Below, piece after piece: positions 1 to 64,000 of a DNA stretch of 64,000 nucleotides. The notes beneath the pieces are model-generated. The model was not told where the DNA came from. It was given only the letters and a program-made list of their open reading frames with translations, and searched no databases. The stretch lies in NCBI GenBank assembly GCA_001443495.1, contig LDXR01000014.1, forward strand, positions 8,684 to 72,683, read 5' to 3'. How positions within the stretch are numbered: position 1 is the stretch's first letter; the number at the start of each line of letters is the position of its first letter. The DNA comes from a candidate division NC10 bacterium CSP1-5. GTDB lineage: Bacteria; Methylomirabilota; Methylomirabilia; Methylomirabilales; CSP1-5. The position numbers and the translations under genes are program-made.

Positions 1-159
1 ATCCGGTACTGTGATCTTGAAGACCGGCACATCGTGACCATCGAGTTCGATCAGGAATTCCGATTGGTCACAGAGCACCGGACCCACTTGGCGGAATGGA
101 TGGGAGAGGACGAATACCAGGCGTTTGGGTGGGGGGCCTGGTGTCCCTGGACCATCTAA
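1..159 (+). CDS. Hypothetical protein, C-terminal fragment
   Basis: The frame is open from the first base of the window to a TAA at 157-159 and gives the last 52 residues of a protein whose start lies outside. The fragment is acidic and Trp-rich near its end (two Trp close together, one Cys). I recognise no family. The following gene begins 69 bases later on the same strand. The fragment could be spurious, but its composition is more protein-like than the other frames here. Confidence 0.4.
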   Translation: MRYCDLEDRHIVTIEFDQEFRLVTEHRTHLAEWMGEDEYQAFGWGAWCPWTI

Positions 160-189
160 AAAAACCCAACCCCGAACACCTAAGACCCG

Positions 190-218
190 ATGCCGTCGTC
201 GGTGGTCGGTCGTCGCAC
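190..218. repeat. Short heptamer repeat
   Basis: Degenerate 7-bp units of the GGTCGTC type are repeated here just upstream of the next start codon. They resemble the GGTCATC/GGTCGTC units seen near 6520, 42600 and 61410. The array is short, so this is the weakest member of the repeat family described in the findings. Confidence 0.35.
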
Positions 219-227
219 AGGACGGGG

Positions 228-587
228 ATGGGTTGGCGCTTTCGGCTCGCGAAGAAGAAGGGGGGAGACCGGGGTCTCCTCATGGAAGGCCGAGCATCTC
301 CCGAGGGGAGCCGGGAGGAGGTGGAATTCTTCCTCTTCATCGGATCTGATTATGGGACGGCCGACGTCCATTCGCTACGCAAGGAGTCCTTTGCACTCAT
401 CGACTACTTCGCAGGGTTCCTGGGACCGCCGGCGAGCGGACCCCAACCGATCAATATTGGAGAACTGATGGACAGCGAGGACGAGATTCCGGTGAACGCC
501 TTTTGGCGCATCCGAGAAGATCACCGCGCAGAGATCGTTGCGGGGCTGCTCAAGGCGCTGGAGGATCAGGAGAAGAGGGATGGATAA
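228..587 (+). CDS. Hypothetical protein (119 aa)
   Basis: The chosen ATG at 228 gives a protein starting MGWRFR, followed by a basic stretch; an in-frame ATG further upstream would add a tail that reads like translated intergenic DNA. The region from about residue 30 contains a hydrophobic segment (EFFLFIG) and an acidic, probably helical C-terminus. The stop overlaps the start of the next gene (ATG at 580), which suggests co-translation. The opening residues recall the start of DUF4236-type proteins, but the rest does not clearly match, so no function is assigned. Confidence 0.5.
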   Translation: MGWRFRLAKKKGGDRGLLMEGRASPEGSREEVEFFLFIGSDYGTADVHSLRKESFALIDYFAGFLGPPASGPQPINIGELMDSEDEIPVNAFWRIREDHRAEIVAGLLKALEDQEKRDG

Positions 588-1497
588 GGGGCCCCGGGTC
601 GAACAGATGCGGCGATACATCCACTCCAGGGAAAAAGAGCTCCTCTCCACGATCACAGAGATGACCGAAGACCAACTCCGATGGACCGTCCGCGTGTTCG
701 CCGACTGCCTGGACGAGACCAGCCGGACCCTCTGCCTGGAAGGGTACAGCGAATACCACCCCTTCGAGAGGATCCAAGCCTTCGTCGCCTCCTTCATCCC
801 CCAGTACACCCAACTGGCCCTCGCGGACCTCGACGTCAAGACCCAGGTCGAAGGCTCGGGCCTCAGCGCCCTGACGGAAGAGGAGCTTCAGAACATGTCC
901 TGCGCCGAGAAGTGGTACCTGCTGGCCTCGGACGAAGAGGCCCTCACCCCGGCGCAGCTCCGGCGGGAGATGGCCCGGCTCCTGTTCTGCCGGAGCTATG
1001 ACCTGTACTGCGATCTCACCCTTTCCATGGCGGCCATCGAGTTTCCCAGCTACTTTGAAATCCAAGAGTCGTTAGCCAGGCTGTCCCCCGAGGATCTCCG
1101 CGCCCTCAGAAACAGGCTCCTGCCCAAGACCCAGGAGGTGGACAAGGCTCCACCCGAGGCCGCAGACGAGATCTTGCTGGGCATCCGCGAGGAGATCGCC
1201 CGCGCCATTTCCCTCGACAGACCCCTGGACAGTCTCTTTGAAGGCGCGATGGGGCGGATTCCCCGGGGAGGAGACCAGGTCGCGGAAGCGACAGCGGCCC
1301 CGGATACTCCAGTGATGTCCCGGGAGGAGCTCCAGTTATCCGTCAAGGCCCTGACCGACCTCATGACGGTCGACGAGATGCGCCGTGAGCTTTCCCCCCT
1401 CAAAGATCGGTACGCCTCCTTCTATGACATCCCAGAGGCGGACCTCCATGACCCGTCAGGCGCCTCGATGAGAAGATCGGCGGCCGGACCGTCCTGA
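580..1497 (+). CDS. Duplicated helical protein, N-terminal part (frame broken)
   Basis: The ATG at 580 follows a purine-rich ribosome site and overlaps the previous stop. The 305-aa product is mostly helical and acidic, with no recognised family. Residues about 15-225 form a first unit that ends with an IREEIARAISL-like helix. A second unit starts at about residue 245 (MSREEL, like MTEDQL in unit one). It breaks off in a short Arg/Ser-rich tail typical of out-of-frame translation. The rest of unit two is found in the +2 frame downstream (1452-1940). I read 580-1940 as one gene with a frameshift near 1450-1465, natural or from sequencing. Confidence 0.6.
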   Translation: MDKGPRVEQMRRYIHSREKELLSTITEMTEDQLRWTVRVFADCLDETSRTLCLEGYSEYHPFERIQAFVASFIPQYTQLALADLDVKTQVEGSGLSALTEEELQNMSCAEKWYLLASDEEALTPAQLRREMARLLFCRSYDLYCDLTLSMAAIEFPSYFEIQESLARLSPEDLRALRNRLLPKTQEVDKAPPEAADEILLGIREEIARAISLDRPLDSLFEGAMGRIPRGGDQVAEATAAPDTPVMSREELQLSVKALTDLMTVDEMRRELSPLKDRYASFYDIPEADLHDPSGASMRRSAAGPS

Positions 1498-1529
1498 GCT
1501 TCACAGACCGGTACCGGTCGGGCAGTCTG

Positions 1530-1940
1530 GTGACGCGGCAACGCATCTCATCAGAGGTCTGGGCCCTTCTGCCTCATGAGGAGCGAGTCCGTCTCCTCAC
1601 GGAAGACGACGACGGCATGGACGCGAGTCAGATGGCTCGACACATCAGCCGGGTCTTCATGAGCTATCTCTACCAGATGCTCCACGATCCGACCGCACAG
1701 ATGTCCTTCCTGAAGGAGCCATTCTACCAGGTCCTGCAGGACACGATCATCACACAGCTCGGCAAGGGGGGGGATAAGGCGGGGCTGCGGGAATTGAACC
1801 GCAGAGTGACCCGTGGCATGCTCGAGGTCGAGCAGCGGCCCCCGGAAGAGCGGCAGGCCATGCTGCTGGAAGTCCGGAAAGGCATCGCAAGGGCCCTCAG
1901 CCTGCCGGAGCCCCTGCTCGACCCTGAGGCGCACTCCTAA
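1530..1940 (+). CDS. Duplicated helical protein, C-terminal part
   Basis: This frame can start at GTG 1530 but is open from 1452, and the residues before the GTG (GGRTVLSFTDRYRSG) look like real protein. The 136 residues align in pattern with the first unit of the preceding gene. Both contain a W-x-LL helix, a DxSQM/TPAQL turn, a stretch ending in YLYQMLHD or YDLYCDL, and a final VRKGIARALSL helix matching IREEIARAISL. It is therefore more likely the second half of a tandemly duplicated protein than a separate gene. Function unknown. Confidence 0.6.
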   Translation: MTRQRISSEVWALLPHEERVRLLTEDDDGMDASQMARHISRVFMSYLYQMLHDPTAQMSFLKEPFYQVLQDTIITQLGKGGDKAGLRELNRRVTRGMLEVEQRPPEERQAMLLEVRKGIARALSLPEPLLDPEAHS

Positions 1941-1961
1941 ACCCTCCATGGAGGACGAAAA

Positions 1962-2171
1962 ATGGGCTGGCAATATCAGGAGCGGATGGTGATGTTCAAG
2001 GAAACGGCCGAAGGGTTGGTCAGCGGATTGGATTGGCTCAATGACGTGGGTCGGGAGGGGTGGGAGATGGTTTCTGCGGTCCCCCTGATTGCGCCCAACA
2101 AGGATGGCTTCGCCTATGGAACGGTGGGGGCTCTCATGATCTTCAAGAGGCCGCAGGCCGAGGGGAGGTAA
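1962..2171 (+). CDS. DUF4177-like small protein
   Basis: The ATG is preceded by GGAGGAC at a good distance. The 69-residue product opens with a beta-like segment (GWQYQERMVMF), has a LDWLNDVGREGWEMVS core and closes with a hydrophobic strand followed by FKRP. The LN..G.EGWE.V pattern is the hallmark of small DUF4177 proteins, whose role is unknown. It lies in a tight same-strand run, 21 bases after the preceding stop and 8 bases before the TPR gene, so the genes are probably transcribed together. Confidence 0.65.
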   Translation: MGWQYQERMVMFKETAEGLVSGLDWLNDVGREGWEMVSAVPLIAPNKDGFAYGTVGALMIFKRPQAEGR

Positions 2172-2179
2172 GCCAAGGG

Positions 2180-3217
2180 ATGAGTCAGGACGATCGGCAG
2201 GGGACCCCGGGGCAGGGACAGGTGAGCCTTCCCGCACTCATGGCAGAACTGGATAGATGTAAAGCGGGGGGGGATGCTCCAGGGACCGGCTGGGCCTTGG
2301 CCAAGATCGGGACCGTCTACCAGACGCAGGGAAAGCATCGGGAGGCCCTCGCGGTCTTTCAGGAAAGCCTCAAGGTCTTTGAGGAACTGGCGGACAAGCC
2401 GGGGGAGGCCTCTGTCGCTGCGTTGATGGGTCATCTTTCGTTTCAGCAAGGCGCGTGGGATCAGGGGTTGGAGTCCCTGGACCGCGCCCGGCGTCTGCAG
2501 CAGGAGCTTGACGATCGGCCCGGGCTCGCCGCCACCCTCGGAAAGATGGGGAACGCCTATGAGGGGAAGGGGGAATGGGAGGAGGCGCTGCAGCACTACC
2601 GCGAGAGTATGCGGATCAAAGAGGAGCTCGGCGACAGGGTGGGCCTCGGCCTGACCTGGAACAATATCGGCACGCTCCGGGCGAAGATGGAGAGATGGGA
2701 GGAGGCCCTCGAGGCGTACGGGCAGGGTCGGCTCATCCAGGAAGGGACCGGAGATACTCGCGGGCTTTCGATCACCCTGGCCAACATCGGCCGCGTGCAT
2801 CATCACAGGGGGGAGTGGCAGAAGGCCGCCGAATGCTACGAAAAGAGCTATGCCCTCCACGAGGCGTTGGGGGATGCCCTGGGGTGTGCAGGGATTCTCA
2901 ACAGCCTTGGTCTTGCCCGCAAGGAGATGAGGGATCTCGACGGAGCAGAGGAGACGTACCAACGGGGGATCCAGATCCTGCGGGAACGGGATGACCTCCT
3001 CCGCGTCACGGTTCTCATGCATAATCTTGCGATCGTCCACGAGGAGAAGGGAGAGTATCGGAAGGCGCTCAGCCTCCTGGAAGAGGTCATCTCGCTCGAC
3101 AAGCGGATGGGCAATCCCGATCTGAAACGCGACATGCTCACCTTCCGCCGCATCCGCCGGCGGATGTCCATGGAGCGGGACGTGCAGGTGGAACGGAGGG
3201 AGCTCGGAGAAGGATGA
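2180..3217 (+). CDS. Tetratricopeptide repeat protein
   Basis: The 345-residue protein is built of about seven 40-residue TPR units from roughly residue 25 to 320. They carry the usual W/G/Y-A-P-type spacing, for example GTVYQTQGKHREALAVFQES and GNAYEGKGEWEEALQHYRES. The 40-residue period and the E-L-G-D loops are those of TPR_12-type arrays, which form protein-binding superhelices. No signal peptide or extra domain is visible, so it is probably a cytoplasmic scaffold. The stop overlaps the next small gene by ATGA. The ATG at 2180 is chosen over an upstream start that would run through the previous gene. Confidence 0.8.
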   Translation: MSQDDRQGTPGQGQVSLPALMAELDRCKAGGDAPGTGWALAKIGTVYQTQGKHREALAVFQESLKVFEELADKPGEASVAALMGHLSFQQGAWDQGLESLDRARRLQQELDDRPGLAATLGKMGNAYEGKGEWEEALQHYRESMRIKEELGDRVGLGLTWNNIGTLRAKMERWEEALEAYGQGRLIQEGTGDTRGLSITLANIGRVHHHRGEWQKAAECYEKSYALHEALGDALGCAGILNSLGLARKEMRDLDGAEETYQRGIQILRERDDLLRVTVLMHNLAIVHEEKGEYRKALSLLEEVISLDKRMGNPDLKRDMLTFRRIRRRMSMERDVQVERRELGEG

Positions 3218-3363
3218 GGCTGTGGGAGATCACAGGCCAGGGGATCCTCAAAGCTGAGGTCCATGTGAAGGGGCCAGGCGCATGGGTGATCTGTGAGGAG
3301 TACGTGGGCCGTGACGACCGTGGCGGTGCCACCGAACCGGGGAGGATCCTCCGTGCTTCCTAG
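3214..3363 (+). CDS. Small hypothetical protein (49 aa)
   Basis: This short frame begins with an ATG that overlaps the TPR stop as ATGA. It has a GGAGAAGG ribosome site just upstream and ends at TAG 3361-3363. The peptide starts MRLWEITGQGILKAEV and contains a WVICEEY segment followed by a charged loop, a pattern that could be a small beta barrel. The next gene's GTG start lies inside its last codons. Translational coupling on both sides is the main support. Family unknown. Confidence 0.5.
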   Translation: MRLWEITGQGILKAEVHVKGPGAWVICEEYVGRDDRGGATEPGRILRAS

Positions 3364-3811
3364 GTACCGTTTGACCTCCCGGGAAAAGGCCCACGTCACC
3401 TCAGCCCTGCGGGACCTCCTGGAGTTTCGCGAAGAGGTCCTCTTCGCCTATCTTCACGGTTCCTTTGTCAACGGGAGCCGATTCCGGGACATCGACGTAG
3501 CGGTGTACCTGAACCACGGGCGCTGGACGCGGCGGGCCTCTCTCCAGTATCAGGTCACCCTCGCCAAGGACCTGAGTCGGGCCTTGCATCTGCCTGTGGA
3601 TGTCACTGTGCTCAATGTGGCCCCCCTGGGCCTCCGGCACAACGCTGTCTCCGGACGGGTTCTCCTCTGCCGTGAGGACCGGACGCGCGTCCACTTTGCG
3701 GACGGGGTTTGCCGGCACTACGAGCAGATTCGTAAGACGGCCCGCCACGCCCTCTTTACACTCCTCTGGGGACATACCACGGCCCGCCGCCTGACCCGAT
3801 CCCGACAATAA
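3353..3811 (+). CDS. MNT-type nucleotidyltransferase domain protein
   Basis: GTG at 3353 follows GGAGG by seven bases and gives 152 residues. The catalytic pattern of the DNA polymerase beta superfamily is visible: GSFVNGSRFRDID near residue 40, giving the GS motif and the paired acidic residues, and a third acid in PVDVTVLN near residue 83. Minimal nucleotidyltransferases of this kind (MntA family) often modify and neutralise a HEPN partner toxin in a two-gene module. No HEPN gene is visible next to this one, so it may be solitary or act on another target. Confidence 0.75.
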   Translation: MLPRYRLTSREKAHVTSALRDLLEFREEVLFAYLHGSFVNGSRFRDIDVAVYLNHGRWTRRASLQYQVTLAKDLSRALHLPVDVTVLNVAPLGLRHNAVSGRVLLCREDRTRVHFADGVCRHYEQIRKTARHALFTLLWGHTTARRLTRSRQ

Positions 3812-3886
3812 CCTCCTCTGCACTCTCTGCACCTTTCTGTACCTTCTGCACCTTCTGCACTTTCTGCACTCTTTGTATTTTATGTA
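3812..3886. repeat. 9-bp tandem repeat array, left of zinc-ribbon gene
   Basis: About eight degenerate units of TTCTGCACC (variants TTCTGTACC, TTTATGTAC) lie directly after the nucleotidyltransferase stop. A second array of the same units and orientation lies on the other side of the small gene that follows. Confidence 0.8.
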
Positions 3887-4132
3887 CTATCCCTTCCCGA
3901 TCAGATGGCTATCCAGCTCCTTCTGGGCTTCTCGGAGGGTTTTGAAGGGCCACCGCTTGACAGCCGCCTCCTGCGAATGCTCACAGGCGGCGCAGCGCAT
4001 CACACACACCGTGTCGACGTAATAGTGCCCGCAGTTGGGATCGGCGGGGTCATCGGCCAAGGCGATCCGCTCAAAACTGTCCACCTGGTGAAACTGGTCC
4101 GCGCCCCCCTGGCCACACCGCTTGCAGATCAC
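3887..4132 (-). CDS. Small zinc-ribbon-like protein
   Basis: The frame is open into the repeat array upstream, but the credible start is GTG at 4132, giving 81 residues. Two Cys pairs, CKRC at the N-terminus and CAAC near residue 51, plus an intervening NCGHYYVDTVCVMRC segment, indicate a zinc-binding ribbon. The C-terminus is a charged helix. I do not recognise the family. The gene sits alone between two arrays of 9-bp repeats, as if it were embedded in the repeat region. A longer form starting at 4243 would translate the repeats into an Arg/Lys/Gly-rich tail and is less likely. Confidence 0.55.
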   Translation of the reverse strand: MICKRCGQGGADQFHQVDSFERIALADDPADPNCGHYYVDTVCVMRCAACEHSQEAAVKRWPFKTLREAQKELDSHLIGKG

Positions 4133-4139
4133 TCTTCCC

Positions 4140-4243
4140 CCCGCCCCCTCTGTGTTTTCTGCACCCTCTGCACCTTTTGCACCCTCTGTACCCCTCTTAC
4201 CCTTCTGTACTTTCTGCACCCTTCTGCACTTTCTGTACTGCAC
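4140..4243. repeat. 9-bp tandem repeat array, right of zinc-ribbon gene
   Basis: Roughly ten degenerate copies of TTCTGCACC/CCTCTGCACC fill the gap between the zinc-ribbon gene and the stop of the U32 gene. The unit is the same as at 3812-3886, so the small gene is bracketed by direct repeat arrays. Confidence 0.8.
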
Positions 4244-5212
4244 TCATCGCTGGCATCCCTGGACCGCCTCCCTCGCCTCCTGAAAGAGATCGAGGGTTCC
4301 TTTGGCCCGCTCGAGATCACGCTGGGCCTGGATCCGGGCCAGCCGGGCCTTCCACGGACCGAGATCAAAATCGTGAGGATCGGCCGAGTACGTGTCGATG
4401 AGGTCCCGGTAGAATTTGATCATCCGGCCAATGAGATCCACAGCGTACTCCCGCCCCTGGATCTTGAGGGTGTGAACCCCCATGTCGATGAGGTGGGGAA
4501 CGTCCTCGAGGAGAAAGAAGGCATCATTCTTGAGGGCGACCCGGTCCGCCCAGGGGTCGTGATTACCCCGCAACAGGCTCCACGCCTCAAGGCAAACCCG
4601 GTAGTCCAGGCCGCCACGGTTGGGGCTTCCCTTGAACAGATCTTTGCCGCTCTCATCCTGGCCCCGTTCAAGCCGGTGGTATGGGGACATCCAGCACTTG
4701 CCCAGATATGTGTAGCACTTGTTGGCGTGGATCAGGACCTCGACCCCGACCTCGATCTCCCGACGCGAGCGGAGCTCCTTCAGCGAGAGCTTGGTGTCGG
4801 CCACCACCTGGCGGACCCCGATCTCGCGGTAGAAACAGATGTCTTCGTCATTCAAGATGTTGGCCCCGATACTGGCGTGGATGGTCAGGTCGGGAAATGT
4901 CCGGTGCACCGCCGCCATGACCCCCACGTCGCTCAGGATGACCCCGTCGATCCCGTCGCGCACCCATACCTCCATTCGCCTGAGCAGACGTGGAAGCTCC
5001 TGGGACGTGGGATGGGTATTGACCGCCGCGCGGACCTTGACGCCCCGGGCGTGGGCGATCCGGACCGCCTCCCGTAACGCCTCATCGCTCAGTTCGTAGG
5101 CGTCCCGCCTCCGACTCCAACCCTTGGGCCCGACGTAGAGGGCATTCGCCCCATTTGCCACGGTCGCCTCGACCATCTCAATGCTGCCCGCTGGCGCAAG
5201 TAGCTCGACCAT
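4244..5212 (-). CDS. Peptidase U32 family protein (paralogue 1)
   Basis: The 322-residue product starts MVELLAPAGSIEMVEATVANG, the classic U32 opening (ELLAPAG...A...GA.AlYvG), and follows a GAGGAGG ribosome site. Despite the family name, studied members are RNA- or quinone-modifying enzymes (RlhA, TrhP, UbiU/UbiV) that hold an Fe-S cluster on conserved Cys. A C-x6-C pair (KCYTYLGKC) stands where UbiU has its first two cluster cysteines, and one further Cys follows about 34 residues later (YRVC). A fourth ligand is not obvious. It is first of three adjacent U32 genes. Substrate unknown. Confidence 0.8.
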   Translation of the reverse strand: MVELLAPAGSIEMVEATVANGANALYVGPKGWSRRRDAYELSDEALREAVRIAHARGVKVRAAVNTHPTSQELPRLLRRMEVWVRDGIDGVILSDVGVMAAVHRTFPDLTIHASIGANILNDEDICFYREIGVRQVVADTKLSLKELRSRREIEVGVEVLIHANKCYTYLGKCWMSPYHRLERGQDESGKDLFKGSPNRGGLDYRVCLEAWSLLRGNHDPWADRVALKNDAFFLLEDVPHLIDMGVHTLKIQGREYAVDLIGRMIKFYRDLIDTYSADPHDFDLGPWKARLARIQAQRDLERAKGTLDLFQEAREAVQGCQR

Positions 5213-5230
5213 TGGTCCCTCCTCATGATG

Positions 5231-5320
5231 AGCTGTCCGCAGTCAGCTGTCAGCAGTCAGCAATCAAGAGATGACCTTGAGCTGACTGCCGACGGTTCGG
5301 CTGAGCGGCTCGACTGAGCT
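5231..5320. repeat. Heptamer repeat with inverted arm
   Basis: The left part repeats AGCTGTC/AGCAGTC units and the right part carries the complement (GCTGACTGCC ... GGCTGAGC), so the strand can fold back. The right arm encodes the C-terminal tail of the next U32 gene, which therefore seems to have been extended into the repeat. Confidence 0.7.
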
Positions 5321-6259
5321 CGCCGAAGTCTCGCCGAAGCCTGCTGATGGCTGGCTGCCGATGTATAGTTGACCCGATTGACCGAAGTGGAAGCCGTTAC
5401 AGAGCCCGACCTTCGCATGGCCCTGGATCCTCTTCCACCAATCCCCCAGGATCTGATACGCGCCGCTCACGGTGTGCTCCAGGGCCTCTTGGTAGACCTG
5501 CCCGATGTCGCGACGGTACACGGGATCTTCCGAGATCGCCTCCACCCTGAAGGAGCGAAACCCAGCCGCGACCAGACGGGGGAGATGTTCCAGCATGCAG
5601 ATATCCCGTCCGCTCAGGACCCCCTTCCCCACCGACTTCATCGCCCACTCCCCTTGACGGAGGTACAGATCCTGCTGGCACAGATCCGGGCATTTCATTC
5701 CCCACACCTTTTCATACTCCAGCAGGAAGCAGTAATCGGATATCCCGAGGGGCATCTTGCCGTGCAGGAGGATCTCCAGCTCCAGCCCGGTGTTCTCCGC
5801 CATTCCCTCGATCTCTTCCAGCGAGAGTTCGTAGTTGGGGGTCACGCGGGCCGCCCCGTAGTCTCGGAGGACCGCGGCTCCCGTGTCGGTGTAGACATTC
5901 GCGAAGCCACCGATGTGGATCGCCAGACCAGGAAACTCCGCGTGGAGGATCCGGACCACCCCCAGGTTGTGCGCCTCAACGGCGTCCACCCCCTCCTCGG
6001 CGGCCACGGCGATCGCCCTCCGGATTTGAGGGAGGAAATAGTTCCGGGGGGCCGCATACGTGGTGAGGTAGACCTTGCGCCCCGCCCCCCGGCAGTGGCG
6101 GATCCCGGCCCGCAGATCCTCAAGCCTCTCCAAGAAATTCGCCTCGTAGTCCCGGCAGAACGGATTTCCCAGGTAGACGGCATCGTACGGACCGAGATCC
6201 GACGCCATCAGATCTTTCATATTGGAGATACCGGTGTTCAGCTCGAAGGCACGGTTCAT
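5264..6259 (-). CDS. Peptidase U32 family protein, UbiV-like Cys pattern (paralogue 2)
   Basis: The 331-residue protein has the U32 barrel signatures (YDAVYLGNPFC near the start; VDAVEAHNLGVVRIL; LELEILLHGKMPLG). Its cysteines are spaced C-x12-C-x3-C (from DYCFLLEYEKVWGMKC to PDLC), exactly as in E. coli UbiV, where they bind a [4Fe-4S] cluster; another Cys follows in GRDIC. UbiV works with UbiU in O2-independent ubiquinone hydroxylation, but this genome context does not prove that role. The ATG lies inside GTTCACG-type repeats with no clear ribosome site, and about the last 25 residues come from repeat DNA. Confidence 0.75.
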   Translation of the reverse strand: MNRAFELNTGISNMKDLMASDLGPYDAVYLGNPFCRDYEANFLERLEDLRAGIRHCRGAGRKVYLTTYAAPRNYFLPQIRRAIAVAAEEGVDAVEAHNLGVVRILHAEFPGLAIHIGGFANVYTDTGAAVLRDYGAARVTPNYELSLEEIEGMAENTGLELEILLHGKMPLGISDYCFLLEYEKVWGMKCPDLCQQDLYLRQGEWAMKSVGKGVLSGRDICMLEHLPRLVAAGFRSFRVEAISEDPVYRRDIGQVYQEALEHTVSGAYQILGDWWKRIQGHAKVGLCNGFHFGQSGQLYIGSQPSAGFGETSASSVEPLSRTVGSQLKVIS

Positions 6260-6313
6260 GGTTCACCGTTCACGGTTCAGGGTTGATGGTCCGAAGTCCG
6301 ATGTCCGATGTCG
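6251..6313. repeat. Heptamer repeats, GGTTCAC and GTCCGAT types
   Basis: Units of GGTTCAT/GGTTCAC/GGTTCAG are followed directly by GTCCGAA GTCCGAT GTCCGAT, all with a 7-bp period. They end at the left inverted arm of the element at 6314. Confidence 0.75.
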
Positions 6314-6511
6314 CCAAGAGCGAGGAGGGGTTCCTTCCGAGGCAGGCGACATCTGGCTTGCGTCGGCCGGGGTCCCGCCGCCGGAGCGCAGCGCAGGTGG
6401 GGGTGGCCCGCACTGGCGAATTCCGATGCCTCAGCATGCGTAACGTTGCCTCTGCGCATCAGGTCCCCGGAGAATATGGCGCTGCCGAGGAAGGTCCCTC
6501 CGAGCTCTTGG
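6314..6511. mobile_element. 198-bp element with ~30-bp inverted termini
   Basis: The sequence at 6314-6345 (starts CCAAGAGCGAGGAGGG, ends CGAGGCAG) is matched in reverse complement by 6482-6511 (CTGCCGAGGAAGG ... GAGCTCTTGG) with only a few mismatches. The 136 bases between hold no convincing gene. The element is flanked by heptamer repeats on both sides. It could be a miniature inverted-repeat element or a large RNA hairpin; the sequence alone does not decide. It accounts for most of the 301-base gap between the second and third U32 genes. Confidence 0.55.
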
Positions 6512-6546
6512 TTCACGGTCATCGGTCGTCTGTCATCGGTCATCGT
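6511..6546. repeat. Heptamer repeat, GGTCATC type
   Basis: Units GGTCATC GGTCGTC TGTCATC GGTCATC follow the right arm of the inverted element with a strict 7-bp period. Confidence 0.7.
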
Positions 6547-6560
6547 TGTTGGGTGCTGTA

Positions 6561-7484
6561 TCACCGTCCGAGCACCACCCATGATGTCGGGAGGCCGACT
6601 GGCTCGGCGTCGGCGATCTGCTGTCCGTTTCGGGTCTGATCAATGGCCGTGCGGAAGCGCCGGACCAACGCGAACAAAAGCTCTACGGGGAGGCCTCTCC
6701 CCTGAAGCTTGATCACGTCCACCCCCGCCTCCAGGTAGGCCCCGACCTCGGGTGCCCGGCTCACCTGGCGGGCGGGCAGCACGCGCTCATCTCTTTTCTC
6801 TCCGTCGAGATACAGGCCCCAGGGATGCTGGCATACCTTGAAGCAGACACCCGCGCCCCCCCGCTTGATCGATCCGGTGAGCCGCTCACCGTCGGCCGGC
6901 ATCTCCGGCATCAAGGCAGGATTCGTCCGGTAATAGCTCGGCATCCAGCACTTCCCGAGCTGGTGAAATTCATCCACCATATGGATCATGACCTCGATCC
7001 GGGCCTTGACATGCGGCCGGATCTCGGCGATCTCGGCAGGGTGGAGCGTCCCCGGGAGGACCACGCAGCTCGCGCCGATCTCCCCAAGGAGCGCCACGTC
7101 GTGAACATTCAGGGCGCCGCACCCGATGCTGGCGGTCAGCGACAGGTCCGGATAGCGCCGGTGAACACGGGCAAGGATGCCGGGGTCATTGAGGATGACT
7201 CCTGCGATCCCCCATGCACTGAGCCCTGCAAGGCGTTCAAGGAGAAAGTCGACCTCATGGCCTCGCGGAATCGTGTTGAGGGCGAGCTCGACCGTCGCCC
7301 CTCGCTGGCGGGCGAGGGTCAGGACCTCTTGCAGTTCTGCCGGGGTGAGCTCACCCCGGGCGCCCCCTCGACTCCACCCCTTGAGCCCCACATAGATGGC
7401 ATCCGCCCCTGCCTCCAGGCTGGCTTTCGCCGCCTCCACACTCCCAGCAGGAGCCAGGAGAGTTCCCCGATCCTTCATGGCCAT
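6561..7484 (-). CDS. Peptidase U32 family protein (paralogue 3)
   Basis: ATG at 7484 follows GAGG and gives 307 residues starting MAMKDRGTLLAPAGSVEAAK, the U32 N-terminal motif. A much longer upstream frame exists but runs antisense through the IclR gene. The Cys set differs from its neighbours: the position equivalent to the first UbiU ligand is not Cys (VDEFHQLGKC keeps only the second), and two more occur in GVCFKVC. It is closest to paralogue 1 in its GLKGWSR and GKCWMPSYY motifs, so a duplication is likely. Probably an Fe-S modifying enzyme of unknown substrate. Confidence 0.78.
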   Translation of the reverse strand: MAMKDRGTLLAPAGSVEAAKASLEAGADAIYVGLKGWSRGGARGELTPAELQEVLTLARQRGATVELALNTIPRGHEVDFLLERLAGLSAWGIAGVILNDPGILARVHRRYPDLSLTASIGCGALNVHDVALLGEIGASCVVLPGTLHPAEIAEIRPHVKARIEVMIHMVDEFHQLGKCWMPSYYRTNPALMPEMPADGERLTGSIKRGGAGVCFKVCQHPWGLYLDGEKRDERVLPARQVSRAPEVGAYLEAGVDVIKLQGRGLPVELLFALVRRFRTAIDQTRNGQQIADAEPVGLPTSWVVLGR

Positions 7485-7524
7485 GGCATCCTCGTCCGTT
7501 CGACCAAGCGAACGAAACGCCAGC

Positions 7525-7553
7525 ACGATACCACCCGCATCCGGACCCGTCAA
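7525..7553 (-). promoter_or_regulatory. Sigma70-type promoter before U32 paralogue 3
   Basis: On the minus strand TTGACG is followed after 17 bases by TATCGT, about 40 bases upstream of the ATG at 7484. Spacing is ideal and the -35 matches five of six. It would drive the three U32 genes independently of the IclR gene. Confidence 0.5.
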
Positions 7554-7564
7554 GGGGAAACTCA

Positions 7565-8335
7565 CTAGCGGGTTTGCCCCCCGATGACCCGGGTGATGAG
7601 CCCGGCGACCTCGCGGAGCTTCCGCCCACACCGGGCGAGCCGACGGCGTGGCAGAAGGGAGGCAAACCCAACCACGCCCAGGGCAAGGGTCACTTGACCG
7701 CGGTGGTCGAGGATGGGGGCCGCGACGGCGTTCACGCCCTTGGCCACTTCTCCAAAGCTCTCGGCAAACCCGCGGCGGCGCACTTCGGCCAAGGCCTTCT
7801 TTATCTGCGGGTACCGCTGCTCCCTGCGGCGCTCGGGCCGTTCCAGGACTCCTCGAGACCAGAGCCGATCCAGATCCCCCTCGGGCACATAAGCGAGAAA
7901 GCACTGACCTAACGCCCCCTGACCCAGAGGGAGCGCCTGGCCGATCGGGATCGTGATGCGGAAGGGATCCTGGGCCTCCACCCGTTCCACGATGATCACC
8001 CGATCCTGAAATCGCTGGCCCAAGAGGCAGGTGAGCTTGAGCTCATCAAACAGATCCTGGAGGAACGGTTTAGCCACATCGGCCCGACTGGTAGCCGCCG
8101 AGGCCGCCCCTCCGAACTCGATGAGGGCCGATCCCAGGCCGTACTTCTTCGTCCCCCCGTCGTAAGAGACCAGGCCATGCCGGGCCAAGGATCTGAGGAT
8201 GTTAAAACAGGTGCTCTTGTTGAGGTCAAGGGACCGGCTGAGTTCGGAAACACCCCAGGGCCGGTGGTTCCGGTCTTTCAAGAACGTGAGGATCCGGACC
8301 GCGCCTTCCACCGCCGGGACCTGACTGTGTGCCAT
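7565..8335 (-). CDS. IclR family transcriptional regulator (first)
   Basis: ATG 8335 with GAGGGG upstream gives 256 residues. Residues about 5-65 form the winged helix-turn-helix (AVEGAVRILTFL, VSELSRSLDLNKSTCFNIL), and the rest is the IclR effector-binding domain, ending with the AAPILDHRGQV segment typical of the family. IclR proteins usually repress or activate nearby catabolic operons in response to a small organic acid. It lies between the U32 genes and the ligase/CoA-transferase cluster and has its own promoter with a palindrome across the start site, which suggests autoregulation. Confidence 0.9.
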   Translation of the reverse strand: MAHSQVPAVEGAVRILTFLKDRNHRPWGVSELSRSLDLNKSTCFNILRSLARHGLVSYDGGTKKYGLGSALIEFGGAASAATSRADVAKPFLQDLFDELKLTCLLGQRFQDRVIIVERVEAQDPFRITIPIGQALPLGQGALGQCFLAYVPEGDLDRLWSRGVLERPERRREQRYPQIKKALAEVRRRGFAESFGEVAKGVNAVAAPILDHRGQVTLALGVVGFASLLPRRRLARCGRKLREVAGLITRVIGGQTR

Positions 8336-8363
8336 GGTGAGACCCCTCGAATGTTCTCTGGAT

Positions 8364-8376
8364 AGAACGAAGTTCT
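8364..8376. promoter_or_regulatory. Putative IclR operator palindrome
   Basis: AGAAC-GAA-GTTCT is a perfect 5-bp inverted repeat with a 3-bp centre. It starts about five bases downstream of the -10 box of the IclR promoter and would cover the transcription start. The half ATAGAACGA recurs in the promoter of the second IclR gene. Confidence 0.45.
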
Positions 8377-8380
8377 CGTC

Positions 8381-8409
8381 ATTAAACGATGTCCCACCGA
8401 ACCTGTCAA
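8381..8409 (-). promoter_or_regulatory. Sigma70-type promoter of first IclR gene
   Basis: Minus strand TTGACA, 17 bases, TTTAAT: an exact -35 and a five-of-six -10 at ideal spacing, about 45 bases before the ATG. Confidence 0.75.
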
Positions 8410-8429
8410 GAGAAAAAGGGGCAGGCAAC

Positions 8430-8468
8430 AAGAGAGGGGATCCCGACATCGTCGGGACCCCCTCTCTT
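8430..8468 (-). terminator. Hairpin terminator after the ligase gene
   Basis: AGAGAGGGG-TCCCGAC pairs with GTCGGGA-CCCTCTCT around a 3-base loop. It lies 30 bases past the ligase stop and before the IclR promoter. The T-run (TTTTCTT) is on the plus side, so it may be bidirectional. Confidence 0.65.
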
Positions 8469-8498
8469 TTCTTCGCTGATTTTCCTGCTGTCGCGAGA

Positions 8499-10175
8499 CT
8501 ACCTCTTCGCTTTTTCGGCCTCCTGCTGCCGGAGGACGCGCCGCAGGAGCTTCCCGGTCCCCGGACCGCCAGGCCCAGGTGCCCGGGGCATCTTGTCGAT
8601 GAACTCGACCTCGCGTGGCAGCTTGTAGATCGCGACCTTGCCCTTGCAGAACTCGATCAGCTCCTGCTTCAGTGTGTCCGAGCCCTGCTGACCCGCTTTG
8701 AGCTGGACAAAGGCCTTGGTCTTCTGGCCCATCACGGGATCTGAAGCCCCCACGACCCCTGCATCCGCGACGGCGGCGTGGGTGACCAAGACATCCTCGA
8801 TCTCCTCCGGGCCGATCCGGTAGCCCGAGGACTTGATCAGGTCATCCTCGCGCGACAGGAACCAGATGTACCCATCTTCGTCCATGGTGACCATGTCGCC
8901 GGCCCGGCACCACCCTTCCTTGACGACCGAGCGCTGCTTCTCGGGATCCCGCCAGTACGTGGTTCCCGTAGGTCCCCGGGCAACAAGCTGTCCGGTCTCT
9001 CCGGGTTTACAATCCTTCCCCTCCTCATTGACCACCCTGACCTCGTATCCAGGGATGGCGGGACCGATGGAGCCGGGCTTCACCTTTTTGGTGGCCGCCG
9101 ACGAGATGAAGACGAACATCATCTCGGTGGTCCCCAGCCCCTCAAAGATCTCCTGGCCGAATTTGGCCTTCCAGTCGTGGTAGGTCTTGGCCGTGAGCGA
9201 CTCTCCCCCGCCGGTACAGACCCGGAGGGAACTCAGGTCGTATTTCTTCTCGGCATCCGGGACCTGGAGCATCTTACGATAGGCTGTGGGGAGGGCCGAG
9301 AGGATGGTCGCCTTGTGCTTCTGGATCTGGTCGAACATCCCCTCGGGGCTGAAACGGGGGAAGATGGAGACGGCGGCCCCGAAGCGGTACGGGATCGTCG
9401 CCACGGCGGAGTAGCCAGCCGCCATGGAGATGGGGGCGGCGCTCAGGATGACGTCATGCTCTGTAATCCCCCAACAGTACTTGCCGAAGCCGTCGGGAAC
9501 GATGAGCGCCTCCTCAAGGAAATGGGCCGTTCCCTTGGGGAGGCCCGTGGTGCCGGAGGTGTAGAGGAGCACCGAGACATCCATCCGATCGCGGCGGACC
9601 GGATCACACTCCGGTTTCCCGCCATCCACCAGCTCCTGGTAGAGAAGATACCCCTTCTGCTTGAACGTGGCCTGCTCTTCGGGGGTGCCGCCGATCACGA
9701 TGATATGCTTGAGCGTCTTGAGATCGGGCCTGGCCTTCTCCAGCTCCTCGAGCAGGGCCGACGCGACCACCACCGCCTTGACCTCGGCATTGTTAAAGAC
9801 GTGGGCGATCTCGGACCGCGAGAAGAGCCCGGAGGTCGGCAGGAAGACGCCCCCGATCTTCAAGACGGCGAAATTCGCCACCAGGGCGGGGGGGATATTG
9901 GGGGCGCGCAGGGCCACCCGGTCCGCCTCCTCGATGCCCAACGCCTTCAGGCTGCTCCCGAGCTTGTTGACCATCCCCAGGAGCGCCTTGTACGGGATCT
10001 TGCGATCCTCAAAGAGGATGGCCGGCCGATCCCCCTTCCCACCCGCCACCTGCTTGTCGATGAGCTCTTCGGTGCTGTTGAATTTCTGCGGGTAGGCCTG
10101 ATACTCCGGGAGCTTGTAGACCCGGGTCGGCCAGAGCTCCCTCGGGGGGAGATATCCTTCCGGGATCTTTCCCAT
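8499..10175 (-). CDS. Acyl-CoA ligase, benzoate/aminobenzoate-CoA ligase-like
   Basis: This 558-residue AMP-forming ligase activates a carboxylic acid to its CoA thioester through an acyl-adenylate. The P-loop LLYTSGTTGLPKG lies near residue 205, GLGTTEMMF is the A5 motif, YIWFLSREDDLIKSSGYRIG holds the A7/A8 hinge, and GTGKLLRR near the end carries the catalytic lysine. The long N-terminus (LPPRELWP) is like that of 2-aminobenzoate-CoA and related aromatic acid ligases. The start follows GAGGAGG. It is the last gene of the CoA-transferase cluster. The exact substrate cannot be read from sequence. Confidence 0.85.
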   Translation of the reverse strand: MGKIPEGYLPPRELWPTRVYKLPEYQAYPQKFNSTEELIDKQVAGGKGDRPAILFEDRKIPYKALLGMVNKLGSSLKALGIEEADRVALRAPNIPPALVANFAVLKIGGVFLPTSGLFSRSEIAHVFNNAEVKAVVVASALLEELEKARPDLKTLKHIIVIGGTPEEQATFKQKGYLLYQELVDGGKPECDPVRRDRMDVSVLLYTSGTTGLPKGTAHFLEEALIVPDGFGKYCWGITEHDVILSAAPISMAAGYSAVATIPYRFGAAVSIFPRFSPEGMFDQIQKHKATILSALPTAYRKMLQVPDAEKKYDLSSLRVCTGGGESLTAKTYHDWKAKFGQEIFEGLGTTEMMFVFISSAATKKVKPGSIGPAIPGYEVRVVNEEGKDCKPGETGQLVARGPTGTTYWRDPEKQRSVVKEGWCRAGDMVTMDEDGYIWFLSREDDLIKSSGYRIGPEEIEDVLVTHAAVADAGVVGASDPVMGQKTKAFVQLKAGQQGSDTLKQELIEFCKGKVAIYKLPREVEFIDKMPRAPGPGGPGTGKLLRRVLRQQEAEKAKR

Positions 10176-10188
10176 GGCGCCTCCTCCT

Positions 10189-10563
10189 CTAGGCCTTGCT
10201 CAGCAGTTTTTGCAGGGCCTCCTCCACGCCGATCAATTTGTTCTCTTCCTTATCCATCCGGGGATACACCTCGGTGGGATACCGTTCGGTCTCCTTGTCA
10301 AAGACGAGGAGAGCTGGAACCGCCTTTCCGAATTCCTCTTCAAGCGCGCCCTTCGTCCCGAAGACCGCGCGCTTGGCCGCACTGGGCCCGGTCACGGCAG
10401 CATTATAGGTCATGAAGGCGGCCGGCTGCTCCCCGCAGTCCTGGATCTTGATGTTGACCCCCTTCGCCTTCAGTTGATTCGCAAGATCCACGGCCTTCTT
10501 GTTGTCACAGGCGTATTGTTTCGCCGGCTCTTGCTTGCTGCTGTAATACAATTCGACCTTCAT
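10189..10563 (-). CDS. Thioredoxin-fold-like hypothetical protein
   Basis: The 124-residue protein begins MKVELYYSSKQ after a GGGGGA ribosome site. It alternates strands and helices; the VPALLVFD segment near residue 84 has the cis-proline strand of a thioredoxin fold. There are two cysteines, far apart (YACDNK and DCGEQP), and no CxxC motif, so a classical disulfide role is unlikely. It is 13 bases before the ligase and in the same operon. It could be an accessory or carrier protein of the activation pathway; this is inference. Confidence 0.5.
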   Translation of the reverse strand: MKVELYYSSKQEPAKQYACDNKKAVDLANQLKAKGVNIKIQDCGEQPAAFMTYNAAVTGPSAAKRAVFGTKGALEEEFGKAVPALLVFDKETERYPTEVYPRMDKEENKLIGVEEALQKLLSKA

Positions 10564-10634
10564 AGCGTATTCCCCCTTCTTGTCAACGCCCGGATCGCCT
10601 CACAAACTATTACAAACGCATTTCATTTTCTGAC

Positions 10635-10732
10635 AATGGAGCATTAGACCATTAGACCTCAATGGAGCACCTTTGCCCTATTATGCCATTGCTCCATTGC
10701 TCCAAAGTGAACGCACTTAGTGCGTTTACTTT
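10635..10732. repeat. GGAGCAATG repeats and a 29-bp palindrome
   Basis: CAATGGAGCA units on the left face TGCCATTGCTCCATTGCTCC on the right. They are followed by a near-perfect palindrome at 10704-10732 centred on CGCACTTAGTGCG with AAGT/ACTT outer arms. This fills most of the 289-base gap between the thioredoxin-like gene and its upstream neighbour; no gene is visible there. Confidence 0.7.
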
Positions 10733-10781
10733 GGCTCACCGTACCATGCTCTCTTCCTACCGGTCAAGGTGATCTCCCGAG

Positions 10782-10820
10782 AAAAACAGGCCACGGCTGC
10801 TCATCACAGCCGTGGCCTGT
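10782..10820 (-). terminator. Rho-independent terminator, minus strand
   Basis: A perfect 14-bp stem (ACAGGCCACGGCTG with its complement) and a 7-base loop are followed on the minus strand by TTTTT. It lies 33 bases past the stop of the Lys-rich gene, so the four upstream genes may end here, with partial read-through to the ligase. Confidence 0.85.
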
Positions 10821-10852
10821 CTCCACCTTCTTGGATCGCCCAAGGGTAAAAG

Positions 10853-11272
10853 CTACTTGCCCGGCTTCCATCCCTTGGGAATGATCCTCCAGTAGGGCCA
10901 GTCGATCTTGATGCAGTAGCCGTCGTACGCCTTCTGGATGTGGGCGTCGAGCGCCGGCTTATAGCAGTCAGGGCTGTTATGGATCGGACAGTTCTGCGTT
11001 GCTGCTGCCATCCTGGTTGCCTCCTTCCTCTCGATGGGCGGGGCAGGTTTGGGGGCTGCGACCTGGGTCCGGGGAACAGGAGCGGGCTTGCCCGCCCTCT
11101 GGGCCGGCCTTGGGGGCGTTCGTACCTTCTTTTTGGCGGCTACCGGCCTGCCCTTTGGAGCAGCCGGTTTCATCGCTTTCGTCTTGGGCCTGCGACCCTT
11201 CGCCGCCTTCTTTCCCACCCGAGCAGGGCGCCGCCCCTTTCCCCCCCGTCCCTTTGGATTTGGCTTCGGCAC
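10853..11272 (-). CDS. Histone H1-like tail plus small Cys domain
   Basis: From GTG 11272 (AGGAG upstream) the product has 139 residues. Residues 1-87 are Lys/Arg/Pro/Ala-rich and resemble histone H1-like tails; residues 88-139 form a small domain with three Cys (NCPIHNSPDC and GYC) and many aromatics (KIDWPYWRIIPKGW). An internal ATG at 11011 has a strong AAGGAGG site eight bases upstream. A 52-residue protein made of the Cys domain alone is therefore equally plausible, and perhaps both forms are made. I do not recognise the domain. It is next to another Cys-pair protein in the CoA-transferase operon. Confidence 0.6.
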   Translation of the reverse strand: MPKPNPKGRGGKGRRPARVGKKAAKGRRPKTKAMKPAAPKGRPVAAKKKVRTPPRPAQRAGKPAPVPRTQVAAPKPAPPIERKEATRMAAATQNCPIHNSPDCYKPALDAHIQKAYDGYCIKIDWPYWRIIPKGWKPGK

Positions 11273-11282
11273 CTAATCGCTC

Positions 11283-11690
11283 CTACTTATGTCTTCCCTC
11301 CATGATAAAGCGCGGCCGGCTCCCCACCAGGTCTTCGGCCTTGAGCGGCGCGCCGCTCACCGGCTTGCCCCGGATGCTCTTGGTGATAGGGATCGGCTTG
11401 CCGACGAAGTCCGCCCGGGCCATAACCGGCGGGTTCACCTTGGTCGTATCGGTGATCTTGGTCTTGTAATCCTTGGACTGGGCGAAGCCAGGCAGCTTAT
11501 CGTGGGGCGGCTTGGCCTCAGTGGGCCCGGAGACCCGCGTGCCGTTGTCAATCTTCACCGCCCAAATGGCGTCGCAGCCGGCACACTTCACCTTCCCGTC
11601 AAAGAACCAGAAGGTGAACGGGTCCAAGTAGTTGACGATCTGGCACTTGCCGCACTCCAAGAGCAGCGAGCAATGCTTGAAGTCTGCCAT
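11283..11690 (-). CDS. Small Cys-pair (zinc-ribbon or Fe-S) protein
   Basis: The start follows AGGAGG and gives 135 residues. The N-terminal 45 residues hold ECGKCQ and VKCAGCDA, two CxxC pairs 21 residues apart, separated by an aromatic segment (LDPFTFWFFDGK). This is a rubredoxin- or zinc-ribbon-like arrangement. The rest is a polar, proline-rich extension without a known fold. The gene lies between the second CoA-transferase and the Lys-rich/Cys gene, so it may be a subunit or regulator of that enzyme. Family not recognised. Confidence 0.6.
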   Translation of the reverse strand: MADFKHCSLLLECGKCQIVNYLDPFTFWFFDGKVKCAGCDAIWAVKIDNGTRVSGPTEAKPPHDKLPGFAQSKDYKTKITDTTKVNPPVMARADFVGKPIPITKSIRGKPVSGAPLKAEDLVGSRPRFIMEGRHK

Positions 11691-11755
11691 TCACCTACCT
11701 CCTCGTCAGCCCAGGGGGGACCGCCCTTCGCGGCCCCCCTACCCGTCGCTGACCT

Positions 11756-13132
11756 TTAGATGATATCGTTCTTTTCCAGCTCCCGGATCTGGTCCAAGCC
11801 GTAGCCGCAGTACTTCTGGAGAATGTACTCGTTGTCGGCCCCCACCGGCTTGAAGACCCACCGATGGCGCGCAGGGGTATCGGAGAGATGGTACGGCAGC
11901 CCCTGGCTCAGGACGTCGCCGAAGGTTGGGTCATCCATCCAGTGCATCTCGTCCCGCAGGTGGAAGTGCTCCTGCTGGGAGCATTCCTTGTTGCTCCACA
12001 CCGGCTGGCTGTTGATGTCGTTCTTCTCCATGATCTGCCAGACTTCCTCTTTGGTCTTGTCCTTGGCCCACTCTTCCATAGCGGTGTAGATCTCGCTCTG
12101 GGCCTTGGGTTGAACCCGATCGTCGTACTTGGCGTACTTGCTCGCCAGCGCCTTCAGGTTTGGCACCAGCTGGCACAGCTTGGCGAAATCGCCATCCTCA
12201 GGCGCGGAGATCAGGATCTGCCCCGGCTCCGCTTCCAAGGGGATCTTGGACCCTGGGTAGGACGGCTTCCCGCACTGGACAATCCCGTGGACGCACAGCT
12301 GCCGATCCCAGTTCCCCCAGCGCTGCGCGACGACCCCGTAGCGGGCGAACAGGGGGATGGTCCCCTCGATGATCCGGGTCGCGCCGTGGACCTGGCTGTA
12401 CTCGATGAACTCTCCGGTCCCCGAGATGTTATCCCGCCACCACAGCGCGGCGAGGCCGGCAAAGCAGCCCATCATGCCCCCCCAGTAGTCGGCCAGCCAG
12501 ATGGTGTGCTTGGAGGGGAGCCCGACGGCGGGGTGGCCTTGCCCCGGCCCGGGCATGCCGGTGATGGAGAAGGTTCCGCCTTGGGCCTGGCCCAGGATGT
12601 CGTACGAGGCCCGGACCCGTCCCGGCCCCCAGCCGCCAAAGCCCCCCATCCAGATATAGATCATCCGGGGGTTGATCTTGGCGGCCTGGCGATAGCCGAT
12701 CCCCCAGCGGTCGAACGTTCCAGGCCGGTAGTTCTCAGCCTGAATGTCGGTCTTGGCTTGGATGCGGTGAACGATCTCGACCCCTTCGGGCTTGTGGAAG
12801 TCCACCGCGAGGAAATACTCGTTGTGATTCGCGCCAAAGAACCCGAGGCCCGTCCCCTTATCCGGCATCCACCTGGACAAGGGATACAGGAAGGGCTCGT
12901 TGTACGGGGTGGTGTGCCGCATCGGCTCGCCCCGCCGCGGCAGCTCGATCTTGATGGTCTCCATGCCCAGCTCGGCGAAGTAGTTGGCGCAGGAGGGGCC
13001 GAGGATATACTGAGTCGTGGAGATCGCCGTATACCCCTTGAACGCCTCGGGTTTTTCGAAGATCTTCTTGGCGTCGAAGACCGTGCGACAGTACTCTTCA
13101 AAGCTCATCGCCTTGAGATCCTTTTGAGTCAT
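11756..13132 (-). CDS. CaiB/BaiF family CoA-transferase (second subunit)
   Basis: The 458-residue protein is a family III CoA-transferase, which moves CoA between carboxylic acids through mixed anhydrides on an aspartate. Family marks are GMETIKIELPRRGEPMR, NEYFLAVDFHKPEG, ENYRPGTFDRWGIGY and NPRMIYIWMGGFG; the probable catalytic Asp is in WLADYWGG near residue 217. Ribosome site AAGGAGG. It follows its paralogue by 27 bases, as in two-subunit enzymes such as BbsEF, but is about 50 residues longer than those. The acid substrate is unknown. Confidence 0.88.
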   Translation of the reverse strand: MTQKDLKAMSFEEYCRTVFDAKKIFEKPEAFKGYTAISTTQYILGPSCANYFAELGMETIKIELPRRGEPMRHTTPYNEPFLYPLSRWMPDKGTGLGFFGANHNEYFLAVDFHKPEGVEIVHRIQAKTDIQAENYRPGTFDRWGIGYRQAAKINPRMIYIWMGGFGGWGPGRVRASYDILGQAQGGTFSITGMPGPGQGHPAVGLPSKHTIWLADYWGGMMGCFAGLAALWWRDNISGTGEFIEYSQVHGATRIIEGTIPLFARYGVVAQRWGNWDRQLCVHGIVQCGKPSYPGSKIPLEAEPGQILISAPEDGDFAKLCQLVPNLKALASKYAKYDDRVQPKAQSEIYTAMEEWAKDKTKEEVWQIMEKNDINSQPVWSNKECSQQEHFHLRDEMHWMDDPTFGDVLSQGLPYHLSDTPARHRWVFKPVGADNEYILQKYCGYGLDQIRELEKNDII

Positions 13133-13159
13133 GCTGCAGACCTCCTTGTCTCAGGCGTT

Positions 13160-14575
13160 TTAGATGGTCCCCTTCTTCTTGAGGGCGTCGATCTCGTCTT
13201 TCTTGAACCCGAAGTACTTGCGGTAGATCTCCTCGTTGTCGAACCCGGTCGGCCGGCCGAGCCACTTGATCCGTGGCGGAGCCTTCTGGGCCAACTGGGA
13301 GGGCGGGCTGATGACGACCTTGCCGTACATGAGATCGTCGACCTGCATCACGTGACCCCGGTACTTGAAATGCGGGAACTCCGCCACCTCGTCGGCAAAG
13401 GTCACGCCGCCCGAGGCCACCTCTTCGGCCTGGAGCTTCGTCTCGGCCTCAAGCCGCGAGTTGTCCTTGAACCACTCGGACAAGGTCGTATAGGTCTCGA
13501 CCTGGGCATAGAAGGGGAGCCGGTCCACCACGACCTTCAGCGTCGGGTCCTCGACGATGTGCTGCTCCAGCTCGGGCCGGTCCTTGCCCACCGTCTTCCA
13601 GATCCGGTACCAGAGCCGGTCGTGGCCGCCACCGACCATGATCTGGCCATCCTTGCAAGGGTTCACGGCATAGATATTGATGGCCAGGTCCCAGTTGCCG
13701 AAGCGGGGCCGGATGCTGCCGTCCATCCCCTGCCAGCCCCAGTTATAGTCAATGATCCGCATGATCCCGGCCGCGCCGGTGGCCTCGACGAACTGGCCGC
13801 GGCCCGAGATCCTGTCCCGGTAATTCAGCGCTGCCATGATCCCATTGGCCAGGCACGTGCCGCCCACGTAGTCGCAGACCCACATGCCGGACCGGGTGGG
13901 CCGACCGCCGAAGGCGGCCGGGGCCCCGGTGCCATGGGTAAACCCACAGGCGTTCTGCCCCGTCGGGTCATACATCCAAGGCCGGTCCTTGAGCGGTCCC
14001 CACTGCCCCCGCTGCCCGATCCAGCCGTAGACCAGGCGGGGGTTGATCTCGGAAAGCTGCCGATAGCCGATCCCCCACGCGTCGAACTGCCCGGGGGGGT
14101 AGTTCTCGACCAGGATGTCCGCGTCGACGGCGAGCTTTTTCAGGAGCTCGCGGCCCTCGGCAGACTCCAGGTTCAGCGTCATCGAGAACTTGTTCCGGCA
14201 CTCGTGGAGGAAGTTTGCCCCCATCGCCTCGCCGGTGACGTTGTCCTTGAACATCCACTCCTTACGGTTGAAGGGGGTCAGTCGTCGGGTGGGATCCCCG
14301 CCGGGGGGCTCGACCATGATGACCTCGGCCCCGTGCTCGGCGAAGAGCGAGGTGGCCCAGTGGCCGCCCATGCTCTTCATGGTACAGTCAAGGATCCGAA
14401 GCCGGCTCAGCTTCTCCGGCTTCTTCCCCACATCCCGCCAGTGGACATTGGCTTCGAGCCAGTTGGGGTATTCCCGCGCTGCCTCGCTCAACCCCTTATA
14501 GACCTCATCGGGCGTCATAAGGGGTACCGCCGGCCATGGCAGCACAGGGATGTCAGAACTCTTGATTTCTGGCAT
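13160..14575 (-). CDS. CaiB/BaiF family CoA-transferase (first subunit)
   Basis: This 471-residue paralogue has the same layout: GAEVIMVEPPGGDPTRR, ENYPPGQFDAWGIGY, and a probable catalytic Asp in WVCDYVGG near residue 240. Both copies keep the Asp, so both may be active or they may form a heteromer as in BbsEF. It has a long N-terminal extension before the usual domain start and an AGGAGGAG ribosome site. Together with the ligase it suggests activation of an organic acid and recycling of CoA. It is first in the operon, about 100 bases downstream of the second IclR gene. Confidence 0.88.
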   Translation of the reverse strand: MPEIKSSDIPVLPWPAVPLMTPDEVYKGLSEAAREYPNWLEANVHWRDVGKKPEKLSRLRILDCTMKSMGGHWATSLFAEHGAEVIMVEPPGGDPTRRLTPFNRKEWMFKDNVTGEAMGANFLHECRNKFSMTLNLESAEGRELLKKLAVDADILVENYPPGQFDAWGIGYRQLSEINPRLVYGWIGQRGQWGPLKDRPWMYDPTGQNACGFTHGTGAPAAFGGRPTRSGMWVCDYVGGTCLANGIMAALNYRDRISGRGQFVEATGAAGIMRIIDYNWGWQGMDGSIRPRFGNWDLAINIYAVNPCKDGQIMVGGGHDRLWYRIWKTVGKDRPELEQHIVEDPTLKVVVDRLPFYAQVETYTTLSEWFKDNSRLEAETKLQAEEVASGGVTFADEVAEFPHFKYRGHVMQVDDLMYGKVVISPPSQLAQKAPPRIKWLGRPTGFDNEEIYRKYFGFKKDEIDALKKKGTI

Positions 14576-14679
14576 GCTCTCCTCCTCCTACTGGAATAAC
14601 GGTGATGCCTCTGCTTCCACGGAACACCGCCACACCGGGACGGCATCTACATTTTGTTCTCTCTCACCTCCTCTCTACG

Positions 14680-15486
14680 TTACCTGGCGGCCAAGGCGCC
14701 TACTTCGTACCCCAGGCGCTGTGAGAGCTTGCTCGCCGCTTCCTTCACGAGGGGGACCAGGTCCTTCTCGATCCGCTCCAGGGAAAACCGCGGGACCGGT
14801 CCCGAGAGCGCCACACCGGCCACGACCCGGTGCGAGTAATCTCTGACCGGCGCAGCGACACACCGGACCCCCTCTTCCAACTCCTCGTCGTCCACCGCAT
14901 AGCCGAGCCGTGTCACCTCTTTGAGATGGGTGACCAGCTTGTCAAGGTTATCGATGGTGTGTGGCGTGCGCTTCTTTAGGGTATGGCCCTCAAAGACCTG
15001 GGCCAGATGGTCCCGGGATTCGTAGGCGAGCTGGACCTTGCCAGAGGCAGTGCAGTACGCGGGCAGACGATGTCCGAGTCGCGGGACGATCCGAACCGTC
15101 TGGGAGGTCTCATGCATCAGGACATACACCACTTCGGGACCATCCAGGATCGCCAGATATGCGGTTTCGTCACACCGGTTCACCAGGTCCTCCAGGATGG
15201 GGCGGGCCTGCCTTCTCAGGCCCAGATGGTGGACGAAGATATTGGCCACCTCGAAGGTCTTAATCCCCAACCGGTAGTTCCCGGTCCTCTGGTCCTGCTC
15301 GATATACCCCCGGACCTCCAGCGTGGCGAGCAAACGAAAAACGTTGTTCTTGTGCAGTCCGAGCTTGTGGCTCAGCTCCGTAACCCCCAACTCCTCCTGC
15401 TCATAGTTAAAGGCTTCCAATATATCCAGCGCCCGGTCGACGGACTGGACGATGTACTCTGATTTTTCCTTGCGGCGATGAGCCAT
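14680..15486 (-). CDS. IclR family transcriptional regulator (second)
   Basis: The 268-residue protein has an N-terminal winged helix (QSVDRALDILEAF, VTELSHKLGLHKNNVFRLLATL, GNYRLGIKTFEVAN). Its effector domain shows the LPAYCTASGKVQLAY and GYAVDDEELEEGVRCVAAPVRD signatures. These are textbook IclR motifs. It lies immediately upstream of the CoA-transferase pair on the same strand and may be cotranscribed with it. It is only distantly similar to the first IclR protein, so the cluster probably senses two signals or was assembled from two parts. Confidence 0.92.
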   Translation of the reverse strand: MAHRRKEKSEYIVQSVDRALDILEAFNYEQEELGVTELSHKLGLHKNNVFRLLATLEVRGYIEQDQRTGNYRLGIKTFEVANIFVHHLGLRRQARPILEDLVNRCDETAYLAILDGPEVVYVLMHETSQTVRIVPRLGHRLPAYCTASGKVQLAYESRDHLAQVFEGHTLKKRTPHTIDNLDKLVTHLKEVTRLGYAVDDEELEEGVRCVAAPVRDYSHRVVAGVALSGPVPRFSLERIEKDLVPLVKEAASKLSQRLGYEVGALAAR

Positions 15487-15633
15487 CCGTCCGCCTGGGT
15501 GCCAAACGGGACTTGGCTCCGTGAAGGCTCCCGTTACCGGGATCTCGTTTACGGCGATCGGACTTTCTGACCTAGAAGGATGTGTCTACGTGTGTGGGCG
15601 CCTCGTGCCCGGTGAAGCTAACAAGGCAAGGCT

Positions 15634-15662
15634 AATGTAAAATCTCGTTCTATTCTTGTCAA
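15634..15662 (-). promoter_or_regulatory. Sigma70-type promoter of second IclR gene
   Basis: Minus strand TTGACA, 17 bases, TACATT, about 140 bases before the start codon. The spacer contains ATAGAACGA, the same nine bases that form half of the palindrome at the first IclR promoter. Confidence 0.65.
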
Positions 15663-15719
15663 GTAAAAAATGAAACCGGGGGGAGCGGGAGACCCGAGGA
15701 ACCGTCCGGGGGGCGCGCC

Positions 15720-16385
15720 CTACCTAGGGAGGCCAAAAATCCCCTGCGGGACCTTCTGCCAGTCGGCCAAAAACCGTTCGAGCCCGACATCGGTCAGGGG
15801 GTGTTTGACGAGCTGCTCGAGGACGGGTGGAGGGACCGTGACCACATGGGCGCCCACCAGGGCGGCCTCGACGACATGGCGGGGGTGCCGGATACTGGCG
15901 GCCAAGACCTGGGTAGCGAGGTTGTACGTCCTATAGATGGCGACGAGGTCCCGGACGACATCCATGCCGACGTGCGCGTAATCGTCCAGGCGTCCGATAA
16001 AAGGGCTCACAAAGGTCGCCCCCGCCTTGGCCGCGAGGAGGCCCTGTGTCGCCGAAAAGACCAGGGTCACATTCACGCGGATGCCCGCGCTGCTCAGATC
16101 CCGGACCGCCCTGAGCCCTGGTTTCAGCATCGGGATCTTCACCACCACGTTATCGGCGATCTTGGCGATCTCCCGCCCCTCGGCCATCATCTCCTCGTAG
16201 GTCTTGCCGACCACCTCAACGCTCACCGGGCCGGGAACGATCCGGCAGATCTCCTCGACCACCTCCCGGAAGTCTGCCCCCTCCTTGGCGATCAGGGACG
16301 GATTGGTGGTCACCCCATCGATCAGCCCGTGCTGCACAGCGTCCCGGATCATTTTCACGCTGGCGCTATCCATAAAGATCTGCAT
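15720..16385 (-). CDS. Transaldolase / fructose-6-phosphate aldolase family protein
   Basis: ATG 16385 with GAGGAGG upstream gives 221 residues, the size of the small transaldolase/FSA subfamily. Visible motifs are MQIFMDSA, GVTTNPSLIAKEG, the Schiff-base lysine segment NVVVKIPML near residue 85, NVTLVFSATQGLLAAKAGA and VSPFIGRLDD. The enzyme would move or release a dihydroxyacetone unit in the pentose phosphate pathway. It is separated from the catabolic cluster by 230 bases that hold the IclR promoter. Whether it is a transaldolase or an aldolase cannot be told from sequence alone. Confidence 0.9.
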   Translation of the reverse strand: MQIFMDSASVKMIRDAVQHGLIDGVTTNPSLIAKEGADFREVVEEICRIVPGPVSVEVVGKTYEEMMAEGREIAKIADNVVVKIPMLKPGLRAVRDLSSAGIRVNVTLVFSATQGLLAAKAGATFVSPFIGRLDDYAHVGMDVVRDLVAIYRTYNLATQVLAASIRHPRHVVEAALVGAHVVTVPPPVLEQLVKHPLTDVGLERFLADWQKVPQGIFGLPR

Positions 16386-16511
16386 CGCGCTCCTCCTCAA
16401 CGTGCCATGCCGTCTCGTGAAGTGCCAGCTAGCCGGCTAGTCTGCCAGAAAGCTGGAATGCTCAAGAGCCGACAGTCCAGCCTCCGTTCTCGCCTCCTAG
16501 CGTCCTCGCGT

Positions 16512-17201
16512 CTACCCCTGAGGTCGGGCGCCGAAAATCGCCGTCCCGATCCGGACCATGGTCGCCCCCTCCTCCACGGCGACCTCGAAGTCGTGGCTCA
16601 TGCCCATGGAGAGATGCCTCAGGCTCAGCTCGGGGAAGCGGGAGACAGCCTCCTCCCGGAGCCGGGTCAACCGCCGAAAGCAGGGCCGGACCCCGTCGGG
16701 GTCCGGATCGAAAGGGGGCATGGCCATCAACCCTTCGATGCTCAGGTGTGGCAGAGACCCCACTCTCTCCAGCAGAGGGAAGAGTTCGATTTCGGTCACT
16801 CCGGTCTTGGTCGGTTCCTCGGCGACATTTACCTCGACCAACGCTCGGACCCGCTTGCCCAGAGTGGATCCCGCCTTATCCAGTTCCTGCGCAAGCTTCC
16901 ACGAATCGAGGGAGTGGACCCAGTCAAAGAGCCGCACCGCCAGTCGCGCCTTGTTGGTCTGGAGGTGTCCCACCATGTGCCACCGGCACGGGGCATTGAT
17001 CTCGCCGATCTTGGCCTGTGCCTCCTGGACCCGATTCTCTCCGATATCGCTGATGCCAGCGGCGATGGCCTCCTCAATGGTGGAGGCTGGAAAGCTCTTC
17101 GCCACGGCCACCACCAGAACCTCCCCCGGATCTCGGCCCACCCGCAAGGCCGCCGCCGCGATCCGCGCCCGCACGCTCTCGACCCGCTCCTTGATGGTCA
17201 T
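16512..17201 (-). CDS. YggS/PLPBP pyridoxal phosphate homeostasis protein
   Basis: The 229-residue protein has the PLP-binding lysine in VAVAKSFP near residue 35, followed by IGENRVQEAQAK, WHMVGHLQTNKA, VNVAEEPTKTG, GLMAMPPF and SMGMSHDFEVAVEEGATMVRIGTAIFG. All are hallmarks of the YggS/PROSC family. It binds PLP without a known catalytic activity and buffers the cofactor and amino acid pools. It often neighbours pgeF and division genes, as here. It starts with ATG and its stop is about 125 bases before the aldolase. Confidence 0.93.
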   Translation of the reverse strand: MTIKERVESVRARIAAAALRVGRDPGEVLVVAVAKSFPASTIEEAIAAGISDIGENRVQEAQAKIGEINAPCRWHMVGHLQTNKARLAVRLFDWVHSLDSWKLAQELDKAGSTLGKRVRALVEVNVAEEPTKTGVTEIELFPLLERVGSLPHLSIEGLMAMPPFDPDPDGVRPCFRRLTRLREEAVSRFPELSLRHLSMGMSHDFEVAVEEGATMVRIGTAIFGARPQG

Positions 17202-17299
17202 CCCGCCTCGCCTTACAAGCTTCTAGCGTACCAACCGTAACGTATCAGAGGGCCTCAGAGGTGTCAATTCCAGTCGTCGACCGACGACCGGCGAGGCTA

Positions 17300-17370
17300 G
17301 GTGGCTGGTGGTTGGCGACTGGTGGTTGGTCCTACTCACCAATCACTAATCACTAATCACCAGTCACTAC
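17300..17370. repeat. Heptamer hairpin repeat, GGTGGTTGG/CCAATCACT type
   Basis: The left arm (GGTGGCTGGTGGTTGG units) and right arm (CCAATCACTAATCACTAATC) are complementary if G-T pairs are allowed, and both repeat every 7 bases. It lies in the pgeF-yggS gap and provides the pgeF stop codon. Confidence 0.8.
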
Positions 17371-18194
17371 AGGAGGGCGATGACGCTCATCATCCGGCCC
17401 GTCTTTGGCTTTTCGGCCCGATATGAGTAAAAGAGATCGCTGCGGCACGCGGTGCAGAGGCCGGTGTCCACGACGCGTTCCCGGCTGACCCCTGTCTCGC
17501 CCAGGATGGCGATGTTCAGGCGAGCGAGGTCCAACATCCAGCGACCCTCTCCGATCGGTTTCACACAGCCCTGCCACGCTGTACAGGCCCCCTTCAGCTT
17601 GGTGATGACTGGCTCGTCCACCTCGTAACAGCAACCCCGGATGCCCGGACCGAGCGCGGCATAGCACTCGGCGGGATCGGTGCCATACGCCTCGTGCATC
17701 TTTCGAAGTGCGCGCTCGACGATACGCTGCACACTGCTCCGCCAGCCGGCATGAACGGCCCCGATGACCCGGCGGCGAGGGTCAGCAAGAAAGATCGGCA
17801 GGCAATCGGCGGTGCTGATGGTGAGTCCGAAACCCGGGACATCGGTCACCATTGCGTCGTAGAGGTAGTCATCATCCAGCAAGAGTCGGGGGAACTGCTC
17901 GCGTCCCGCTAGGCCGGGATCCACGACTAAAACATCGTTCCCATGCACCTGGCGGACGCGCACGATGCGCGACGGATCCAGGCCGAGGACGCTGAAATAC
18001 CGGCGCCGATTTTCGCGCACGGCCGCCGGATTGTCGCCGACGCTGAGCCCAAGGTTGAGCGAGTGATACGGCGGGACGCTCACTCCCCCCTTCCGGGTGC
18101 TGAAGGCGTGCCGGACGCCTAACTCATCAAAAAAAGAGAGCCGGAGAAACCCCGGCTCCTCACTCTCGACAATCCCCCGCTCGGTGAATCCCAT
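17367..18194 (-). CDS. pgeF: Purine nucleoside phosphorylase-like protein PgeF (YfiH)
   Basis: The 275-residue protein has the Cu/Zn-binding pattern of the YfiH family: VRQVHGNDVLVVD, STADCLPIFL, IGAVHAGWR and GPGIRGCCYEV. Members act as purine nucleoside phosphorylases/adenosine deaminases, and E. coli PgeF edits peptidoglycan precursors carrying the wrong residue. The gene follows ftsZ in the dcw cluster, a common arrangement. Its own promoter and the terminator after ftsZ suggest separate transcription. The C-terminal residues are normal although the stop lies in repeat DNA. Confidence 0.92.
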   Translation of the reverse strand: MGFTERGIVESEEPGFLRLSFFDELGVRHAFSTRKGGVSVPPYHSLNLGLSVGDNPAAVRENRRRYFSVLGLDPSRIVRVRQVHGNDVLVVDPGLAGREQFPRLLLDDDYLYDAMVTDVPGFGLTISTADCLPIFLADPRRRVIGAVHAGWRSSVQRIVERALRKMHEAYGTDPAECYAALGPGIRGCCYEVDEPVITKLKGACTAWQGCVKPIGEGRWMLDLARLNIAILGETGVSRERVVDTGLCTACRSDLFYSYRAEKPKTGRMMSVIALL

Positions 18195-18216
18195 CCCGCC
18201 CCTTCGTCTATCCTAC

Positions 18217-18245
18217 ATTATATATAACACATGTGATTCGCCCAA
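18217..18245 (-). promoter_or_regulatory. Sigma70-type promoter of pgeF
   Basis: An exact TATAAT on the minus strand is preceded at 17 bases by TTGGGC. The predicted start is about 16 bases before the ATG. Confidence 0.6.
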
Positions 18246-18296
18246 TCACCCCGGGCGCAAGAACCCCACGGGGTGTCTCGGGAACGGAAAATAACC

Positions 18297-18319
18297 GGGC
18301 GGCCCGGAGAGGGCCGCCC
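18297..18319 (-). terminator. Terminator after ftsZ
   Basis: GGGCGGCCC and GGGCCGCCC form a perfect 9-bp stem with a 5-base loop, 20 bases past the ftsZ stop. On the minus strand it is followed by GGTTATTTT. It closes the dcw operon. Confidence 0.8.
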
Positions 18320-18339
18320 CAAGAGAAGCGAAGGACCGC

Positions 18340-19488
18340 TCACTCCGCCTGGCGGCGGAGGAACGTCGGGATGTCGAGTTCCTCCTCGTCCAGCTCGGCG
18401 AGCGTCAACTGGGCCGCACCTACCTCTAGCCTGCCCCCCCGCCGCCTGAGATACCCCGGCCGTTCGACTACCTTGCTCGCATAGGCCTTGAGGTCGGCGA
18501 TCTTGGTCTGCTCGGTCGCCTTCGCCTGCTGTTGCTCAAACCCGGTCGCGATGACCGTCACCCGCACCTCGCGGTTCATGCGCTCATCGATCACCGCTCC
18601 GAAGATGATGTGGGCATCGGGATCAGCGGCGGCATAGATCGCCTGACCGACCTGCTCGACCTCATGGAGGCAGAGGTCCGGACCGCCGGTGATGTTGAGC
18701 AAGACCCCGCGGGCCCCCTGGATGGAGACATTCTCCAGGAGGGGGCTATTGATGGCCCGCTGCGTCGCCTCGACGGCGCAGTCCTCGCCGACGGCATGAC
18801 CGGTCCCCATCATGGCCAGCCCCCGCTCGGCCATGATGGTCCGCACATCGGCGAAATCCACATTGACGAGCCCAGGGATCACGATGAGATCCGAGATCCC
18901 CTGGACCGCCTGGCGGAGGACGTCGTCGGCAAGCTTGAAGGCCTCGAGAAAGGTCGTGGACCGATCGGCGATGGCGAGGAGTTGCTGGTTGGGAATGGTA
19001 ATCAGGGTATCAACCTTCTCCTTGAGCTCCTGCAGGCCCCGCTCGGCCTGCGCCATTCGGACCTTGCCCTCAAACTGGAAGGGTTTGGTCACCACACCCA
19101 CCGTCAGGATCCCCAATTCTTTGGCGAGATTGGCGATCACGGGGGCGGCGCCTGTGCCGGTTCCCCCGCCGAGCCCCGCAGTGACGAAGACCATATCCGC
19201 GCTGTCCAGGAAGCTCAGGATCTTATCGGTGTCTTCGATGGCCGCCTTCCGGCCGATGTCCGGGTTCGACCCGGCTCCCAACCCCTTCGTGAGCTTCTCC
19301 CCGATCTGCAGCTTGCTCTCGACGGGGGAAGAATGGAGAGCTTGAGCGTCGGTGTTGATCACGATGAACTCCACCCCCGTCATCGACGAGGTCGCCATGC
19401 GGTTCACCGCATTCGAGCCCCCTCCTCCGACACCGACGACTTTGATCTTGGCCGTCTTCTGAGGACCCTCTTCTAATTGAAACGGCAT
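18340..19488 (-). CDS. ftsZ: Cell division GTPase FtsZ
   Basis: This 382-residue tubulin homologue polymerises into the division ring. Motifs are [22 protein letters not shown], the tubulin signature [10 protein letters not shown] near residue 107, and [11 protein letters not shown] with the T7-loop acids. The C-terminal peptide DIPTFLRRQ, which binds FtsA and other partners, is intact after a short linker. The length is usual. It follows ftsA with a 70-base gap that contains a repeat array, while the upstream dcw genes mostly overlap. Confidence 0.98.
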
Positions 19489-19522
19489 CGCTCACCCCCT
19501 CCTCTGTGTTAGCCCCAAAAAC

Positions 19523-19561
19523 GCTGTCAGCTGTCAGCCATCAGCCGTCTGATAGCTGTTA
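19523..19561. repeat. Heptamer repeat, AGCTGTC type, between ftsA and ftsZ
   Basis: CAGCTGTCAGCCATCAGCC units at 7-bp spacing occupy the ftsA-ftsZ gap and touch the ftsA stop. GCTGTCAGC and GATAGCTGTT give weak self-complementarity. The same unit appears at 5231 and 63350. Confidence 0.7.
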
Positions 19562-20797
19562 AAAGAATTCGCCGAACCACTCCCGCATCCTCTCTGTCAC
19601 CCGACTGAACAGGGCGCCCTCGGTGACCCGCCGGAACTTCCGCTGGTGTCGATTCTGGGACCCATACAGCACGAGACCCACGGCAGTCGCGTAGATCGGG
19701 CTCGCCACCACGTCGACGAGCCCCGCCACCCCTGCGGGGATTCCCCGTCTCACCGGCAATGTGAGGATCTCCTCCGCCAATTCCGGAACCCCAGGCATGA
19801 TTGAGGACCCGCCCGTCACGACCATCCCTCCGACGACCGTCTCTTCAAACCCGGCCCGCCGGATCTCCCGATCGACGAGGGAAAAGATCTCCTCGAGGCG
19901 AGGCCGGATAATCTCACACAGCATGTGTCGGCTGATGGTGCGGGACCGCCGACCGCCCACGCCCCCCACCTCGATATGCTCCTCCCGCTCGATCAGCGAG
20001 GCCACGGCGCATCCGTGTTTCTTTTTGATCTCCTCCGCTTCATGCATGGGAGTGCGTAACCCGATAGCGATATCGTTGGTGAGATGGTCTCCGCCGACCG
20101 CCAGCACCGCCGTGTGCCAGATGCTCCCCTCTTCGAAGACGGCGATGTCGGAAGTGCCGCCGCCGATATCCACCAGGACCGCGCCGAGGTCTTTCTCGTC
20201 GGAGCTGAGGGTCGAGAGAGAAGAGGCGAGCTGCTGGAGCACGATGTCCTGGACCTCGAGCCCGGCGCGGTTGCAGCATTTGATGATGTTCTGGGCCGAG
20301 GTGACGGCCCCGGTCACGATGTGGACTTCGGACTCGAGCCGCACCCCGGTCATCCCCAGTGGTTCCTTGATCCCCCCCTGGCCGTCCACGATGAACTCCT
20401 GGGGCAGGACATGGATCACCTCGCGATCCACGGGGAGGGCGACCGCCTTGGCGGCGTCAATGACCCGGTCCACATCCTTTTGGGTGATCTCTCGACTCTT
20501 GCTCGAGACGGCAATGACGCCGCGGCTGTTGATCCCCTTGATGTGGCCCCCGGCGATCCCCACGAAAACGGAATGGACATCCACCCCGGCCATGAGCTCC
20601 GCCTCTTCCAGGGCGCGCTTGATGGAGTCCACCGTGACCTCGATGTTGATCACGACCCCCTTCCGGAGCCCCTTGGAGGGACTGGTCCCGACGCCGATGA
20701 TGTCCAGGCCCCCATCGTCGAGAAGCTCGGCGATGATGGCGCAGATCTTGGTGGTGCCGATGTCCAATCCCACGATCACGTCATTTTCCCGTGGCAC
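19559..20797 (-). CDS. ftsA: Cell division protein FtsA
   Basis: The 412-residue actin-like ATPase tethers FtsZ to the membrane. It has the phosphate-binding loops GLDIGTTKICAII and VDIGGGTSDIAVF, the SHS2 region, and an adenosine loop in GGMVVTGGSSIMPG. The C-terminus ends RMREWFGEFF, an amphipathic membrane-targeting helix. The start is GTG, after GGAGG, three bases past the ftsQ stop. Confidence 0.97.
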   Translation of the reverse strand: MPRENDVIVGLDIGTTKICAIIAELLDDGGLDIIGVGTSPSKGLRKGVVINIEVTVDSIKRALEEAELMAGVDVHSVFVGIAGGHIKGINSRGVIAVSSKSREITQKDVDRVIDAAKAVALPVDREVIHVLPQEFIVDGQGGIKEPLGMTGVRLESEVHIVTGAVTSAQNIIKCCNRAGLEVQDIVLQQLASSLSTLSSDEKDLGAVLVDIGGGTSDIAVFEEGSIWHTAVLAVGGDHLTNDIAIGLRTPMHEAEEIKKKHGCAVASLIEREEHIEVGGVGGRRSRTISRHMLCEIIRPRLEEIFSLVDREIRRAGFEETVVGGMVVTGGSSIMPGVPELAEEILTLPVRRGIPAGVAGLVDVVASPIYATAVGLVLYGSQNRHQRKFRRVTEGALFSRVTERMREWFGEFF

Positions 20798-20800
20798 CTC

Positions 20801-21574
20801 TCATCCTCCTTTCTCGGGCGGCTTCAGGATCACCCGCCCGGGAAATCTGAGATCCGCATACGCGAAACCCTGCAGCCGCTCCTCGCGATGACCCAGGGCC
20901 AGGCTGAGACGATGTAGTTGCGCGAGGGGATCCGGGCCGATCCGCAGAATCGCCCTGCCCCCCGCCAGGCGCAGGACATAGTTGCCGTCCGCCTCGGCGG
21001 TCACCTCCTCCACCAGTGTCTGCCTGAGGAGCGGTGCCTCCCGGAGCAGCTCGAGGAGCTCAAGCCCACCCAGGAGTCGCCGGTCGTCGAGATGCTCCCC
21101 GGCCCGGGCCTCGGCTCTCCAGGCTGCCCGCAGGAGCGGCAGGGCCTGCCCCGGGCGTGCCCGCTTCTCCTCAAGGATGACGGCATCAGCGCTCAGCAGA
21201 AACGTCTTCCCGAGGGACAGGAGGGCGACGGGCCGTCGCTCCTCGACGGTGATGATCAGGCTGAGGGGGGGCTGCCGCTGGATCGAGGCGCTCAAGACCC
21301 AGGGATGGGTCGTGATCCTGCCAGCCAGCTCCTCGAGATCCAGTTGGAGGATGTTGACCGGCGGCCGGAGCCGCAACCGGGAAAGGATCTCGGCTGTCTC
21401 CACGTGGACATTTCCCCGGACCCGGATCTCACGCACCTCAAGCACCGAGAGCTGACGCAGGGACCCATGGGCCCACCAGACGCCCCCAATGACCAGGGCC
21501 ACCGCGGTGGTGGTGGGGACGGCGATCATCCATCGCCGCCAGCGGCCATCACTTTCCTTTCGTCTCCGACGCAC
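20801..21574 (-). CDS. ftsQ: Cell division protein FtsQ
   Basis: GTG 21574 with GAGGAGGGG just before it gives 257 residues. A basic N-terminus (RRRRK) and one membrane span near residues 17-35 are followed by the POTRA domain (VLEVREIRVRGNVHVETAEIL) and the FtsQ/DivIB C-terminal domain. This single-pass protein links early and late division proteins through FtsL and FtsB. Divergent sequence is normal for the family, and the position between murB and ftsA supports the call. Confidence 0.93.
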   Translation of the reverse strand: MRRRRKESDGRWRRWMIAVPTTTAVALVIGGVWWAHGSLRQLSVLEVREIRVRGNVHVETAEILSRLRLRPPVNILQLDLEELAGRITTHPWVLSASIQRQPPLSLIITVEERRPVALLSLGKTFLLSADAVILEEKRARPGQALPLLRAAWRAEARAGEHLDDRRLLGGLELLELLREAPLLRQTLVEEVTAEADGNYVLRLAGGRAILRIGPDPLAQLHRLSLALGHREERLQGFAYADLRFPGRVILKPPEKGG

Positions 21575-21586
21575 TTCCCCTCCTCG

Positions 21587-21638
21587 GAGTTCACAGTTCA
21601 CAGCAGAAGGAGATACCTTTACCCGTGAACCGCGAACG
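21587..21638. repeat. Short heptamer hairpin, GTTCACA type, between murB and ftsQ
   Basis: GAGTTCACAGTTCACAG on the left faces CCGTGAACCGCGAACG on the right, a short version of the GTTCAxx hairpins found elsewhere in the dcw cluster. Confidence 0.5.
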
Positions 21639-21640
21639 CT

Positions 21641-22558
21641 CTAGTCATCTCCGACGACCCGAACCTCCAGCTCGAGCTCCACCTGCATCTTCTCCCGGAC
21701 CTGGCGTTGCATCAGATCAATGAGGGCCAGCACATCCGTCGCCGTCGCCCCCCCCAGGTTGATGATGAAGTTTCCGTGTTTCGGCGAGATGCAGGCACCC
21801 CCGACCCGCACGCCCTTGAGCCCCGCCTTCTCCACGAGGCGGCCCGCATACTCCCCAGGTGGATTCTTGAATACGGAGCCTGCCGATCGCCACTCCACCG
21901 GCTGTCCCCGATTCCGCTGGATGAGGTTCGCTGAGATCCGACGCCGAATCTCACCGGCGTCGCCCTGCTCCAGATCGAAGGCCGCCTCGAGGAGGACGCA
22001 TCCCTCCGGCAGGGAGGAGCGTCGGTACGAAAACTGCAACCGGTCCCGCGAAAAGACGTGCTCATCCCCCTCGCGTGTCAGCAGCCGCACTGCCACCAGG
22101 TGATCGGCGATACATCCCCCAAAGGCGCCGGAGTTCCCCCGGACTGCGCCCCCGACGCTCCCGGGGACCCCCGCCAGGCACTCCACCCCGCTGAGGGCGA
22201 GCTTGGAACAGAAGGCCACCAGTCGACTCAGGCGGACTCCGGCACCAGCCGAGACTCGCCTTCCCGCCACGTTCAGCTGAGTGAAGATCCCCTCGAGATG
22301 AAGAACCACCCCTCGAAAGCCCCCATCGCGGACCAACAGGTTGCTCCCGCCTCCCAAGACGAGGTAGGGCACCCCCTCCTCTCGGCAGAGCCGTAGGGCA
22401 GCCCGGACGTCCGCCTCACCTTCGGGAAAGACCATGATGTCTGCAGGCCCCCCAATGCCGAAGGAGGTATATTTACCGAGGGGCTCCCCGTACACGATGC
22501 GCCCCTTGATCTGTTGTTCCAGCCTTTCTTTGAGCGTCGCTCCCACCATGCCTCTCAA
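21641..22558 (-). CDS. murB: UDP-N-acetylenolpyruvoylglucosamine reductase MurB
   Basis: The 305-residue flavoenzyme reduces UDP-GlcNAc-enolpyruvate to UDP-MurNAc. FAD-binding motifs are YTSFGIGGPAD, VLGGGSNLLV and GVPGSVGGAVRGNSGAFGG. The catalytic serine is in RSAGSVFKNP near residue 226, and the C-terminus keeps SPKHGNFIINLG. It lacks the extra type I loop, so it belongs to the type II class. It lies downstream of murC, separated by a repeat hairpin. Confidence 0.96.
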   Translation of the reverse strand: MRGMVGATLKERLEQQIKGRIVYGEPLGKYTSFGIGGPADIMVFPEGEADVRAALRLCREEGVPYLVLGGGSNLLVRDGGFRGVVLHLEGIFTQLNVAGRRVSAGAGVRLSRLVAFCSKLALSGVECLAGVPGSVGGAVRGNSGAFGGCIADHLVAVRLLTREGDEHVFSRDRLQFSYRRSSLPEGCVLLEAAFDLEQGDAGEIRRRISANLIQRNRGQPVEWRSAGSVFKNPPGEYAGRLVEKAGLKGVRVGGACISPKHGNFIINLGGATATDVLALIDLMQRQVREKMQVELELEVRVVGDD

Positions 22559-22561
22559 TGT

Positions 22562-22654
22562 CGTTCATGGTTCAGGGTTCAGGGTTCAGGGTTCATGGTA
22601 AGAGCCTAGTTTGCGCCGTCCCCACTCTGAACGCTGAACCATGAACTATGAACC
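22562..22654. repeat. Heptamer hairpin repeat, GGTTCAT/GGTTCAG type, between murC and murB
   Basis: Five units of GGTTCAG/GGTTCAT on the left are complementary to CTGAACGCTGAACCATGAAC on the right, with about 27 bases between the arms. The right arm reaches into the last codons of murC. Confidence 0.85.
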
Positions 22655-24022
22655 TCTTTCGAGGCGGCGGACGATCTCCTCCCCCACCTGCCAGATGTCT
22701 CCGGCCCCCAAGGTGATCACCATATCTCCAGGGCGGAGCATCGGGATCAACACGTCCGGGATCGCCTCCTTATCCGGGACAAACGTGGCATGGCGATGTC
22801 CATGCTCCAACGCCCCCTCGGCGATCTCCCTCCCGCTGACGCCGGGGATGACCGGCTCACCAGCGCCGTACACCTCGGTCACCACGAGCACGTCGGCCTG
22901 GTAAAAGGCGGTGAAGAACTCTCCGAGCAGATACTTGGTTCTCGTGTATCTGTGAGGCTGAAAGACCACGACCACCCGCCGCCCAAAGCCGTCCTTGGCC
23001 GCATCGAGGGTCGCGCGGATCTCGGCGGGGTGGTGGCCGTAATCATCCACCACCAGAATCCCGCCAACCTCGCCCTTCACCTGGAAGCGGCGATCGACAC
23101 CGGCGAACTGCGCCAGCGCTTCCCGGATGACCTCCGGCTCGATGTTCAGCTCGAGACCGACCGCGACGGCGGCTAACGCGTTGCTCACATTATGGATTCC
23201 CGGCACGCGCAGCCGGAACTTCCCCAACTCCTCCTGCCGCGCCACGACGGCGAACTCCGATCCCATGCCTTCCAGGTGGATCTCCCTGGCAGTGATGTCC
23301 GCCTGGGTCCTGAGCCCGTACGTGATGAACCGCTTCTCCACCGAGGGGAGGAGGGTCTGAATGTTCTCCTGATCAAGACACAGGATGGCGGACCCGTAGA
23401 AGGGGACCTTATTGATGAACTGCAGGAAGGTTTCTAGAATGTGCGGCAGGTCCCGGTAGTAGTCGAGATGCTCGGCGTCGATGGTCGTTACCACCGCGAT
23501 CGTCGGTGAGAGCTTCAGGAAGGATCCATCGCTCTCATCCGCCTCCGCCACCAGGAAGTCTCCCCGGCCGAGCTTCGCATTGGTGTCGAGACCTCTCAGG
23601 CGTCCGCCGATGACGATCGTGGGATCGAGCCCCCCTTCGGCAAGGACGGTCGCCAGCATGGAGGTCGTCGTGGTCTTGCCGTGGGTGCCCGCCACCGCGA
23701 CGCCGTACTTGAGACGCATCAGTTCCGCCAGCATCTCCGCACGTGGGATCACCGGAATCAGGTGCTGGCGGGCGGCGGCGACCTCCGGATTATCCAGGGC
23801 CACCGCCGAAGAGCGAACCACCACATCGGCGCCCTGTACGTTCTCCGGCGCATGCCCGATGGACACCCGGATTCCCAGGCTCTCGAGACGCCGAGTCACT
23901 TCCGACGCCTTCAGATCGGATCCTGTCACGAGATACTCCATGTTGTGGAGCACCTCTGCAATCCCGCTCATCCCGGCCCCGCCGATCCCCACGAAATGGA
24001 TGTGCCGGTACCGCCGCACCAT
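22646..24022 (-). CDS. murC: UDP-N-acetylmuramate-L-alanine ligase MurC
   Basis: The 458-residue ligase adds L-Ala to UDP-MurNAc using ATP. It shows the N-terminal nucleotide motif [16 protein letters not shown], the ATP loop [13 protein letters not shown] near residue 112, the [11 protein letters not shown] segment typical of MurC, and [11 protein letters not shown] in the C-terminal domain. The start is three bases past the murG stop. Its last residues may be shaped by the adjoining repeat. Confidence 0.97.
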
Positions 24023-24025
24023 CGG

Positions 24026-25174
24026 TCAATCCCCCGTCCGGCGACCCCACCGCTGCTCCGCGATGTGTCTCGCCGACCGCTCGCCCCGCCGCTCTCCCGC
24101 CAGCTGACAGACCAGATCGGCAAGATGGGAGGCCGCATCAGGCCGCCCCAGACTGTGCGCCGCCTGGCCCATCGCGGTGAGCGTCCCGGGGTCGTCGAGC
24201 AACTCATACAGCTCCACTGCGAGTCGATGACCGGTGAGATCCCGGTCGAGGATCATCCATGCACCCCCGACCCTCACCACCTCCTCCGCGTTTTCCCGCT
24301 GATGATCATTGGCGGCGAAGGGATAGGGGATGAGGAGGGCCGGTTTTCCGAGCGCGGTGAGCTCCGCGATGGTGGTCGCCCCGGCCCGGCACACCACGAG
24401 GTCCGCCGCCGCGTAGGCCGAGGCCATGTCCTGGACAAAGGGGAGAACCCGTGCCTCGCCCTTCCAGGCCTGGTACGCCTCCTCCACTTCGCCCCGGTCC
24501 CGCTCCCCCGTCGCGTGGATGATCTGGATCCGATCCCACAATCGACGGAGATGCGGAAGGGCCTCGACCATGGCGCGATTGATCCGGTGCGCCCCCTGAC
24601 TTCCTCCAAAGATCAGCACGGTCCTCCTGGTGGGGTCCAACTGGAAGGCCTCGAGGCCCTTGCGTCGGTCCCCCTCCAGGATCTCCCGGCGGATCGGATT
24701 CCCCGTCACCACCACCTCGCGTCCGAACAACGGGCCGGTCGCCTCCAGGCTCACCGCGACCACGTTTGCAACCCGGGCGAGGACCCTGTTGGTCAGTCCG
24801 GGGGAGCGATTCTGTTCGTGGATGAGGAGGGGGATCCGCCTGAGGACCGCCGCCATACCGATCGGCCCGGCCGCATAGCCGCCCACCCCGACCACCGCGC
24901 GAGGTCGATGACGCCCGAGGAGCCGCAGGGCATGGATCAGGGCCTGAGGGAGGAGCATCAGGGATCTGGCCTGCGCCCCGACCCTCACCCCCTGGAGTCC
25001 CTCGACATGGATCGTCTCCAGGGAAAACCCCTCTGCCGTGAAGGCGGCCGCCTCCAGGCCTCGGGCCGTTCCAACCATCAGGGCTTCGACATCCCGGGCC
25101 CGGAGCTCGCGGGCCAGGGCGAGCGCCGGAAAGACATGGCCCCCGGTTCCCCCGCCTGCCAGCACCACCTTCAT
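24026..25174 (-). CDS. murG: MurG glycosyltransferase (lipid II synthesis)
   Basis: ATG 25174 after GAGGAGG gives 382 residues; it overlaps ftsW by four bases. The enzyme transfers GlcNAc to lipid I at the inner face of the membrane. It has the MurG motifs LAGGGTGGHVFPALALA, GVGGYAAGP, HEQNRSPGLTNR, IFGGSQGAHRIN, VVCRAGATTIAEL and PYPFAANDHQ. An in-frame start further upstream would read through ftsW and is rejected. The tail after about residue 360 is Arg-rich. Confidence 0.97.
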   Translation of the reverse strand: MKVVLAGGGTGGHVFPALALARELRARDVEALMVGTARGLEAAAFTAEGFSLETIHVEGLQGVRVGAQARSLMLLPQALIHALRLLGRHRPRAVVGVGGYAAGPIGMAAVLRRIPLLIHEQNRSPGLTNRVLARVANVVAVSLEATGPLFGREVVVTGNPIRREILEGDRRKGLEAFQLDPTRRTVLIFGGSQGAHRINRAMVEALPHLRRLWDRIQIIHATGERDRGEVEEAYQAWKGEARVLPFVQDMASAYAAADLVVCRAGATTIAELTALGKPALLIPYPFAANDHQRENAEEVVRVGGAWMILDRDLTGHRLAVELYELLDDPGTLTAMGQAAHSLGRPDAASHLADLVCQLAGERRGERSARHIAEQRWGRRTGD

Positions 25175-26298
25175 GGCGTTCCTCCTCGCAGACGGAAATA
25201 GCCGGAATAGGCCGGAGAACGGCGGGAGATGCTCAACAGGATGCCCACCCCGAAGAGGGTCATCACTAACGAGGTGCCGCCGAAGCTCAGAAAGGGAAGA
25301 GGAAGACCGGTGATCGGTAGGAGGCCGACGACCATCCCCACATTCACCACCGCCTGCGTCACGATGAGACAAGTGATCCCCAGGGCCAGATAGCACCCGA
25401 AGGGATCAGAGGCCTGAAGCGCGATCCGGATTCCCCGCCACAGGAAAAAGGCAAAGAGGCCCAGGACCCCTATGGCGCCGGCAAAGCCCAACTCTTCGCC
25501 GACGATGGCGAAGATAAAGTCGGTATGAGGCTCGGGCAGATAGAAGAGCTTTTGCATCCCATCGCCCAGCCCGGCCCCGAGCGAGCCCCCCCGCCCCAAG
25601 GCGATCTGGGACTGGTTCAACTGGTAGAGAAACCGCGGAGAGACCTGAGAGGGGTCCACCATCGCCAGGACCCTCGCCCGGACGTGGGGGACCTGCAGCA
25701 GGAGCAGACCACCCAGGGGCAGAAAACCCAGGCCGGTGAGCGCCAGGTGCGATACCTTGGCCCGCGCGACAAAGAGGAGGGCCCCCACCGTCGCGAGGAT
25801 GACCAGGGCGGTCCCGTAGTTGGGTTGAAGCGCGATGAGGAGAGCGACGACCATGGCGAGGATCATGGGGGGCAAGAGCCCGTCCGTGAACTCTCGCACC
25901 CGCTCTCCCTTTCGTGCCAGGAGCCGGCTGAGGTACAGGAGCAGCCCGAACTTGGCGAGCTCGGCCGGCTGAAATGACAGGCTGGAAAACCGAAGCCACC
26001 GTCGGGCGCCGTTCACCCGTGTCCCCACCGCCGGGATCAGGACGATGATCAACAAGAGGACCGAGATCACATAGAGGAGGGGGGCCCACCGCTGAAGCTG
26101 GCGGTAGTCCTGTCCCAGCACCCAGATGAGGGCCGTGAGTCCGACCACGGCCCAGACGACCTGCCGCTTCAGAAAGAAGGAGGGATCCCCGAATTGCTCC
26201 TGGGCCCGAATGGCGCTGGCACTGTAGACCATGAGAATCCCCAGGCCTACCAGGATCAGCGTGATGGTAAAGAGAACTTTATCGTACTCCCCCCGCAT
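25171..26298 (-). CDS. ftsW: FtsW, septal peptidoglycan glycosyltransferase
   Basis: This 375-residue SEDS protein has about ten membrane segments, the first in LFTITLILVGLGILMVY. Family motifs include VNGARRWL with the conserved RW, FQPAELAKFGLLLYL, LQPNYGTALVI and PLPFLSFGGTSL. With FtsI it polymerises lipid II at the septum. It overlaps murD by 20 bases and murG by four, which indicates tight coupling. Confidence 0.97.
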   Translation of the reverse strand: MRGEYDKVLFTITLILVGLGILMVYSASAIRAQEQFGDPSFFLKRQVVWAVVGLTALIWVLGQDYRQLQRWAPLLYVISVLLLIIVLIPAVGTRVNGARRWLRFSSLSFQPAELAKFGLLLYLSRLLARKGERVREFTDGLLPPMILAMVVALLIALQPNYGTALVILATVGALLFVARAKVSHLALTGLGFLPLGGLLLLQVPHVRARVLAMVDPSQVSPRFLYQLNQSQIALGRGGSLGAGLGDGMQKLFYLPEPHTDFIFAIVGEELGFAGAIGVLGLFAFFLWRGIRIALQASDPFGCYLALGITCLIVTQAVVNVGMVVGLLPITGLPLPFLSFGGTSLVMTLFGVGILLSISRRSPAYSGYFRLRGGTP

Positions 26299-27679
26299 CC
26301 TCGCTCGACCCCCGATCGGTCAACCGCCGCACCGCCGCCTTGAAGATCCGTCCTCGCTCTTCAAAGTCCTGGAACATGTCGAAGCTGGCACAGGCCGGAG
26401 AGAGGAGCACCACATCCCCAGGGGCCGCATCCCCGGCTGCAGCTTGGACCGCCTCCTCGAGGCTCGTGACCGCCTTGGTGGGACAGACACCGGAGAGCAT
26501 CGCCGCGAGCTTCTCCCGCGCCCGGCCGATGAGAATGGCCGTCTTGACCCGCTCTTTGACCAGAGGGACCAGGGGCCTGAAGTCGGCCCCCTTGTCCAGC
26601 CCACCCGCGATCAGGACCACCGTTCCCGCCGGAAACCCCTCGACGGACTTCACGGTAGCCCCCACGTTGGTCCCCTTGGAGTCGTTGAAGTACCGGACCC
26701 CGGCGATCTCCGCCACCAGTTCGAGCCGGTGCTCGAGCCCGGGAAAACTCGCGAGGACCTCGCGCATGGAGTGCGAGGGAACCCCCACACATCCGGAGGC
26801 GGCGATGGCCGCCAGGGCGTTCTCGGTGTTGTGGGCCCCCTGGATCTCCAGGGTGTCCCGCCGGCAGACGGCCTCCTCCTTGCCGCCCAGGCGGAGCCAG
26901 AGCGTCCCCTCCTTGAGAAACGCCCCCTCGCTCACCGACTGCCGTCGGCTGAAGAAGATCTTTCGTGCCCGGCATCGGGAGGCCGCGTCGAGCGTCAATG
27001 GATCGTCGGCATTCAGAACCGCCGTGTCATCAGGCTGCTGATTCAGGAAGATGCGCGCCTTCGCCTGGAGGTATGCGGCGAGATCCGCGTACCGGTCCAG
27101 GTGATCCGGGGTGATATTCAGGAGGAGGGCCACCCGGGGCCGGAAGGTCTCGATGGCCTCCAGCTGGAAGCTCGAGATCTCGGCCACGACCCAATGCCTT
27201 CGGGAGAGCCCGCCCACCACATCCGAGAGGGCGGTCCCGATATTGCCGGCGACCACCGCCTCTTTCCCTGCCCGTTCGATCATCAATCCGATCAGGGTCG
27301 TGGTGGTACTCTTCCCGTTGGTTCCGGTCACGGCGATGAAGGGGGCCTCCGTGGCCCGAAAGGCTAGCTCCACCTCGCTCCAGATCCGGACGCCCTGGGA
27401 CCGCGCCTCTTGAAGGAGGGGAAGATCCGAGTCGACCCCCGGGCTCACCACAATCAGGTTGGCCTGCAGGAAGGTCCCTGGTCGATGCTGGCCAAGTTCA
27501 ACTTTCACCCCTCTCCTTCTGAGGTCGTCGAGATCGGTCTGGATCTTTGCGGCCGGATGATGATCGCTGCCGGTGACGCGCGCCCCCCGACTCACGAGGA
27601 GCCTGCAGGCGGCGGCCCCACTCCGCGCGAGTCCCACCACCGTCACCCTCTTGCCTTGCAGATCCAGCACCCGCTCCAT
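26279..27679 (-). CDS. murD: UDP-N-acetylmuramoylalanine-D-glutamate ligase MurD
   Basis: The product adds D-Glu to UDP-MurNAc-L-Ala. Motifs are VTVVGLARSGAAACRLL, the ATP loop AVTGTNGKSTTTTLIG, VVAEISSFQLE, NITPDHLDRY, and FNDSKGTN in the C-terminal domain. I chose ATG 27679 (466 residues). A GTG nine bases later is better spaced from the AAGGA/GGAG stretch, and an earlier ATG lies within the upstream heptamer repeats. Confidence 0.95.
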   Translation of the reverse strand: MERVLDLQGKRVTVVGLARSGAAACRLLVSRGARVTGSDHHPAAKIQTDLDDLRRRGVKVELGQHRPGTFLQANLIVVSPGVDSDLPLLQEARSQGVRIWSEVELAFRATEAPFIAVTGTNGKSTTTTLIGLMIERAGKEAVVAGNIGTALSDVVGGLSRRHWVVAEISSFQLEAIETFRPRVALLLNITPDHLDRYADLAAYLQAKARIFLNQQPDDTAVLNADDPLTLDAASRCRARKIFFSRRQSVSEGAFLKEGTLWLRLGGKEEAVCRRDTLEIQGAHNTENALAAIAASGCVGVPSHSMREVLASFPGLEHRLELVAEIAGVRYFNDSKGTNVGATVKSVEGFPAGTVVLIAGGLDKGADFRPLVPLVKERVKTAILIGRAREKLAAMLSGVCPTKAVTSLEEAVQAAAGDAAPGDVVLLSPACASFDMFQDFEERGRIFKAAVRRLTDRGSSEDAGGVR

Positions 27680-27689
27680 CCTTTGCCCT

Positions 27690-27789
27690 GGTTCATGGTT
27701 CATGGTTCATGGTTCATAGAAAGATCGAGACTCTGTTCGCCGGTCATCGGTACATCCGTCTCTGAACCCTGAACTCTGAACCATGAACG
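27690..27789. repeat. Heptamer hairpin repeat, GGTTCAT type, between mraY and murD
   Basis: Four perfect GGTTCAT units face CTGAACCCTGAACTCTGAACC and CATGAAC on the right, with a 41-base centre that carries a CGGTCATCGGT motif. The arms can form a long hairpin. It is one of the clearest copies. Confidence 0.88.
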
Positions 27790-27791
27790 CC

Positions 27792-28877
27792 TCATCGTAG
27801 TTTGAGGGTGGTGAGCGAGATGAGCGCCAACAGGAACGAAATAATCCAGAACCGCACAATGATCTTGGGTTCGGCGACCCCGTTGAGTTCGTAATGATGG
27901 TGGATAGGTGCCATGCGAAAGATCCGCCGCCCGGTGGTCTTGTACGAGAAGACCTGAAGGAGGACCGAGATCGCCTCAATGACGAAGACCCCTCCGATGA
28001 TCATGAGGAGCAACTCATGCTTGGTCAGCACCGCCAATAGGGCCAGGGCCGTCCCGAGTGCCAACGATCCGGTGTCCCCCATAAAGATCTGCGCGGGATA
28101 GGCATTGAACCAGAGAAACCCCAGCGAAGCCCCCACCACCGCGCCCCCAAAGATGGTGAGTTCGCTCGATTCGCGAACGTAGATCACCTGAAGGTAGCGG
28201 GCGATGGCGCCATGCCCGGCCAAGTAGGCCAGGACGGTGTAGGCGCCAGCCGCCATGATCATCGGGCCGGTCGCCAGCCCGTCCAGGCCGTCGGTGAGGT
28301 TCACGGCGTTACTACAGCCGACGATGACGAGCATCACCAGGAGGACGTAGACCCACTCCAGGTCCGGCACCAACCACTTGACAAAGGGGATGCTCAGGCG
28401 CGTGGTGAATTCGTCCACCGGGCTGAGATAGAGGTAGAGACCCACGCCGAGCCCCAGCATGATCTGCCAGGTAAATTTGTAGCGCGGGGCCAACCCTTTG
28501 CTGCTCTTCCGCCTCAGCTTCAGGTAATCATCGCAAAACCCCACGGCGCCCATCCCCAGTGTCCCCAGGAGGATCACCCAGACAAATCGATAGGTCAGGT
28601 TTGCCCACAAGAGCGTCGATCCGATGACCGCGGCAACAATCAAGACTCCCCCCATCGTGGGCGTTCCGGCCTTGCCGAGGTGGGTTCGCGGTCCATCCTC
28701 CCGGATCTGCTGCCCGATGTGTAGCGCCCGAAGTCGCTCGATGATATAGGGACCCAGGACGAGGCTGAGCAAGAGGGATGTGACGATGGCGCCCGCCGTG
28801 CGGAACGTCACATAGCGGAAGACATTGAAGACCGTGTGGTAATCGACCAGCGGATACAGAAGGTGGTAGAGCATCAC
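27792..28877 (-). CDS. mraY: Phospho-MurNAc-pentapeptide translocase MraY
   Basis: The 361-residue membrane enzyme makes lipid I from UDP-MurNAc-pentapeptide and undecaprenyl phosphate. It has about ten membrane spans. Conserved motifs include LGKAGTPTMGG, CDDYLKLRRKSSKGL with the catalytic acids, NAVNLTDGLDGLATG, FMGDTGSLALG and MAPIHHHYEL. The start overlaps the murF stop. Confidence 0.98.
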   Translation of the reverse strand: MMLYHLLYPLVDYHTVFNVFRYVTFRTAGAIVTSLLLSLVLGPYIIERLRALHIGQQIREDGPRTHLGKAGTPTMGGVLIVAAVIGSTLLWANLTYRFVWVILLGTLGMGAVGFCDDYLKLRRKSSKGLAPRYKFTWQIMLGLGVGLYLYLSPVDEFTTRLSIPFVKWLVPDLEWVYVLLVMLVIVGCSNAVNLTDGLDGLATGPMIMAAGAYTVLAYLAGHGAIARYLQVIYVRESSELTIFGGAVVGASLGFLWFNAYPAQIFMGDTGSLALGTALALLAVLTKHELLLMIIGGVFVIEAISVLLQVFSYKTTGRRIFRMAPIHHHYELNGVAEPKIIVRFWIISFLLALISLTTLKLR

Positions 28878-30250
28878 AATCCCTCGAGGAGCTTTTCAAG
28901 CCCCATCCCTCGCGACGCTTTCAAAAGGATCCAGGGGGCTCTGGTCACGTGCGCCCTGAGCACCGCCCGCGCCTCCCCATGGTCGCGACAGCAGTGAATC
29001 CTGGTGACGTCTAGCCCATTGAGGGCGGCCCCTTCGCCGATGGCTCGGGCGCGTTCTCCGACCGTGATCAGCAGTGCCGGGCGCCACCCAGCCACCAGGG
29101 CTCCGATGCGCCGATGGGCGGCCTCCGAGACTGACCCCAGCTCCAGCATATCCCCAAGCACAACGATGGCCTCCCGCCCCTTGGAGAGTCGGACGAAGGC
29201 CTCGAGCGACGCCGCCATCGAGGTCGGATTCGCGTTATAGGCGTCGTTGACGATCACGGCCCCCGAGGGATGGAGGATCCTTTCCATTCGCATGGGTGCG
29301 GCCGGCGCCTGCTCGAGCCCGGCGGTGATCGCGTCCAGGTCAAGACCGAAGGCGGTCCCGACGGCGGCCGCGGCCAGCGCGTTCCACACATTCAGACGGC
29401 CCGGGGTGTTCAGTCGGACCGACCGCCCCTTCCTCCCCGCAGCAAGGGTGAAGAGCGTCCGGCCGTTCTGGCCACTTCGGACCCGCTCCGCCCGGACATC
29501 CGCCCGTTCGTGAAGGCCGAAGGTGATCAGACGGCCCCGGACCCTGGGGAAGAGCCGAGTGAGATACGGATCATCCCTGTTCAGGACGGCCACGCGGTCC
29601 CCCGTGAGAAACGGGAGGAGTTCCCCCTTCGCCTCGGCCACCTCTTCTACCGACCCGAGAAACTCGAGGTGCGCCTCTCCAATATTCGTGATCACCCCCA
29701 CGTCCGGCTGCGCCATCTCCGCCAGGCGATGGATCTCCCCCCGCGCGTTCATGCCCAGCTCGAGAACCGCGGCCTGGTGCTCTCGCCGGAGCTGCAAGAG
29801 GGTGAGGGGCACGCCGATCAGATTGTTCAGGTTCCCCAATGAGACAAGGACACGATAGCCCTGGCGCAGGACGCTCCCCGTCATCTCTTTCGTGGTGGTT
29901 TTCCCGTTGCTCCCCGTAATCGCCACAACCCTCGCCGGATAACGCCTGCGCCAGCACTCTGCAATCTGGCCCAGCGCCCACTGCGTCTCCTCGACCTGAA
30001 TCACGACGAAACCAGGTGGAAGAGGGATGCTGGGGGGCGCTGCAACCACGCACCCGAGAGCCCCCTTGCCTGCCGCCTCTGACAGGAAGGTATGACCATC
30101 GAAGCTCTTGCCCTTGAGGGCGACAAAAAAGTCGCCGGGCTTGAGGGTTCGGCTGTCGGTGGAGAAACTGGCCATCTCCCGGCCCGGGTCGCCCCCGACG
30201 AGCGTGCCCTTCGTGGCCTCCACTACCTCCTGTACTGTTAACCCCACCAT
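28874..30250 (-). CDS. murF: UDP-MurNAc-tripeptide D-alanyl-D-alanine ligase MurF
   Basis: The 458-residue ligase completes the pentapeptide with D-Ala-D-Ala. Motifs are STDSRTLKPGDFFVALKG, the ATP loop AITGSNGKTTTKEM, LGMNARGEIHRLAEM, TNIGEAHLEFLGS and NDAYNANPTSM. ATG 30250 is used; an upstream in-frame extension would translate the heptamer repeat between murE and murF. The ribosome site is weak. Confidence 0.96.
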   Translation of the reverse strand: MVGLTVQEVVEATKGTLVGGDPGREMASFSTDSRTLKPGDFFVALKGKSFDGHTFLSEAAGKGALGCVVAAPPSIPLPPGFVVIQVEETQWALGQIAECWRRRYPARVVAITGSNGKTTTKEMTGSVLRQGYRVLVSLGNLNNLIGVPLTLLQLRREHQAAVLELGMNARGEIHRLAEMAQPDVGVITNIGEAHLEFLGSVEEVAEAKGELLPFLTGDRVAVLNRDDPYLTRLFPRVRGRLITFGLHERADVRAERVRSGQNGRTLFTLAAGRKGRSVRLNTPGRLNVWNALAAAAVGTAFGLDLDAITAGLEQAPAAPMRMERILHPSGAVIVNDAYNANPTSMAASLEAFVRLSKGREAIVVLGDMLELGSVSEAAHRRIGALVAGWRPALLITVGERARAIGEGAALNGLDVTRIHCCRDHGEARAVLRAHVTRAPWILLKASRGMGLEKLLEGL

Positions 30251-30304
30251 ATCGCCATTCCGATGATTCAACGACCATCCGAGCGTTTTGCGTCCACAGT
30301 CCAC

Positions 30305-30374
30305 GGGTGGTTGGTGATTCGTGATTGGTGGTTGGGAAGGAACACCAATCACCAGCCACTAGTCACCAGTCACC
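30305..30374. repeat. Heptamer hairpin repeat, GGTGATT/CCAATCAC type, between murE and murF
   Basis: GGTGGTTGGTGATTCGTGATTGG is followed after about 13 bases by CACCAATCACCAGCCACTAG, its complement, both with a 7-bp period. The right arm forms the last codons of murE. Confidence 0.85.
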
Positions 30375-31872
30375 TGGTTCCTCCGTTGTAGCCGTGCTCC
30401 CCCAGAACCTCGCGGGTCACCTCCCGGTCATCGAAGGGAATCTTTTTCTCACCGACGACCTGTGTCGTCTCGTGTCCCTTGCCGGCGATCAGGATGACAT
30501 CGCCGGGCCGCGCCTCCCCCACCGCCGCCCTCACGGCGTCACGCCGATCCACGCAGCGCATCGTCCTCTCCGCCCCGCCCGACACGCTTCGGATCCCCGC
30601 CTCGATCTCCTCCAAGATGGTCTCGGGTGATTCGCTCCTCGGGTTATCAGAGGTGAGGATGACCCGGTCGGCCCACCGCACGGCCGCCTCTCCCATCAGC
30701 GGGCGCTTCTTCCGGTCCCGGTCGCCGCCGCATCCGAAGAGGACGATCAGCCGACCCGCGGAGAGCTCCCGCAGAGACCGGAGGACCCACTCGAGGGCAT
30801 CAGGGGTGTGGGCGTAATCCACCACCACCTTGAAGGGCTGTCCGACCTCGACCGGTTCCAGCCGGCCGGGGATGCGGCGCACCGTGGGCAGACCCTCGAG
30901 GATCCGCTCGATGGGGATCTTGAGCACTCCTGCCACACCCACCGCGGCCAGGAGGTTATAGAGATTGTGCCGACCAAGCAGCGGGGATCGCAGTCCGCCC
31001 GTCCCCCACGGGGTGCGGATGAAGGCACGGATCCCCTGCAGGTCATACGCAGGAGCCACCGCAGTCACATCTGCCTCAGCCGTCAGCCCGTACGTGACCA
31101 CAGGGGCACGTGCCATCTCGCGGAGTCGCTTGCCCGCCGGGTCATCCAGGTTGATGACGGCCGTTCCGCCCTTCTCCCGGAGCATCGTGAAGAGCTGAGC
31201 CTTGGCGGCGAAATAGTCTTCCATCGTCCCGTGGAAGTCGAGGTGATCCTGGGTCAGGTTGGTGAAGACGGCGACGTCAAAGGCACACGCCGCCACCCGA
31301 TGCAGCACCAGGGAGTGGGAAGAGACCTCCATCACGGCGGCGTCCGCCCCCTGACCACGCATCCACCGGAGCAGCGCCTGCAAATCCGAGGCCTCAGGGG
31401 TGGTCCGCTCTGCCTCGCGGCGGACCCCTCCGCACCGGTACTCGACCGTCCCGATAATCCCGGCCCGATGGCCGCCGGCCTGGAGCGCCGCCTCGACCAG
31501 ATAGCTCACAGTCGTCTTGCCATTGGTTCCCGTGATCCCCGTGAGACACAGCTCACGTGAGGGTGCATCGTAAAAGCGCGCCGCCACGTGGGAGAGGGCG
31601 CGGCGCGTCTCCTCAACCTGGACGATAGTCCCAGGCACCGGTGTCCCCCCGGCGCCTCGCACATCCCTCTCAACGAGGAAGGCACCCGCCCCCCGGCTGA
31701 GCGCCTCGGGGATGAACCGATGGCCGTCATGTCGCGCTCCCCGGATGCACACAAAGAGGCTCTGGGGTCCTGTCCGCCGGGAGTCGTACTCGACCGAGGC
31801 GATCTCCTGGTCCAACGCCCCCTGCAGGAGCCGGTGGGGAAAGCCGTCAATTAAATCTCGGAGAGGCTTCAT
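30370..31872 (-). CDS. murE: UDP-MurNAc-dipeptide:meso-diaminopimelate ligase MurE
   Basis: ATG 31872 after GGAGG gives 500 residues. The ATP loop is GITGTNGKTTVSYLV, and EVSSHSLVLHRV, NLTQDHLDFHG and VDYAHTPDALE are family marks. The TSDNPRSE motif near residue 390 selects meso-diaminopimelate over lysine, so the peptidoglycan is predicted to be of the Gram-negative DAP type. The dap genes at 39.5-42.6 kb would supply the substrate. It overlaps ftsI by 26 bases. Confidence 0.97.
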   Translation of the reverse strand: MKPLRDLIDGFPHRLLQGALDQEIASVEYDSRRTGPQSLFVCIRGARHDGHRFIPEALSRGAGAFLVERDVRGAGGTPVPGTIVQVEETRRALSHVAARFYDAPSRELCLTGITGTNGKTTVSYLVEAALQAGGHRAGIIGTVEYRCGGVRREAERTTPEASDLQALLRWMRGQGADAAVMEVSSHSLVLHRVAACAFDVAVFTNLTQDHLDFHGTMEDYFAAKAQLFTMLREKGGTAVINLDDPAGKRLREMARAPVVTYGLTAEADVTAVAPAYDLQGIRAFIRTPWGTGGLRSPLLGRHNLYNLLAAVGVAGVLKIPIERILEGLPTVRRIPGRLEPVEVGQPFKVVVDYAHTPDALEWVLRSLRELSAGRLIVLFGCGGDRDRKKRPLMGEAAVRWADRVILTSDNPRSESPETILEEIEAGIRSVSGGAERTMRCVDRRDAVRAAVGEARPGDVILIAGKGHETTQVVGEKKIPFDDREVTREVLGEHGYNGGTR

Positions 31873-33580
31873 CACGCCTCCCGGCGACTCGCTCGGGTGA
31901 GGTGGTAGGGGGGGACGCAAGATAGTTCAAGGTCTCCCGGGCGATCTCTCGAAAGACGGGGGCTGCAACGGTCCCCCCCCAGGCAATGCCCTGGGGCTCA
32001 TCGACCAAGACGAGGATGGCGAGCCTTGGGTCCTCGGCGGGGACGTAGCCGACGAAGAAGGCCACCACCTTCGTGGGCGAATAACGCCCGGTCTCATGAT
32101 CGAGCTTTTGCGCGGTGCCGGTCTTGCCCGCGACTCGGTGGCCGGGAAGCGCCGCCCCCTGCCCGGTCCCCCGCTCGACGACCTCGGTGAGGATCGACGT
32201 GAGGGTCCTGGCGGTCTCAGGCGAGATGACGCGCCTGACCGCCAGGGGTTTGGTCTCCTCGACGCTCCCATCGGGATGGCGAACCGCCAGGAGCGCACGC
32301 GGCCGGATCAGGGACCCCCCGTTCGCCACGGCGCCCATGGCGCTGATCATCTGAAGCGCCGTCGCCGAGATCTCGTGACCGATGGAGAGGGCGCTCAGGG
32401 AGAGGTGTGACCAGTGCCGCGGCCGGCGGATGACCCCGTGGTTTTCACCGGGCAGATCCACGCCGGTCGGGACGCCGAAGCCGAAGCTCGTGATGTAGCT
32501 ATAGAACCGCTCCTTGCCCACCTTCATCCCCACCTTGACGGCCCCCACGTTGCTGGAGAAGGCCATGACGTCCCGGAAGGTCATCCACCCGTGTTTCTCG
32601 TGGTCCCGGATCTTGACCCCCCCGACCTCGATGGTCCCCTCTTCGCCGTAGAAGAGATCGTCGGGGCGCACCAGTCGCTCCTCGAGCGCCGCCGCGGCGA
32701 GGACGAGTTTGAAGGCCGATCCGGGCTCATAGGGATCGGTGAGGGCCCGATTCCGGCGAAAGGCGGGGGACGTACTCGCGTAGGCGCTGGGGTTATACGC
32801 GGGGCTGTTGGCGAGGGCCAGGATCTCTCCGGTCGCGGGATCCATCACAATGGCCGTCCCGGCCCTCGCCCCGGAGCGTCGCACCGCCGCGTCGAGTTCC
32901 CGCTCTGCTACATGCTGGATGACCTCATCAATCGTCAGGTAGAGATCGGCGCCCGGGTGAGTTTCCTTGGATTCCCGAAAGACGATCCTGCCCCTGGCGT
33001 CCACGCGACTCACGAAGGACCGCGGTCCGCCGGTCAGCAGACGCTCATATGCAAGCTCGAGCCCCTCCAATCCTCTGTTATCAACCCCCGCGAATCCGAT
33101 GAGGTGTGCCGCGAGGTCCTTCTTAGGATAATACCGTTTCCCTTCAGGCACAAGGCCGACTCCCGGAAGGCTCAGCCTCGAAACGGCCTCCGCCTGTTCG
33201 GGATCCACCTGGCGTTGGATCCACACGAAGGGTTGATCACTGCGGAGCTTCGCCTGAATCTCACGGACGGGAAGCCTGAGGACCCGGGCCAGCCGCGTCG
33301 CGGTGGCGCTCGGGTCCTGCACCAGGCCCGGATGGGCAAAGACCGACGCGGCATCCAGGGTGATCACCAACATCCGCCCGCGGCGATCATAGATCGTCCC
33401 GCGCTTGGCAGCCACGGGGATGCGGCGTTCATACTGCCCTTCGGCTCGGGTACCGAGACGCTCGTGCCGGATGATCTGAATCACGTAGAGGCGAGCGCCG
33501 ACGACGCCCAACAGGGCGGCGAGGAGGACGGCCAGGACGGCGATCCTGGCGCGGGGAGGGGTCCCGAAGGACGCGGTCAT
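31847..33580 (-). CDS. ftsI: Septal transpeptidase FtsI (penicillin-binding protein)
   Basis: The 577-residue protein has one N-terminal membrane span (about residues 12-32) and a dimerisation domain. The transpeptidase domain carries the SxxK motif in EPGSAFKLVL, SSN in AFSSNVGAVKV and KTGT in VAGKTGTAQK. It cross-links septal peptidoglycan with FtsW. There is no PASTA domain. It starts right at the ftsL stop after GAGGAG. Confidence 0.97.
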   Translation of the reverse strand: MTASFGTPPRARIAVLAVLLAALLGVVGARLYVIQIIRHERLGTRAEGQYERRIPVAAKRGTIYDRRGRMLVITLDAASVFAHPGLVQDPSATATRLARVLRLPVREIQAKLRSDQPFVWIQRQVDPEQAEAVSRLSLPGVGLVPEGKRYYPKKDLAAHLIGFAGVDNRGLEGLELAYERLLTGGPRSFVSRVDARGRIVFRESKETHPGADLYLTIDEVIQHVAERELDAAVRRSGARAGTAIVMDPATGEILALANSPAYNPSAYASTSPAFRRNRALTDPYEPGSAFKLVLAAAALEERLVRPDDLFYGEEGTIEVGGVKIRDHEKHGWMTFRDVMAFSSNVGAVKVGMKVGKERFYSYITSFGFGVPTGVDLPGENHGVIRRPRHWSHLSLSALSIGHEISATALQMISAMGAVANGGSLIRPRALLAVRHPDGSVEETKPLAVRRVISPETARTLTSILTEVVERGTGQGAALPGHRVAGKTGTAQKLDHETGRYSPTKVVAFFVGYVPAEDPRLAILVLVDEPQGIAWGGTVAAPVFREIARETLNYLASPPTTSPERVAGRRDEASPRFN

Positions 33581-33931
33581 CTACGGCTCCTCGAGCTGGA
33601 TGATCTGCCCCGGACGGGGGTTGACCATGCCCAGCTCACGTCGGGCGAACTCTTCGACCCTCTTCAGGGAGCGGAGTCGGCTGAGCTCCATCCGGAGCGT
33701 CTTCCCTTCCTGGGTCAGGCTGGCCTGCGCGGCCCGGTGCCGCTCGATCTGGTAGCCAAGACGCACCACCTGGATGTGCTGCCACACGTAGAAGAGCAGA
33801 CCGAGCAGCAGCACCCCGCACACGATGAGCTTCTGTTTGGACTCGGGTGACAGCCCCCGCTTCGCGCGCCGGGCCCGGACTCCGAAGGGGAGCTCCTGCT
33901 GGATCGATCCTGAGCGGACCTCAGGGGCCAT
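33581..33931 (-). CDS. ftsL: Cell division protein FtsL
   Basis: The 116-residue protein has a basic cytoplasmic N-terminus, one membrane span near residues 35-55 (LIVCGVLLLGLLFYVW) and a coiled-coil periplasmic part ending ARRELGMVNPRPGQII, the usual FtsL end. It bridges FtsQ/FtsB and FtsI. Position between rsmH and ftsI and overlap with rsmH confirm the call. Confidence 0.93.
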   Translation of the reverse strand: MAPEVRSGSIQQELPFGVRARRAKRGLSPESKQKLIVCGVLLLGLLFYVWQHIQVVRLGYQIERHRAAQASLTQEGKTLRMELSRLRSLKRVEEFARRELGMVNPRPGQIIQLEEP

Positions 33932-34841
33932 CCTGCTCCTCCCGCCGCTCGGCGGCCCGCAGCTTAGCGCTCCGAGCCCGAGGGTTCACGCCCGTCTCGC
34001 CAGCCGACGGCGTCACAGGACGCCGGGTGAGGATCCGGACACGGGGGACCGCGCCCGGCGCCGCCAGCCGACGGAATAGATGCTTTACCACCCGATCCTC
34101 CAGGGAGTGAAAGGCGATCACACAGATCCGTCCCCCAATTTTGAGCAGGTCTATCGCCGCCTCAAGCGCCTCCTCCAGCCCCTCCAGCTCTTGATTGACG
34201 GCGATGCGGATCGCCTGAAAGGTGCGCGTCGCCGGATGGATCCGGCGGGGCCAGAGTCGCCGCGGGATGGCCCGGCTGATGACCGTGGCCAGCTCCTGCG
34301 TGGTCTCTAAGGATCCGTGATCGCGCGCGCGCGCGATTGCCCGGGCAATCTGACGGGCCCACCGCTCCTCGCCGTACTCTCGAATGATCCGCGCGAGGCG
34401 CTCCTCCGGAAGGGCGTGGAGGAGCGCCCGGGCCGTTAGCCCCCCACCGTGCCGGTCCATTCGCATATCCAGAGGCCCCTCCATGCTGAAGCTAAACCCC
34501 CGACCAGGATCGGCGAGCTGCAGCGACGAGACCCCCAGATCACAAAGGATCCCGTCGAATCGCCCCAGGTGGAGCGTGGACACCAGCACGGGCAGCTCCC
34601 GGAAATCCCCACGGATCAATCGCACCCGGTCGCCGAAACGCTCCAGTGCACCCCTGGCAACGGCAATCGCCTCGGGGTCCCGATCGACCCCGACTAGCCG
34701 AGATGGCGGTCCGGCCGCATCCAGGATCGCTGCGGCGTGGCCTCCACCCCCGACGGTGCAGTCCAAGTACAGCCCGTCCGGCCTCGGTCCGAGGGCGGCC
34801 ACCACCTCCCGGACCAGGACCGGGATATGCCCAGTCGTCAC
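33921..34841 (-). CDS. rsmH: 16S rRNA (cytosine1402-N4)-methyltransferase RsmH
   Basis: The 306-residue SAM-dependent enzyme methylates C1402 of 16S rRNA. Motifs: HIPVLVREVVAAL, LDCTVGGGGHAAAIL (SAM loop), GVDRDPEAIAVA, DLGVSSLQLADPGRGFSF, PATRTFQAIRIAVN and FHSLEDRVVKHLFR. The start is GTG, overlapping the STAS gene stop as GTGA. Confidence 0.97.
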   Translation of the reverse strand: MTTGHIPVLVREVVAALGPRPDGLYLDCTVGGGGHAAAILDAAGPPSRLVGVDRDPEAIAVARGALERFGDRVRLIRGDFRELPVLVSTLHLGRFDGILCDLGVSSLQLADPGRGFSFSMEGPLDMRMDRHGGGLTARALLHALPEERLARIIREYGEERWARQIARAIARARDHGSLETTQELATVISRAIPRRLWPRRIHPATRTFQAIRIAVNQELEGLEEALEAAIDLLKIGGRICVIAFHSLEDRVVKHLFRRLAAPGAVPRVRILTRRPVTPSAGETGVNPRARSAKLRAAERREEQDGP

Positions 34842-35200
34842 CCCGCCATGGCGAGGCGCTTGAGTCGACAGGCCTGTCGGGCGCCGCGCTCCTCCCGGTA
34901 GTGCTCAAAAAATGGGAACACCCCGGCGGACCGAAACGTCTCCTCGACTGCGGGAGGGAGCGCCAGCAGACTCACATCGCCATCAAAGCGCCGGAGCCGG
35001 CACAGGGTGCTGGTCAAGACCTCGAGACTCTTCTCGTTCACCGACCGCAGGCGGCGACAGTCCAGAATGACCTGCAGGTACCCCTCTGCCGCCACCTTGA
35101 TGATGGCCTCGCGGAGCGCCATCATCCGCACGAGATCAATGGACCCTGCCAGCCGCAAGATCGCGATCCGTTCCGCTCTCTGTTTCTCCACTATGACCAT
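34838..35200 (-). CDS. STAS-domain protein inserted between mraZ and rsmH
   Basis: The 120-residue protein has the alternating strand/helix pattern of STAS (anti-sigma-factor antagonist) domains. These are AILRLAGSIDLVRMMALREAI, the central strand LQVILDCRRLRSVNEKSLEVL, and VSLLALPPAVEETFRSAGV followed by FPFFEHYREE. In SpoIIAA-type proteins a Ser sits at the loop after the central strand; here the loop has SVNEKS, so phosphorylation is possible but unproven. It overlaps rsmH by four bases and follows mraZ closely. The mraZ-rsmH pair is normally adjacent, so this gene may add a regulatory input to dcw expression. Confidence 0.75.
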   Translation of the reverse strand: MVIVEKQRAERIAILRLAGSIDLVRMMALREAIIKVAAEGYLQVILDCRRLRSVNEKSLEVLTSTLCRLRRFDGDVSLLALPPAVEETFRSAGVFPFFEHYREERGARQACRLKRLAMAG

Positions 35201-35213
35201 CTCTGCTCCATGG

Positions 35214-35657
35214 CTAGATTCCCAACTGGGTCAACTTGGTGGCGATATCTTCGAAGGTAACCGGGGAGGTCGTCAGGAACTGCTCCCAACGCTCCCGATC
35301 CCAGATCTCGATCCGATTCAGGGCCCCGACAATAATCACCTCCCGATTGAGACCGGCCTTCTCCCGGTGCTGGGGAGGGACCAGGATGCGTCCCTGTCCA
35401 TCGACCGGACTCTCAGTCGCCCCCGAATAGAAGAGGCGAAGGAAGGCGCGGATGTCCTTTTCAAAGTTGCTCTGGTTTTGGATTCTTTCCTCAAACCGTG
35501 CCCAGACATCGAGCGGGTAGGCGGTGATACAGGTGTCAAAGTCGGTGAGGACGAGGATGTTCTGACCCCGCTTCTTCAGCGTCTGGCGGAATCTGGCCGG
35601 GATGCTCAGTCGGCCTTTATCGTCGATGGTGTGCGGGAATCGTCCGATGAATCTCAT
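35214..35657 (-). CDS. mraZ: Transcriptional regulator MraZ
   Basis: The 147-residue protein has the two SpoVT/AbrB-like halves of MraZ, each with the DxxGRxxxP motif: IDDKGRLSIPARFR near residue 11 and VDGQGRILVPPQHR near residue 85. It assembles into a ring that binds TGGG repeats before its own gene and represses the dcw operon. Three such repeats are visible upstream. The ribosome site is GGGAAGG. Confidence 0.97.
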   Translation of the reverse strand: MRFIGRFPHTIDDKGRLSIPARFRQTLKKRGQNILVLTDFDTCITAYPLDVWARFEERIQNQSNFEKDIRAFLRLFYSGATESPVDGQGRILVPPQHREKAGLNREVIIVGALNRIEIWDRERWEQFLTTSPVTFEDIATKLTQLGI

Positions 35658-35682
35658 GACCTTCCCAAATATGCACCTTTTA

Positions 35683-35707
35683 TACCATTCCTTCCCACAT
35701 CATCCCA
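35683..35707 (-). promoter_or_regulatory. MraZ operator: three TGGNA repeats at 10-bp spacing
   Basis: On the minus strand TGGGA, TGGGA and TGGTA occur exactly 10 bases apart (ending at 35703, 35693 and 35683). The known MraZ box is a set of TGGG direct repeats with the same period. They begin about 13 bases past the -10 box, so bound MraZ would block transcription. Confidence 0.85.
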
Positions 35708-35719
35708 CTTCGCGGCTGA

Positions 35720-35748
35720 AAAATATCGTTTTAGAATCCTCTTGTCAA
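35720..35748 (-). promoter_or_regulatory. Main dcw promoter upstream of mraZ
   Basis: Minus strand TTGACA, 17 bases, TATTTT. The -35 is exact. It precedes the MraZ repeats and leads the whole mraZ-ftsZ cluster. Confidence 0.75.
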
Positions 35749-35888
35749 GAAAAATCAACAGGTTCCGATGATTTTATTTCTTCGTGGAACAACCCCTGTA
35801 TGTTGGGTTGGAGAGGGATAGGGACAGGCAGATCTAGGGCGAGGGCGGCGGAATGCCCGAGGAAAGGGGCCCGGACGCGGAGCACCCC

Positions 35889-36245
35889 TTACAGGGTTGC
35901 GGCAATCCGGTTCTGTTCGTCGAGGAGGACGATCCTGGGCTTGTGCTCTCCCGCCCGAGCCTCTTCGACCATGCCGTAGGCGGCGATGATCAAACGGTCG
36001 CCGGGATGCGCCAGCCGCGCCGCTGCCCCGTTGACGACGATCGTGCCGGAGCCGGCCTCTCCGGCGAGGGTGTAGGTCTCGAAGCGCGTCCCGGTGCTGA
36101 CGTTATAGACCTGCACCTGCTGGTACGGGAGGACGTCGGCAGCGGCGAGGATCGTCTCATCAATGGTGATGCTCCCCTCGTACTGAAGATTCACCTCTCG
36201 TACCACGGCCCGATGAATCTTGGATGCCAGCATGATCCGATGCAT
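35889..36245 (-). CDS. panD: Aspartate 1-decarboxylase PanD
   Basis: ATG 36245 (GGAGAGG upstream) gives 118 residues. The enzyme makes beta-alanine for pantothenate and cleaves itself at Gly24-Ser25 to form a pyruvoyl group; EGSITID is at exactly that position. Lys9 (ASKIHRA) and the Tyr/Arg of GTRFETY are also conserved. It lies 18 bases after panC. Confidence 0.97.
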   Translation of the reverse strand: MHRIMLASKIHRAVVREVNLQYEGSITIDETILAAADVLPYQQVQVYNVSTGTRFETYTLAGEAGSGTIVVNGAAARLAHPGDRLIIAAYGMVEEARAGEHKPRIVLLDEQNRIAATL

Positions 36246-36263
36246 GGTCGCCTCTCCCTTCAC

Positions 36264-37112
36264 TCAATGAGTATCGATCATAAGGTTGTCGATGAGACGT
36301 GCCTTCGAAAAGCGGACGGCGAGCAGCGCGACGGCTGGACCTTCCACCGTCTCCAGCGGCTCGAGGGAGCTGGGATGGCACACGGCGACATAATCAATCG
36401 TAGCGGTGGTCCCCTGGTGGATCATCCGCCGCATCCCCTCCGCCAGCCCTCGGGCATCCCGCTCACCCCGCCTAACCTGATCGGCGGCCCACCGGAGGGC
36501 CTGGTACAACACCGGGGCTTGCCGCCGCTCACCCGGTGTGAGATTGACGTTGCGAGAGGACATGGCAAGCCCATCCGGCTCCCGGACGGTGGGCAGCACG
36601 ACTACCTCGATATCCATATCGAGATCCCGGGCCATGCGTGTGATGACGCACGCCTGCTGGTAGTCCTTCTGGCCAAAGTAGGCGCGGTGCGGTCTCACGA
36701 TATGGAAAAGCTTCGCCACGATCGTTGTGACTCCCCGGAAGTGCCCGGGGCGGTACGTACCTTCCCACCGGCGCGTGAGTCCCTCGACCTCGACGAACGT
36801 GGCGTACCCGTCCGGATACATGCTTTTCTGCTCCGGGACGAAGACGAGATCGGCCCCCTCGGCGGCCGCCTTGGCGAGATCCCCTTCGAGATCGACCGGA
36901 TAACGCTCCAGATCCTCCTGCCGGTCAAACTGGGTCGGGTTGACAAAGATGCTCACCGCCAGGACGGGGTTGTTGCGGCGGGCGGTGCGCAAGAGGGAGA
37001 GGTGGCCTTCGTGCAGGTAGCCCATGGTGGGGACGAAGCCGATTGCCCTCCCCGCTGCACGAAGCGCGCTCACCCGCCTCTGCATCTGGGTTGCGTCGCC
37101 GAGCACCTCCAT
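36264..37112 (-). CDS. panC: Pantothenate synthetase PanC
   Basis: The 282-residue ligase joins pantoate and beta-alanine through pantoyl adenylate. Motifs: GFVPTMGYLHEGHLSLL (HIGH-type), SIFVNPTQFDRQEDLERYP, FGQKDYQQACVI and MSSRNVNLTPGER (KMSKS-like). It follows panB by a few bases and precedes panD, forming a panBCD operon. Confidence 0.98.
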   Translation of the reverse strand: MEVLGDATQMQRRVSALRAAGRAIGFVPTMGYLHEGHLSLLRTARRNNPVLAVSIFVNPTQFDRQEDLERYPVDLEGDLAKAAAEGADLVFVPEQKSMYPDGYATFVEVEGLTRRWEGTYRPGHFRGVTTIVAKLFHIVRPHRAYFGQKDYQQACVITRMARDLDMDIEVVVLPTVREPDGLAMSSRNVNLTPGERRQAPVLYQALRWAADQVRRGERDARGLAEGMRRMIHQGTTATIDYVAVCHPSSLEPLETVEGPAVALLAVRFSKARLIDNLMIDTH

Positions 37113-37116
37113 CGCC

Positions 37117-38001
37117 TCAGCCCCGCCCGAGCGTCTTCACCTGCCGACGCCGCCGGTCGAGCTGCTCTTGCCACCGCCGGACCTCCCCGTCATCGAGGCG
37201 AAAGGCATGCTCGGGGCCGGGATACTCGCCGGCCTTGACCTCCTGGCGGTACCGGGTGAAGGCCGCCGCGATGGTCTCCTTCAGGTTCGCGTAGCGCTTG
37301 ACGAACTTGGGGGTGAAGTCGTCGAAGAGCCCGAGGAGGTCGTTCGTCACCAGCACCTGGCCATCGCAAGAGGATCCCGCCCCGATGCCGATGGTCGGGA
37401 TCCGGAGCTCTGTGGTGATAACCTCCGCCACCTGCCAGGGGATGCCTTCGAGCACGAGGGCAAAGACCCCTGCCTCCTCGAGGAGCAGGGCATCCTCCCG
37501 CAAACGCTCAGCCGCCGCCGCGGTCCGGCCCTGAACCTTGAAACCCCCGAACTGATGGACCATCTGGGGGGTCAGCCCGAGGTGACCCATCACGGGGATG
37601 CCGACGGATGTGAGACGCCGCGTGAGGTCAGCTACCTCGCGCCCCCCCTCCAGCTTGACCGCCTGGGCGCCGGCCTCCTTCAGAAATCGACCGGCGTTCC
37701 TCACCCCGTCTTCCACGCTGGCCTGAAACGAGCCGAACGGCATGTCGGCTACGAGGAGGGCCCGCTTCACCCCTCGACTCACGGCGCGCACGTGATGCAG
37801 CATCTCCTCCATGGTGACGGGCAGGGTGGTCTCATACCCGAGCCCCACCATGGCCAACGAGTCGCCCACCAGGATCACCTCGATCCCCGCCTCATCGAGG
37901 AGCCGAGCGATCGGGTAGTCGTAGGCTGTGAGCATGCTGATCCTTTCGCTGCGATCCTTCATCTCCCGCAAGGTGACCGTCGTTACCCGCGCTGTCGCCA
38001 C
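37117..38001 (-). CDS. panB: 3-methyl-2-oxobutanoate hydroxymethyltransferase PanB
   Basis: GTG 38001 has GGAGGAGG eight bases upstream and gives 294 residues; a TTG further upstream is less likely. The enzyme makes ketopantoate with methylene-tetrahydrofolate. Motifs are MLTAYDYPIARLLDEAG, VILVGDSLAMVGLGYE, VADMPFGSF, VKLEGG, GHLGLTPQ and TIGIGAGSSCDGQVLVTND. The upstream gap holds a repeat hairpin. Confidence 0.97.
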   Translation of the reverse strand: MATARVTTVTLREMKDRSERISMLTAYDYPIARLLDEAGIEVILVGDSLAMVGLGYETTLPVTMEEMLHHVRAVSRGVKRALLVADMPFGSFQASVEDGVRNAGRFLKEAGAQAVKLEGGREVADLTRRLTSVGIPVMGHLGLTPQMVHQFGGFKVQGRTAAAAERLREDALLLEEAGVFALVLEGIPWQVAEVITTELRIPTIGIGAGSSCDGQVLVTNDLLGLFDDFTPKFVKRYANLKETIAAAFTRYRQEVKAGEYPGPEHAFRLDDGEVRRWQEQLDRRRRQVKTLGRG

Positions 38002-38021
38002 GATCGATCCCTCCTCCCTCA

Positions 38022-38102
38022 AGGTTCATGGTTCATGGTTGATGGTTCATGGAAAAACCTGGGCTCTTAACGAACCCTGAACCATGAACCCGAACTATGA
38101 AC
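38022..38102. repeat. Heptamer hairpin repeat, GGTTCAT type, upstream of panB
   Basis: GGTTCAT GGTTCAT GGTTGAT GGTTCAT on the left face CGAACCCTGAACCATGAACCC on the right, with about 18 bases between the arms. The unit matches 22562 and 27690. Confidence 0.88.
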
Positions 38103-38131
38103 AAAAAAGACCTCCCGGACGTGCCGGGAGG
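38103..38131 (-). terminator. Rho-independent terminator after the kinase gene
   Basis: CCTCCCGG and CCGGGAGG form an 8-bp stem with a 5-base loop; on the minus strand TTTTTT follows. It separates the folK/kinase transcript from panBCD. Confidence 0.88.
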
Positions 38132-38248
38132 CCTAGAGTGAGCGATGCCGCTCTCGCGTCCTGAGACCCTTCGCCACTCCCGACGGTTTCTGTTCAGGGT
38201 GGCATTTCCTGCCGTTCGAGCGGCCCTTCCCTGCCCGTCTCGGTCCGC

Positions 38249-38896
38249 CTAGGATCCAAGCGGGACGTAATACCGCATTCCCCGCTTCATCGACTGCATC
38301 TGTCCTATGAGGTCGTCAAGGTCCCCCTTCCGTTTGACAAAGTCGATGTCCGTCGTGTTGACCACCAGCAGAGGCGTCTCCGTGTAATGGAAGAAAAAGT
38401 GCGTATACGCCTGAACCACATCCTCCAGGTATGCGCGCGGGATGTCCCGTTCGTATGCCCGCCCTCTGACGGCGATCCTCTTATACAATACCTCCACGTC
38501 CGCCTGCAAGTAAATAACGAAGTCGGGCTTGGGGATGCGGGCCTCCAAGAGGGCGTGCATCTTCTCGTAGAGGGCGAGCTCGTGATCATCCAGGGTGAGA
38601 TAGGCGAAGATCCGGTCCCGCGCAAAGAGATGGTCACAGACCACCCGCTGCTTGAACAGATCGAATTGCAGGAGCTCCTGCTGCTGGCGGAAGCGGGTCA
38701 GCAGGAAATAGAGCTGGGTCTGAAAGGCGTGCCGCCGCATATCCTGATAGAAATCCTTCAGGAAGGGGTTCTCCTCGGCCGCCTCCAGAACCGCCCGCGC
38801 CTGCAGCCGTTGGGCCAGCAGTTCGGCGAGCGCCGTCTTGCCCACCCCGATCGGCCCCTCGACGGCCAGGTAGTGCGCCTCGAAGCCGGCGGTCAC
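38249..38896 (-). CDS. Deoxynucleoside kinase family protein
   Basis: GTG 38896 after GAGGAG gives 215 residues. The P-loop GPIGVGKTALAELL lies near residue 14; the DHLFARDRIFAYL segment near residue 83 is the conserved DR-containing region of deoxyadenosine/deoxyguanosine kinases, and RGRAYERDIPRAYLEDV is the lid. It salvages purine deoxynucleosides. It overlaps folK by a few bases, a frequent pairing. Substrate preference is not readable. Confidence 0.9.
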   Translation of the reverse strand: MTAGFEAHYLAVEGPIGVGKTALAELLAQRLQARAVLEAAEENPFLKDFYQDMRRHAFQTQLYFLLTRFRQQQELLQFDLFKQRVVCDHLFARDRIFAYLTLDDHELALYEKMHALLEARIPKPDFVIYLQADVEVLYKRIAVRGRAYERDIPRAYLEDVVQAYTHFFFHYTETPLLVVNTTDIDFVKRKGDLDDLIGQMQSMKRGMRYYVPLGS

Positions 38897-39441
38897 GGTA
38901 CACTCCTCTTTCCGGCCCGGGCGACACACCACTCCCGGGCCACCATCCGAACCTCGGGAAGCTGTGGAAGATGCGCGAGGAGGTCACTCACCCGGGTCCC
39001 GAGCCCCGGGTGCACCAGACCGGGGTCCAGCTCGGCCAGCGGGATGAGGACGAAGCGTCGCAGGTGCATCCGGGGGTGCGGGACCTGAAGATGCGGCTCC
39101 GCGATGATGCGAGATCCGTAGAGGAGAAGGTCCAGGTCTACGAGGCGTGCCTCTCCCCGCTCGCGGCGGCGCGGCCGGCCACAGGCCTCCTCCACTTCCC
39201 CGAGGGTCGCGAGCAGCTCGTCGGGGCCGAGAGAGGTCTCGATCTCTGCCACGCTATTGAAGAACCAGCCCGCCGCCGCCTCCACCGGCTCCGTCTCATA
39301 CAGGGACGAGAGGCGGAGGAGGTGGATGCCGGGACGGCATAGGAGGAGCGAGAGGGCCTGCTCGAGCGCTCTCTGCCGATCCCCCACGTTTCCGCCGAGA
39401 CCGAGATAGGCAACGGGGTTTGTTGGGTTTGTTGGGTTCAT
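38893..39441 (-). CDS. folK: HPPK, folate biosynthesis enzyme FolK
   Basis: The enzyme pyrophosphorylates 6-hydroxymethyl-7,8-dihydropterin. The core YLGLGGNVGDRQRAL, SSLYETEPVE, FFNSVAEIET, GEARLVDLDLLLYG and VPHPRMHLRRFVLIPLAE is canonical. The likely ATG 39441 lies inside a 9-bp repeat array, so the first nine residues read MNPTNPTNP, which is translated repeat. No ribosome site is visible, and no alternative start lies closer to the conserved core. Confidence 0.93.
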   Translation of the reverse strand: MNPTNPTNPVAYLGLGGNVGDRQRALEQALSLLLCRPGIHLLRLSSLYETEPVEAAAGWFFNSVAEIETSLGPDELLATLGEVEEACGRPRRRERGEARLVDLDLLLYGSRIIAEPHLQVPHPRMHLRRFVLIPLAELDPGLVHPGLGTRVSDLLAHLPQLPEVRMVAREWCVARAGKRSVP

Positions 39442-39475
39442 AGGGTTCGTAGAGTTTATTGGGTTTGTTGCGTTT
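39417..39475. repeat. 9-bp tandem repeat, GTTTGTTGG type, at the folK start
   Basis: Six to seven units of GTTTGTTGG (variants GTTCATAGG, GTTCGTAGA, GTTTATTGG) run through the start of folK and encode its N-terminal Asn-Pro-Thr repeats. Confidence 0.85.
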
Positions 39476-39493
39476 AGCCTCCTAGCCTTCCAG

Positions 39494-39529
39494 CCACCAA
39501 TCACTAACCACCATCCACCAACCACTACA
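39494..39529. repeat. Heptamer repeat, CCAATCA/CCAACCA type
   Basis: CCAATCA CTAACCA CCATCCA CCAACCA with a 7-bp period lies between folK and dapL and touches the dapL stop. It is a single arm of the type seen at 17341 and 30342. Confidence 0.75.
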
Positions 39530-40697
39530 GGCTCATCGTGCCGATGCGTTCCACGGCCTCCCGAATCTGGTCAACCGGAACGGTGAGGGCGGCCCGGATA
39601 AACCCCTCGCCGTGGGGGCCGAAACCGATGCCCGGCGTCATCACGATCCCTGCCTCACTCAAGAGCCGCTTGGCGAGCTCGGTGGAGTTCTGCCCTGGAG
39701 GGACCGGGATCCAGACGTAGAAGGTGGCCCGCGGCCTCGGGACGTTCCATCCGAGACGGGTGAGACCCTCGACGAGGACGTCCCGTCGCTCCTGATAGAC
39801 CTTGCAGTGGGCCGCGACGCAGTCCTGCGGGCCCTTGAGCGCCTCGATCCCGGCGAGCTGGATCGCCTGGAAGACGCCGGAGTCCACATTGGTCTTGATC
39901 CGGCCAAGTCCGGCCAAGAGGTGGGCATTCCCCACGGCAAACCCGATCCGCCAGCCGGTCATGTTGTACGTCTTGGACAACGAGTGGTACTCGATCGCCA
40001 CCTCTTTGGCCCCCTCGACGCTCAGGACAGAGGAGGGCCGGAAGCCGTCGAAGGCGATCTCGGAGTAGGCGGCATCGTGGCAGAGGATGAGACGGTGTCT
40101 CCGGGCAAAGGTGACAGCCTGAGCCAGGAACGCCTCGGGGGCACCCGCCGCCGTCGGATTGTTGGGGTAATTCAGGAAGAGCATCCTGGCCTTGCGCAGC
40201 ACGTCGACCGGGATGCTCTCCAGATCCGGTAGGAAGCCGTTCGAAGGATAGAGAGGGAGGGCATAGGGGGTTCCACCGGCAAAGGCCGTCGCCGCTTGAT
40301 AGACCGGATAGCCGGGATCGGGGATGAGCACCGCATCGCCGGGCTCGATGAAGGCGAGCGGCATGTGGGCGATCCCCTCCTTGCTGCCGATGAGCGTCAA
40401 GACCTCTGTGGTAGGATCGAGGTCCACCCCGAACCGGTTCCGGTACCATTCGGCCACCGCCTCGCGGAACTCCAAGAGCCCCTCATACGAGGGATAGCGG
40501 TGATGCCGGGGGTCTGCGGCGGCCTCGGCCATCCGCTTGACGATATGGGGGGGCGTCGGAAGGTCCGGGTCCCCGACCCCCAGATCGATGATGTCCGTTC
40601 CCCGCTTGATCGCCTCTTGCTTGAGCCGATCGATCTCCGCGAAGAGATACGGGGGGAGCTGCCTCAGTCTGGTGGCATACGGAAACTGTCTCTTCAT
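39525..40697 (-). CDS. dapL: LL-diaminopimelate aminotransferase (DapL-type)
   Basis: ATG 40697 with GGAGG upstream gives 390 residues of a class I/II PLP aminotransferase. Motifs: IIDLGVGDPDLPTPPHIV, GSKEGIAHMPLAFIEPGD, FLNYPNNPTAA, CHDAAYSEIAFDG, and the PLP lysine in SLSKTYNMTGWRIGFAVG near residue 240. The family includes DapL enzymes that convert tetrahydrodipicolinate directly to LL-diaminopimelate. Placement directly after dapB-dapA strongly supports that role. Confidence 0.88.
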   Translation of the reverse strand: MKRQFPYATRLRQLPPYLFAEIDRLKQEAIKRGTDIIDLGVGDPDLPTPPHIVKRMAEAAADPRHHRYPSYEGLLEFREAVAEWYRNRFGVDLDPTTEVLTLIGSKEGIAHMPLAFIEPGDAVLIPDPGYPVYQAATAFAGGTPYALPLYPSNGFLPDLESIPVDVLRKARMLFLNYPNNPTAAGAPEAFLAQAVTFARRHRLILCHDAAYSEIAFDGFRPSSVLSVEGAKEVAIEYHSLSKTYNMTGWRIGFAVGNAHLLAGLGRIKTNVDSGVFQAIQLAGIEALKGPQDCVAAHCKVYQERRDVLVEGLTRLGWNVPRPRATFYVWIPVPPGQNSTELAKRLLSEAGIVMTPGIGFGPHGEGFIRAALTVPVDQIREAVERIGTMSL

Positions 40698-40814
40698 CGG
40701 GCCTCCTAGGGCTGGCGGGTGGGCTTCATCGGGCCGATGCCAGACAGGGTCCCCGTGGCGATAATGTCTCCAGGAAAGAGCGGCATGATCCTGGCCGAAG
40801 TCTGCCGACATCTC

Positions 40815-41618
40815 CTATGTCAGCCCGAGGACGTCCGCCATGTCATAGATCCCCTTGGGGGCCTGCGCCACGAACCGAGCAGCTCGCAGCGCCCCCCGAG
40901 CGAAATTGTCCCGGCTATGCGCCCGGTGACCAATTTCGATCCGCTCTCCCATGCCTCCGAAGAGGACGGTATGCTCCCCCACGATATCGCCTGCGCGGAC
41001 GGTATGGACGCCGATCTGCGCCTGTGGCCGCTCCCCCACGATCCCCTTCCTCCCGTAAATGCCGACCTGTTCCAGGTCCCGCCCCAACGCCTCGGCCACC
41101 ACCTGGGCCATCCGGAGGGCGGTGCCGGACGGGGCATCCTTTTTGAAGTGGTGGTGGGCCTCGACAATCTCCACATCATAGTCGTCCCCCAGGGTCCGGG
41201 CCACCTCCCGCAACACCTTGAAGAGGACGTTGACCCCCACACTCATGTTCGGGGAAATGACGCAGGCTATGTGGGCGGCGAGACGCCGGGCCTCCGCGAG
41301 ATGTTCCTTGGTCAGCCCCGTCGTGCCCACAACGATGGCCACACCCGCCTTGCTCGCCTCACGGAGATGATCGATAGAGGCCTCTGGCGCCGTAAAGTCG
41401 ATGACGACGTCGGCGCCCGTGATGATCTTCGCCAGGCCATCGGCCACCTTGACCCCCACCGCCCCGATCCCGGCCACCTCTCCGACATCTTGCCCGATGG
41501 CGGTGTGACCGGGGCGTTCCGTGGCCCCGACGATCCGAAAGTCGCCCGCCTCCTTCGCGAGGGCCAGAACGCGACCCCCCATCCTCCCAGCGGCCCCGGT
41601 CACAATGACTCGGATCAT
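40815..41618 (-). CDS. dapB: 4-hydroxy-tetrahydrodipicolinate reductase DapB
   Basis: The 267-residue enzyme reduces the DapA product with NAD(P)H. It has the nucleotide loop VTGAAGRMGGRVL, VVIDFTAPEAS, VVGTTGL, the substrate motif EAHHHFKKDAPSGTAL near residue 150, and FARGALRAARF at the end. It lies between dapA and dapL. The ribosome site is GAGGAG. Confidence 0.97.
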   Translation of the reverse strand: MIRVIVTGAAGRMGGRVLALAKEAGDFRIVGATERPGHTAIGQDVGEVAGIGAVGVKVADGLAKIITGADVVIDFTAPEASIDHLREASKAGVAIVVGTTGLTKEHLAEARRLAAHIACVISPNMSVGVNVLFKVLREVARTLGDDYDVEIVEAHHHFKKDAPSGTALRMAQVVAEALGRDLEQVGIYGRKGIVGERPQAQIGVHTVRAGDIVGEHTVLFGGMGERIEIGHRAHSRDNFARGALRAARFVAQAPKGIYDMADVLGLT

Positions 41619-41678
41619 CGCTCCTCCGCTCGGTGATTCAGCGATCGGCTCTGGGCTGTATTCTCACGCCCCGAAGGC

Positions 41679-42563
41679 TCACGACAGTAGGCCATAGGCT
41701 CGCAGTGCCTTCTGCAGTTTGTCCCGGTTGGCCTGAGACATCGGACAGAGCGGCAGCCGGAGCTCGCCATTCAGTCTCCCGAGAAGCTGCATGGCGGTCT
41801 TCACCGGGATCGGATTGGTTTCGTAGAACATGGCCTTGCAGAGGGGGAAGAGGCGGAGGTGAAGCTCTTTCGCCCGCTTCCAATCGCCGTTCAACGCGGC
41901 ACGGGTCATCTCTGCCGTCTCCTTCGGGACGATGTTGGCGACAACCGAGATCACCCCCTTCCCCCCAACGGCCATCAGGGGGAGGGTCAACGTATCATCG
42001 CCCGAGACGACCGTGAGCCGATCCCCGCAGAGACTGATGACCTCCGTCATCTGCTCGAGCGATCCGCTGGCCTCTTTCATGCCGACGACGCTTGGCAGCT
42101 CCGCTAGGGCCGCCACGGTCTCGGTAAGCATGTTGACCCCGGTCCGCCCCGGAATGTTGTACATGATGATCGGGATGTCCACCGCCGCCGCCACCGCTGT
42201 GTAGTGGGCAATCAGGCCTGCCTGTGTAGGCTTGTTGTAGTAGGGGCAGACCATCAGCACGCCGTCCGCGCCCGCCTTCTTGGCGTGTTGGGTGAGCTCG
42301 ATCGCCTCGGCGGTGGAGTTAGACCCGGTCCCGGCCACCACGGGGATCCGGCCCGCCGCCGCCTCAATCGTGACCTCCACGACCCGCTTGTGCTCCGCAT
42401 GGCTCAGTGTCGGAGACTCACCGGTGGTCCCACACGGAACAATGGCATCGGTCCCGTTCTTGACGTGAAACTCGACCAGCTCGCGGATCTTGGGTTCATC
42501 GACCTTTCCGTCTCGAAAGGGGGTGACCATCGCCACGATGGAACCTTCAAAGCTCTTCTTCAT
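41679..42563 (-). CDS. dapA: 4-hydroxy-tetrahydrodipicolinate synthase DapA
   Basis: The 294-residue aldolase condenses pyruvate with aspartate semialdehyde. The active-site Thr pair is in PCGTTGESPTL, Tyr in IIMYNIPGRTGVN near residue 133, and the Schiff-base lysine in VGMKEASGS near residue 161. The start follows GGAGGAGG. It is the first committed enzyme of the DAP/lysine branch and follows lysA in the same operon. Confidence 0.98.
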   Translation of the reverse strand: MKKSFEGSIVAMVTPFRDGKVDEPKIRELVEFHVKNGTDAIVPCGTTGESPTLSHAEHKRVVEVTIEAAAGRIPVVAGTGSNSTAEAIELTQHAKKAGADGVLMVCPYYNKPTQAGLIAHYTAVAAAVDIPIIMYNIPGRTGVNMLTETVAALAELPSVVGMKEASGSLEQMTEVISLCGDRLTVVSGDDTLTLPLMAVGGKGVISVVANIVPKETAEMTRAALNGDWKRAKELHLRLFPLCKAMFYETNPIPVKTAMQLLGRLNGELRLPLCPMSQANRDKLQKALRAYGLLS

Positions 42564-42634
42564 CGCCCTCCTCCTCCCCGTCTATGGGTCTTGGGTGTTC
42601 TACCCGATACCCTCCACGGTCATCGGTCGTCAAA

Positions 42635-43891
42635 TCAGAGGTTGTCCGGAATCTCTTCGCCGCGAATGAGATCCTCGTAACGCTCCCGCGCCCGGATCAG
42701 GAAGTGCCGATCGCCCCTGACCAGGACCTCGGCGGCCCGAGGTCGGGCGTTATAGTTCGAGGCCATGGTAAATCCGTAGGCGCCGGCGCTCATCACCGCC
42801 AAGAGCTCTCCGGGCTCCACCATGGCGATCTCCCGATCCTTCGCCAAGAAGTCTCCCGACTCGCAGATCGGGCCAACCACATCCACGGTGAGGCGCTGCC
42901 GCCCTTCCTGCCGCCGGACGGGCTGGATGGCGTGGTACGAGCCATACAGGCTCGGGCGGATCAGGTCGTTCATCCCCGCATCCACAATGATAAAATCCTT
43001 CGTGGGGGTCCGTTTCGTGTAGAGGACCCTGGTCACGAGGATCCCGGCGTTCCCGACAATCACGCGTCCCGGCTCAAAGAGGATGGTACATCCCAGATCC
43101 TTCAGGATGGGGATGACCGCCCGGGCCATCTCGGTCGGGTGCGGCGGCGTCTCGTCTCCATACGGGATCCCCAGCCCGCCGCCCACATCGAGGTACCGAA
43201 TATCCATCCCACGCGTGCGCAGCTCACGGATCAACTCGGCAATGCGGGTCAGGCTATCGACGAAGGGACTCACATCGGTGATCTGCGAGCCGATATGGGT
43301 ATGGATTCCGACGATGGCGATGTGGGACAGCGTCTGCGCCAGCTGATACTCCTCCAAGGCGATCGAGATGTCTATGCCGAACTTGCTCTTCCTGAGCCCG
43401 GTGGAGATGTACGGATGCGTCTTGGGATCCACATCGGGGTTCACCCGAACGGCCACCCGTCCCACCGTCCCCATCTCTCCCGCCACCTGATTGAGCAGAC
43501 GTAGCTCTTGCGAGGATTCCACATTGAACATGAGGATGTCCGCCTTGAGGGCTTCCTGCATCTCCTCCCGATTCTTCCCCACCCCGGCGAAGACAATCCG
43601 CTCGGGAGGTATGCCTGCGTAGAGCGCCCGGAAGAGCTCTCCGCCCGAGACCACGTCCGCCCCACCGCCCATCGTGGCGAAGAGCTTCAGGATAGCGAGG
43701 CTGGCGTTCGCCTTGACGGCAAAGCAGATCAGACGCGGAACCTCCCGGAAGGCCTCATCGAAGACGCGAAAATGGCGGGTGAGGGTGGCGTGACTGTACA
43801 GATAGAAGGGGGTCCCAACCTCATCGGCAAGGGCCGAGATGGGGACCTCTTCACAGTAGAGATCCTCACCCCGGTAGTGAAAGTGATGCAT
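42635..43891 (-). CDS. lysA: Diaminopimelate decarboxylase LysA
   Basis: ATG 43891 gives 418 residues. The PLP lysine is in CFAVKANASLAIL near residue 57. HTHIGSQI, DVGGGLGIPY, FEPGRVIVGNAG and the CESGDF segment that supplies the catalytic Cys are all present. It decarboxylates meso-DAP to lysine. It heads the lysA-dapA-dapB-dapL run. In related genomes argH and a small lipoprotein usually lie just upstream, but here a different gene block intervenes. Confidence 0.97.
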   Translation of the reverse strand: MHHFHYRGEDLYCEEVPISALADEVGTPFYLYSHATLTRHFRVFDEAFREVPRLICFAVKANASLAILKLFATMGGGADVVSGGELFRALYAGIPPERIVFAGVGKNREEMQEALKADILMFNVESSQELRLLNQVAGEMGTVGRVAVRVNPDVDPKTHPYISTGLRKSKFGIDISIALEEYQLAQTLSHIAIVGIHTHIGSQITDVSPFVDSLTRIAELIRELRTRGMDIRYLDVGGGLGIPYGDETPPHPTEMARAVIPILKDLGCTILFEPGRVIVGNAGILVTRVLYTKRTPTKDFIIVDAGMNDLIRPSLYGSYHAIQPVRRQEGRQRLTVDVVGPICESGDFLAKDREIAMVEPGELLAVMSAGAYGFTMASNYNARPRAAEVLVRGDRHFLIRARERYEDLIRGEEIPDNL

Positions 43892-43935
43892 GGATGAATG
43901 TCTCCCGCGCGGCGGGACTCTGTCGTACTTCTCGT

Positions 43936-43964
43936 TAGGTAGCACAGCCCTGGCAGCCTGTCAA
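43936..43964 (-). promoter_or_regulatory. Possible promoter of the lysA-dap operon
   Basis: An exact TTGACA on the minus strand is followed after 17 bases by TACCTA, preceded by TGC as in extended -10 boxes. The -10 is a poor match. Confidence 0.4.
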
Positions 43965-44027
43965 AGGGAAAGTAGGAGCGAGCGCCGCGGCGCGGCCGAT
44001 GCCGCGGCCCCCGTCACGATCGCCCCC

Positions 44028-44056
44028 TTGACTGGCGCTCCATCCTCCTTTAGCAT
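44028..44056 (+). promoter_or_regulatory. Possible promoter of the malate synthase gene
   Basis: TTGACT, 17 bases, TAGCAT on the plus strand, about 118 bases before the ATG. The spacing is ideal and the boxes are five and four matches of six. Confidence 0.5.
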
Positions 44057-44173
44057 CTGGCTATTTCCGCCGCCGGTAGCATCCAGGGGGGGGCCCGTAC
44101 GGCAGCCGGGTCCAGGCGGCCCGGTGGTTCAATGTAGGCATGCCCACAGGGACATGCTGAGGAGGCCGAGGCC

Positions 44174-46483
44174 ATGATCATCCGCGAGGACATCGCCCAA
44201 ACCTTTCCGGAGCTCTTCGGGACCAAGAAAGTCAACGGCCGGGAAGTCGACGTCGAACAGCTGATCGTCGCGCTCACCCGCGAGCTGGCTCCCGAGATCG
44301 CGAAGGCCCTCACCGCGCGCCGGGAGCTCCTCGCATCCTCCGCGCCGGTCAGGGAGAAATACGCCTGGCCGAAGTGGGACGACACCTTCGACGACCCCGT
44401 GACGGGGAAGCCCTGGACCTTTCACCAGATCGTCCAGGGCATGATCGACAACTTCCTCGGCCAGGACAGCCAGTGGCGCTGGCGCCTCAACGACGAGGTG
44501 CCCATCCCGAAGGACGCCCATCCGTTGACGAACCCCGGCCTGGAACTCACGGGCCCGTGGCATCCGCTCGACATGGCCTTCAACGCCTTGAACAGCGCGG
44601 CGCCCATAAACATGCCGGACTTCGAGGACGCCTCGCCCCCTCATTTCCGGCCCGACGGCGCGCCTAAGAATCAGCCCATCGGGGTCTTCGCGGCCATGCA
44701 GAACGCCAAAGACATTATGGAGGGCCGCTGGGCCGACCGTCCCTACGAGGTGGTGAAAAAAGGCCAGCCTCGCGTGTACCGGATCAAGAAGTCCCCGGCC
44801 GAGTGGCCGACCCGGTTCGCCCGGCCTCCCGGGATGCACGTGCAGTACGACCACATCACGGTGGACGGCCGGCCTGTGCCCGCCATGATCCCCATTACCA
44901 TCCTCTGGGCCGTCAACACCTATGACGGCCTCACGCGCGCCGGCACCGGCATGTACTACTACATCCCGAAGATCCAGACCCCGCAGGAGGCCCTGATTCT
45001 CGAGAAGCTCCTGGTGCGGGTGGAGGAGGCGATCGGCGTGCGGCCGGGGACCTTCAAGATCAAGATCCTGTATGAGGAGGGCAACGCGGGCCGGTTCCTG
45101 CCCGCGATCGCCTGGGTGCTGCGGCGCCGGCTCCTGGGGACGAACGTCGGCCGCTGGGACTACCTGGGCAGCCTCATCGAGATGTGGAAGGACGACCCGC
45201 AGGGCGTCTTTCCGGATCCGCAGTCGATCGGCATGGCCTCGCCGAACATGATCGCGTACCAGCGGTACAACGCGCTGATGATGCTCATGGCCGGCATGAA
45301 GAACGGCGAGCTCAGCCATGGGGGCCCCATCGGCGGCATGGCCGCGGTCATGATTTACCCGCAGGCCGACCCGTATGGCCGCGCCAGCTACAACCCGCTC
45401 GCGCTCCGCGCCATTGTCATCGACAAGCTCAGAGAGCGCCTGCTGGGCCTCCTGTTCGTGCCCGACGGACCCTTCCCCGCCGGGCAGCAGCCCACCCTGG
45501 AAGAGATCCTCTCCGGCCGGGTCAGGGGACGCCTCTACGATGCCTATCGGCAGAGTTGGGTCGCCAGCCCGGAGCCGGCTTACGTCGCCGCGGGCAACGG
45601 GCCCCTCCAGGCGCCGGTGACGCAGCTCCAGGCCCTCGTCGATGCGCCGCGCGAGACCGTGGACGTGAAGGGCAAACCGGTGCCGACGGTCGCCAGCGGT
45701 CTCAGCGACGCGGAGCGGTCCCTCCTCCAATCCCGCGACCTGCTGAACGCGCAAGGCAAGATCACGGCCTGGGTCATCACGAAGGACATGTACGACACGC
45801 CGGAGAAGCTCTTCACGCGAGAGCTCTGGGAGGACATCTACGGGGTGCCGAAGGGCGACATCACGATCGAGAACATCCAGCACGCCTTCTACATGGCCGC
45901 GAACTACGGCTTCCAGATCCTCAACGGCAACTTCGCGGCCGCCATCGACGACTACGAGCTCCACCTCAGGTTCATGAACGACCTCGCCACCTATCGGATC
46001 GACGTCTCCTGGCTCTGGGCCCTCATCCATCACCGGGCCGCCATCACGAAGGACGGCTACCTCAAAGGCCCGGCCCTCACCGAGGACGGGCTCGTCCCGG
46101 CCCAGAACGCCTTCCAGGTCAAGGCGGGTACCCGCTTCACGAAAGAGCTGTTCGAGAAGTTGTGGGACTCCCACAACGAGTGGACGTACGCGTTCTTCGC
46201 CGAGCTGGACCGCCGCGGCGACCCGGGCCGCTTCGACCGCGCCAAGGCGCCCGTCATCATGGAGCTCCTCAAGCGGCAGCTCCTCTGCCCCCGCTACATC
46301 CAGCACAGCGCCCGCGTGCTCTTCGTCGCGGGGGAGGCAAACAGCCAGGAGCACACGCAGATCTTCGAGGCGATCTTCGACCTCTCCCGCGAGGAGATCG
46401 TCAAGCGCGTCCAGGCGGGCACCATGAGCAAAAAGGCCCTGGCCGCCCACGACTACGTGTACGACCTCTTCCTCGCTCACTGA
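44174..46483 (+). CDS. Malate synthase family protein, large variant
   Basis: The 769-residue protein matches the malate synthase barrel: TFHQIVQGM, RPPGMHVQYDHITVDG (catalytic Arg near 217), GTGMYYYIPKIQTPQEA, KIKILYEEGNAG (metal Glu near 301), LGTNVGRWDYL (metal Asp 329), GGMAAVMIYPQADP and MNDLATYRIDVSWLWALIHH, which parallels the MEDAATAEISR region and puts the catalytic Asp near 603. The reaction would be acetyl-CoA plus glyoxylate to malate. It is longer than the roughly 530-residue A form, with extra sequence near residues 420-460, and it is not the G form. No isocitrate lyase is seen here, so another acyl-CoA or oxo acid is possible. Ribosome site GAGGAGG. Confidence 0.8.
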   Translation: MIIREDIAQTFPELFGTKKVNGREVDVEQLIVALTRELAPEIAKALTARRELLASSAPVREKYAWPKWDDTFDDPVTGKPWTFHQIVQGMIDNFLGQDSQWRWRLNDEVPIPKDAHPLTNPGLELTGPWHPLDMAFNALNSAAPINMPDFEDASPPHFRPDGAPKNQPIGVFAAMQNAKDIMEGRWADRPYEVVKKGQPRVYRIKKSPAEWPTRFARPPGMHVQYDHITVDGRPVPAMIPITILWAVNTYDGLTRAGTGMYYYIPKIQTPQEALILEKLLVRVEEAIGVRPGTFKIKILYEEGNAGRFLPAIAWVLRRRLLGTNVGRWDYLGSLIEMWKDDPQGVFPDPQSIGMASPNMIAYQRYNALMMLMAGMKNGELSHGGPIGGMAAVMIYPQADPYGRASYNPLALRAIVIDKLRERLLGLLFVPDGPFPAGQQPTLEEILSGRVRGRLYDAYRQSWVASPEPAYVAAGNGPLQAPVTQLQALVDAPRETVDVKGKPVPTVASGLSDAERSLLQSRDLLNAQGKITAWVITKDMYDTPEKLFTRELWEDIYGVPKGDITIENIQHAFYMAANYGFQILNGNFAAAIDDYELHLRFMNDLATYRIDVSWLWALIHHRAAITKDGYLKGPALTEDGLVPAQNAFQVKAGTRFTKELFEKLWDSHNEWTYAFFAELDRRGDPGRFDRAKAPVIMELLKRQLLCPRYIQHSARVLFVAGEANSQEHTQIFEAIFDLSREEIVKRVQAGTMSKKALAAHDYVYDLFLAH

Positions 46484-46700
46484 GGAGACCGACATAAGCG
46501 ATTCTTTCTTGGCAAGGCGAGTTGAAGGACATCCCCCCTGCCCCCTGGCATTGCACTGAGCGCAGGCACCCCGAAGGCGGCCGAAAATTCTTCTGGCCGA
46601 CCTCATTTTGAACTTGACAACTAACTGAGATGGCCCGATGACCGTCGCTGCCACAAACGGGTGGGCCAACCGCAGAAGTCCGGATCGAAAGGGAGCAGTG

Positions 46701-47816
46701 ATGACGAACATGAGGAAAGCGTTGAAGCCAGCGGTGTGGATGTTCTACGTGGTCATCGTCTTCGAGATCCTGTTCATGATCAGCCCCTTCGCCCTGTACT
46801 TCTACTCGGCGTATGGACCAACGCTCAACGTCTTCCACCGGTGGCCCTGGACCGCGTGGCTCACCCAGTTTTTTCTGCCGCACATCTCGGAGACTAGCAG
46901 CCCGCTCCTCAACGCCCTGCCCGGGCTCGGCGGGCTGCTGATCCTCGCCGGCGCGGTGCTGTTCCTGGCCGGTGCGATCCCCGTCTACTGGGCAAAACTC
47001 CGGGGCCGCGGCCCGGTCACCGGCTGGCTCTACGCGCTCATCCGACATCCGCAGTATGTCGGACTGGCAGTGATAGGTCTAGGAACCCTGTTGATCTGGC
47101 CACGCTTCCTGGTACTTGTCACTTACGTCACGATGCTCTTCCTGTACGCCGTTCTGGCCCACTGGGAGGAAGAGCAGTGTCTGACCCGATTCGGCGAAGC
47201 CTACCGTGCTTATCAAGCCCGGACAGGGATGTTTCTGCCGCGAAGCCTGTCCAAGCGGCTCCCCCGGATCCTGCCGGTATCGACGAGCAAGAGGGTTCTC
47301 GCAGTCCTTGGGCTCTACGCGGTGCTACTCCCGGCGACGATCACGCTCGGCTTCGGCCTGCGCGACTATTCGCTCTCAAAGATCTCAGCTTTTTACACGA
47401 AAAGCACCGCAGTGCTCTCCCCCGCCCTCCTGACCGACCAGGAGTTGGGCGCGGCGTATCGCACGGCGATAGCCGACACTAGAGTGCAAAAAGCAATTAT
47501 CGCTGCCCGTCCGGCAAAGCTCATCGTCTACGTCGTGCCCGTGGAGTGGTACCTCCCGGATCTCCCCATCGAGGCGGTCCACAAGTCCGGAGGTCATCAG
47601 ACGCGAGCCGACTTCGACCGGCGACACTACAAGGTGCTCTTCACCGCGGCACGAATCCACACGGTGGAAGCCACAGAGAGGGACATCATCACATCTGCCT
47701 ACGGCCGGGACCCGATCGTGCTGGCAAAAGTCGATATTTCTGTCCCGGAGGTGAGCGGGATCGACACACCACCGCCCCATGTGGTCTGGGGCGACATCCC
47801 CACCCCGATGTTTTGA
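46701..47816 (+). CDS. Isoprenylcysteine methyltransferase-like membrane protein with extra C-terminal domain
   Basis: ATG 46701 after GGGAGC gives 371 residues. The N-terminal 170 residues hold about four membrane spans and the ICMT/PEMT-type motif ALIRHPQYVGLAVIGLG, followed by HWEEEQCLTRFGEAYRAYQAR, the SAM-binding end of these methyltransferases. After another span near residue 195 comes a soluble domain of about 150 residues with no recognised family. Such enzymes methylate small hydrophobic or protein-thiol groups at the membrane. The substrate is unknown. It follows the malate synthase on the same strand. Confidence 0.75.
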   Translation: MTNMRKALKPAVWMFYVVIVFEILFMISPFALYFYSAYGPTLNVFHRWPWTAWLTQFFLPHISETSSPLLNALPGLGGLLILAGAVLFLAGAIPVYWAKLRGRGPVTGWLYALIRHPQYVGLAVIGLGTLLIWPRFLVLVTYVTMLFLYAVLAHWEEEQCLTRFGEAYRAYQARTGMFLPRSLSKRLPRILPVSTSKRVLAVLGLYAVLLPATITLGFGLRDYSLSKISAFYTKSTAVLSPALLTDQELGAAYRTAIADTRVQKAIIAARPAKLIVYVVPVEWYLPDLPIEAVHKSGGHQTRADFDRRHYKVLFTAARIHTVEATERDIITSAYGRDPIVLAKVDISVPEVSGIDTPPPHVVWGDIPTPMF

Positions 47817-47881
47817 AGCCGCAATCTGATCCCGATTCCGTTTGACTTTCCCCCGGTCACTTCCCATAATTCCATCCCACT

Positions 47882-48682
47882 ATGCCAATCGCGCCGCCGA
47901 GGCGGCTTCATCGGGAACGCCTTCGGATTGATAGACTGCCGGTTGCGTACGCTCGCGCGGGGGCGCGATGGCCCCTGTGGCGTGACCGCCTAGTCCTGAT
48001 TCACGGCAGTGGGTGCAGCGCCGACTCCTGGCGGTACCAGCTGGACGGCCTCTCCAAAGACTTCGCGGTGGTCGCGGTGGACCTGCCAGGGCATGGCACC
48101 TCCGAGCCGGTGAGCGACCCATCTATCAAGCGGTACGCCCTGACGGTGAAAGGGCTGCTCCAACGAGTTGGAAGAAGAAAGGTCTTTTTGGCGGGCCACT
48201 CGATGGGCGGGGCCGTTGCGCTCCAGGTCGCCCTGGAACATCCGGAGCTACTCAAGGGCGTGATCCTCGTCGCAACGGCGGCCTACCTTGATATGCTGGC
48301 GCTCACGCCCAACATGCTCCTGTGGGCGGCGGCCACCATTCCGCATAAGTTCAAGGGGATGTTCTTCTCGAGTCTGGTCACGAAGGAGGCACTGGCCATG
48401 GCGCGAGATGATGTCCGGCGCTGCAGCCTGGAGACGATCCTGGGCGATTTCGCCGCCTGCCGCAACTTTGATTTCAGGGGTCAGCTCAAAGGGCTCAAGC
48501 TGCCAACGCTGATCCTGTGCGGGAGCGAAGACCGGATGACGCCGGTCCGTCACTCCAAGCGTCTACATCAAGAGATATCCGGATCCACTCTGAGGGTGAT
48601 CGAGAAGGGAGGGCACATGCTCCCCCTTGAAGCACCGAAAGAGGTCAACGCCGCCATCCGGGAGTTCATCCGAAGGGTCTAG
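47882..48682 (+). CDS. Alpha/beta hydrolase
   Basis: The 266-residue protein has the fold's oxyanion HGSGCSADSW, DLPGHGTSEP, the nucleophile elbow GHSMGG (Ser near residue 103), an Asp in CGSEDRMTP and a His in EKGGHMLPLE near 242, giving a complete triad. Close relatives include esterases and C-C bond hydrolases, and the cap region around residues 135-185 is helical. The ribosome site before ATG 47882 is weak. Substrate unknown. It is the third plus-strand gene of the block between lysA and argH. Confidence 0.88.
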   Translation: MPIAPPRRLHRERLRIDRLPVAYARAGARWPLWRDRLVLIHGSGCSADSWRYQLDGLSKDFAVVAVDLPGHGTSEPVSDPSIKRYALTVKGLLQRVGRRKVFLAGHSMGGAVALQVALEHPELLKGVILVATAAYLDMLALTPNMLLWAAATIPHKFKGMFFSSLVTKEALAMARDDVRRCSLETILGDFAACRNFDFRGQLKGLKLPTLILCGSEDRMTPVRHSKRLHQEISGSTLRVIEKGGHMLPLEAPKEVNAAIREFIRRV

Positions 48683-48703
48683 GGCCGACGTGGGTCGTGA
48701 CTG

Positions 48704-50017
48704 CTATTTCGATCTCTTCTTCGGCTTGAGCCTCAGGGCCTTGACGGCCGACGCCGCGTCGATGACCCCATAGCCTAGGTCGTAGTCCCAGCCGTTGCCC
48801 TCCAGATCGCGGGTGGTGCGCTGCAGCAGACCCTTCAACTGGGCGGGGCCGAGCTTCTTGGTGGAGACCTTCTGGCGAATTGCACCAGCCACCCCGGCAG
48901 CGACCGGGGATGCAGCCGACGTTCCACCATCGGCCGGGTAGACCCCAGAGCCCCGGAAGTGGCTGTAGGCTGCGAGATCGGGCTTACGATTATACAGCCC
49001 TCCCGGCCCCTGGGACGAGTAGCCCAACCGGCGATCGGTCACGGTCACGGCGGCCACGGTCACCACGTCGGGATGCGAGTTTGCGCCATGGATGCTCGCT
49101 CCAGGGCCGGTGTCCCCGGTGCCACACCGGCCATCAGGGCATTCGGCGCCACAGTTGCCCGCCGCAAAGAAGACGTCTGCGCCCGCCGCCACCAGGCTGG
49201 CCACGATCTGGTTGAAGGGGTGCTCTGGATTGGCGCTATAGTTCTCGGGCGAGCCGATGGGCGCGTCTTCGGAGCGATCGAACATGCCCCAACTGTTGTT
49301 GACGACCAACGGACCGGGCTCGCGGTCCAGCTGATCCCTGAGGTCAGCGAAGGCAGCGATGGCATCCGACAGAAACGCGGTCCAGGTCCCGGCCTGAGAC
49401 TGAAGCAGGGCGTAGTCGAGGATGCGCGCCTCAGGGGACGCGATGCGGACGTCATGGGCCACCATCGTCCCATGATCCGGAGGCGTAGAGCCTGGCACGT
49501 ACCCCGGAAAGGGGGCCCAGCCCCCGGCGACCGGGATGCGGCTGCCATCGATGCCGGTGTCCACCACCGCCACACGCACCCGCCGTCCGGTGAGGCCTAC
49601 GCGGCGCAATATCGCAACCCCCAACTTGCGGGCCACGTCGCGGTCACTGCCGATCGGGCGGTCACCGCAGTAGGGGGCAGGAAAGGGGGCAACCGAGGGA
49701 TCGGCGAACACCCCGACCACATCCTGCGCGCGGTCGTGGCGGAGGCGTGCGATGGCGTCTTCGTCCTCGAACTCACACCGCACGCTATACATGGTGACCG
49801 CCTCAACGTCGCCATAATTGAAGCCTCGGGCGGCGGGGCGTTCCGCGGCAGGGCCAATCCGACCCAGGATCCGAACCGGATGGTATCTCTCATCGAACAC
49901 CATCCCGCTGACTTTGATCGCGGTCTCAAGCAGGGAACCGACCAGGGCAAACGATCGGCGGCCCCACGCCTGCTGCAATGGCTTCCGGCTCCGGAGTAAC
50001 ACGATGCGGCGATGCAC
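48704..50017 (-). CDS. S8 family serine peptidase (subtilase)
   Basis: GTG 50017 after GGAGGAGAAAG gives 437 residues. The catalytic residues are Asp153 (VAVVDTGID), His182 (PDHGTMVA) and Ser367 (GGTSAASPVAAG); the oxyanion Asn is in AAGNCG near 288. An N-terminal region of about 110 residues precedes the catalytic domain, but no clear signal peptide is seen, so it may be cytoplasmic or exported another way. The His context (DHGTMVA rather than HGTHVA) is less usual. A small I9-like gene lies immediately upstream, suggesting a chaperone or inhibitor in trans. Confidence 0.9.
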   Translation of the reverse strand: MHRRIVLLRSRKPLQQAWGRRSFALVGSLLETAIKVSGMVFDERYHPVRILGRIGPAAERPAARGFNYGDVEAVTMYSVRCEFEDEDAIARLRHDRAQDVVGVFADPSVAPFPAPYCGDRPIGSDRDVARKLGVAILRRVGLTGRRVRVAVVDTGIDGSRIPVAGGWAPFPGYVPGSTPPDHGTMVAHDVRIASPEARILDYALLQSQAGTWTAFLSDAIAAFADLRDQLDREPGPLVVNNSWGMFDRSEDAPIGSPENYSANPEHPFNQIVASLVAAGADVFFAAGNCGAECPDGRCGTGDTGPGASIHGANSHPDVVTVAAVTVTDRRLGYSSQGPGGLYNRKPDLAAYSHFRGSGVYPADGGTSAASPVAAGVAGAIRQKVSTKKLGPAQLKGLLQRTTRDLEGNGWDYDLGYGVIDAASAVKALRLKPKKRSK

Positions 50018-50119
50018 CTTTCTCCTCCCAGCGTCAATGAATCACGATGGCGATGGGTCAACGACTGTCTTGTGCACCTCGTTGTCCCGTGGGTCGTTGT
50101 GTACGCGAACCAGATTCCG

Positions 50120-50380
50120 CTACCGGGACAGCGGCTGCTGGCGGGTATCGGCAAAGAAACGGATCCCGGGGATCTGCTCGGCTTTCGATCGCGCCTCGGG
50201 CGTGGCCGTTCCGCGCACCACGTACCGCCCGAGCTTCGGGTCAATCAGAACAGGCCCGTAGCTGCTGTCGAGTTCGATGCCTGTCGCTCCGAGGAGGTCG
50301 TGGACCGCCGCCATGTCAAGCCTCTGGCCCGGCCGGTCCACTTGGATGATGAAACGCGTGACAGATTGGGGTTGATGCAT
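50120..50380 (-). CDS. Small I9 inhibitor / subtilase propeptide-like protein
   Basis: ATG 50380 gives 86 residues: RFIIQVDRPGQ, a helix (AAVHDLLGATGIEL), then GRYVVRGTATPEARSKAEQIPGIRFFAD. This strand-helix-strand-strand-helix-strand order, with a final P-G-x-x-x-F-A-D, resembles the I9 fold of subtilisin propeptides, which fold the protease and then inhibit it. It lies about 100 bases upstream of the subtilase on the same strand. The identification rests on pattern and context, so confidence is moderate. The ribosome site is weak. Confidence 0.5.
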   Translation of the reverse strand: MHQPQSVTRFIIQVDRPGQRLDMAAVHDLLGATGIELDSSYGPVLIDPKLGRYVVRGTATPEARSKAEQIPGIRFFADTRQQPLSR

Positions 50381-50399
50381 CGCCCTGACGTGTCGCTTC

Positions 50400-50585
50400 T
50401 CAGACCAACCAATACATATACAGAAATTCGCCCCTCCGCGACGCAATACACTCAATCGCGGTGCAGGGGTCGAGGTACGAGGTTTGGGGAGGGGGTTCGG
50501 GCTTGGGGGGCCGGGGACCGTTCTTCACGCCACAGGCCGAGAGGAACCACACGACCACAAGGAGGACGATGATGACAGCCCTCAT
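50400..50585 (-). CDS. Small LptM-like lipoprotein
   Basis: The 61-residue product starts with a lipoprotein signal (VIIVLLVVVWFLSAC) whose lipobox ends LSAC-G at Cys18, followed by GVKNGPRPPKPEPPP. Tiny lipoproteins with CGxKGP and a proline-rich tail (YifL/LptM) help mature the LPS transporter LptD. They are regularly found beside argH or lysA in Gram-negative genomes. Its ATG overlaps the argH stop as ATGA. Two Cys follow near residues 41-46 (PCTAIEC), reminiscent of the disulfide role proposed for LptM. The last 15 residues look atypical. Confidence 0.7.
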   Translation of the reverse strand: MRAVIIVLLVVVWFLSACGVKNGPRPPKPEPPPQTSYLDPCTAIECIASRRGEFLYMYWLV

Positions 50586-51982
50586 TTCTTTCCCATTTCC
50601 TTCTTGAGTTCGGCCCGGATCACTTGAATGGCCTTGCGCACCTGCTTCGGGGCCGTCCCCCCCACGACTGCCCGTCGGTGCAGCGAGGCATCGAGAGCGA
50701 TATAGGTGTAGAATCCTGCGTCAAAAAGGGGGGAATAGCGCGAGAGCTCCTCCCGGGAAAGCTCTTCCAATCGCTTTCGCTGCTCGATGCAGTACCGCAC
50801 GATCTTGCCGACGACCTCATGGGCCCGGCGAAAGGGAAGTCCCTTGCTCACGAGGTAGTCTGCGGCATCAGTGGCATTCAAGAATCCCTCTTCCGTCGCC
50901 TGCCGCATGCGATCGGCATTCACCCGAAGGCCCCGGAGCAACGGGGCGAGGACTTGTAGCGTCCCGCGCAGTGTATCTACCGCATCAAACACCCGTTCCT
51001 TGTCCTCCTGGAGATCCCGGTTGTAGCTCAAGGGAAGCCCTTTCATGGCGGTCAGGAGTGCAATCAGGTCGCCAAAGACCCGCCCCGTCTTCCCCCGGGC
51101 CAATTCGGCGACATCCGGGTTCTTCTTCTGGGGCATCAGGCTCGACCCCGTGGCAAACGCCTCCGGGATATCGACGAAGCCAAATTCCGTCGACGCCCAC
51201 AGGATGATCTCCTCGCAGAGACGAGACAGGTGCATCATCGTGATGCTGGAGGCCGCCAGAAACTCCACGGCAAAGTCCCGATCCGAGACGGCATCGACGC
51301 TGTTTCGCGAGACCTCGGGAAACCCCAGCTCCTCTGCGAGCGCGGCCCGGTCGATCGCATAGGCGGTCCCCGCCAACGCCCCGGAGCCGAGGGGCATGAC
51401 GGTGACGCGCTGAAGACCATCGCGGAATCTCGCCCCATCGCGACGGAGCATCTCAACATAGGCCAGCAGGTGATGGGCCCAGAGGAGCGGCTGGGCCCGC
51501 TGCAGGTGCGTGTAGCCCGGCATGATCACATCCAAGTGCGTCTCGGCCTGGTCCAACAGGGCCTCCTGCAGTGCACGGATCTCGCGCACGATCTCACCGG
51601 TCTCGGCCCTGAGATACAGACGGAGATCGAGCGCCACCTGCTCGTTCCGGCTCCGGCCGGTGTGCAGCTTGCCCCCCACCTCGCCGATCTTTTCAATCAG
51701 CCGCCCTTCAATATACATATGGATGTCTTCATGGGCGGGATCGGGGTCGAGCCGCCCTTTATCCAGCTCCTTCTTGATCTCTTCGAGGCCCCGAATGATT
51801 CGCCCCGCCTCGACGCCGGTCAGGACGCCCGCCTTCATCAACGCGCGGGCGTAGGCGATCGATCCCTGCACATCATATGGGTACAGACGCCAATCGAAGG
51901 AGATCGAGGCCGTATACGCCTCGACCTGCGTATCGGTCCCCTCCCCGAACCGGCCTCCCCACGCCTTCTTGGTCTTGCCCAT
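50582..51982 (-). CDS. argH: Argininosuccinate lyase ArgH
   Basis: The 466-residue enzyme of the fumarase superfamily splits argininosuccinate to arginine and fumarate. Motifs: AWGGRFGEGTD, HTGRSRNEQVALDLRLYLR, PGYTHLQRAQPLLWAHHLLAY and the signature GSSLMPQKKNPDVAELARGK near residue 280 with the catalytic Ser. It starts two bases after argG. Confidence 0.98.
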   Translation of the reverse strand: MGKTKKAWGGRFGEGTDTQVEAYTASISFDWRLYPYDVQGSIAYARALMKAGVLTGVEAGRIIRGLEEIKKELDKGRLDPDPAHEDIHMYIEGRLIEKIGEVGGKLHTGRSRNEQVALDLRLYLRAETGEIVREIRALQEALLDQAETHLDVIMPGYTHLQRAQPLLWAHHLLAYVEMLRRDGARFRDGLQRVTVMPLGSGALAGTAYAIDRAALAEELGFPEVSRNSVDAVSDRDFAVEFLAASSITMMHLSRLCEEIILWASTEFGFVDIPEAFATGSSLMPQKKNPDVAELARGKTGRVFGDLIALLTAMKGLPLSYNRDLQEDKERVFDAVDTLRGTLQVLAPLLRGLRVNADRMRQATEEGFLNATDAADYLVSKGLPFRRAHEVVGKIVRYCIEQRKRLEELSREELSRYSPLFDAGFYTYIALDASLHRRAVVGGTAPKQVRKAIQVIRAELKKEMGKK

Positions 51983-51984
51983 CG

Positions 51985-53196
51985 CTACTTTTTCCCTCGC
52001 CGCCGCATGGCTTTGAGGCGCAATCGCAGGGCATTCAGCCGGATGAACCCTCCGGCGTCCTTCTGGTCGTACACCCGATCGGCCTCGAAGGTCGCCATAG
52101 CGGCATCGTACAGGGAGACAGGGGACTTTCTTCCCACCACGATGCAGGTGCCTTTGAAGAGTTTGAGGCGCGCGGTCCCGGTCACGTGCTTCTGGGTCTC
52201 GTCGATCATCCGCTTCAGGACTTCCATCTCGGGCGAATACCAGTACCCGTAATACACCAGCTCGGCAAAGCGAGGGATCAGTGCATCTCTCAGGTGCATG
52301 ACCTCGCGATCCATGGTGATCGATTCCACCGCCCGATGGGCCACCTGCAGCACCGTGCCACCGGGCGTCTCATAGACCCCCCGGGACTTCATCCCCACGT
52401 ACCGGTTCTCGACGAGATCCACCCGACCGACGCCGTGCTTGCCCGCGACCTCGTTCAGCGTCGCAAGGAGCTTCGCCGGCGAAAGCCTCCGTCCATTCAC
52501 GGCGACGGGGAGCCCCTCGGTAAAGCCGATCTCGACATAGGTTGAATGGTCAGGAGCCTTCTCCGGAGCAACGGTCAGGGTGAACATCTCCTGGGGCGGC
52601 TCTCGCCACGGATCCTCGAGCACGCCTCCCTCAAAGCTGATGTGAAAAAGGTTCCGGTCAGTCGAGTACGGCTTTTCCATCGTCACAGGGATCGCAATGC
52701 CATGCCGCCTCGCATAGTCGATCAGGTCAGAGCGGGATCTGAGGTCCCACTCCCGCCACGGGGCGATGACCCGGATCGCGGGATCCAGCGCCATATAGGT
52801 CAACTCGAACCGCACCTGGTCATTCCCTTTTCCGGTGGCCCCGTGGGCGACCGCATCCGCCCTCTCCCGTCGGGCGATCTCGATCTGACTCTTGGCGATC
52901 AGGGGGCGAGCCATAGAGGTGCCGAGCAGATATCCTCCCTCATACACGGCGTTCGCCTTCAAGCACGGAAAGACGAAGTCCCGGACAAACTCCTCTTTCA
53001 GATCTTCGATGACCACCTTGCGCGCCCCGGTCTTCACGGCCTTCTCTCTCACCCGTTCGAGCTCCTCGCCCTGACCCAAATCGGCGCAGTAGGCGACGAC
53101 CTCGCACCGGTAGGTCTTGATGAGCCAGTGCAGGATCACCGAGGTGTCGAGCCCCCCGCTATAGGCCAGCACCACTTTTCTGATCTGCTGCGTCAT
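51985..53196 (-). CDS. argG: Argininosuccinate synthase ArgG
   Basis: The 403-residue enzyme joins citrulline and aspartate with ATP. The pyrophosphatase loop [14 protein letters not shown] is at residue 9, and [24 protein letters not shown] and [17 protein letters not shown] are present. Length and order (argF-argG-argH) are normal. The upstream gap to argF is about 30 bases. Confidence 0.98.
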
Positions 53197-53229
53197 ATCT
53201 CGTCCACGATCAAATCACGGCGCTGCTTC

Positions 53230-54168
53230 TTACTCTCTTGAGCTTGACCGCCCCAAGAGGGCTGCCAGGATCGCCTTCTGGACATGGAGACGGTTTTCCG
53301 CCTGATCCAGAATGATGGAGTGCGGTCCGTCCATCACTTCATCGGTGATCTCTTCGCCCCGATGGGCCGGGAGGCAGTGCATGACCAACACATCCTCCTG
53401 CGCGAGGTCCACCAGGGCCTGATTGACCTGGAAACCTTGAAACTCCTGCTTCCGGCGACTTCCCTCTTCCTCCTGCCCCATGCTCACCCATACATCCGTG
53501 TAGAGGACATCCGCACCCTCGGAGGCCCGGGCGGGGTCGTGAATGATCTCGAGCCGCGCCCGAGTCGCCGCAGCCTCTTCCCGCGCCTTCGCCACCACGT
53601 CCCGGTTCGGTGCGTACCCCTTGGGGCACGCCACGGTGAGATCGACCCCCATCTTCGCCGCCCCGTAGAGCCAGGAATGGCAGACATTATTGCCATCGCC
53701 GATGAAGGCGACCCGGAGACCCGCAAGGTTGCCCCGCTTCTCCTTCAAGGTGAAGAGGTCGCTGAGCGCCTGGCAGGGATGGGTGAGATCGGTCAGCCCG
53801 TTGATCACCGGGACCGTCGCGTGCTGCGCCAGTTGCTCCACGGTGGCATGGTTGAAGGTGCGCGCGACGATCCCATCCACCCATCGCGAGAGATTCTTCG
53901 CGGCATCCTCGACGGTCTCCCGCGCCCCCAAACGGATGTCCTGCGGAGCCAGATAGATCGCATGCCCCCCCAACTGGGTCATCGCCACCTCGAAGGTCAC
54001 CCGCGTTCGGAGCGACGGCTTCTCGAAGATCAGGGCTAATGTCCTGGCCGGCAACAGGGGGTGGGGTATCTGCTGGTGAAGCCGTTGCTTGAGATCCGTC
54101 GCCAGATCGAAGAACCCCTCGATCTCTCCTCGGGTCAGATCGCGGATGGAAATGAGGTTTCGCTTCAC
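53230..54168 (-). CDS. argF: Ornithine carbamoyltransferase ArgF
   Basis: The 312-residue enzyme makes citrulline. The carbamoyl phosphate motif appears as EKPSLRTRVTFE (S-L-R-T-R, a common anabolic variant of S-T-R-T-R), with HPCQALSDL, GDGNNVCHSW, DVWVSMGQE and MHCLPAHRGEE for ornithine. It overlaps argD by four bases. Confidence 0.98.
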   Translation of the reverse strand: MKRNLISIRDLTRGEIEGFFDLATDLKQRLHQQIPHPLLPARTLALIFEKPSLRTRVTFEVAMTQLGGHAIYLAPQDIRLGARETVEDAAKNLSRWVDGIVARTFNHATVEQLAQHATVPVINGLTDLTHPCQALSDLFTLKEKRGNLAGLRVAFIGDGNNVCHSWLYGAAKMGVDLTVACPKGYAPNRDVVAKAREEAAATRARLEIIHDPARASEGADVLYTDVWVSMGQEEEGSRRKQEFQGFQVNQALVDLAQEDVLVMHCLPAHRGEEITDEVMDGPHSIILDQAENRLHVQKAILAALLGRSSSRE

Positions 54169-55364
54169 GCGGTCACCTCCTGGAGGACCTTATCCAGGAT
54201 GCCGGCCGCCGCTCGCACCTCTTCCTCACTCACGATGAGGGGCGGCGCAAACCGGATGACCTTTTCACCCGCATTGCTCAACAGGAGTCCCGCTTCGAGA
54301 CACCGGTTCAGGACCGGTCTCACCTCTCGATCGAGCTCCATGCCGATCAGCAGCCCCTTCCCCCGCACGGCCTTCACCGCGGCATGGCGGGCCTGGACGG
54401 TCTGAAGCTCCTGCAGTACTCGCCCGCCCATCTCGCCCGCCCGGGCGACAAGCCCCTGTTCCAGGATCGTCGTGAGCGTCGCAATGGCAGCCGCAGTAAC
54501 CAACGGATTTCCCCCGAATGTCGCGGCATGGGTCCCGGGGGTGAAGCTCGCCGCCACCACTTCGGTCGCCAGCATGGCCCCAATCGGAACCCCGCCGCCC
54601 AGGGCCTTGGCCAGCGTCATGATGTCCGGTGGAGCCCCCCAGTGTTCGTACGCAAAGAGGCGGCCGGTCCGGCCGATGCCGGTCTGGACCTCGTCGAAGA
54701 TCAGGAGGGCCCCCGACTCATCGCAGAGCTTCCGAAGTCCCTGAAGATACCCGGCCGACGGGACACGGATTCCCCCTTCTCCCTGAATCGGCTCGACCAG
54801 GATGGCCGCGGTTGCGGGACCGACAGTCCGCTCGACCGCTGCCAGATCATCGAAGGGGACATACCGGATGCCGGGAAGGAGCGGCTCAAAGCCTTGCTGA
54901 TACTTGGTCTGGGCCGTGGCGGTCACGGTGGCCATCGTCCGCCCGTGGAAGCCGCCCTCCATGGTGATGATCTCGACCCGCTCTCGACTGCCGCCGTCCT
55001 TGGCGTACTTCCGGGCCAGCTTGATGGCCGCCTCGTTGGCCTCGGCGCCGCTGTTACAAAAGAAGACCCGATCGGCAAAGGAGTGCTGGCACAGGAGTTC
55101 AGCCAGGCGGATCTGGGGAGTGACGTGATAGAGGTTGCTGACGTGCAGCAGCGTTGCCGCTTGAGATGTGACAGCCTGGACAATGGCCGGATGGCAGTGG
55201 CCCAGGGCGCAGACGGCGATCCCGGCGACGAAGTCGAGATACTCCTTCCCCTCCACATCCCAGACCCGACACCCCTCCCCCCGCTCGAGGACTACCGGGA
55301 ATCGGGCATAGGTATTGGCCAAGCACCCGCCCGCCCTGGCCATCCATCCTTCCGTCTCGGTCAT
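54165..55364 (-). CDS. argD: Acetylornithine aminotransferase ArgD
   Basis: ATG 55364 gives 399 residues. This PLP enzyme has FFCNSGAEANEAAIKLARK, MEGGFHGRT, IFDEVQTGIGRTG, and the PLP lysine in LAKALGGGVPIGAML near residue 248. It makes N-acetylornithine and may also act in DAP synthesis, as ArgD does in enterics. It lies between argB and argF. Confidence 0.95.
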   Translation of the reverse strand: MTETEGWMARAGGCLANTYARFPVVLERGEGCRVWDVEGKEYLDFVAGIAVCALGHCHPAIVQAVTSQAATLLHVSNLYHVTPQIRLAELLCQHSFADRVFFCNSGAEANEAAIKLARKYAKDGGSRERVEIITMEGGFHGRTMATVTATAQTKYQQGFEPLLPGIRYVPFDDLAAVERTVGPATAAILVEPIQGEGGIRVPSAGYLQGLRKLCDESGALLIFDEVQTGIGRTGRLFAYEHWGAPPDIMTLAKALGGGVPIGAMLATEVVAASFTPGTHAATFGGNPLVTAAAIATLTTILEQGLVARAGEMGGRVLQELQTVQARHAAVKAVRGKGLLIGMELDREVRPVLNRCLEAGLLLSNAGEKVIRFAPPLIVSEEEVRAAAGILDKVLQEVTA

Positions 55365-55376
55365 CGATCCCCCGGT

Positions 55377-55428
55377 CGCTAGCACGCTGGCATGCTGGGA
55401 CGCTAGGATGCTTTGTAGCTTTGTAGCC
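55377..55428. repeat. 8-bp tandem repeat, GCTAGGAT type, between argB and argD
   Basis: GCTAGCAC GCTGGCAT GCTGGGAC GCTAGGAT GCTTTGTA GCTTTGTA: six units with a strict 8-bp period. Weaker units of a similar kind (GCCAGCTAGCCGGCTAG) occur near 16425-16445. Confidence 0.85.
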
Positions 55429-55450
55429 CCCTCGCGTCATAGCGCGCTTC

Positions 55451-56341
55451 TCAGGCGCACACTTCGGTCCCGACCCCCTCGGCAGTGAAGAGCTCTAAGA
55501 GCAACGCATGCGGGATCGTGCCGTTGATGATGTGCGTCTTCGTCACCCCACCTTCCAAGGCCCGGAGGCAGGCCTTCACCTTGGGAATCATCCCCTGCGA
55601 GATCACCTGCTCCTCCAGCAGCTTCTCGACTTCATCCCGACTCAGGGTAGAGCACAGGCGTCCGTCCCGGTCCAGGATCCCATCGATGTCGGTGAGAACG
55701 ATCAGCTTCTCCGCCCCCAGGGCCGCCGCGATCTCCCCCGCGGCCAGGTCGGCGTTGATGTTGTAGGTGGTCCCCTCCTCATCCGCGCCGGTCGGGGCGA
55801 TCACCGGGATAAACCCCGCCTCTTCGAGTGACCGAACCACCGTCGGGTTCACCGCGACGACCTCGCCCACCAGGCCCAGATCCACCAGCTCGGTCTCCGC
55901 CCCCTTCTTCCGGCTGTGCCTAACCTTCCGGGCCTTGATGAAGTTCCCATCCTTCCCGGAAAGCCCGACCGCCGGACTGCCGCTCCGGCTGATCAGGCCG
56001 ACGATCTCCTGATTGATGCCTCCCACCATGACGGTCTCCACGATACGCATGGTCTCGGGATCGGTCACCCGGAGGCCGTCGATAAAGGTGGGGGTGAGTC
56101 CTGCCTTCGCCATGGCCTCTCCGATCTGGGGACCACCCCCGTGGACGATGACCGGCCGCATGCCGACGTATCGCATAAGGACAATGTCCTGCGCCACCTC
56201 GGCCTTCAACTTGTCCTCCGCCATCGCGGCCCCCCCGTACTTGACCACGATGGTCTTTCCGAAGAAGTGCCGGATGTACGGGAGGGCCTCGATCAGGATC
56301 TCGGCCTTGGCAACGGGCGACTCGTGTCGTGACTCGCTCAC
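55451..56341 (-). CDS. argB: Acetylglutamate kinase ArgB
   Basis: GTG 56341 has GAGGAG seven bases upstream and gives 296 residues; an in-frame ATG at 56359 is an alternative. Motifs: IVVKYGGAAM, VIVHGGGPQIG, GLSGKDGNFIKARK, PVIAPTGADEEGTTYNINAD and EKLIVLTDIDG. It phosphorylates N-acetylglutamate and is the usual arginine feedback point. It follows hslU. Confidence 0.97.
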   Translation of the reverse strand: MSESRHESPVAKAEILIEALPYIRHFFGKTIVVKYGGAAMAEDKLKAEVAQDIVLMRYVGMRPVIVHGGGPQIGEAMAKAGLTPTFIDGLRVTDPETMRIVETVMVGGINQEIVGLISRSGSPAVGLSGKDGNFIKARKVRHSRKKGAETELVDLGLVGEVVAVNPTVVRSLEEAGFIPVIAPTGADEEGTTYNINADLAAGEIAAALGAEKLIVLTDIDGILDRDGRLCSTLSRDEVEKLLEEQVISQGMIPKVKACLRALEGGVTKTHIINGTIPHALLLELFTAEGVGTEVCA

Positions 56342-56406
56342 CCTTCTGCTCCTCGCCATTCAGTTCCGAGTGGCGGTTTGCAGGTCTCAGTCCTCAGCAC
56401 TGGCTG

Positions 56407-57747
56407 CTAGAGAATGTAGCGACTGAGATCCTCATCCCGGATGATGTCCTGGAGCTTCTCCCGGACATAGCCGGCATTGATTTCCACCTTGACCCCCTCC
56501 ATGTGCGGGGCCTCGAAGGAGACATCCTCGAGGAAGCGCTCCATGATGGTATAGAGCCGTCGCGCGCCGATATTCTCGGTGGCCTGGTTGACGGCGGTGG
56601 CGATAGTGGCGATCTCCTCGATGGCATCCCCGGTAAAGCTCATGTCGACCCCCTCGGTGGCCAGCAGCGCGGTGTACTGCCTGGTCAGCGCATTCTGCGG
56701 CTCGGTCAGGATCCGGACAAAGTCCTCTTTCGTGAGACTCTTCAGTTCCACCCGCAGGGGGAAACGGCCCTGCATCTCCGGGATCAGATCCGCGGGCTTC
56801 GAGACATGGAAGGCCCCGGCCGCAATGAAGAGGATATGGTCGGTCCGGACCATCCCATGCTTGGTGCTCACGGTCGAGCCTTCCACGATCGGGAGGAGGT
56901 CTCGCTGCACTCCCTCTCGGGACACGTCAGGACCGTATCCCCGCTCCCGACCGGCGATCTTGTCGATCTCGTCCAGGAAGACGATCCCGGAGTCCTCCAC
57001 CCGCCGGATCGCCTCGGCGACCACCTCGTCCATGTCGATCAGTTTCTGCGCCTCCTCCTGGGTCAGGAGTCGTCGGGCCTCCTTGACCTTCACGCTGCGC
57101 CGCTTCATCCGGTGTGGGAGAAGGTTGTCGAGCATCTCGCGGAGCTGATCCATTCCCTCTACCCCCGCCCCCGGCACGACCTCAATCATCGGCAAGGCCC
57201 GGTCCCGGACGTCGATCTCCACCATCCGATCATCCAGCTTGCCGGCCCGGAGCATCGTCCGGAACTTCTCTCGGGTGTCGTGAGGGGCGGCCTCGGTCGC
57301 CCCCAAGCCCACCGCTGGCGACCCAGCGCTACTCGGGGGGACGAGCAGACCGAGGAGTCGCTCCTCGGCCAGCTCTGCTGCCCGCTCGGCCACGACCGCC
57401 GTCCGCTCCCCCTTGACCATGTTGACGGCGATATCGACCAGGTCCCGGACGATGGAATCCACATCCCGCCCGACGTAGCCCACCTCCGTGAACTTGGACG
57501 CCTCGACCTTGAGGAACGGGGCCTCGGCCAATTTAGCCAAACGCCTGGCGATCTCGGTCTTGCCGATGCCGGTGGGACCGATCATGATGATGTTCTTGGG
57601 CGCCACCTCGTCCCGGAGCTCGGGGGGAAGTCTCTGCCGCCGCCACCGGTTCCGGATCGCAATGGCCACCGCCCGCTTGGCCGCATGCTGGCCGATGATG
57701 TACTTATCCAGCTCGGCCACAATCTGCCTGGGGGTCAATCGGTCCAT
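56407..57747 (-). CDS. hslU: HslU ATPase of the HslUV protease
   Basis: ATG 57747 gives 446 residues starting [20 protein letters not shown], the family opening; a GTG at 57789 overlapping hslV is less well spaced from its ribosome site. The Walker A is GPTGIGKTE, the pore motif GYVGRD, Walker [11 protein letters not shown] shortened I domain occupies about residues 95-220, and the C-terminal RYIL docks into HslV. It unfolds substrates for HslV. Confidence 0.97.
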
Positions 57748-57785
57748 AGGGCTTCCCGTGCGCTCCCCTTGCCCTCGCGCATCCG

Positions 57786-58328
57786 TCACAGCTCCTCAAT
57801 GGTGATCTGGTCGTTGCTGTAAACGGACAACTGGGCCGCGATGCGCATCGATTCCTGCATGATCGTCTTCAGGTCGAGGTCGGTAAACTTCACCAGGGCG
57901 CGGGCGGCTGCGGCCGCGTAGGGACCGCCTGAGCCGATTCCGATGATTCCGTCATCCGGCTCGATCAGGTCTCCCGTTCCAGAGATGATGAAGGAACACT
58001 CCTGATCCACCACCACCAGCAGGGCCTCGAGCCGCCGGAGCACCCGGTCCGTCCGCCAGTCCTTGGCCAGCTCCACCGCGGCCCGGGGCAGGTTGCCCTG
58101 GTATTCCTCCAGCTTCCCCTCCAGCTTGGCGAAGAGAGCAAAGGCATCGGCGGCCGCCCCCGCGAATCCCGCGATGACCTGGTTGTGGTACATCCGCCGG
58201 ACCTTTCTGGCCGTGTGCTTCATCACCGTTTCGCCCAGAGAGACCTGGCCGTCTCCTGCCACGGCGACCCGCCCCTTGTGGCGGACCGACAGAATCGTCG
58301 TACCCCGTATTCGTAGTTCACGGTTCAC
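57786..58328 (-). CDS. hslV: HslV peptidase subunit
   Basis: The proteasome-like subunit has the catalytic N-terminal Thr in [22 protein letters not shown], the second motif TARKVRRMY and the late [13 protein letters not shown]. Start choice is uncertain. GTG 58328, giving 180 residues with a nine-residue leader before Thr, is the nearest plausible start. It is formed by GGTTCAC heptamer repeats and lacks a clear ribosome site. Leader removal would expose the Thr, as in many bacteria. Confidence 0.93.
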
Positions 58329-58343
58329 CGTGGACGGTTCACG
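58315..58343. repeat. Heptamer repeat, GGTTCAC type, at the hslV start
   Basis: AGTTCACGGTTCACCGT and GACGGTTCACGG provide three units of GGTTCAC around the probable hslV start codon. Confidence 0.65.
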
Positions 58344-58397
58344 GCGCCCCCGAAGCGAGGAACCCCGCCGTTGCCTCTTGCTTTGCTCTTTCACCTT

Positions 58398-58466
58398 CCG
58401 CACGCTTTACCCTGCACGCGTTACCCTGTACGTCTTTCCCTGCACGCTTTACCCTGTACTGTACGT
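58398..58466. repeat. 14-bp tandem repeat between hslV and xerC
   Basis: Four to five units of CCTGCACGCTTTAC (variants CCTGCACGCGTTAC, CCTGTACGTCTTTC) follow the xerC stop with a 14-bp period, twice the usual heptamer. Confidence 0.85.
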
Positions 58467-58469
58467 GTC

Positions 58470-59414
58470 TCACGCCTTCGGGTGGGCCTTGTCATACACC
58501 GCCATCAGCTGGTCCAGATTCACGTGGGTATAGCGCTGGGTCGTGCTCAGCCTGGCATGCCCCAGCAGCTCCTGGATGACCCGCAGGTCAGCCCCCGCCT
58601 GGAGCAGATGCGTGGCAAAGCTGTGCCGAAGCCCGTGAGGAGTGATGGCCTTGCCCATGCCGCTCTTCTTCAGATACTTCTCCAGAAGCCGCTCGACACT
58701 CCGGGAGGTCAGCCGGTCCCCTCGGCGATTGAGAAAGAGCGGGCTCCGGTGGCCACCGAGGCGGGTGGACCCTGCCATCCCCTTGATTTTCCCGCTGCCC
58801 AGCGTATCTCTCGCCGCCAGGTGCGCCTTTAGGACCTCTGCGGCGGGCCGCCCGATGGGGACGATCCGCTCCTTGTTCCCCTTCCCCCTCACCTTCACCA
58901 GGCGCTGCTCGAGGTCCAGATCTTCGACGGCGAGACCCACGAGCTCCCCCACGCGGATCCCCGAGGCGTAAAAGAGCTCCAGGATCGCCCGATCCCGGAG
59001 AGTGATCGGCGCTGCACCCTGGGGCGTGGCGAGGAGCTGAAAGGCCTGATCCACCGTGAGATGCGGAGGGAGCGGCCTGGGAAGTTTGGGCGTCGTTACC
59101 AGCCTGGCGGGATTCCAGCTGAGAAGCCCGCGACGGCAGCAGAACTGACAGAACGAGCGTAACGCCGCGACCCTGCGAGCCAAAGTCCTCGGGGAGAGTC
59201 CTCGACTGCGCAGCGAGGCCATAAACGCCCGTACCGTCAGCGGATCGATCCGATCCAGCGGGATCGCCTCGGACGCCTCCGGGTGCATTCGACGGAGAAA
59301 CGCGAGGAACTGGGTCAGGTCAATCCGGTAGCTACGGACGGTCTGGGGTGAGGACCCCTCAGTGTCCAGCTCCCGGAGATATTCTTGGATGAGTCGCTGC
59401 ATCGCCGCCCCCAT
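58470..59414 (-). CDS. xerC: Tyrosine recombinase XerC/XerD family
   Basis: The 314-residue protein has an N-terminal SAM-like core-binding domain and a catalytic domain. Catalytic residues are Arg in ASGIRVGEL, Lys in VRGKGNKER, His-x-x-Arg in HGLRHSFATHLL, His in LGHARLSTTQ and the nucleophile Tyr in RYTH. It resolves chromosome dimers at dif. The place beside hslVU matches xerC in many bacteria. A later ATG at 59402 is also possible; a strong hairpin lies just before the start. Confidence 0.92.
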   Translation of the reverse strand: MGAAMQRLIQEYLRELDTEGSSPQTVRSYRIDLTQFLAFLRRMHPEASEAIPLDRIDPLTVRAFMASLRSRGLSPRTLARRVAALRSFCQFCCRRGLLSWNPARLVTTPKLPRPLPPHLTVDQAFQLLATPQGAAPITLRDRAILELFYASGIRVGELVGLAVEDLDLEQRLVKVRGKGNKERIVPIGRPAAEVLKAHLAARDTLGSGKIKGMAGSTRLGGHRSPLFLNRRGDRLTSRSVERLLEKYLKKSGMGKAITPHGLRHSFATHLLQAGADLRVIQELLGHARLSTTQRYTHVNLDQLMAVYDKAHPKA

Positions 59415-59419
59415 AGCGA

Positions 59420-59453
59420 CCGAGGGGATAGCTCCACCCCGCTATCCCCTCGG
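59420..59453. promoter_or_regulatory. Perfect 13-bp hairpin in the trmFO-xerC gap
   Basis: CCGAGGGGATAGC and GCTATCCCCTCGG pair perfectly around an 8-base loop, six bases before the xerC ATG. No T-run follows, so it may be a translational or processing hairpin rather than a terminator. Confidence 0.6.
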
Positions 59454-59484
59454 CAATGGACGATACGGCCTGCGGCTTCAAAGA

Positions 59485-60855
59485 TCAAGCAAAAATTCGC
59501 ATCCACGCCTCCATGGCCTTGAGGGAGCGCTCGGCCAAGGCCGCTTTGCGCTTCTGCCGATCACGGACGACAACGTCGAGGGGCGGCAGGAGACCGAAGT
59601 TCGCATTCATCGGTTGGAATCGGGAGGGATCTGTGGAAGTCACGTAGGTAAGGAGCGCTCCCAGCATCGTATCGCCCGGGGGGGTCACGGATTCGAGGCC
59701 CTGGACAAGCCGGGCCGCGTTGACCCCCGCGAGCAGCCCAGAGGCCATCGACTCCAGATACCCTTCGACCCCGATGAGCTGGCCGGCAAAGAAGAGCCCT
59801 TTATCCCCCCTGAATTGCAGCGTCGGCTCTAGGAGGAGTGGGGCGGGGATGTAGGTGTTGCGATGGACGCTGCCGTAACGGAAGAACTCCGCCTGCTCGA
59901 GGCCCGGGATCATCCGGAGGATCCGCTGCTGCTCCGCCCGTCTCAGACGCGTCTGAAAGCCCACCATGTTGACCATCTGCCCCGCCCTGTCCTCGTGGCG
60001 GAGCTGCACCACCGCGCAAGGCCGTCGTCCGGTCCGAGGATCCGTCAGGCCCACCGGCTTGAGGGGGCCATAGAGGAGCGCCTCCCGGCCGCGGCGTGCC
60101 ATCTCCTCGACGGGGAGGCATCCCTCAAAAAAACAGGCCTCCTCCAGATTTTCGAAATCGTGCAGCGGGTACAGCTCTGCCTCCACGAGGGCGCGCCAGA
60201 AGGCCGTGTACTCCTCGTCGGTCATGGGACAGTTCCAGTAGTCTTCGCCCCCCTTGCCGTAGCGGGAGGCGGCAAAGACCTTCTCCCGGTTGACGGACTC
60301 GGTCGCAAGAATGGGTGAGATGGCGTCGTAGAAAGAGAGGAGCCGCGCACCTTCTGCCGCGCATCGCTGCGGAGGCTGCTCCTCCAGATACGCCCGGAAG
60401 AGGCACCGGAGGCTTTCAGCCAGGGGGCTCGAGGTCAAGGGACCCGTGGCGATCACTACGGGCCGCTCGGCGGGGATCTCCGTTACCTCCTCCCGATACA
60501 CCGTGACGAGCGGATGGCCCCCGATCCGGCGGGTCACCTCGTGGGCAAAGGCGGTGCGGTCCACGGCGAGCGCCGTGCCCGCCGGGACCGCGTGGGCCCT
60601 CGCCGCCTGCTGGATGACGGACCCGAGGCGCCCTGCCTCCGCGTGCAGCAGGCCCGACGCGCTCGTCAGCTCTTGGGACTTGAGGGAGTTACTACAGACC
60701 AGCTCGGCCAACAGGTCGGTCTGATGCGCCGGGGTGCCGGCGGTCGGTCGCATCTCGAAGAGGCACACCGGCACACCCCGTTCGGCCGCTTGCCAGGCCG
60801 CCTCTGCACCCGCAAGGCCACCCCCCACGATGGTCACACACGCCTTGGGCTTCAC
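59485..60855 (-). CDS. trmFO: tRNA (uracil-5-)-methyltransferase TrmFO
   Basis: GTG 60855 gives 456 residues. This folate- and FAD-dependent enzyme makes m5U54 in tRNA. The FAD loop [15 protein letters not shown] is at the N-terminus; [17 protein letters not shown] and the [18 protein letters not shown] segment are diagnostic of TrmFO rather than GidA. It lies eight bases after topA, a conserved neighbour. Confidence 0.97.
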
Positions 60856-60863
60856 GGATCCGA

Positions 60864-63323
60864 TTATGCCCCGGGCTTGCGGTAATTGCAATCCACCGTC
60901 GCGCACTTGAGCTCAAGACCCTGACGGGTCCGGTGCTGGACGAGGAAGGGGGCACCACATTGAGGGCACGGCTCGGGGATCGGCCGATTCCAGAGGACGA
61001 AGGTGCACTCGGGATACCCGGTACAGCCGTAGAAGGACCTGCCCCGTTTGGAGCGGCGCTGGGTCAGGGCTTTACCGCACCGGGGGCACTTGACATCGAT
61101 GGGAAGCGGTCTGACGGTTCGGCACTTCGGGTAGGCGGAACAGGCCAGGAAGCGGCCATACCGGCCGTGGCGAATCACCATCGGGGCGCCACAGGTCTCG
61201 CATTTCTCATCCGTCGGTTCCGGCGCCACCCTTTCCTTCCCTTCGAGGCGGAGGACGTTCCGGCAGTCCGGGTAGCCGCTACACGCCCAGAAGAGTCCGT
61301 ACCGCCCCCGCTTCAACACCATGGGGCGCCCGCACTGCTCGCACACCTTGGTGTCGTTCGCCGTTGACCGATCACCGTCAACCGCGCCCTGACTCTCGTC
61401 TCCCCGGTCATCGGTCGCCGGTATGCGGTCATCGGGGGTCACCAGTTCGCGGGTGTTCTTACACTCCGGGTAGGCGGAGCAGGCCAAGAACTTTCCGAAC
61501 CGTCCCCAGCGGATGACCATGGGGCTCCCGCACTTCTCGCAGGTCTCCTCCGTCTTCTCTTCAAGCGCCTTGAGGTTTTCCATCCCGGTCTTCGCCTGCT
61601 CCAGCCACTTGGAGAAGGCCCCATAGAAGCGCCGCATCTCCTCGAGCCAGTCGACCTTCCCCTCCTCGATCTCATCGAGGACCGACTCCATCCTCGCCGT
61701 GAACTCGTAATCCATAATCCGTGGGAAGCTCTTGACCAGCAGATCGACCACCACTTCTCCCACCTCGGTCGGCCGAAATTTCCCCTTCTCCTTAATGACG
61801 TAATCGCGATTTTGAATGACCTGCACGATGGGCGCGTAGGTGCTGGGCCGGCCGATGCCCCTCTCCTCAAGGTCCTTGACCAAGGTGGCCTCGGTGTACC
61901 GCGGGGGTGCCTGGGTGAAATGCTGCTGGGGGTCCAGAGATCCGAGCGTCAGTACCTCCCCTGCGTGAAGGGAGGGCAGCGCCATCTCTCCGTCGGCCTC
62001 GCCATCGCCGTTGGCCTCCTGCCCCTCGTCCGTTCGGCGCTTCATCCCCTCGTCGGTCCCCTCCACGTAGAGCCGCATGAACCCCTCAAATCGCGTCACA
62101 CGCCCCGTGGCGCGGAGCAGGAAGCGCCCTGCCTCCACCTCCACCGTGGTCACGTCAAAGAGGGCCGCGGGCATCTGCGAGGCGACGAAGCGATTCCAGA
62201 TCAGGGTATAGAGGTTGAGCTGGTCTTTCGTGAGGTAGCGGGCCACACTCGCGGGATCCCGCAAGACCGAGGTGGGCCTGATGGCCTCGTGGGCCTCCTG
62301 GGCCGCCTTGGCGCTCTTGTATACGGGGGGCCGCTCGGGAACATATTCGGCGCCAAATCGCTCGGTCAGGTAGCGGCGGGCTTCTTGCACCGCCTCGTCC
62401 GACACCCGGGGGGAGTCCGTCCGCATGTAGGTGATGAGACCCACGGACCCCTCCTCCCCCAGCTCGATCCCCTCGTAGAGCTGCTGAGCAAGGCTCATGG
62501 CCCGCCGGGCGGTCATGCGGAGCTTTCGCACCGCCTCCTGCTGAAACTTGGAGGTGGTGAAGGGGGGAACGGGATGACGGCGCCGCTCCCGGGTGCTGAC
62601 CTCTTTGACCCGAAAGGGCTGCTGCCGAAGCTCTTCGACCAGGGCGTGGGCCTCGGCCCCGGTGTGGATCTCGATCTTTTCCCCGTTCATCCTGGAGAGG
62701 CGGGCCCGAAACTCCGGCGGCGCCCCGGCGGCGAGCAGGGCATCGATGGACCAGTACTCTTGGGACACAAAGGCGCGAATCTCGAGCTCGCGATCGACGA
62801 TCAGCCGAAGCGCCACGGACTGGACCCGACCAGCGCTCAGCCCACGCCTGACCTTCTCCCAGAGCAGTGGGCTCACCTGATATCCGACGAGACGGTCGAG
62901 AATACGGCGCGCCTGTTGGGCCTCGACTTTTTTGAGATCGAGCGAGCCGGGATGGGCAAAGGCCTCTTGGACGGCCCGCCTGGTCACCTCATGGAAGACG
63001 ACCCGATGTACCGCCTTCTTCGGTGGCTTCAGCTCTTGGACGAGATGCCACCCGATGGCCTCCCCCTCCCGATCCGGATCGGTGGCCAGATAGATGGCCT
63101 GAGAGTTCCGGGCCGACTTGCGCAGCTCCTCCACCACTTTCTCGCGCCCCTTCAGCACCTGGTACTGCGGCTTGAAGTTCCGCTTCGTATCCACCGCGAG
63201 CCGATTCGGCGGCAGATCCCGGACATGGCCATACGAGGCCTTGACCACATACCCCTTTCCGAGAAACTTCGTGATGGTCTTGGCCTTGGCCGGCGATTCC
63301 ACGATGACGAGCGATTTCGGCAC
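60864..63323 (-). CDS. topA: DNA topoisomerase I TopA
   Basis: The 819-residue type IA enzyme relaxes negative supercoils. It has the Toprim domain ([23 protein letters not shown]), [14 protein letters not shown] and the active-site tyrosine in TYMRTDSPR near residue 308. Five C-terminal Cys4 zinc ribbons follow from about residue 585. The linker between ribbons one and two is longer than between the others, rich in Asp/Gly/Thr, and encoded by CGGTCATC-type repeats at 61360-61437. A charged low-complexity stretch also occurs near residues 427-450. Confidence 0.97.
61360..61437. repeat. Heptamer-type repeat inside the topA coding region
   Basis: CCGTTGACCGATCACCGTCAACCG and, 20 bases on, CGGTCATCGGTCGCCGG and GCGGTCATCGG carry the same units as the intergenic copies at 6511 and 42600, with opposite arms. 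The reading frame stays open and the repeat encodes a linker between zinc ribbons. Confidence 0.65.
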
Positions 63324-63345
63324 GACTATTGTTCCTCCTGTGAAT

Positions 63346-63377
63346 GGCTATCAGCTATCGGCGATCGGCTGTCAGCA
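63346..63377. repeat. Heptamer repeat, GGCTATC/AGCTATC type, topA-dprA gap
   Basis: TGGCTATCAGCTATCGGCGATCGGCTGTCAGC repeats every 7 bases upstream of topA. A second set (CTGACCG CTGCCTG CTGACTG CTGACCG) at 63440-63474 encodes the last residues of DprA. Confidence 0.75.
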
Positions 63378-63414
63378 AAAACTTCCAGCCATAATACCAT
63401 GAAGGCTCATGTGC

Positions 63415-64000
63415 TTACTTGCTTCGCCGTTTTCCCTCTTGCTGACCGCTGCCTGCTGACTGCTGACCGCTCCAGGGGTCGGTGGCGCGAACGAACGTCT
63501 TGCCGGTGAGCTGCTTCACCCACCCCTTCATCTCTAGCGCAAGCAGGGACGCGGCCACCGCGGGGGCCGGGAGTTTCGCACCGGTGATGACGGCGTCGAT
63601 ATGGACCGGCTCCTCTCCGAGCAGCTCGAGCACCCGGCCTTCTTCCCCTTCGAGCGGCGGAAGGGACGGCATCGGGGCAACCGCCTCCGGCGGCATGTCA
63701 GTCGGGATCCGCAACTCTTCTACAACGTCCTCCCACCCCTCGGTGAGCTTGGCCCCCGCCTTGATCAGCCGGTGAGACCCCTGGCTCAGCCGGCCCTTGG
63801 CCATCCCTGGGACCGCGAAGACTTCCCTCCCCTGCTCCAGTGCATGATTCGCCGTGATGAGGGCGCCACTCTCCACCGACGCCTGGACCACGATGACCCC
63901 CAGGGAGAGTCCGCTGATCAGCCGATTCCGTTGGGGAAAGTTCCCCTTCAGAGGAGCAGTCCCCAGAGGAAACTCGCTCAACAGCGCTCCCTGCGCTGCG
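63415..64000 (-). CDS. dprA: DNA processing protein DprA, C-terminal part
   Basis: The frame is open to the window edge, so the start lies beyond 64000. The visible 194 residues contain the end of the Rossmann-like domain (SEFPLGTAPLKGNFPQRNRLISGLS, VVQASVESGALITANHALEQGREVFAVPG) and a winged-helix tail. DprA loads RecA on incoming single-stranded DNA during transformation. Neighbouring topA is a common arrangement. The last 15 residues (Gln/Ser/Gly-rich) are translated heptamer repeat. Confidence 0.95.
   Translation of the reverse strand, partial: AAQGALLSEFPLGTAPLKGNFPQRNRLISGLSLGVIVVQASVESGALITANHALEQGREVFAVPGMAKGRLSQGSHRLIKAGAKLTEGWEDVVEELRIPTDMPPEAVAPMPSLPPLEGEEGRVLELLGEEPVHIDAVITGAKLPAPAVAASLLALEMKGWVKQLTGKTFVRATDPWSGQQSAGSGQQEGKRRSK

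Follow-up and report, generated by a model that had tools for sequence, protein, structure and literature searches.

Short tandem arrays of fixed period, built mainly of 7-bp units and in part set as two inverted arms, occupy gene gaps throughout the genome of the methane-associated candidate division NC10 bacterium CSP1-5, a member of Candidatus Methylomirabilota, where they keep a fixed polarity, stay in conserved intergenic slots, and belong to a small set of unit families that replace one another in those slots. The window, meaning the whole stretch of 64,000 nucleotides that was analyzed, is part of a 2.77-Mb assembly of 40 contigs that is 99.7% complete, and its MurD matches Candidatus Methylomirabilota MAGs at 90–94%. 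The genome was sampled over 856 kb and later over approximately 1.26 of the 2.77 Mb, with genes called by a simple codon model of our own and not by a standard annotator.

At a fixed score, 84 period-7 intergenic arrays were observed in the 856 kb vs. 0.2 expected from Markov-resampled DNA, together with 26 arrays of period 8 and nine of period 9 (1.0 expected in each case), while periods 5, 6, and 10 gave two intergenic arrays each. The excess over Markov DNA is specific to period 7 (with 14 and 21), followed by 8 and 9; in coding DNA, the same scan returned mostly triplet-type periods. The initial annotation had proposed a genome-wide system of fixed-period arrays with inverted arms in an organism that is not a cyanobacterium, to be regarded as an artefact if the arrays were missing from independent assemblies or no more frequent than in shuffled intergenic DNA. 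The system is borne out on both sides: the intergenic period-7 count lies more than 100-fold above Markov DNA, unlike that of periods 5, 6, and 10, and an assembly artefact is excluded because arrays are also present in the assemblies of six relatives and in a further genome that consists of one contig of 2,752,854 bp. With 84 period-7 arrays in 856 kb, the genome has the tandem intergenic heptamers in many copies that are characteristic of STRR.

The units had been described as differing from site to site, which does not hold as stated, as approximately 10 recurring families account for most arrays. The heptamer classes are GGTTCAT (A), GTCAGCA (B), CGATGAC (C), GTCCGAT (C2), GGACTGA (D), GGTGATT (E), GTCAATG (F), and GGTGTTG (H); the octamer families are AATGGAGC (o1) and GCTAGGAC (o2), and the nonamer families are GTACAGAAG and GTTTCTTGG. 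Within each unit, the core is fixed and one to three positions vary, often by transitions. Since runs of exact cores lost most arms, degenerate periodic profiles were adopted for arm detection. Set against the real counts, reversed-unit controls came out low for the A, C, o1, and o2 families; this was not so for B, D, E, and H, and the single short arms of these four are therefore less certain.

Arms were found by the family scan in 21 gaps of the window, in keeping with the about twenty sites first reported, and TRF together with direct reading located arrays of periods 7, 8, 9, and 14 where they had been placed. The elements below are given without strand and, unless another source is named, were found by both TRF and the family scan. 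Same-family facing pairs are clear at nine sites. These comprise a B element with left arm AGCTGTC/AGCAGTC and right arm GCTGACT (5231-5293, also by reading); an o1 octamer element (AATGGAGC ... GCTCCATT) followed by the palindrome AAAGTGAACGCACTTAGTGCGTTTACTTT (10634-10704); an E element with a GGTGATT-type left arm and an AATCACC right arm (17300-17367); an A element between murC and the next cluster gene with five GTTCA units, a spacer, and four TGAAC units (22563-22654); an A element adjoining murD that has a short C right arm within its spacer (27689-27788); an E element between two mur-cluster genes (30306-30374); an A element flanked by a conserved intrinsic terminator and the ribosome site that follows (38019-38102); an o2 element of the GCTAGGAC family (55374-55444); and a B element with a long spacer (63351-63471).

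The remaining sites carry one arm or mixed arms in the family scan. An H right arm (161-188) precedes a C right arm (195-215; the whole, 161-215, by family scan), and n1 nonamer arrays (TTCTGCACC) run in one orientation at 3817-3887, in a convergent gap, and at 4146-4239, with approximately 9–10 degenerate units. At 6250-6312, an A left arm (GGTTCAT) is followed by a C2 left arm (GTCCGAT), and the same gap holds a C right arm (GGTCATC) at 6516-6545. Lone arms are those of o2 (right, 16485-16512, family scan), B (left, 19523-19549), D (right, CTCAGTCCTCAG, 56381-56397, family scan), and A (left, 58310-58344). An n2 nonamer array (GGGTTTGTT) stands with an E right arm at 39416-39525, and a short H left arm stands with a C right arm at 42585-42631 (family scan); a 14-bp period array (GCACGCTTTACCCT, 58400-58459), found by TRF and in the sequence, is left unassigned. 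The inverted-arm architecture that had been thought common to the sites is clear at the nine; elsewhere the arms are single or mixed, and they are degenerate rather than perfect hairpins.

Two other repeats accompany the arrays. The o1 copy of the window (10634-10735) has a 29-bp palindrome of the type AAAGTAAACGCACTNAGTGCGTTTACTTT downstream, with TGTGACA often upstream, and contigs C2, C3, and C5 of this genome carry further copies; o1 looks like a conventional type of dispersed repeat family. In addition, the short palindrome GGCTCGACTGAGCTCGCCGAAGTC recurs (window 5293-5339) and sometimes splits heptamer arms, including those in the relatives G002 and G005. There is no Rfam match in the window at the gathering threshold.

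Over the 1.26 Mb, same-family facing arms stand in one order 81 times and in the other once. The elements have a median length of 82 bp with approximately 3.7 units per arm, and the 81 facing pairs have a median spacer of 22.5 bp, which makes them paired tandem 7–9-mers on opposite strands at variable spacing, the arrangement known from Geobacter. Facing arms lie in 78 of 702 gaps and separate these arrays from STRR in the sense of direct repeats with no inverted partner. The heptamer-element spacers are unalike between copies, so that the conserved body of a MITE is missing, with o1 as the exception. The polarity extends beyond single families, with left-type arms before right-type arms in 39 vs. 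11 combinations of different families within one gap (the pairs being non-independent), which gives nests of the kind A C2 H | H C or B D D | D B. Where a gap of 40–170 bp contains a single arm, this similarly lies to the left when left-type and to the right when right-type (p = 0.013). Left arms are often richer in purine or G, but GGTTCAT is pyrimidine-rich and three families are without G-C skew. By gap type, pairs occupy 72 of 568 co-directional, five of 57 convergent, and one of 77 divergent gaps (co-directional vs. divergent, p = 0.0009); in co-directional gaps, the array starts at a median of 7.5 bp past the stop codon and ends 21 bp before the next start.

The arms had been expected to form hairpins in RNA and perhaps to act in mRNA processing. 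Folding is indeed better in gaps that contain facing pairs than in shuffled DNA (median z of −2.64, compared with −1.10 for one arm and −0.62 for no array). In five of the six families, however, the two arms of an element show a poorer match than shuffled arms taken from other elements (combined p ~1e-5), with o1 going the opposite way. Elsewhere, weak arm matching gave a combined p of 0.018 over five tests that include the finished genome and partly orthologous copies, and the 2.75-Mb genome taken by itself does not show the effect (p = 0.41). Wobble-compatible mismatches are not favored over non-pairing ones (77 vs. 70), and no wobble-preserving RNA selection was seen in the arm mismatches. 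The poor match between arms of one element leaves selection for a perfect RNA hairpin unsupported, and RNA hairpins as the selected product are not upheld. An origin of one arm from its partner by snap-back copying is likewise rejected, because the arms of an element are no more alike than those of strangers. A possible reason for the weak matching is the loss of over-perfect palindromes.

Six relatives (G001–G006) were compared at 24 orthologous gaps. A slot filled here is filled in the relative too in 69 of 74 comparisons, and one that is empty here is empty there in 35 of 39; counted per slot, the figures are 14:0 vs. 1:9. The family in the slot is far less constant, as 27 of the 69 doubly occupied gaps have no family in common, and family differs in five of 10 doubly occupied slots between G000 and G005 (94.7% identical) and in three of 10 between G003 and G006 (96.4% identical). 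The window slots lie within the mur cluster, and the compared region of contig C2 looks, from its sequence, like a ribosomal-protein operon, with gene starts MGRSLKKG and MARIAGVD that we take to be those of rpsS and rpsM. At 27680-27791, the window and G002 carry A and G005 a B element, while at 30306-30374, G005 and G004 have an A element in place of the E element of the window. The slot at 38002-38248 contains A/A, C/C, C with an A left arm, C with TTCGAAAT and an A right arm, or B/B among the window and relatives, in each case between the same conserved terminator and ribosome site; in G002 and G005, the mixed form is a C left arm, the TTCGAAAT palindrome, and an A right arm. The conserved intrinsic terminator of the upstream gene lies at approximately 38104-38132 on the minus strand, and all relatives have an array in the interval from this terminator to the ribosome site that follows, a position at which a promoter would be expected. 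Empty alleles of 27–34 bp exist; when array and empty alleles were compared for target-site duplications, their flanks proved strongly diverged. The spacer AAAGCCAGGTTCTTAAT, common to relatives, was rejected as a mobile core, as a genus-wide search at ≤2 mismatches gave two matches, in G004 only.

The arrays reach well beyond this species. The A pattern is present in all seven genus genomes and in 20 further relatives (60 searched), and in 420 kb of the one-contig genome of 2,752,854 bp, there are 32 period-7 intergenic arrays vs. 0.2 expected, with GGGTATA as the main unit. Some arrays of that genome have CCCTAAA/TTTAGGG units, the same as the telomere repeats of plants, which is probably a coincidence of G-rich heptamers. 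Among loci fetched for MurD from other phyla, Nitrospirota contributed 106 period-7 arrays over 543 kb, Deltaproteobacteria 26 over 141 kb, and Clostridia one over 390 kb. The arm order of this genome is kept in the relatives, and facing pairs in the MurD-locus phyla, covering 25 unit classes, have the G-richer arm first in 21:3 and the purine-richer arm first in 25:3. A general G-rich-left bias of inverted repeats is absent from the non-array repeats of this genome (26 vs. 31) and weak in the array-bearing loci of the other phyla (19 vs. 7).

The same polarity holds on IMG/VR contigs, with B pairs at 21:0 and A pairs at 18:0, counts that include some duplicate contigs. The four-unit B pattern occurs there in 58 stretches vs. 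seven in the reversed control and the five-unit A pattern in 58 vs. 23. One contig, L287, carries a structural operon of a phage, with genes for capsid, adaptor, tail terminator, and tail tube, and has B elements in successive gaps. Contigs L287, L340, L354, and L336 have heptamer arrays in many gene gaps with one main family per contig, and L340 carries a tape-measure gene. BLAST with model elements gave no match in cultured phages and only weak partial matches in plasmids.

Several kinds of machinery were searched for. No RVT_1 reverse transcriptase was found in the 99.7%-complete genome, and a telomerase-like reverse-transcribed origin is rejected for it with RVT_1 as the family tested. Ku is likewise missing from this genome and present in one of 35 in the order; Ku-dependent end joining is rejected here. 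The genome has one Y1_Tnp gene, whose adjoining gaps are free of arms, and a RAYT origin is rejected for this genome on that ground. No Y1_Tnp was found in G001, despite 144 array matches there, and no array-flanked transposase was found.

We tentatively prefer, as the leading candidate but short of a probable one, the reading that this foldback-like repeat DNA spreads by break-and-copy between existing arrays. An array would be a quasi-palindrome that is fragile and tends to break; the 3' ends left by a break would carry left-type (often purine/G-rich) units, might be extended by short-homology template switching onto other genomic arrays, and would be rejoined by recombination. Such copying could renew, replace, or nest arms in existing slots, would keep left-type units pointing inward in any family, and would spread a common unit set, while slippage would then alter the number of units and purifying selection would restrict the elements to gaps where they are harmless. 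The recombination route is one that we infer, no break, copying, or transfer event having been observed. It is preferred because of the order of left-type and right-type arms across families, which arm pairing alone does not predict, and because of the mismatch between arms. Conserved slots with swapped families fit foldback selection or renewal by breaks and ectopic copying alike, and selection for some structure in the slot could explain slot conservation equally well. A possible although doubtful alternative is one in which the elements are selected intercistronic hairpins of the REP/BIME kind, any foldback serving to protect or separate neighboring mRNAs and the family being free to change. 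Slots kept through family changes, the rarity of pairs in divergent gaps relative to co-directional ones, the better folding of pair gaps, and elements inside ribosomal-protein, mur, and phage structural operons speak for it; the poor matching of own arms, the unfavored wobble changes, and mixed slots whose arms are unable to pair speak against it, and the need for a hairpin does not in itself require a fixed unit polarity.

Movement of whole non-autonomous MITE or foldback elements by an arm-recognising transposase is unlikely. It would account for dispersed families, the 27–34-bp empty alleles, nested pairs, copies on phage contigs, and the fixed flank of o1 with its 29-bp palindrome, as in an ordinary MITE; however, the non-conserved spacers, with the motif shared by relatives recurring only in G004, and the single and mixed arms argue against it for the heptamer families, and the lone Y1_Tnp is away from arms and has no counterpart found in array-rich G001. 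Less likely still is that the arrays are paired binding sites for a nucleoid or global regulator, as proposed for the Geobacter metallireducens classes (PMC2700814). Inverted symmetry, a conserved core with variable positions, and independently evolving arms agree with this, but many unrelated families of one genome replace each other at the same gap, and divergent gaps, which are the ones with promoters, have almost no pairs. An origin by local replication slippage alone, or by chance, is hardly credible. The initial annotation had suggested spread or expansion by slippage, and the number of units indeed varies, as at 27690, where G002 has two units fewer than the window; slippage alone is nevertheless insufficient for shared families, fixed polarity, and family swaps in conserved slots. 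The period-7 excess, not seen at 5, 6, and 10, counts against it, and since identical units recur at loci with no relation to one another and in other phyla, independent slippage cannot be the only cause. Beyond the break-and-copy reading, a common DNA process in several phyla and phages, in which intergenic breaks would have purine/G-rich units of 7–9 bases added to the two 3' ends, telomere-like and leaving left-arm and right-arm arrays of fixed inward polarity, independent of family, RVT_1, and Ku, is conceivable but quite improbable.

Foldback transposons such as Drosophila FB and Galileo have a variable middle part enclosed by inverted arms, which are built of short direct repeats in tandem. 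They are eukaryotic, far larger, and have a transposase source, unlike the elements here of approximately 80 bp with no transposase. Like the elements described here, REP/BIME/REPIN sequences with RAYT are short dispersed palindromes between operon genes; here, the arms are instead tandem 7–9-mers, the spacers are non-conserved, and no RAYT link was found. The combination of several periods with inverted arms had been thought undescribed, but PMC2700814 (2009) already reports it in Geobacter metallireducens classes 1–3, made of GTTGCTYN octamers, TCTCCGTS[Y] 8/9-mers, and MTYCTGA heptamers, which are multicopy and paired on opposite strands at variable spacing (24, 21, and 8 pairs), the same paired tandem architecture as here. 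That text calls them "predicted global regulator binding sites", possibly for IHF/HU, and notes a different sequence in one such gap (proBA) of a related species; as far as it goes, it mentions neither a polarity rule nor conserved slots, and neither sharing across phyla nor copies in phages, unlike the present case (PMC2700814). The families here differ from GTTGCTYN, TCTCCGTS, and MTYCTGA in a comparison by eye. G. bemidjiensis has multicopy intergenic sequences, some with direct repeats of 6–42 nt and often several per gap. Cyanobacterial STRR and the TAACTGA arrays of Beggiatoaceae are tandem intergenic heptamers in many copies per genome with suspected horizontal spread, but the latter are direct repeats of one unit with inverted pairs nearly absent (one case), unlike here (PMC4679880). 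Borg tandem repeats and bacterial satellites are abundant, and Chloroflexus has a dispersed GATAGRA heptamer; these are direct repeats, and the accounts consulted describe no inverted architecture, unlike the arrays here (PMC9879509; PMC6749651). The literature searched, which left out most subscription papers and all preprints, gave no account for Methylomirabilota or of rules on polarity and slots. Apparently unreported are the polarity rule, the swapping of families within conserved slots, the cross-phylum range, and the phage copies.

Scattered notes on bacterial heptamer repeats are hereby brought together as one testable phenomenon with rules, namely, period 7 first, a small common vocabulary, fixed polarity, fixed slots, and interchangeable families. 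Within essential operons for ribosomal proteins and peptidoglycan synthesis, the internal gaps are rewritten while the coding sequence remains 95–96% identical, and phage contigs bear the same elements.

Follow-up and report, generated by a model that had tools for sequence, protein, structure and literature searches.

Many bacteria carry an excess of heptamer repeats for which there is no accepted origin, and the described systems closest to the one reported here are the paired GGGAATC heptamers of Xanthomonas and the paired sites of Geobacter. In Xanthomonas, Rehm et al. (2015, PMC4692102) found 70-75 convergent pairs of GGGAATC arrays per genome, forming inverted repeats that are dispersed, mostly intergenic and mostly located between co-directional genes, that usually keep the same gene context in two species while varying in length, and for which no link to mobile elements was noted. 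Octamers (GTTGCTYN) or heptamers (MTYCTGA) in short tandem arrays make up the sites of classes 1-3 in Geobacter metallireducens, which are paired on opposite strands at a variable distance; each class has one consensus, and the sites are proposed, without a test, as regulator sites and, in the text consulted, are not tied to operon joints (PMC2700814). Two further systems deserve comparison. Namely, the TAACTGA direct repeats of Beggiatoaceae, proposed by MacGregor (2015, PMC4679880) as a translational regulator site, are likewise intergenic heptamers, many of them beside start codons and common to distant phyla, and REPINs are hairpin-forming inverted doublets, dispersed over intergenic regions, whose REP sequence is conserved and linked to a RAYT gene (PMC3116915).

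The arrays studied here, which lie in a 64,000-nucleotide stretch of DNA (hereafter, the window) from a 2.77-Mb genome in 40 contigs (G000), resemble the Xanthomonas type in that they have a 7-bp period, are mostly intergenic and come as two close convergent arrays. However, the Xanthomonas repeats form a single G-rich family (GGGNATC), which has been studied for its quadruplexes, whereas here there are many families (GTTCAnn, TCAGCnn, GTGRYTR and others), none with a constant GGG run; what is more, each unit has two variable positions, and one and the same site has different units in different species. The pairing of short tandem arrays on opposite strands at variable distance is shared with Geobacter, whose sites differ in the respects just given, while TAACTGA is a single invariant heptamer with one inverted case only. 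As for REPINs, the likeness ends with the dispersed, hairpin-forming doublets: in place of a single palindromic REP we find many unit families with variable dinucleotides, no fixed palindrome and no correlation with RAYT genes. A literature search with the actual sequences found no paper, and for neither the rule of five fixed and two variable positions per unit (5+2 rule) nor the replacement of units at fixed operon joints did we find a report in the searchable open-licence literature. In our opinion, orthologous joints with replaced families, a 5+2 unit and a fixed polarity offer a concrete, testable case of array origin.

The minus strand of the window carries a dcw operon running from mraZ (35657) to ftsZ (18340), with the gene names of ten products confirmed against NCBIfam and with 'Candidatus Methylomirabilota' MAGs providing the closest named relatives of its MraY (72-73% identity), which makes an NC10 bacterium the most likely source. 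The original prediction described this operon as one of few-base overlaps interrupted by repeat arrays at five joints, and both the gene order and the overlaps stand after recomputation of the joint lengths: rsmH/ftsL, ftsI/murE, murF/mraY, murD/ftsW and ftsW/murG overlap by 11, 26, 1, 20 and 4 nt, respectively, the ftsL/ftsI joint measures 0 nt, and murG/murC and ftsQ/ftsA are each separated by 3 nt. All joints abut or overlap in this manner except murE/murF, mraY/murD, murC/murB, murB/ftsQ and ftsA/ftsZ, where gaps of 70-146 nt are found, and all five of these gaps indeed hold heptamer-type, period-7 arrays. Even an essential and otherwise overlapping operon tolerates arrays at set joints. 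An ORF resembling anti-sigma factor antagonists (STAS-type; 34838-35200) lies between mraZ and rsmH and is largely missing in G006. A second dcw cluster of the same assembly (L108, G000:C19:26001-46000), whose MraY and MurC are 59% identical and whose MurC match contains one in-frame stop, has no heptamer arrays and possibly represents a contaminating contig (assembly contamination 2.93%).

In the order of transcription, and giving array coordinates without strand, the murE/murF joint holds convergent GTGRYTR-type arrays (30303-30374, composed of 30303-30335 and 30343-30374) that include the murE stop codon, and the mraY/murD joint convergent GTTCAnn arrays (27689-27789, composed of 27689-27717 and 27760-27789). 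For murF and murD we adopted the starts favored by coding score and homology (approximately 30223 and 27679), which give gaps of approximately 146 and 112 nt; the longest-ORF starts fall within the arrays and would give gaps of 17 and 88 nt, respectively. At murC/murB, convergent GTTCAnn arrays (22562-22654, composed of 22562-22599 and 22624-22654) even provide the murC stop codon (GGTTCATAG). The murB/ftsQ joint has GTTCAca and GTTCGcg arms forming a 15-bp hairpin (21589-21637), and the ftsA/ftsZ joint an array of the AGCTGTC/AGCCATC type (19523-19555) with transcript arms CAGCTATCAG and CTGATGGCTG. Outside the dcw operon, the window contains GTTCA and GTCCG arrays flanking a dispersed core (6250-6545), a GTGATTR-type array (17336-17367) adjoining the 3' end of a minus-strand gene (17367-18194), and a convergent GTTCAnn element (38019-38090) upstream of a minus-strand gene starting near 38001. 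The dispersed core (AGAGCGAGGAGG...GAGCTCTTGG), about 200 bp long and without an Rfam match, lies between heptamer arrays not only at 6319-6545 of the window, but also at murC/murB of locus L091 and murB/ftsQ of locus L093, and is present in G005, G003 and G006.

Period 7 dominates the window, with 11 segments as opposed to 0 in shuffles over lags 4-24, and periods 9 and 8 are minor; in the few arrays of the latter two periods, mismatches do not cluster in two columns. The typical element consists of two convergent heptamer arrays and a spacer, some 70-120 nt in all, and, according to our own gene calls, 12 of 20 elements begin no more than 10 nt from the upstream stop codon. Convergent pairs outnumber divergent ones by 16 to 1 among the listed genome matches, and the fetched loci include 16 convergent, 0 divergent and 3 same-strand pairs, a count that is not independent of the former, since many of these loci were picked as pairs from it. 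The GTTCA unit, as seen in 57 arrays with 260 units, shows 86-96% conservation at positions 1-5, T, G or C at position 6 and mostly G or A at position 7, and the same pattern is seen in the 81 units that have GTTCA on both sides. Independently of the family, mismatches between neighbors gather in one adjacent pair of columns, with a value of 0.76 vs. 0.58 in G000 (z 10.1) and with z scores of 8.5 in congeners and 8.3 in other families, these sets being partly dependent, as the congener loci include repeats fetched by similarity to the window. Along long arrays the unit appears to drift: in NC10 the match is 0.77 at lag 7 and 0.50 at lag 42, and in other phyla it falls from 0.82 to 0.61 over the same lags, although the detector used here requires similarity between neighbors alone and may join two families. 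Moreover, copy number shifts in one arm without the other (G000 vs. G002, G003 vs. G006). Two traits, the 5+2 units and the near-constant convergent polarity, exceed what a plain tandem repeat would show. The 5+2 rule is hard to reconcile with simple, recent slippage of identical units, and we reject plain slippage of this kind, as adjacent units share their dinucleotide in 23% of cases vs. 17% expected.

How stable are these joints in evolution? In six congeners, arrays occupy nearly all of the corresponding dcw joints that are readable, an exception being murB/ftsQ of G002 with no clear array, and it is the heptamer family that varies by species. At mraY/murD, GTTCAnn is found in six species and a TCAGC-type unit in G005, the MraY of which is 97% identical to that of G000. 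At murC/murB, most species have GTTCAnn, while G005 has a GGTRTTG-type unit and G002 a TTCGAA-type unit together with GTTCA. The ftsA/ftsZ joint has AGCTGAC in G000, GTCCG and TTCGAA in G002, GTCCG and GGTGTTG in G006, and GTGAAGA in G001. Beyond the genus, G011 and G020 have TTCGA-type units at mraY/murD and AGGGT-type units at murC/murB, G019 has AACTGAC at mraY/murD, and G007 mixed 7- and 9-mers. On the other hand, G026 is nearly empty (4 nt at mraY/murD, 2 nt at murC/murB), and the f3 genomes (G008, G018) have array-free gaps of 75-78 nt at murE/murF and 36 nt at mraY/murD, with 25, 92 and 238 array-free nt at the other three joints of G008; gap starts in these comparisons are extrapolated from tblastn and possibly misplaced by a few residues, ftsQ being the least certain. 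The joints can therefore be open without arrays, or nearly closed. Unit turnover of the same kind is seen in an independent slot, ileS/lspA, with GTTCA in the genus (family f1), AGGGT-type units in several f6 genomes, an AACGT-type unit in G019 and only 7 array-free nt in f3. At several spacers elsewhere in the window, the sequence of G000 is altogether unlike that of G005 or G002, with flanks that are mostly 87-97% identical, and no clean occupied/empty insertion footprint was found between the close species compared.

The arrays belong to a genome-wide class and are not a dcw-specific device. Namely, at 2 mismatches the GTTCA-family 19-mer GTTCATGGTTCAGGGTTCA matches the genome 122 times and its reversed control 0 times; all six congeners have the 19-mer, its presence across the remainder of the order is uneven, and the sampled f3 and f7 genomes have no match, while the GTTCAnn pattern is found repeatedly in one Desulfobacterales and one Thermodesulfovibrionales genome. 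Other families of periods 7, 8 and 9 were found in approximately 240 kb of stretches spread over the genome outside the window, to which the analysis added loci picked around pattern matches. Most heptamer arrays, though not all, fall outside called genes, and elements also occur between hisB/hisH-type, ileS/lspA, purD/purE and dpp-type transporter genes. All 20 two-armed elements with called flanks lie between co-directional genes, but so do 132 of 153 gaps longer than 60 nt, and the former figure is thus no strong departure from background. As far as the dcw operon itself is concerned, 4 of its 5 gaps bear arrays vs. 10 of 111 other tandem gaps of 60-400 nt (p = 0.0006), a biased comparison, as the finding was selected for this property and a single operon amounts to a single sample. 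A scan covering the dcw regions of 80 genomes showed heptamer arrays after mraY in three further loci, those of a Desulfosarcina, a Thermodesulfovibrionales and a Colwellia, which fits gap availability.

Would these arrays matter for the transcript? It had been proposed that four of the five gaps have complementary arms and that the repeat arrays divide the operon into segments, which could have different mRNA levels. The arms can pair, but the count does not hold, since all five gaps can fold; the stability exceeds that of shuffles clearly at mraY/murD and murC/murB (z of -4.7 each for RNA in the coding orientation of G000), moderately at murB/ftsQ (-2.3) and ftsA/ftsZ (-1.8) and weakly at murE/murF (-0.9), with a mean of -3.0 over 17 elements of G000. 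Across the genus, the hairpin z ranges from -6.4 to +1.3: most congeners keep a stable hairpin at mraY/murD and murC/murB, and the other three joints do not preserve their stability. Neither a promoter nor an intrinsic terminator is predicted at any of the five joints, none of which has a G-C-rich stem followed by a T run, and Rfam models give 0 matches at the gathering score in the window, L093 and L091. The one minus-strand promoter-like site between 18000 and 36000 (TTGACA-17-TATTTT, 35720-35748) lies upstream of mraZ, and a terminator-like hairpin with 9 G-C pairs lies 3' of ftsZ on the same strand (18297-18319), such sites being about as numerous in the region as in shuffles and, consequently, weak evidence. 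Finally, compensatory pairing between the arms can be rejected: dinucleotides in register match 19 times, compared with 19.2 for a shuffled unit order and an expectation of 25.1 from re-pairing the arms of different elements, and there is no sign of selection for full pairing. What remains of the regulatory proposal is that the arrays are real, occupy the same joints genus-wide and are enriched in dcw gaps; against it, signals for transcription start or stop are not predicted, unit, copy number and stem strength shift between close species, the arms vary independently and the same elements sit in unrelated operons. Structure is present, without evidence for tuned regulation. The joints may affect mRNA levels, and on our best explanation any such effect would be incidental.

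This best explanation, to which we assign a probability of roughly 60%, is that of a rapidly replaced, genome-wide convergent heptamer element that is tolerated in the stretch separating a stop codon from the ribosome-binding site that follows. The elements would fill the space from the stop of one gene to the region where the next co-directional gene starts, and arrays would arise and be replaced quickly via a copying process such as replication slippage, template switching or the action of some enzyme. They would persist there because extra DNA may do the least harm at this spot, overlapping genes would exclude them, and the RNA hairpin would arise as a by-product, with perhaps a modest influence on decay or translational coupling. 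That said, several findings sit uneasily with this reading. The five conserved positions over 57 arrays suggest motif selection or templated synthesis and are not predicted by a plain "tolerated junk" view; dcw gaps are enriched in arrays; most congeners keep the stable hairpins at mraY/murD and murC/murB; and neither an enzyme nor a clean occupied/empty footprint was found. A further reading, namely dedicated copying in 7-nt steps in which five bases are copied faithfully and two almost at random, such that the unit drifts along an array and changes from species to species while site, step and convergence stay, strikes us as distinctly doubtful.

Could the hairpins nevertheless be functional, blocking 3' exonucleases or recruiting RNases and thereby setting dcw segments at different mRNA levels, with the sequence free to vary provided that a stem forms? 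The use of the same joints in readable congeners, the two widely kept stems and the dcw enrichment are all in line with this idea, and differential decay inside operon mRNAs, a known general phenomenon (PMC5927463), provides a precedent. However, the stem strength is lost at murE/murF, murB/ftsQ and ftsA/ftsZ, compensatory changes are missing, the same elements occur in unrelated operons, and the joints are array-free in f3 and two of them are without arrays in G026, so that we consider this account unlikely. Still less probable, in our view, is that a protein or an RNA reads the pentamer at 7-nt spacing in DNA or mRNA, with the two remaining bases as free linkers. While the 86-96% conservation of the pentamer and the near independence of neighboring dinucleotides (23% vs. 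17%) are what one would expect of such sites, and the paired inverted sites of Geobacter were proposed as global regulator sites (PMC2700814), the pentamer differs at the same site between close species and drifts within single arrays, and the examined flanking genes have no common function.

Two other accounts appear very improbable. REP/REPIN-like elements, with hairpins spread in trans by a RAYT (Y1 transposase), would resemble ours as dispersed intergenic inverted doublets (PMC3116915), and G000 does have one PF01797 match; yet the array-rich genomes G001 (92% complete) and G004 have none, GTTCA arrays are few or absent in the f4 genomes that have 3-13 matches, except G019, and many tandem heptamer families take the place of one conserved palindrome. 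RAYT can thus be rejected as the driver, as the Y1_Tnp genes do not correlate with the arrays, with the qualification that absence from draft genomes is not absolute. Equally, one could imagine that the hairpin folds the spacer out and keeps stop and start juxtaposed for translational coupling, as the arms often adjoin the upstream stop and the next start, but the path through the predicted fold (median 13) is no shorter than in shuffles (13.7), and we reject this possibility as well. The tolerated, rapidly replaced element remains our preferred reading.

Several other features were seen in passing. In L201, L204 and L206, the predicted downstream starts adjoin or sit inside the right arm (TGAACC-ATG) and have no obvious Shine-Dalgarno sequence. 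Long "morphing" heptamer arrays, in which the unit shifts stepwise while the 7-nt phase is kept, are present in L011, L012, L017, L024 and L027 (Desulfobacterota and Nitrospirota). Lastly, positions 10597-10737 of the window hold a dispersed repeat made of CATTAGAC and CCATTGCT units, which has many matches in G005 and G002; in its place, the orthologous site in G002 holds a different sequence.
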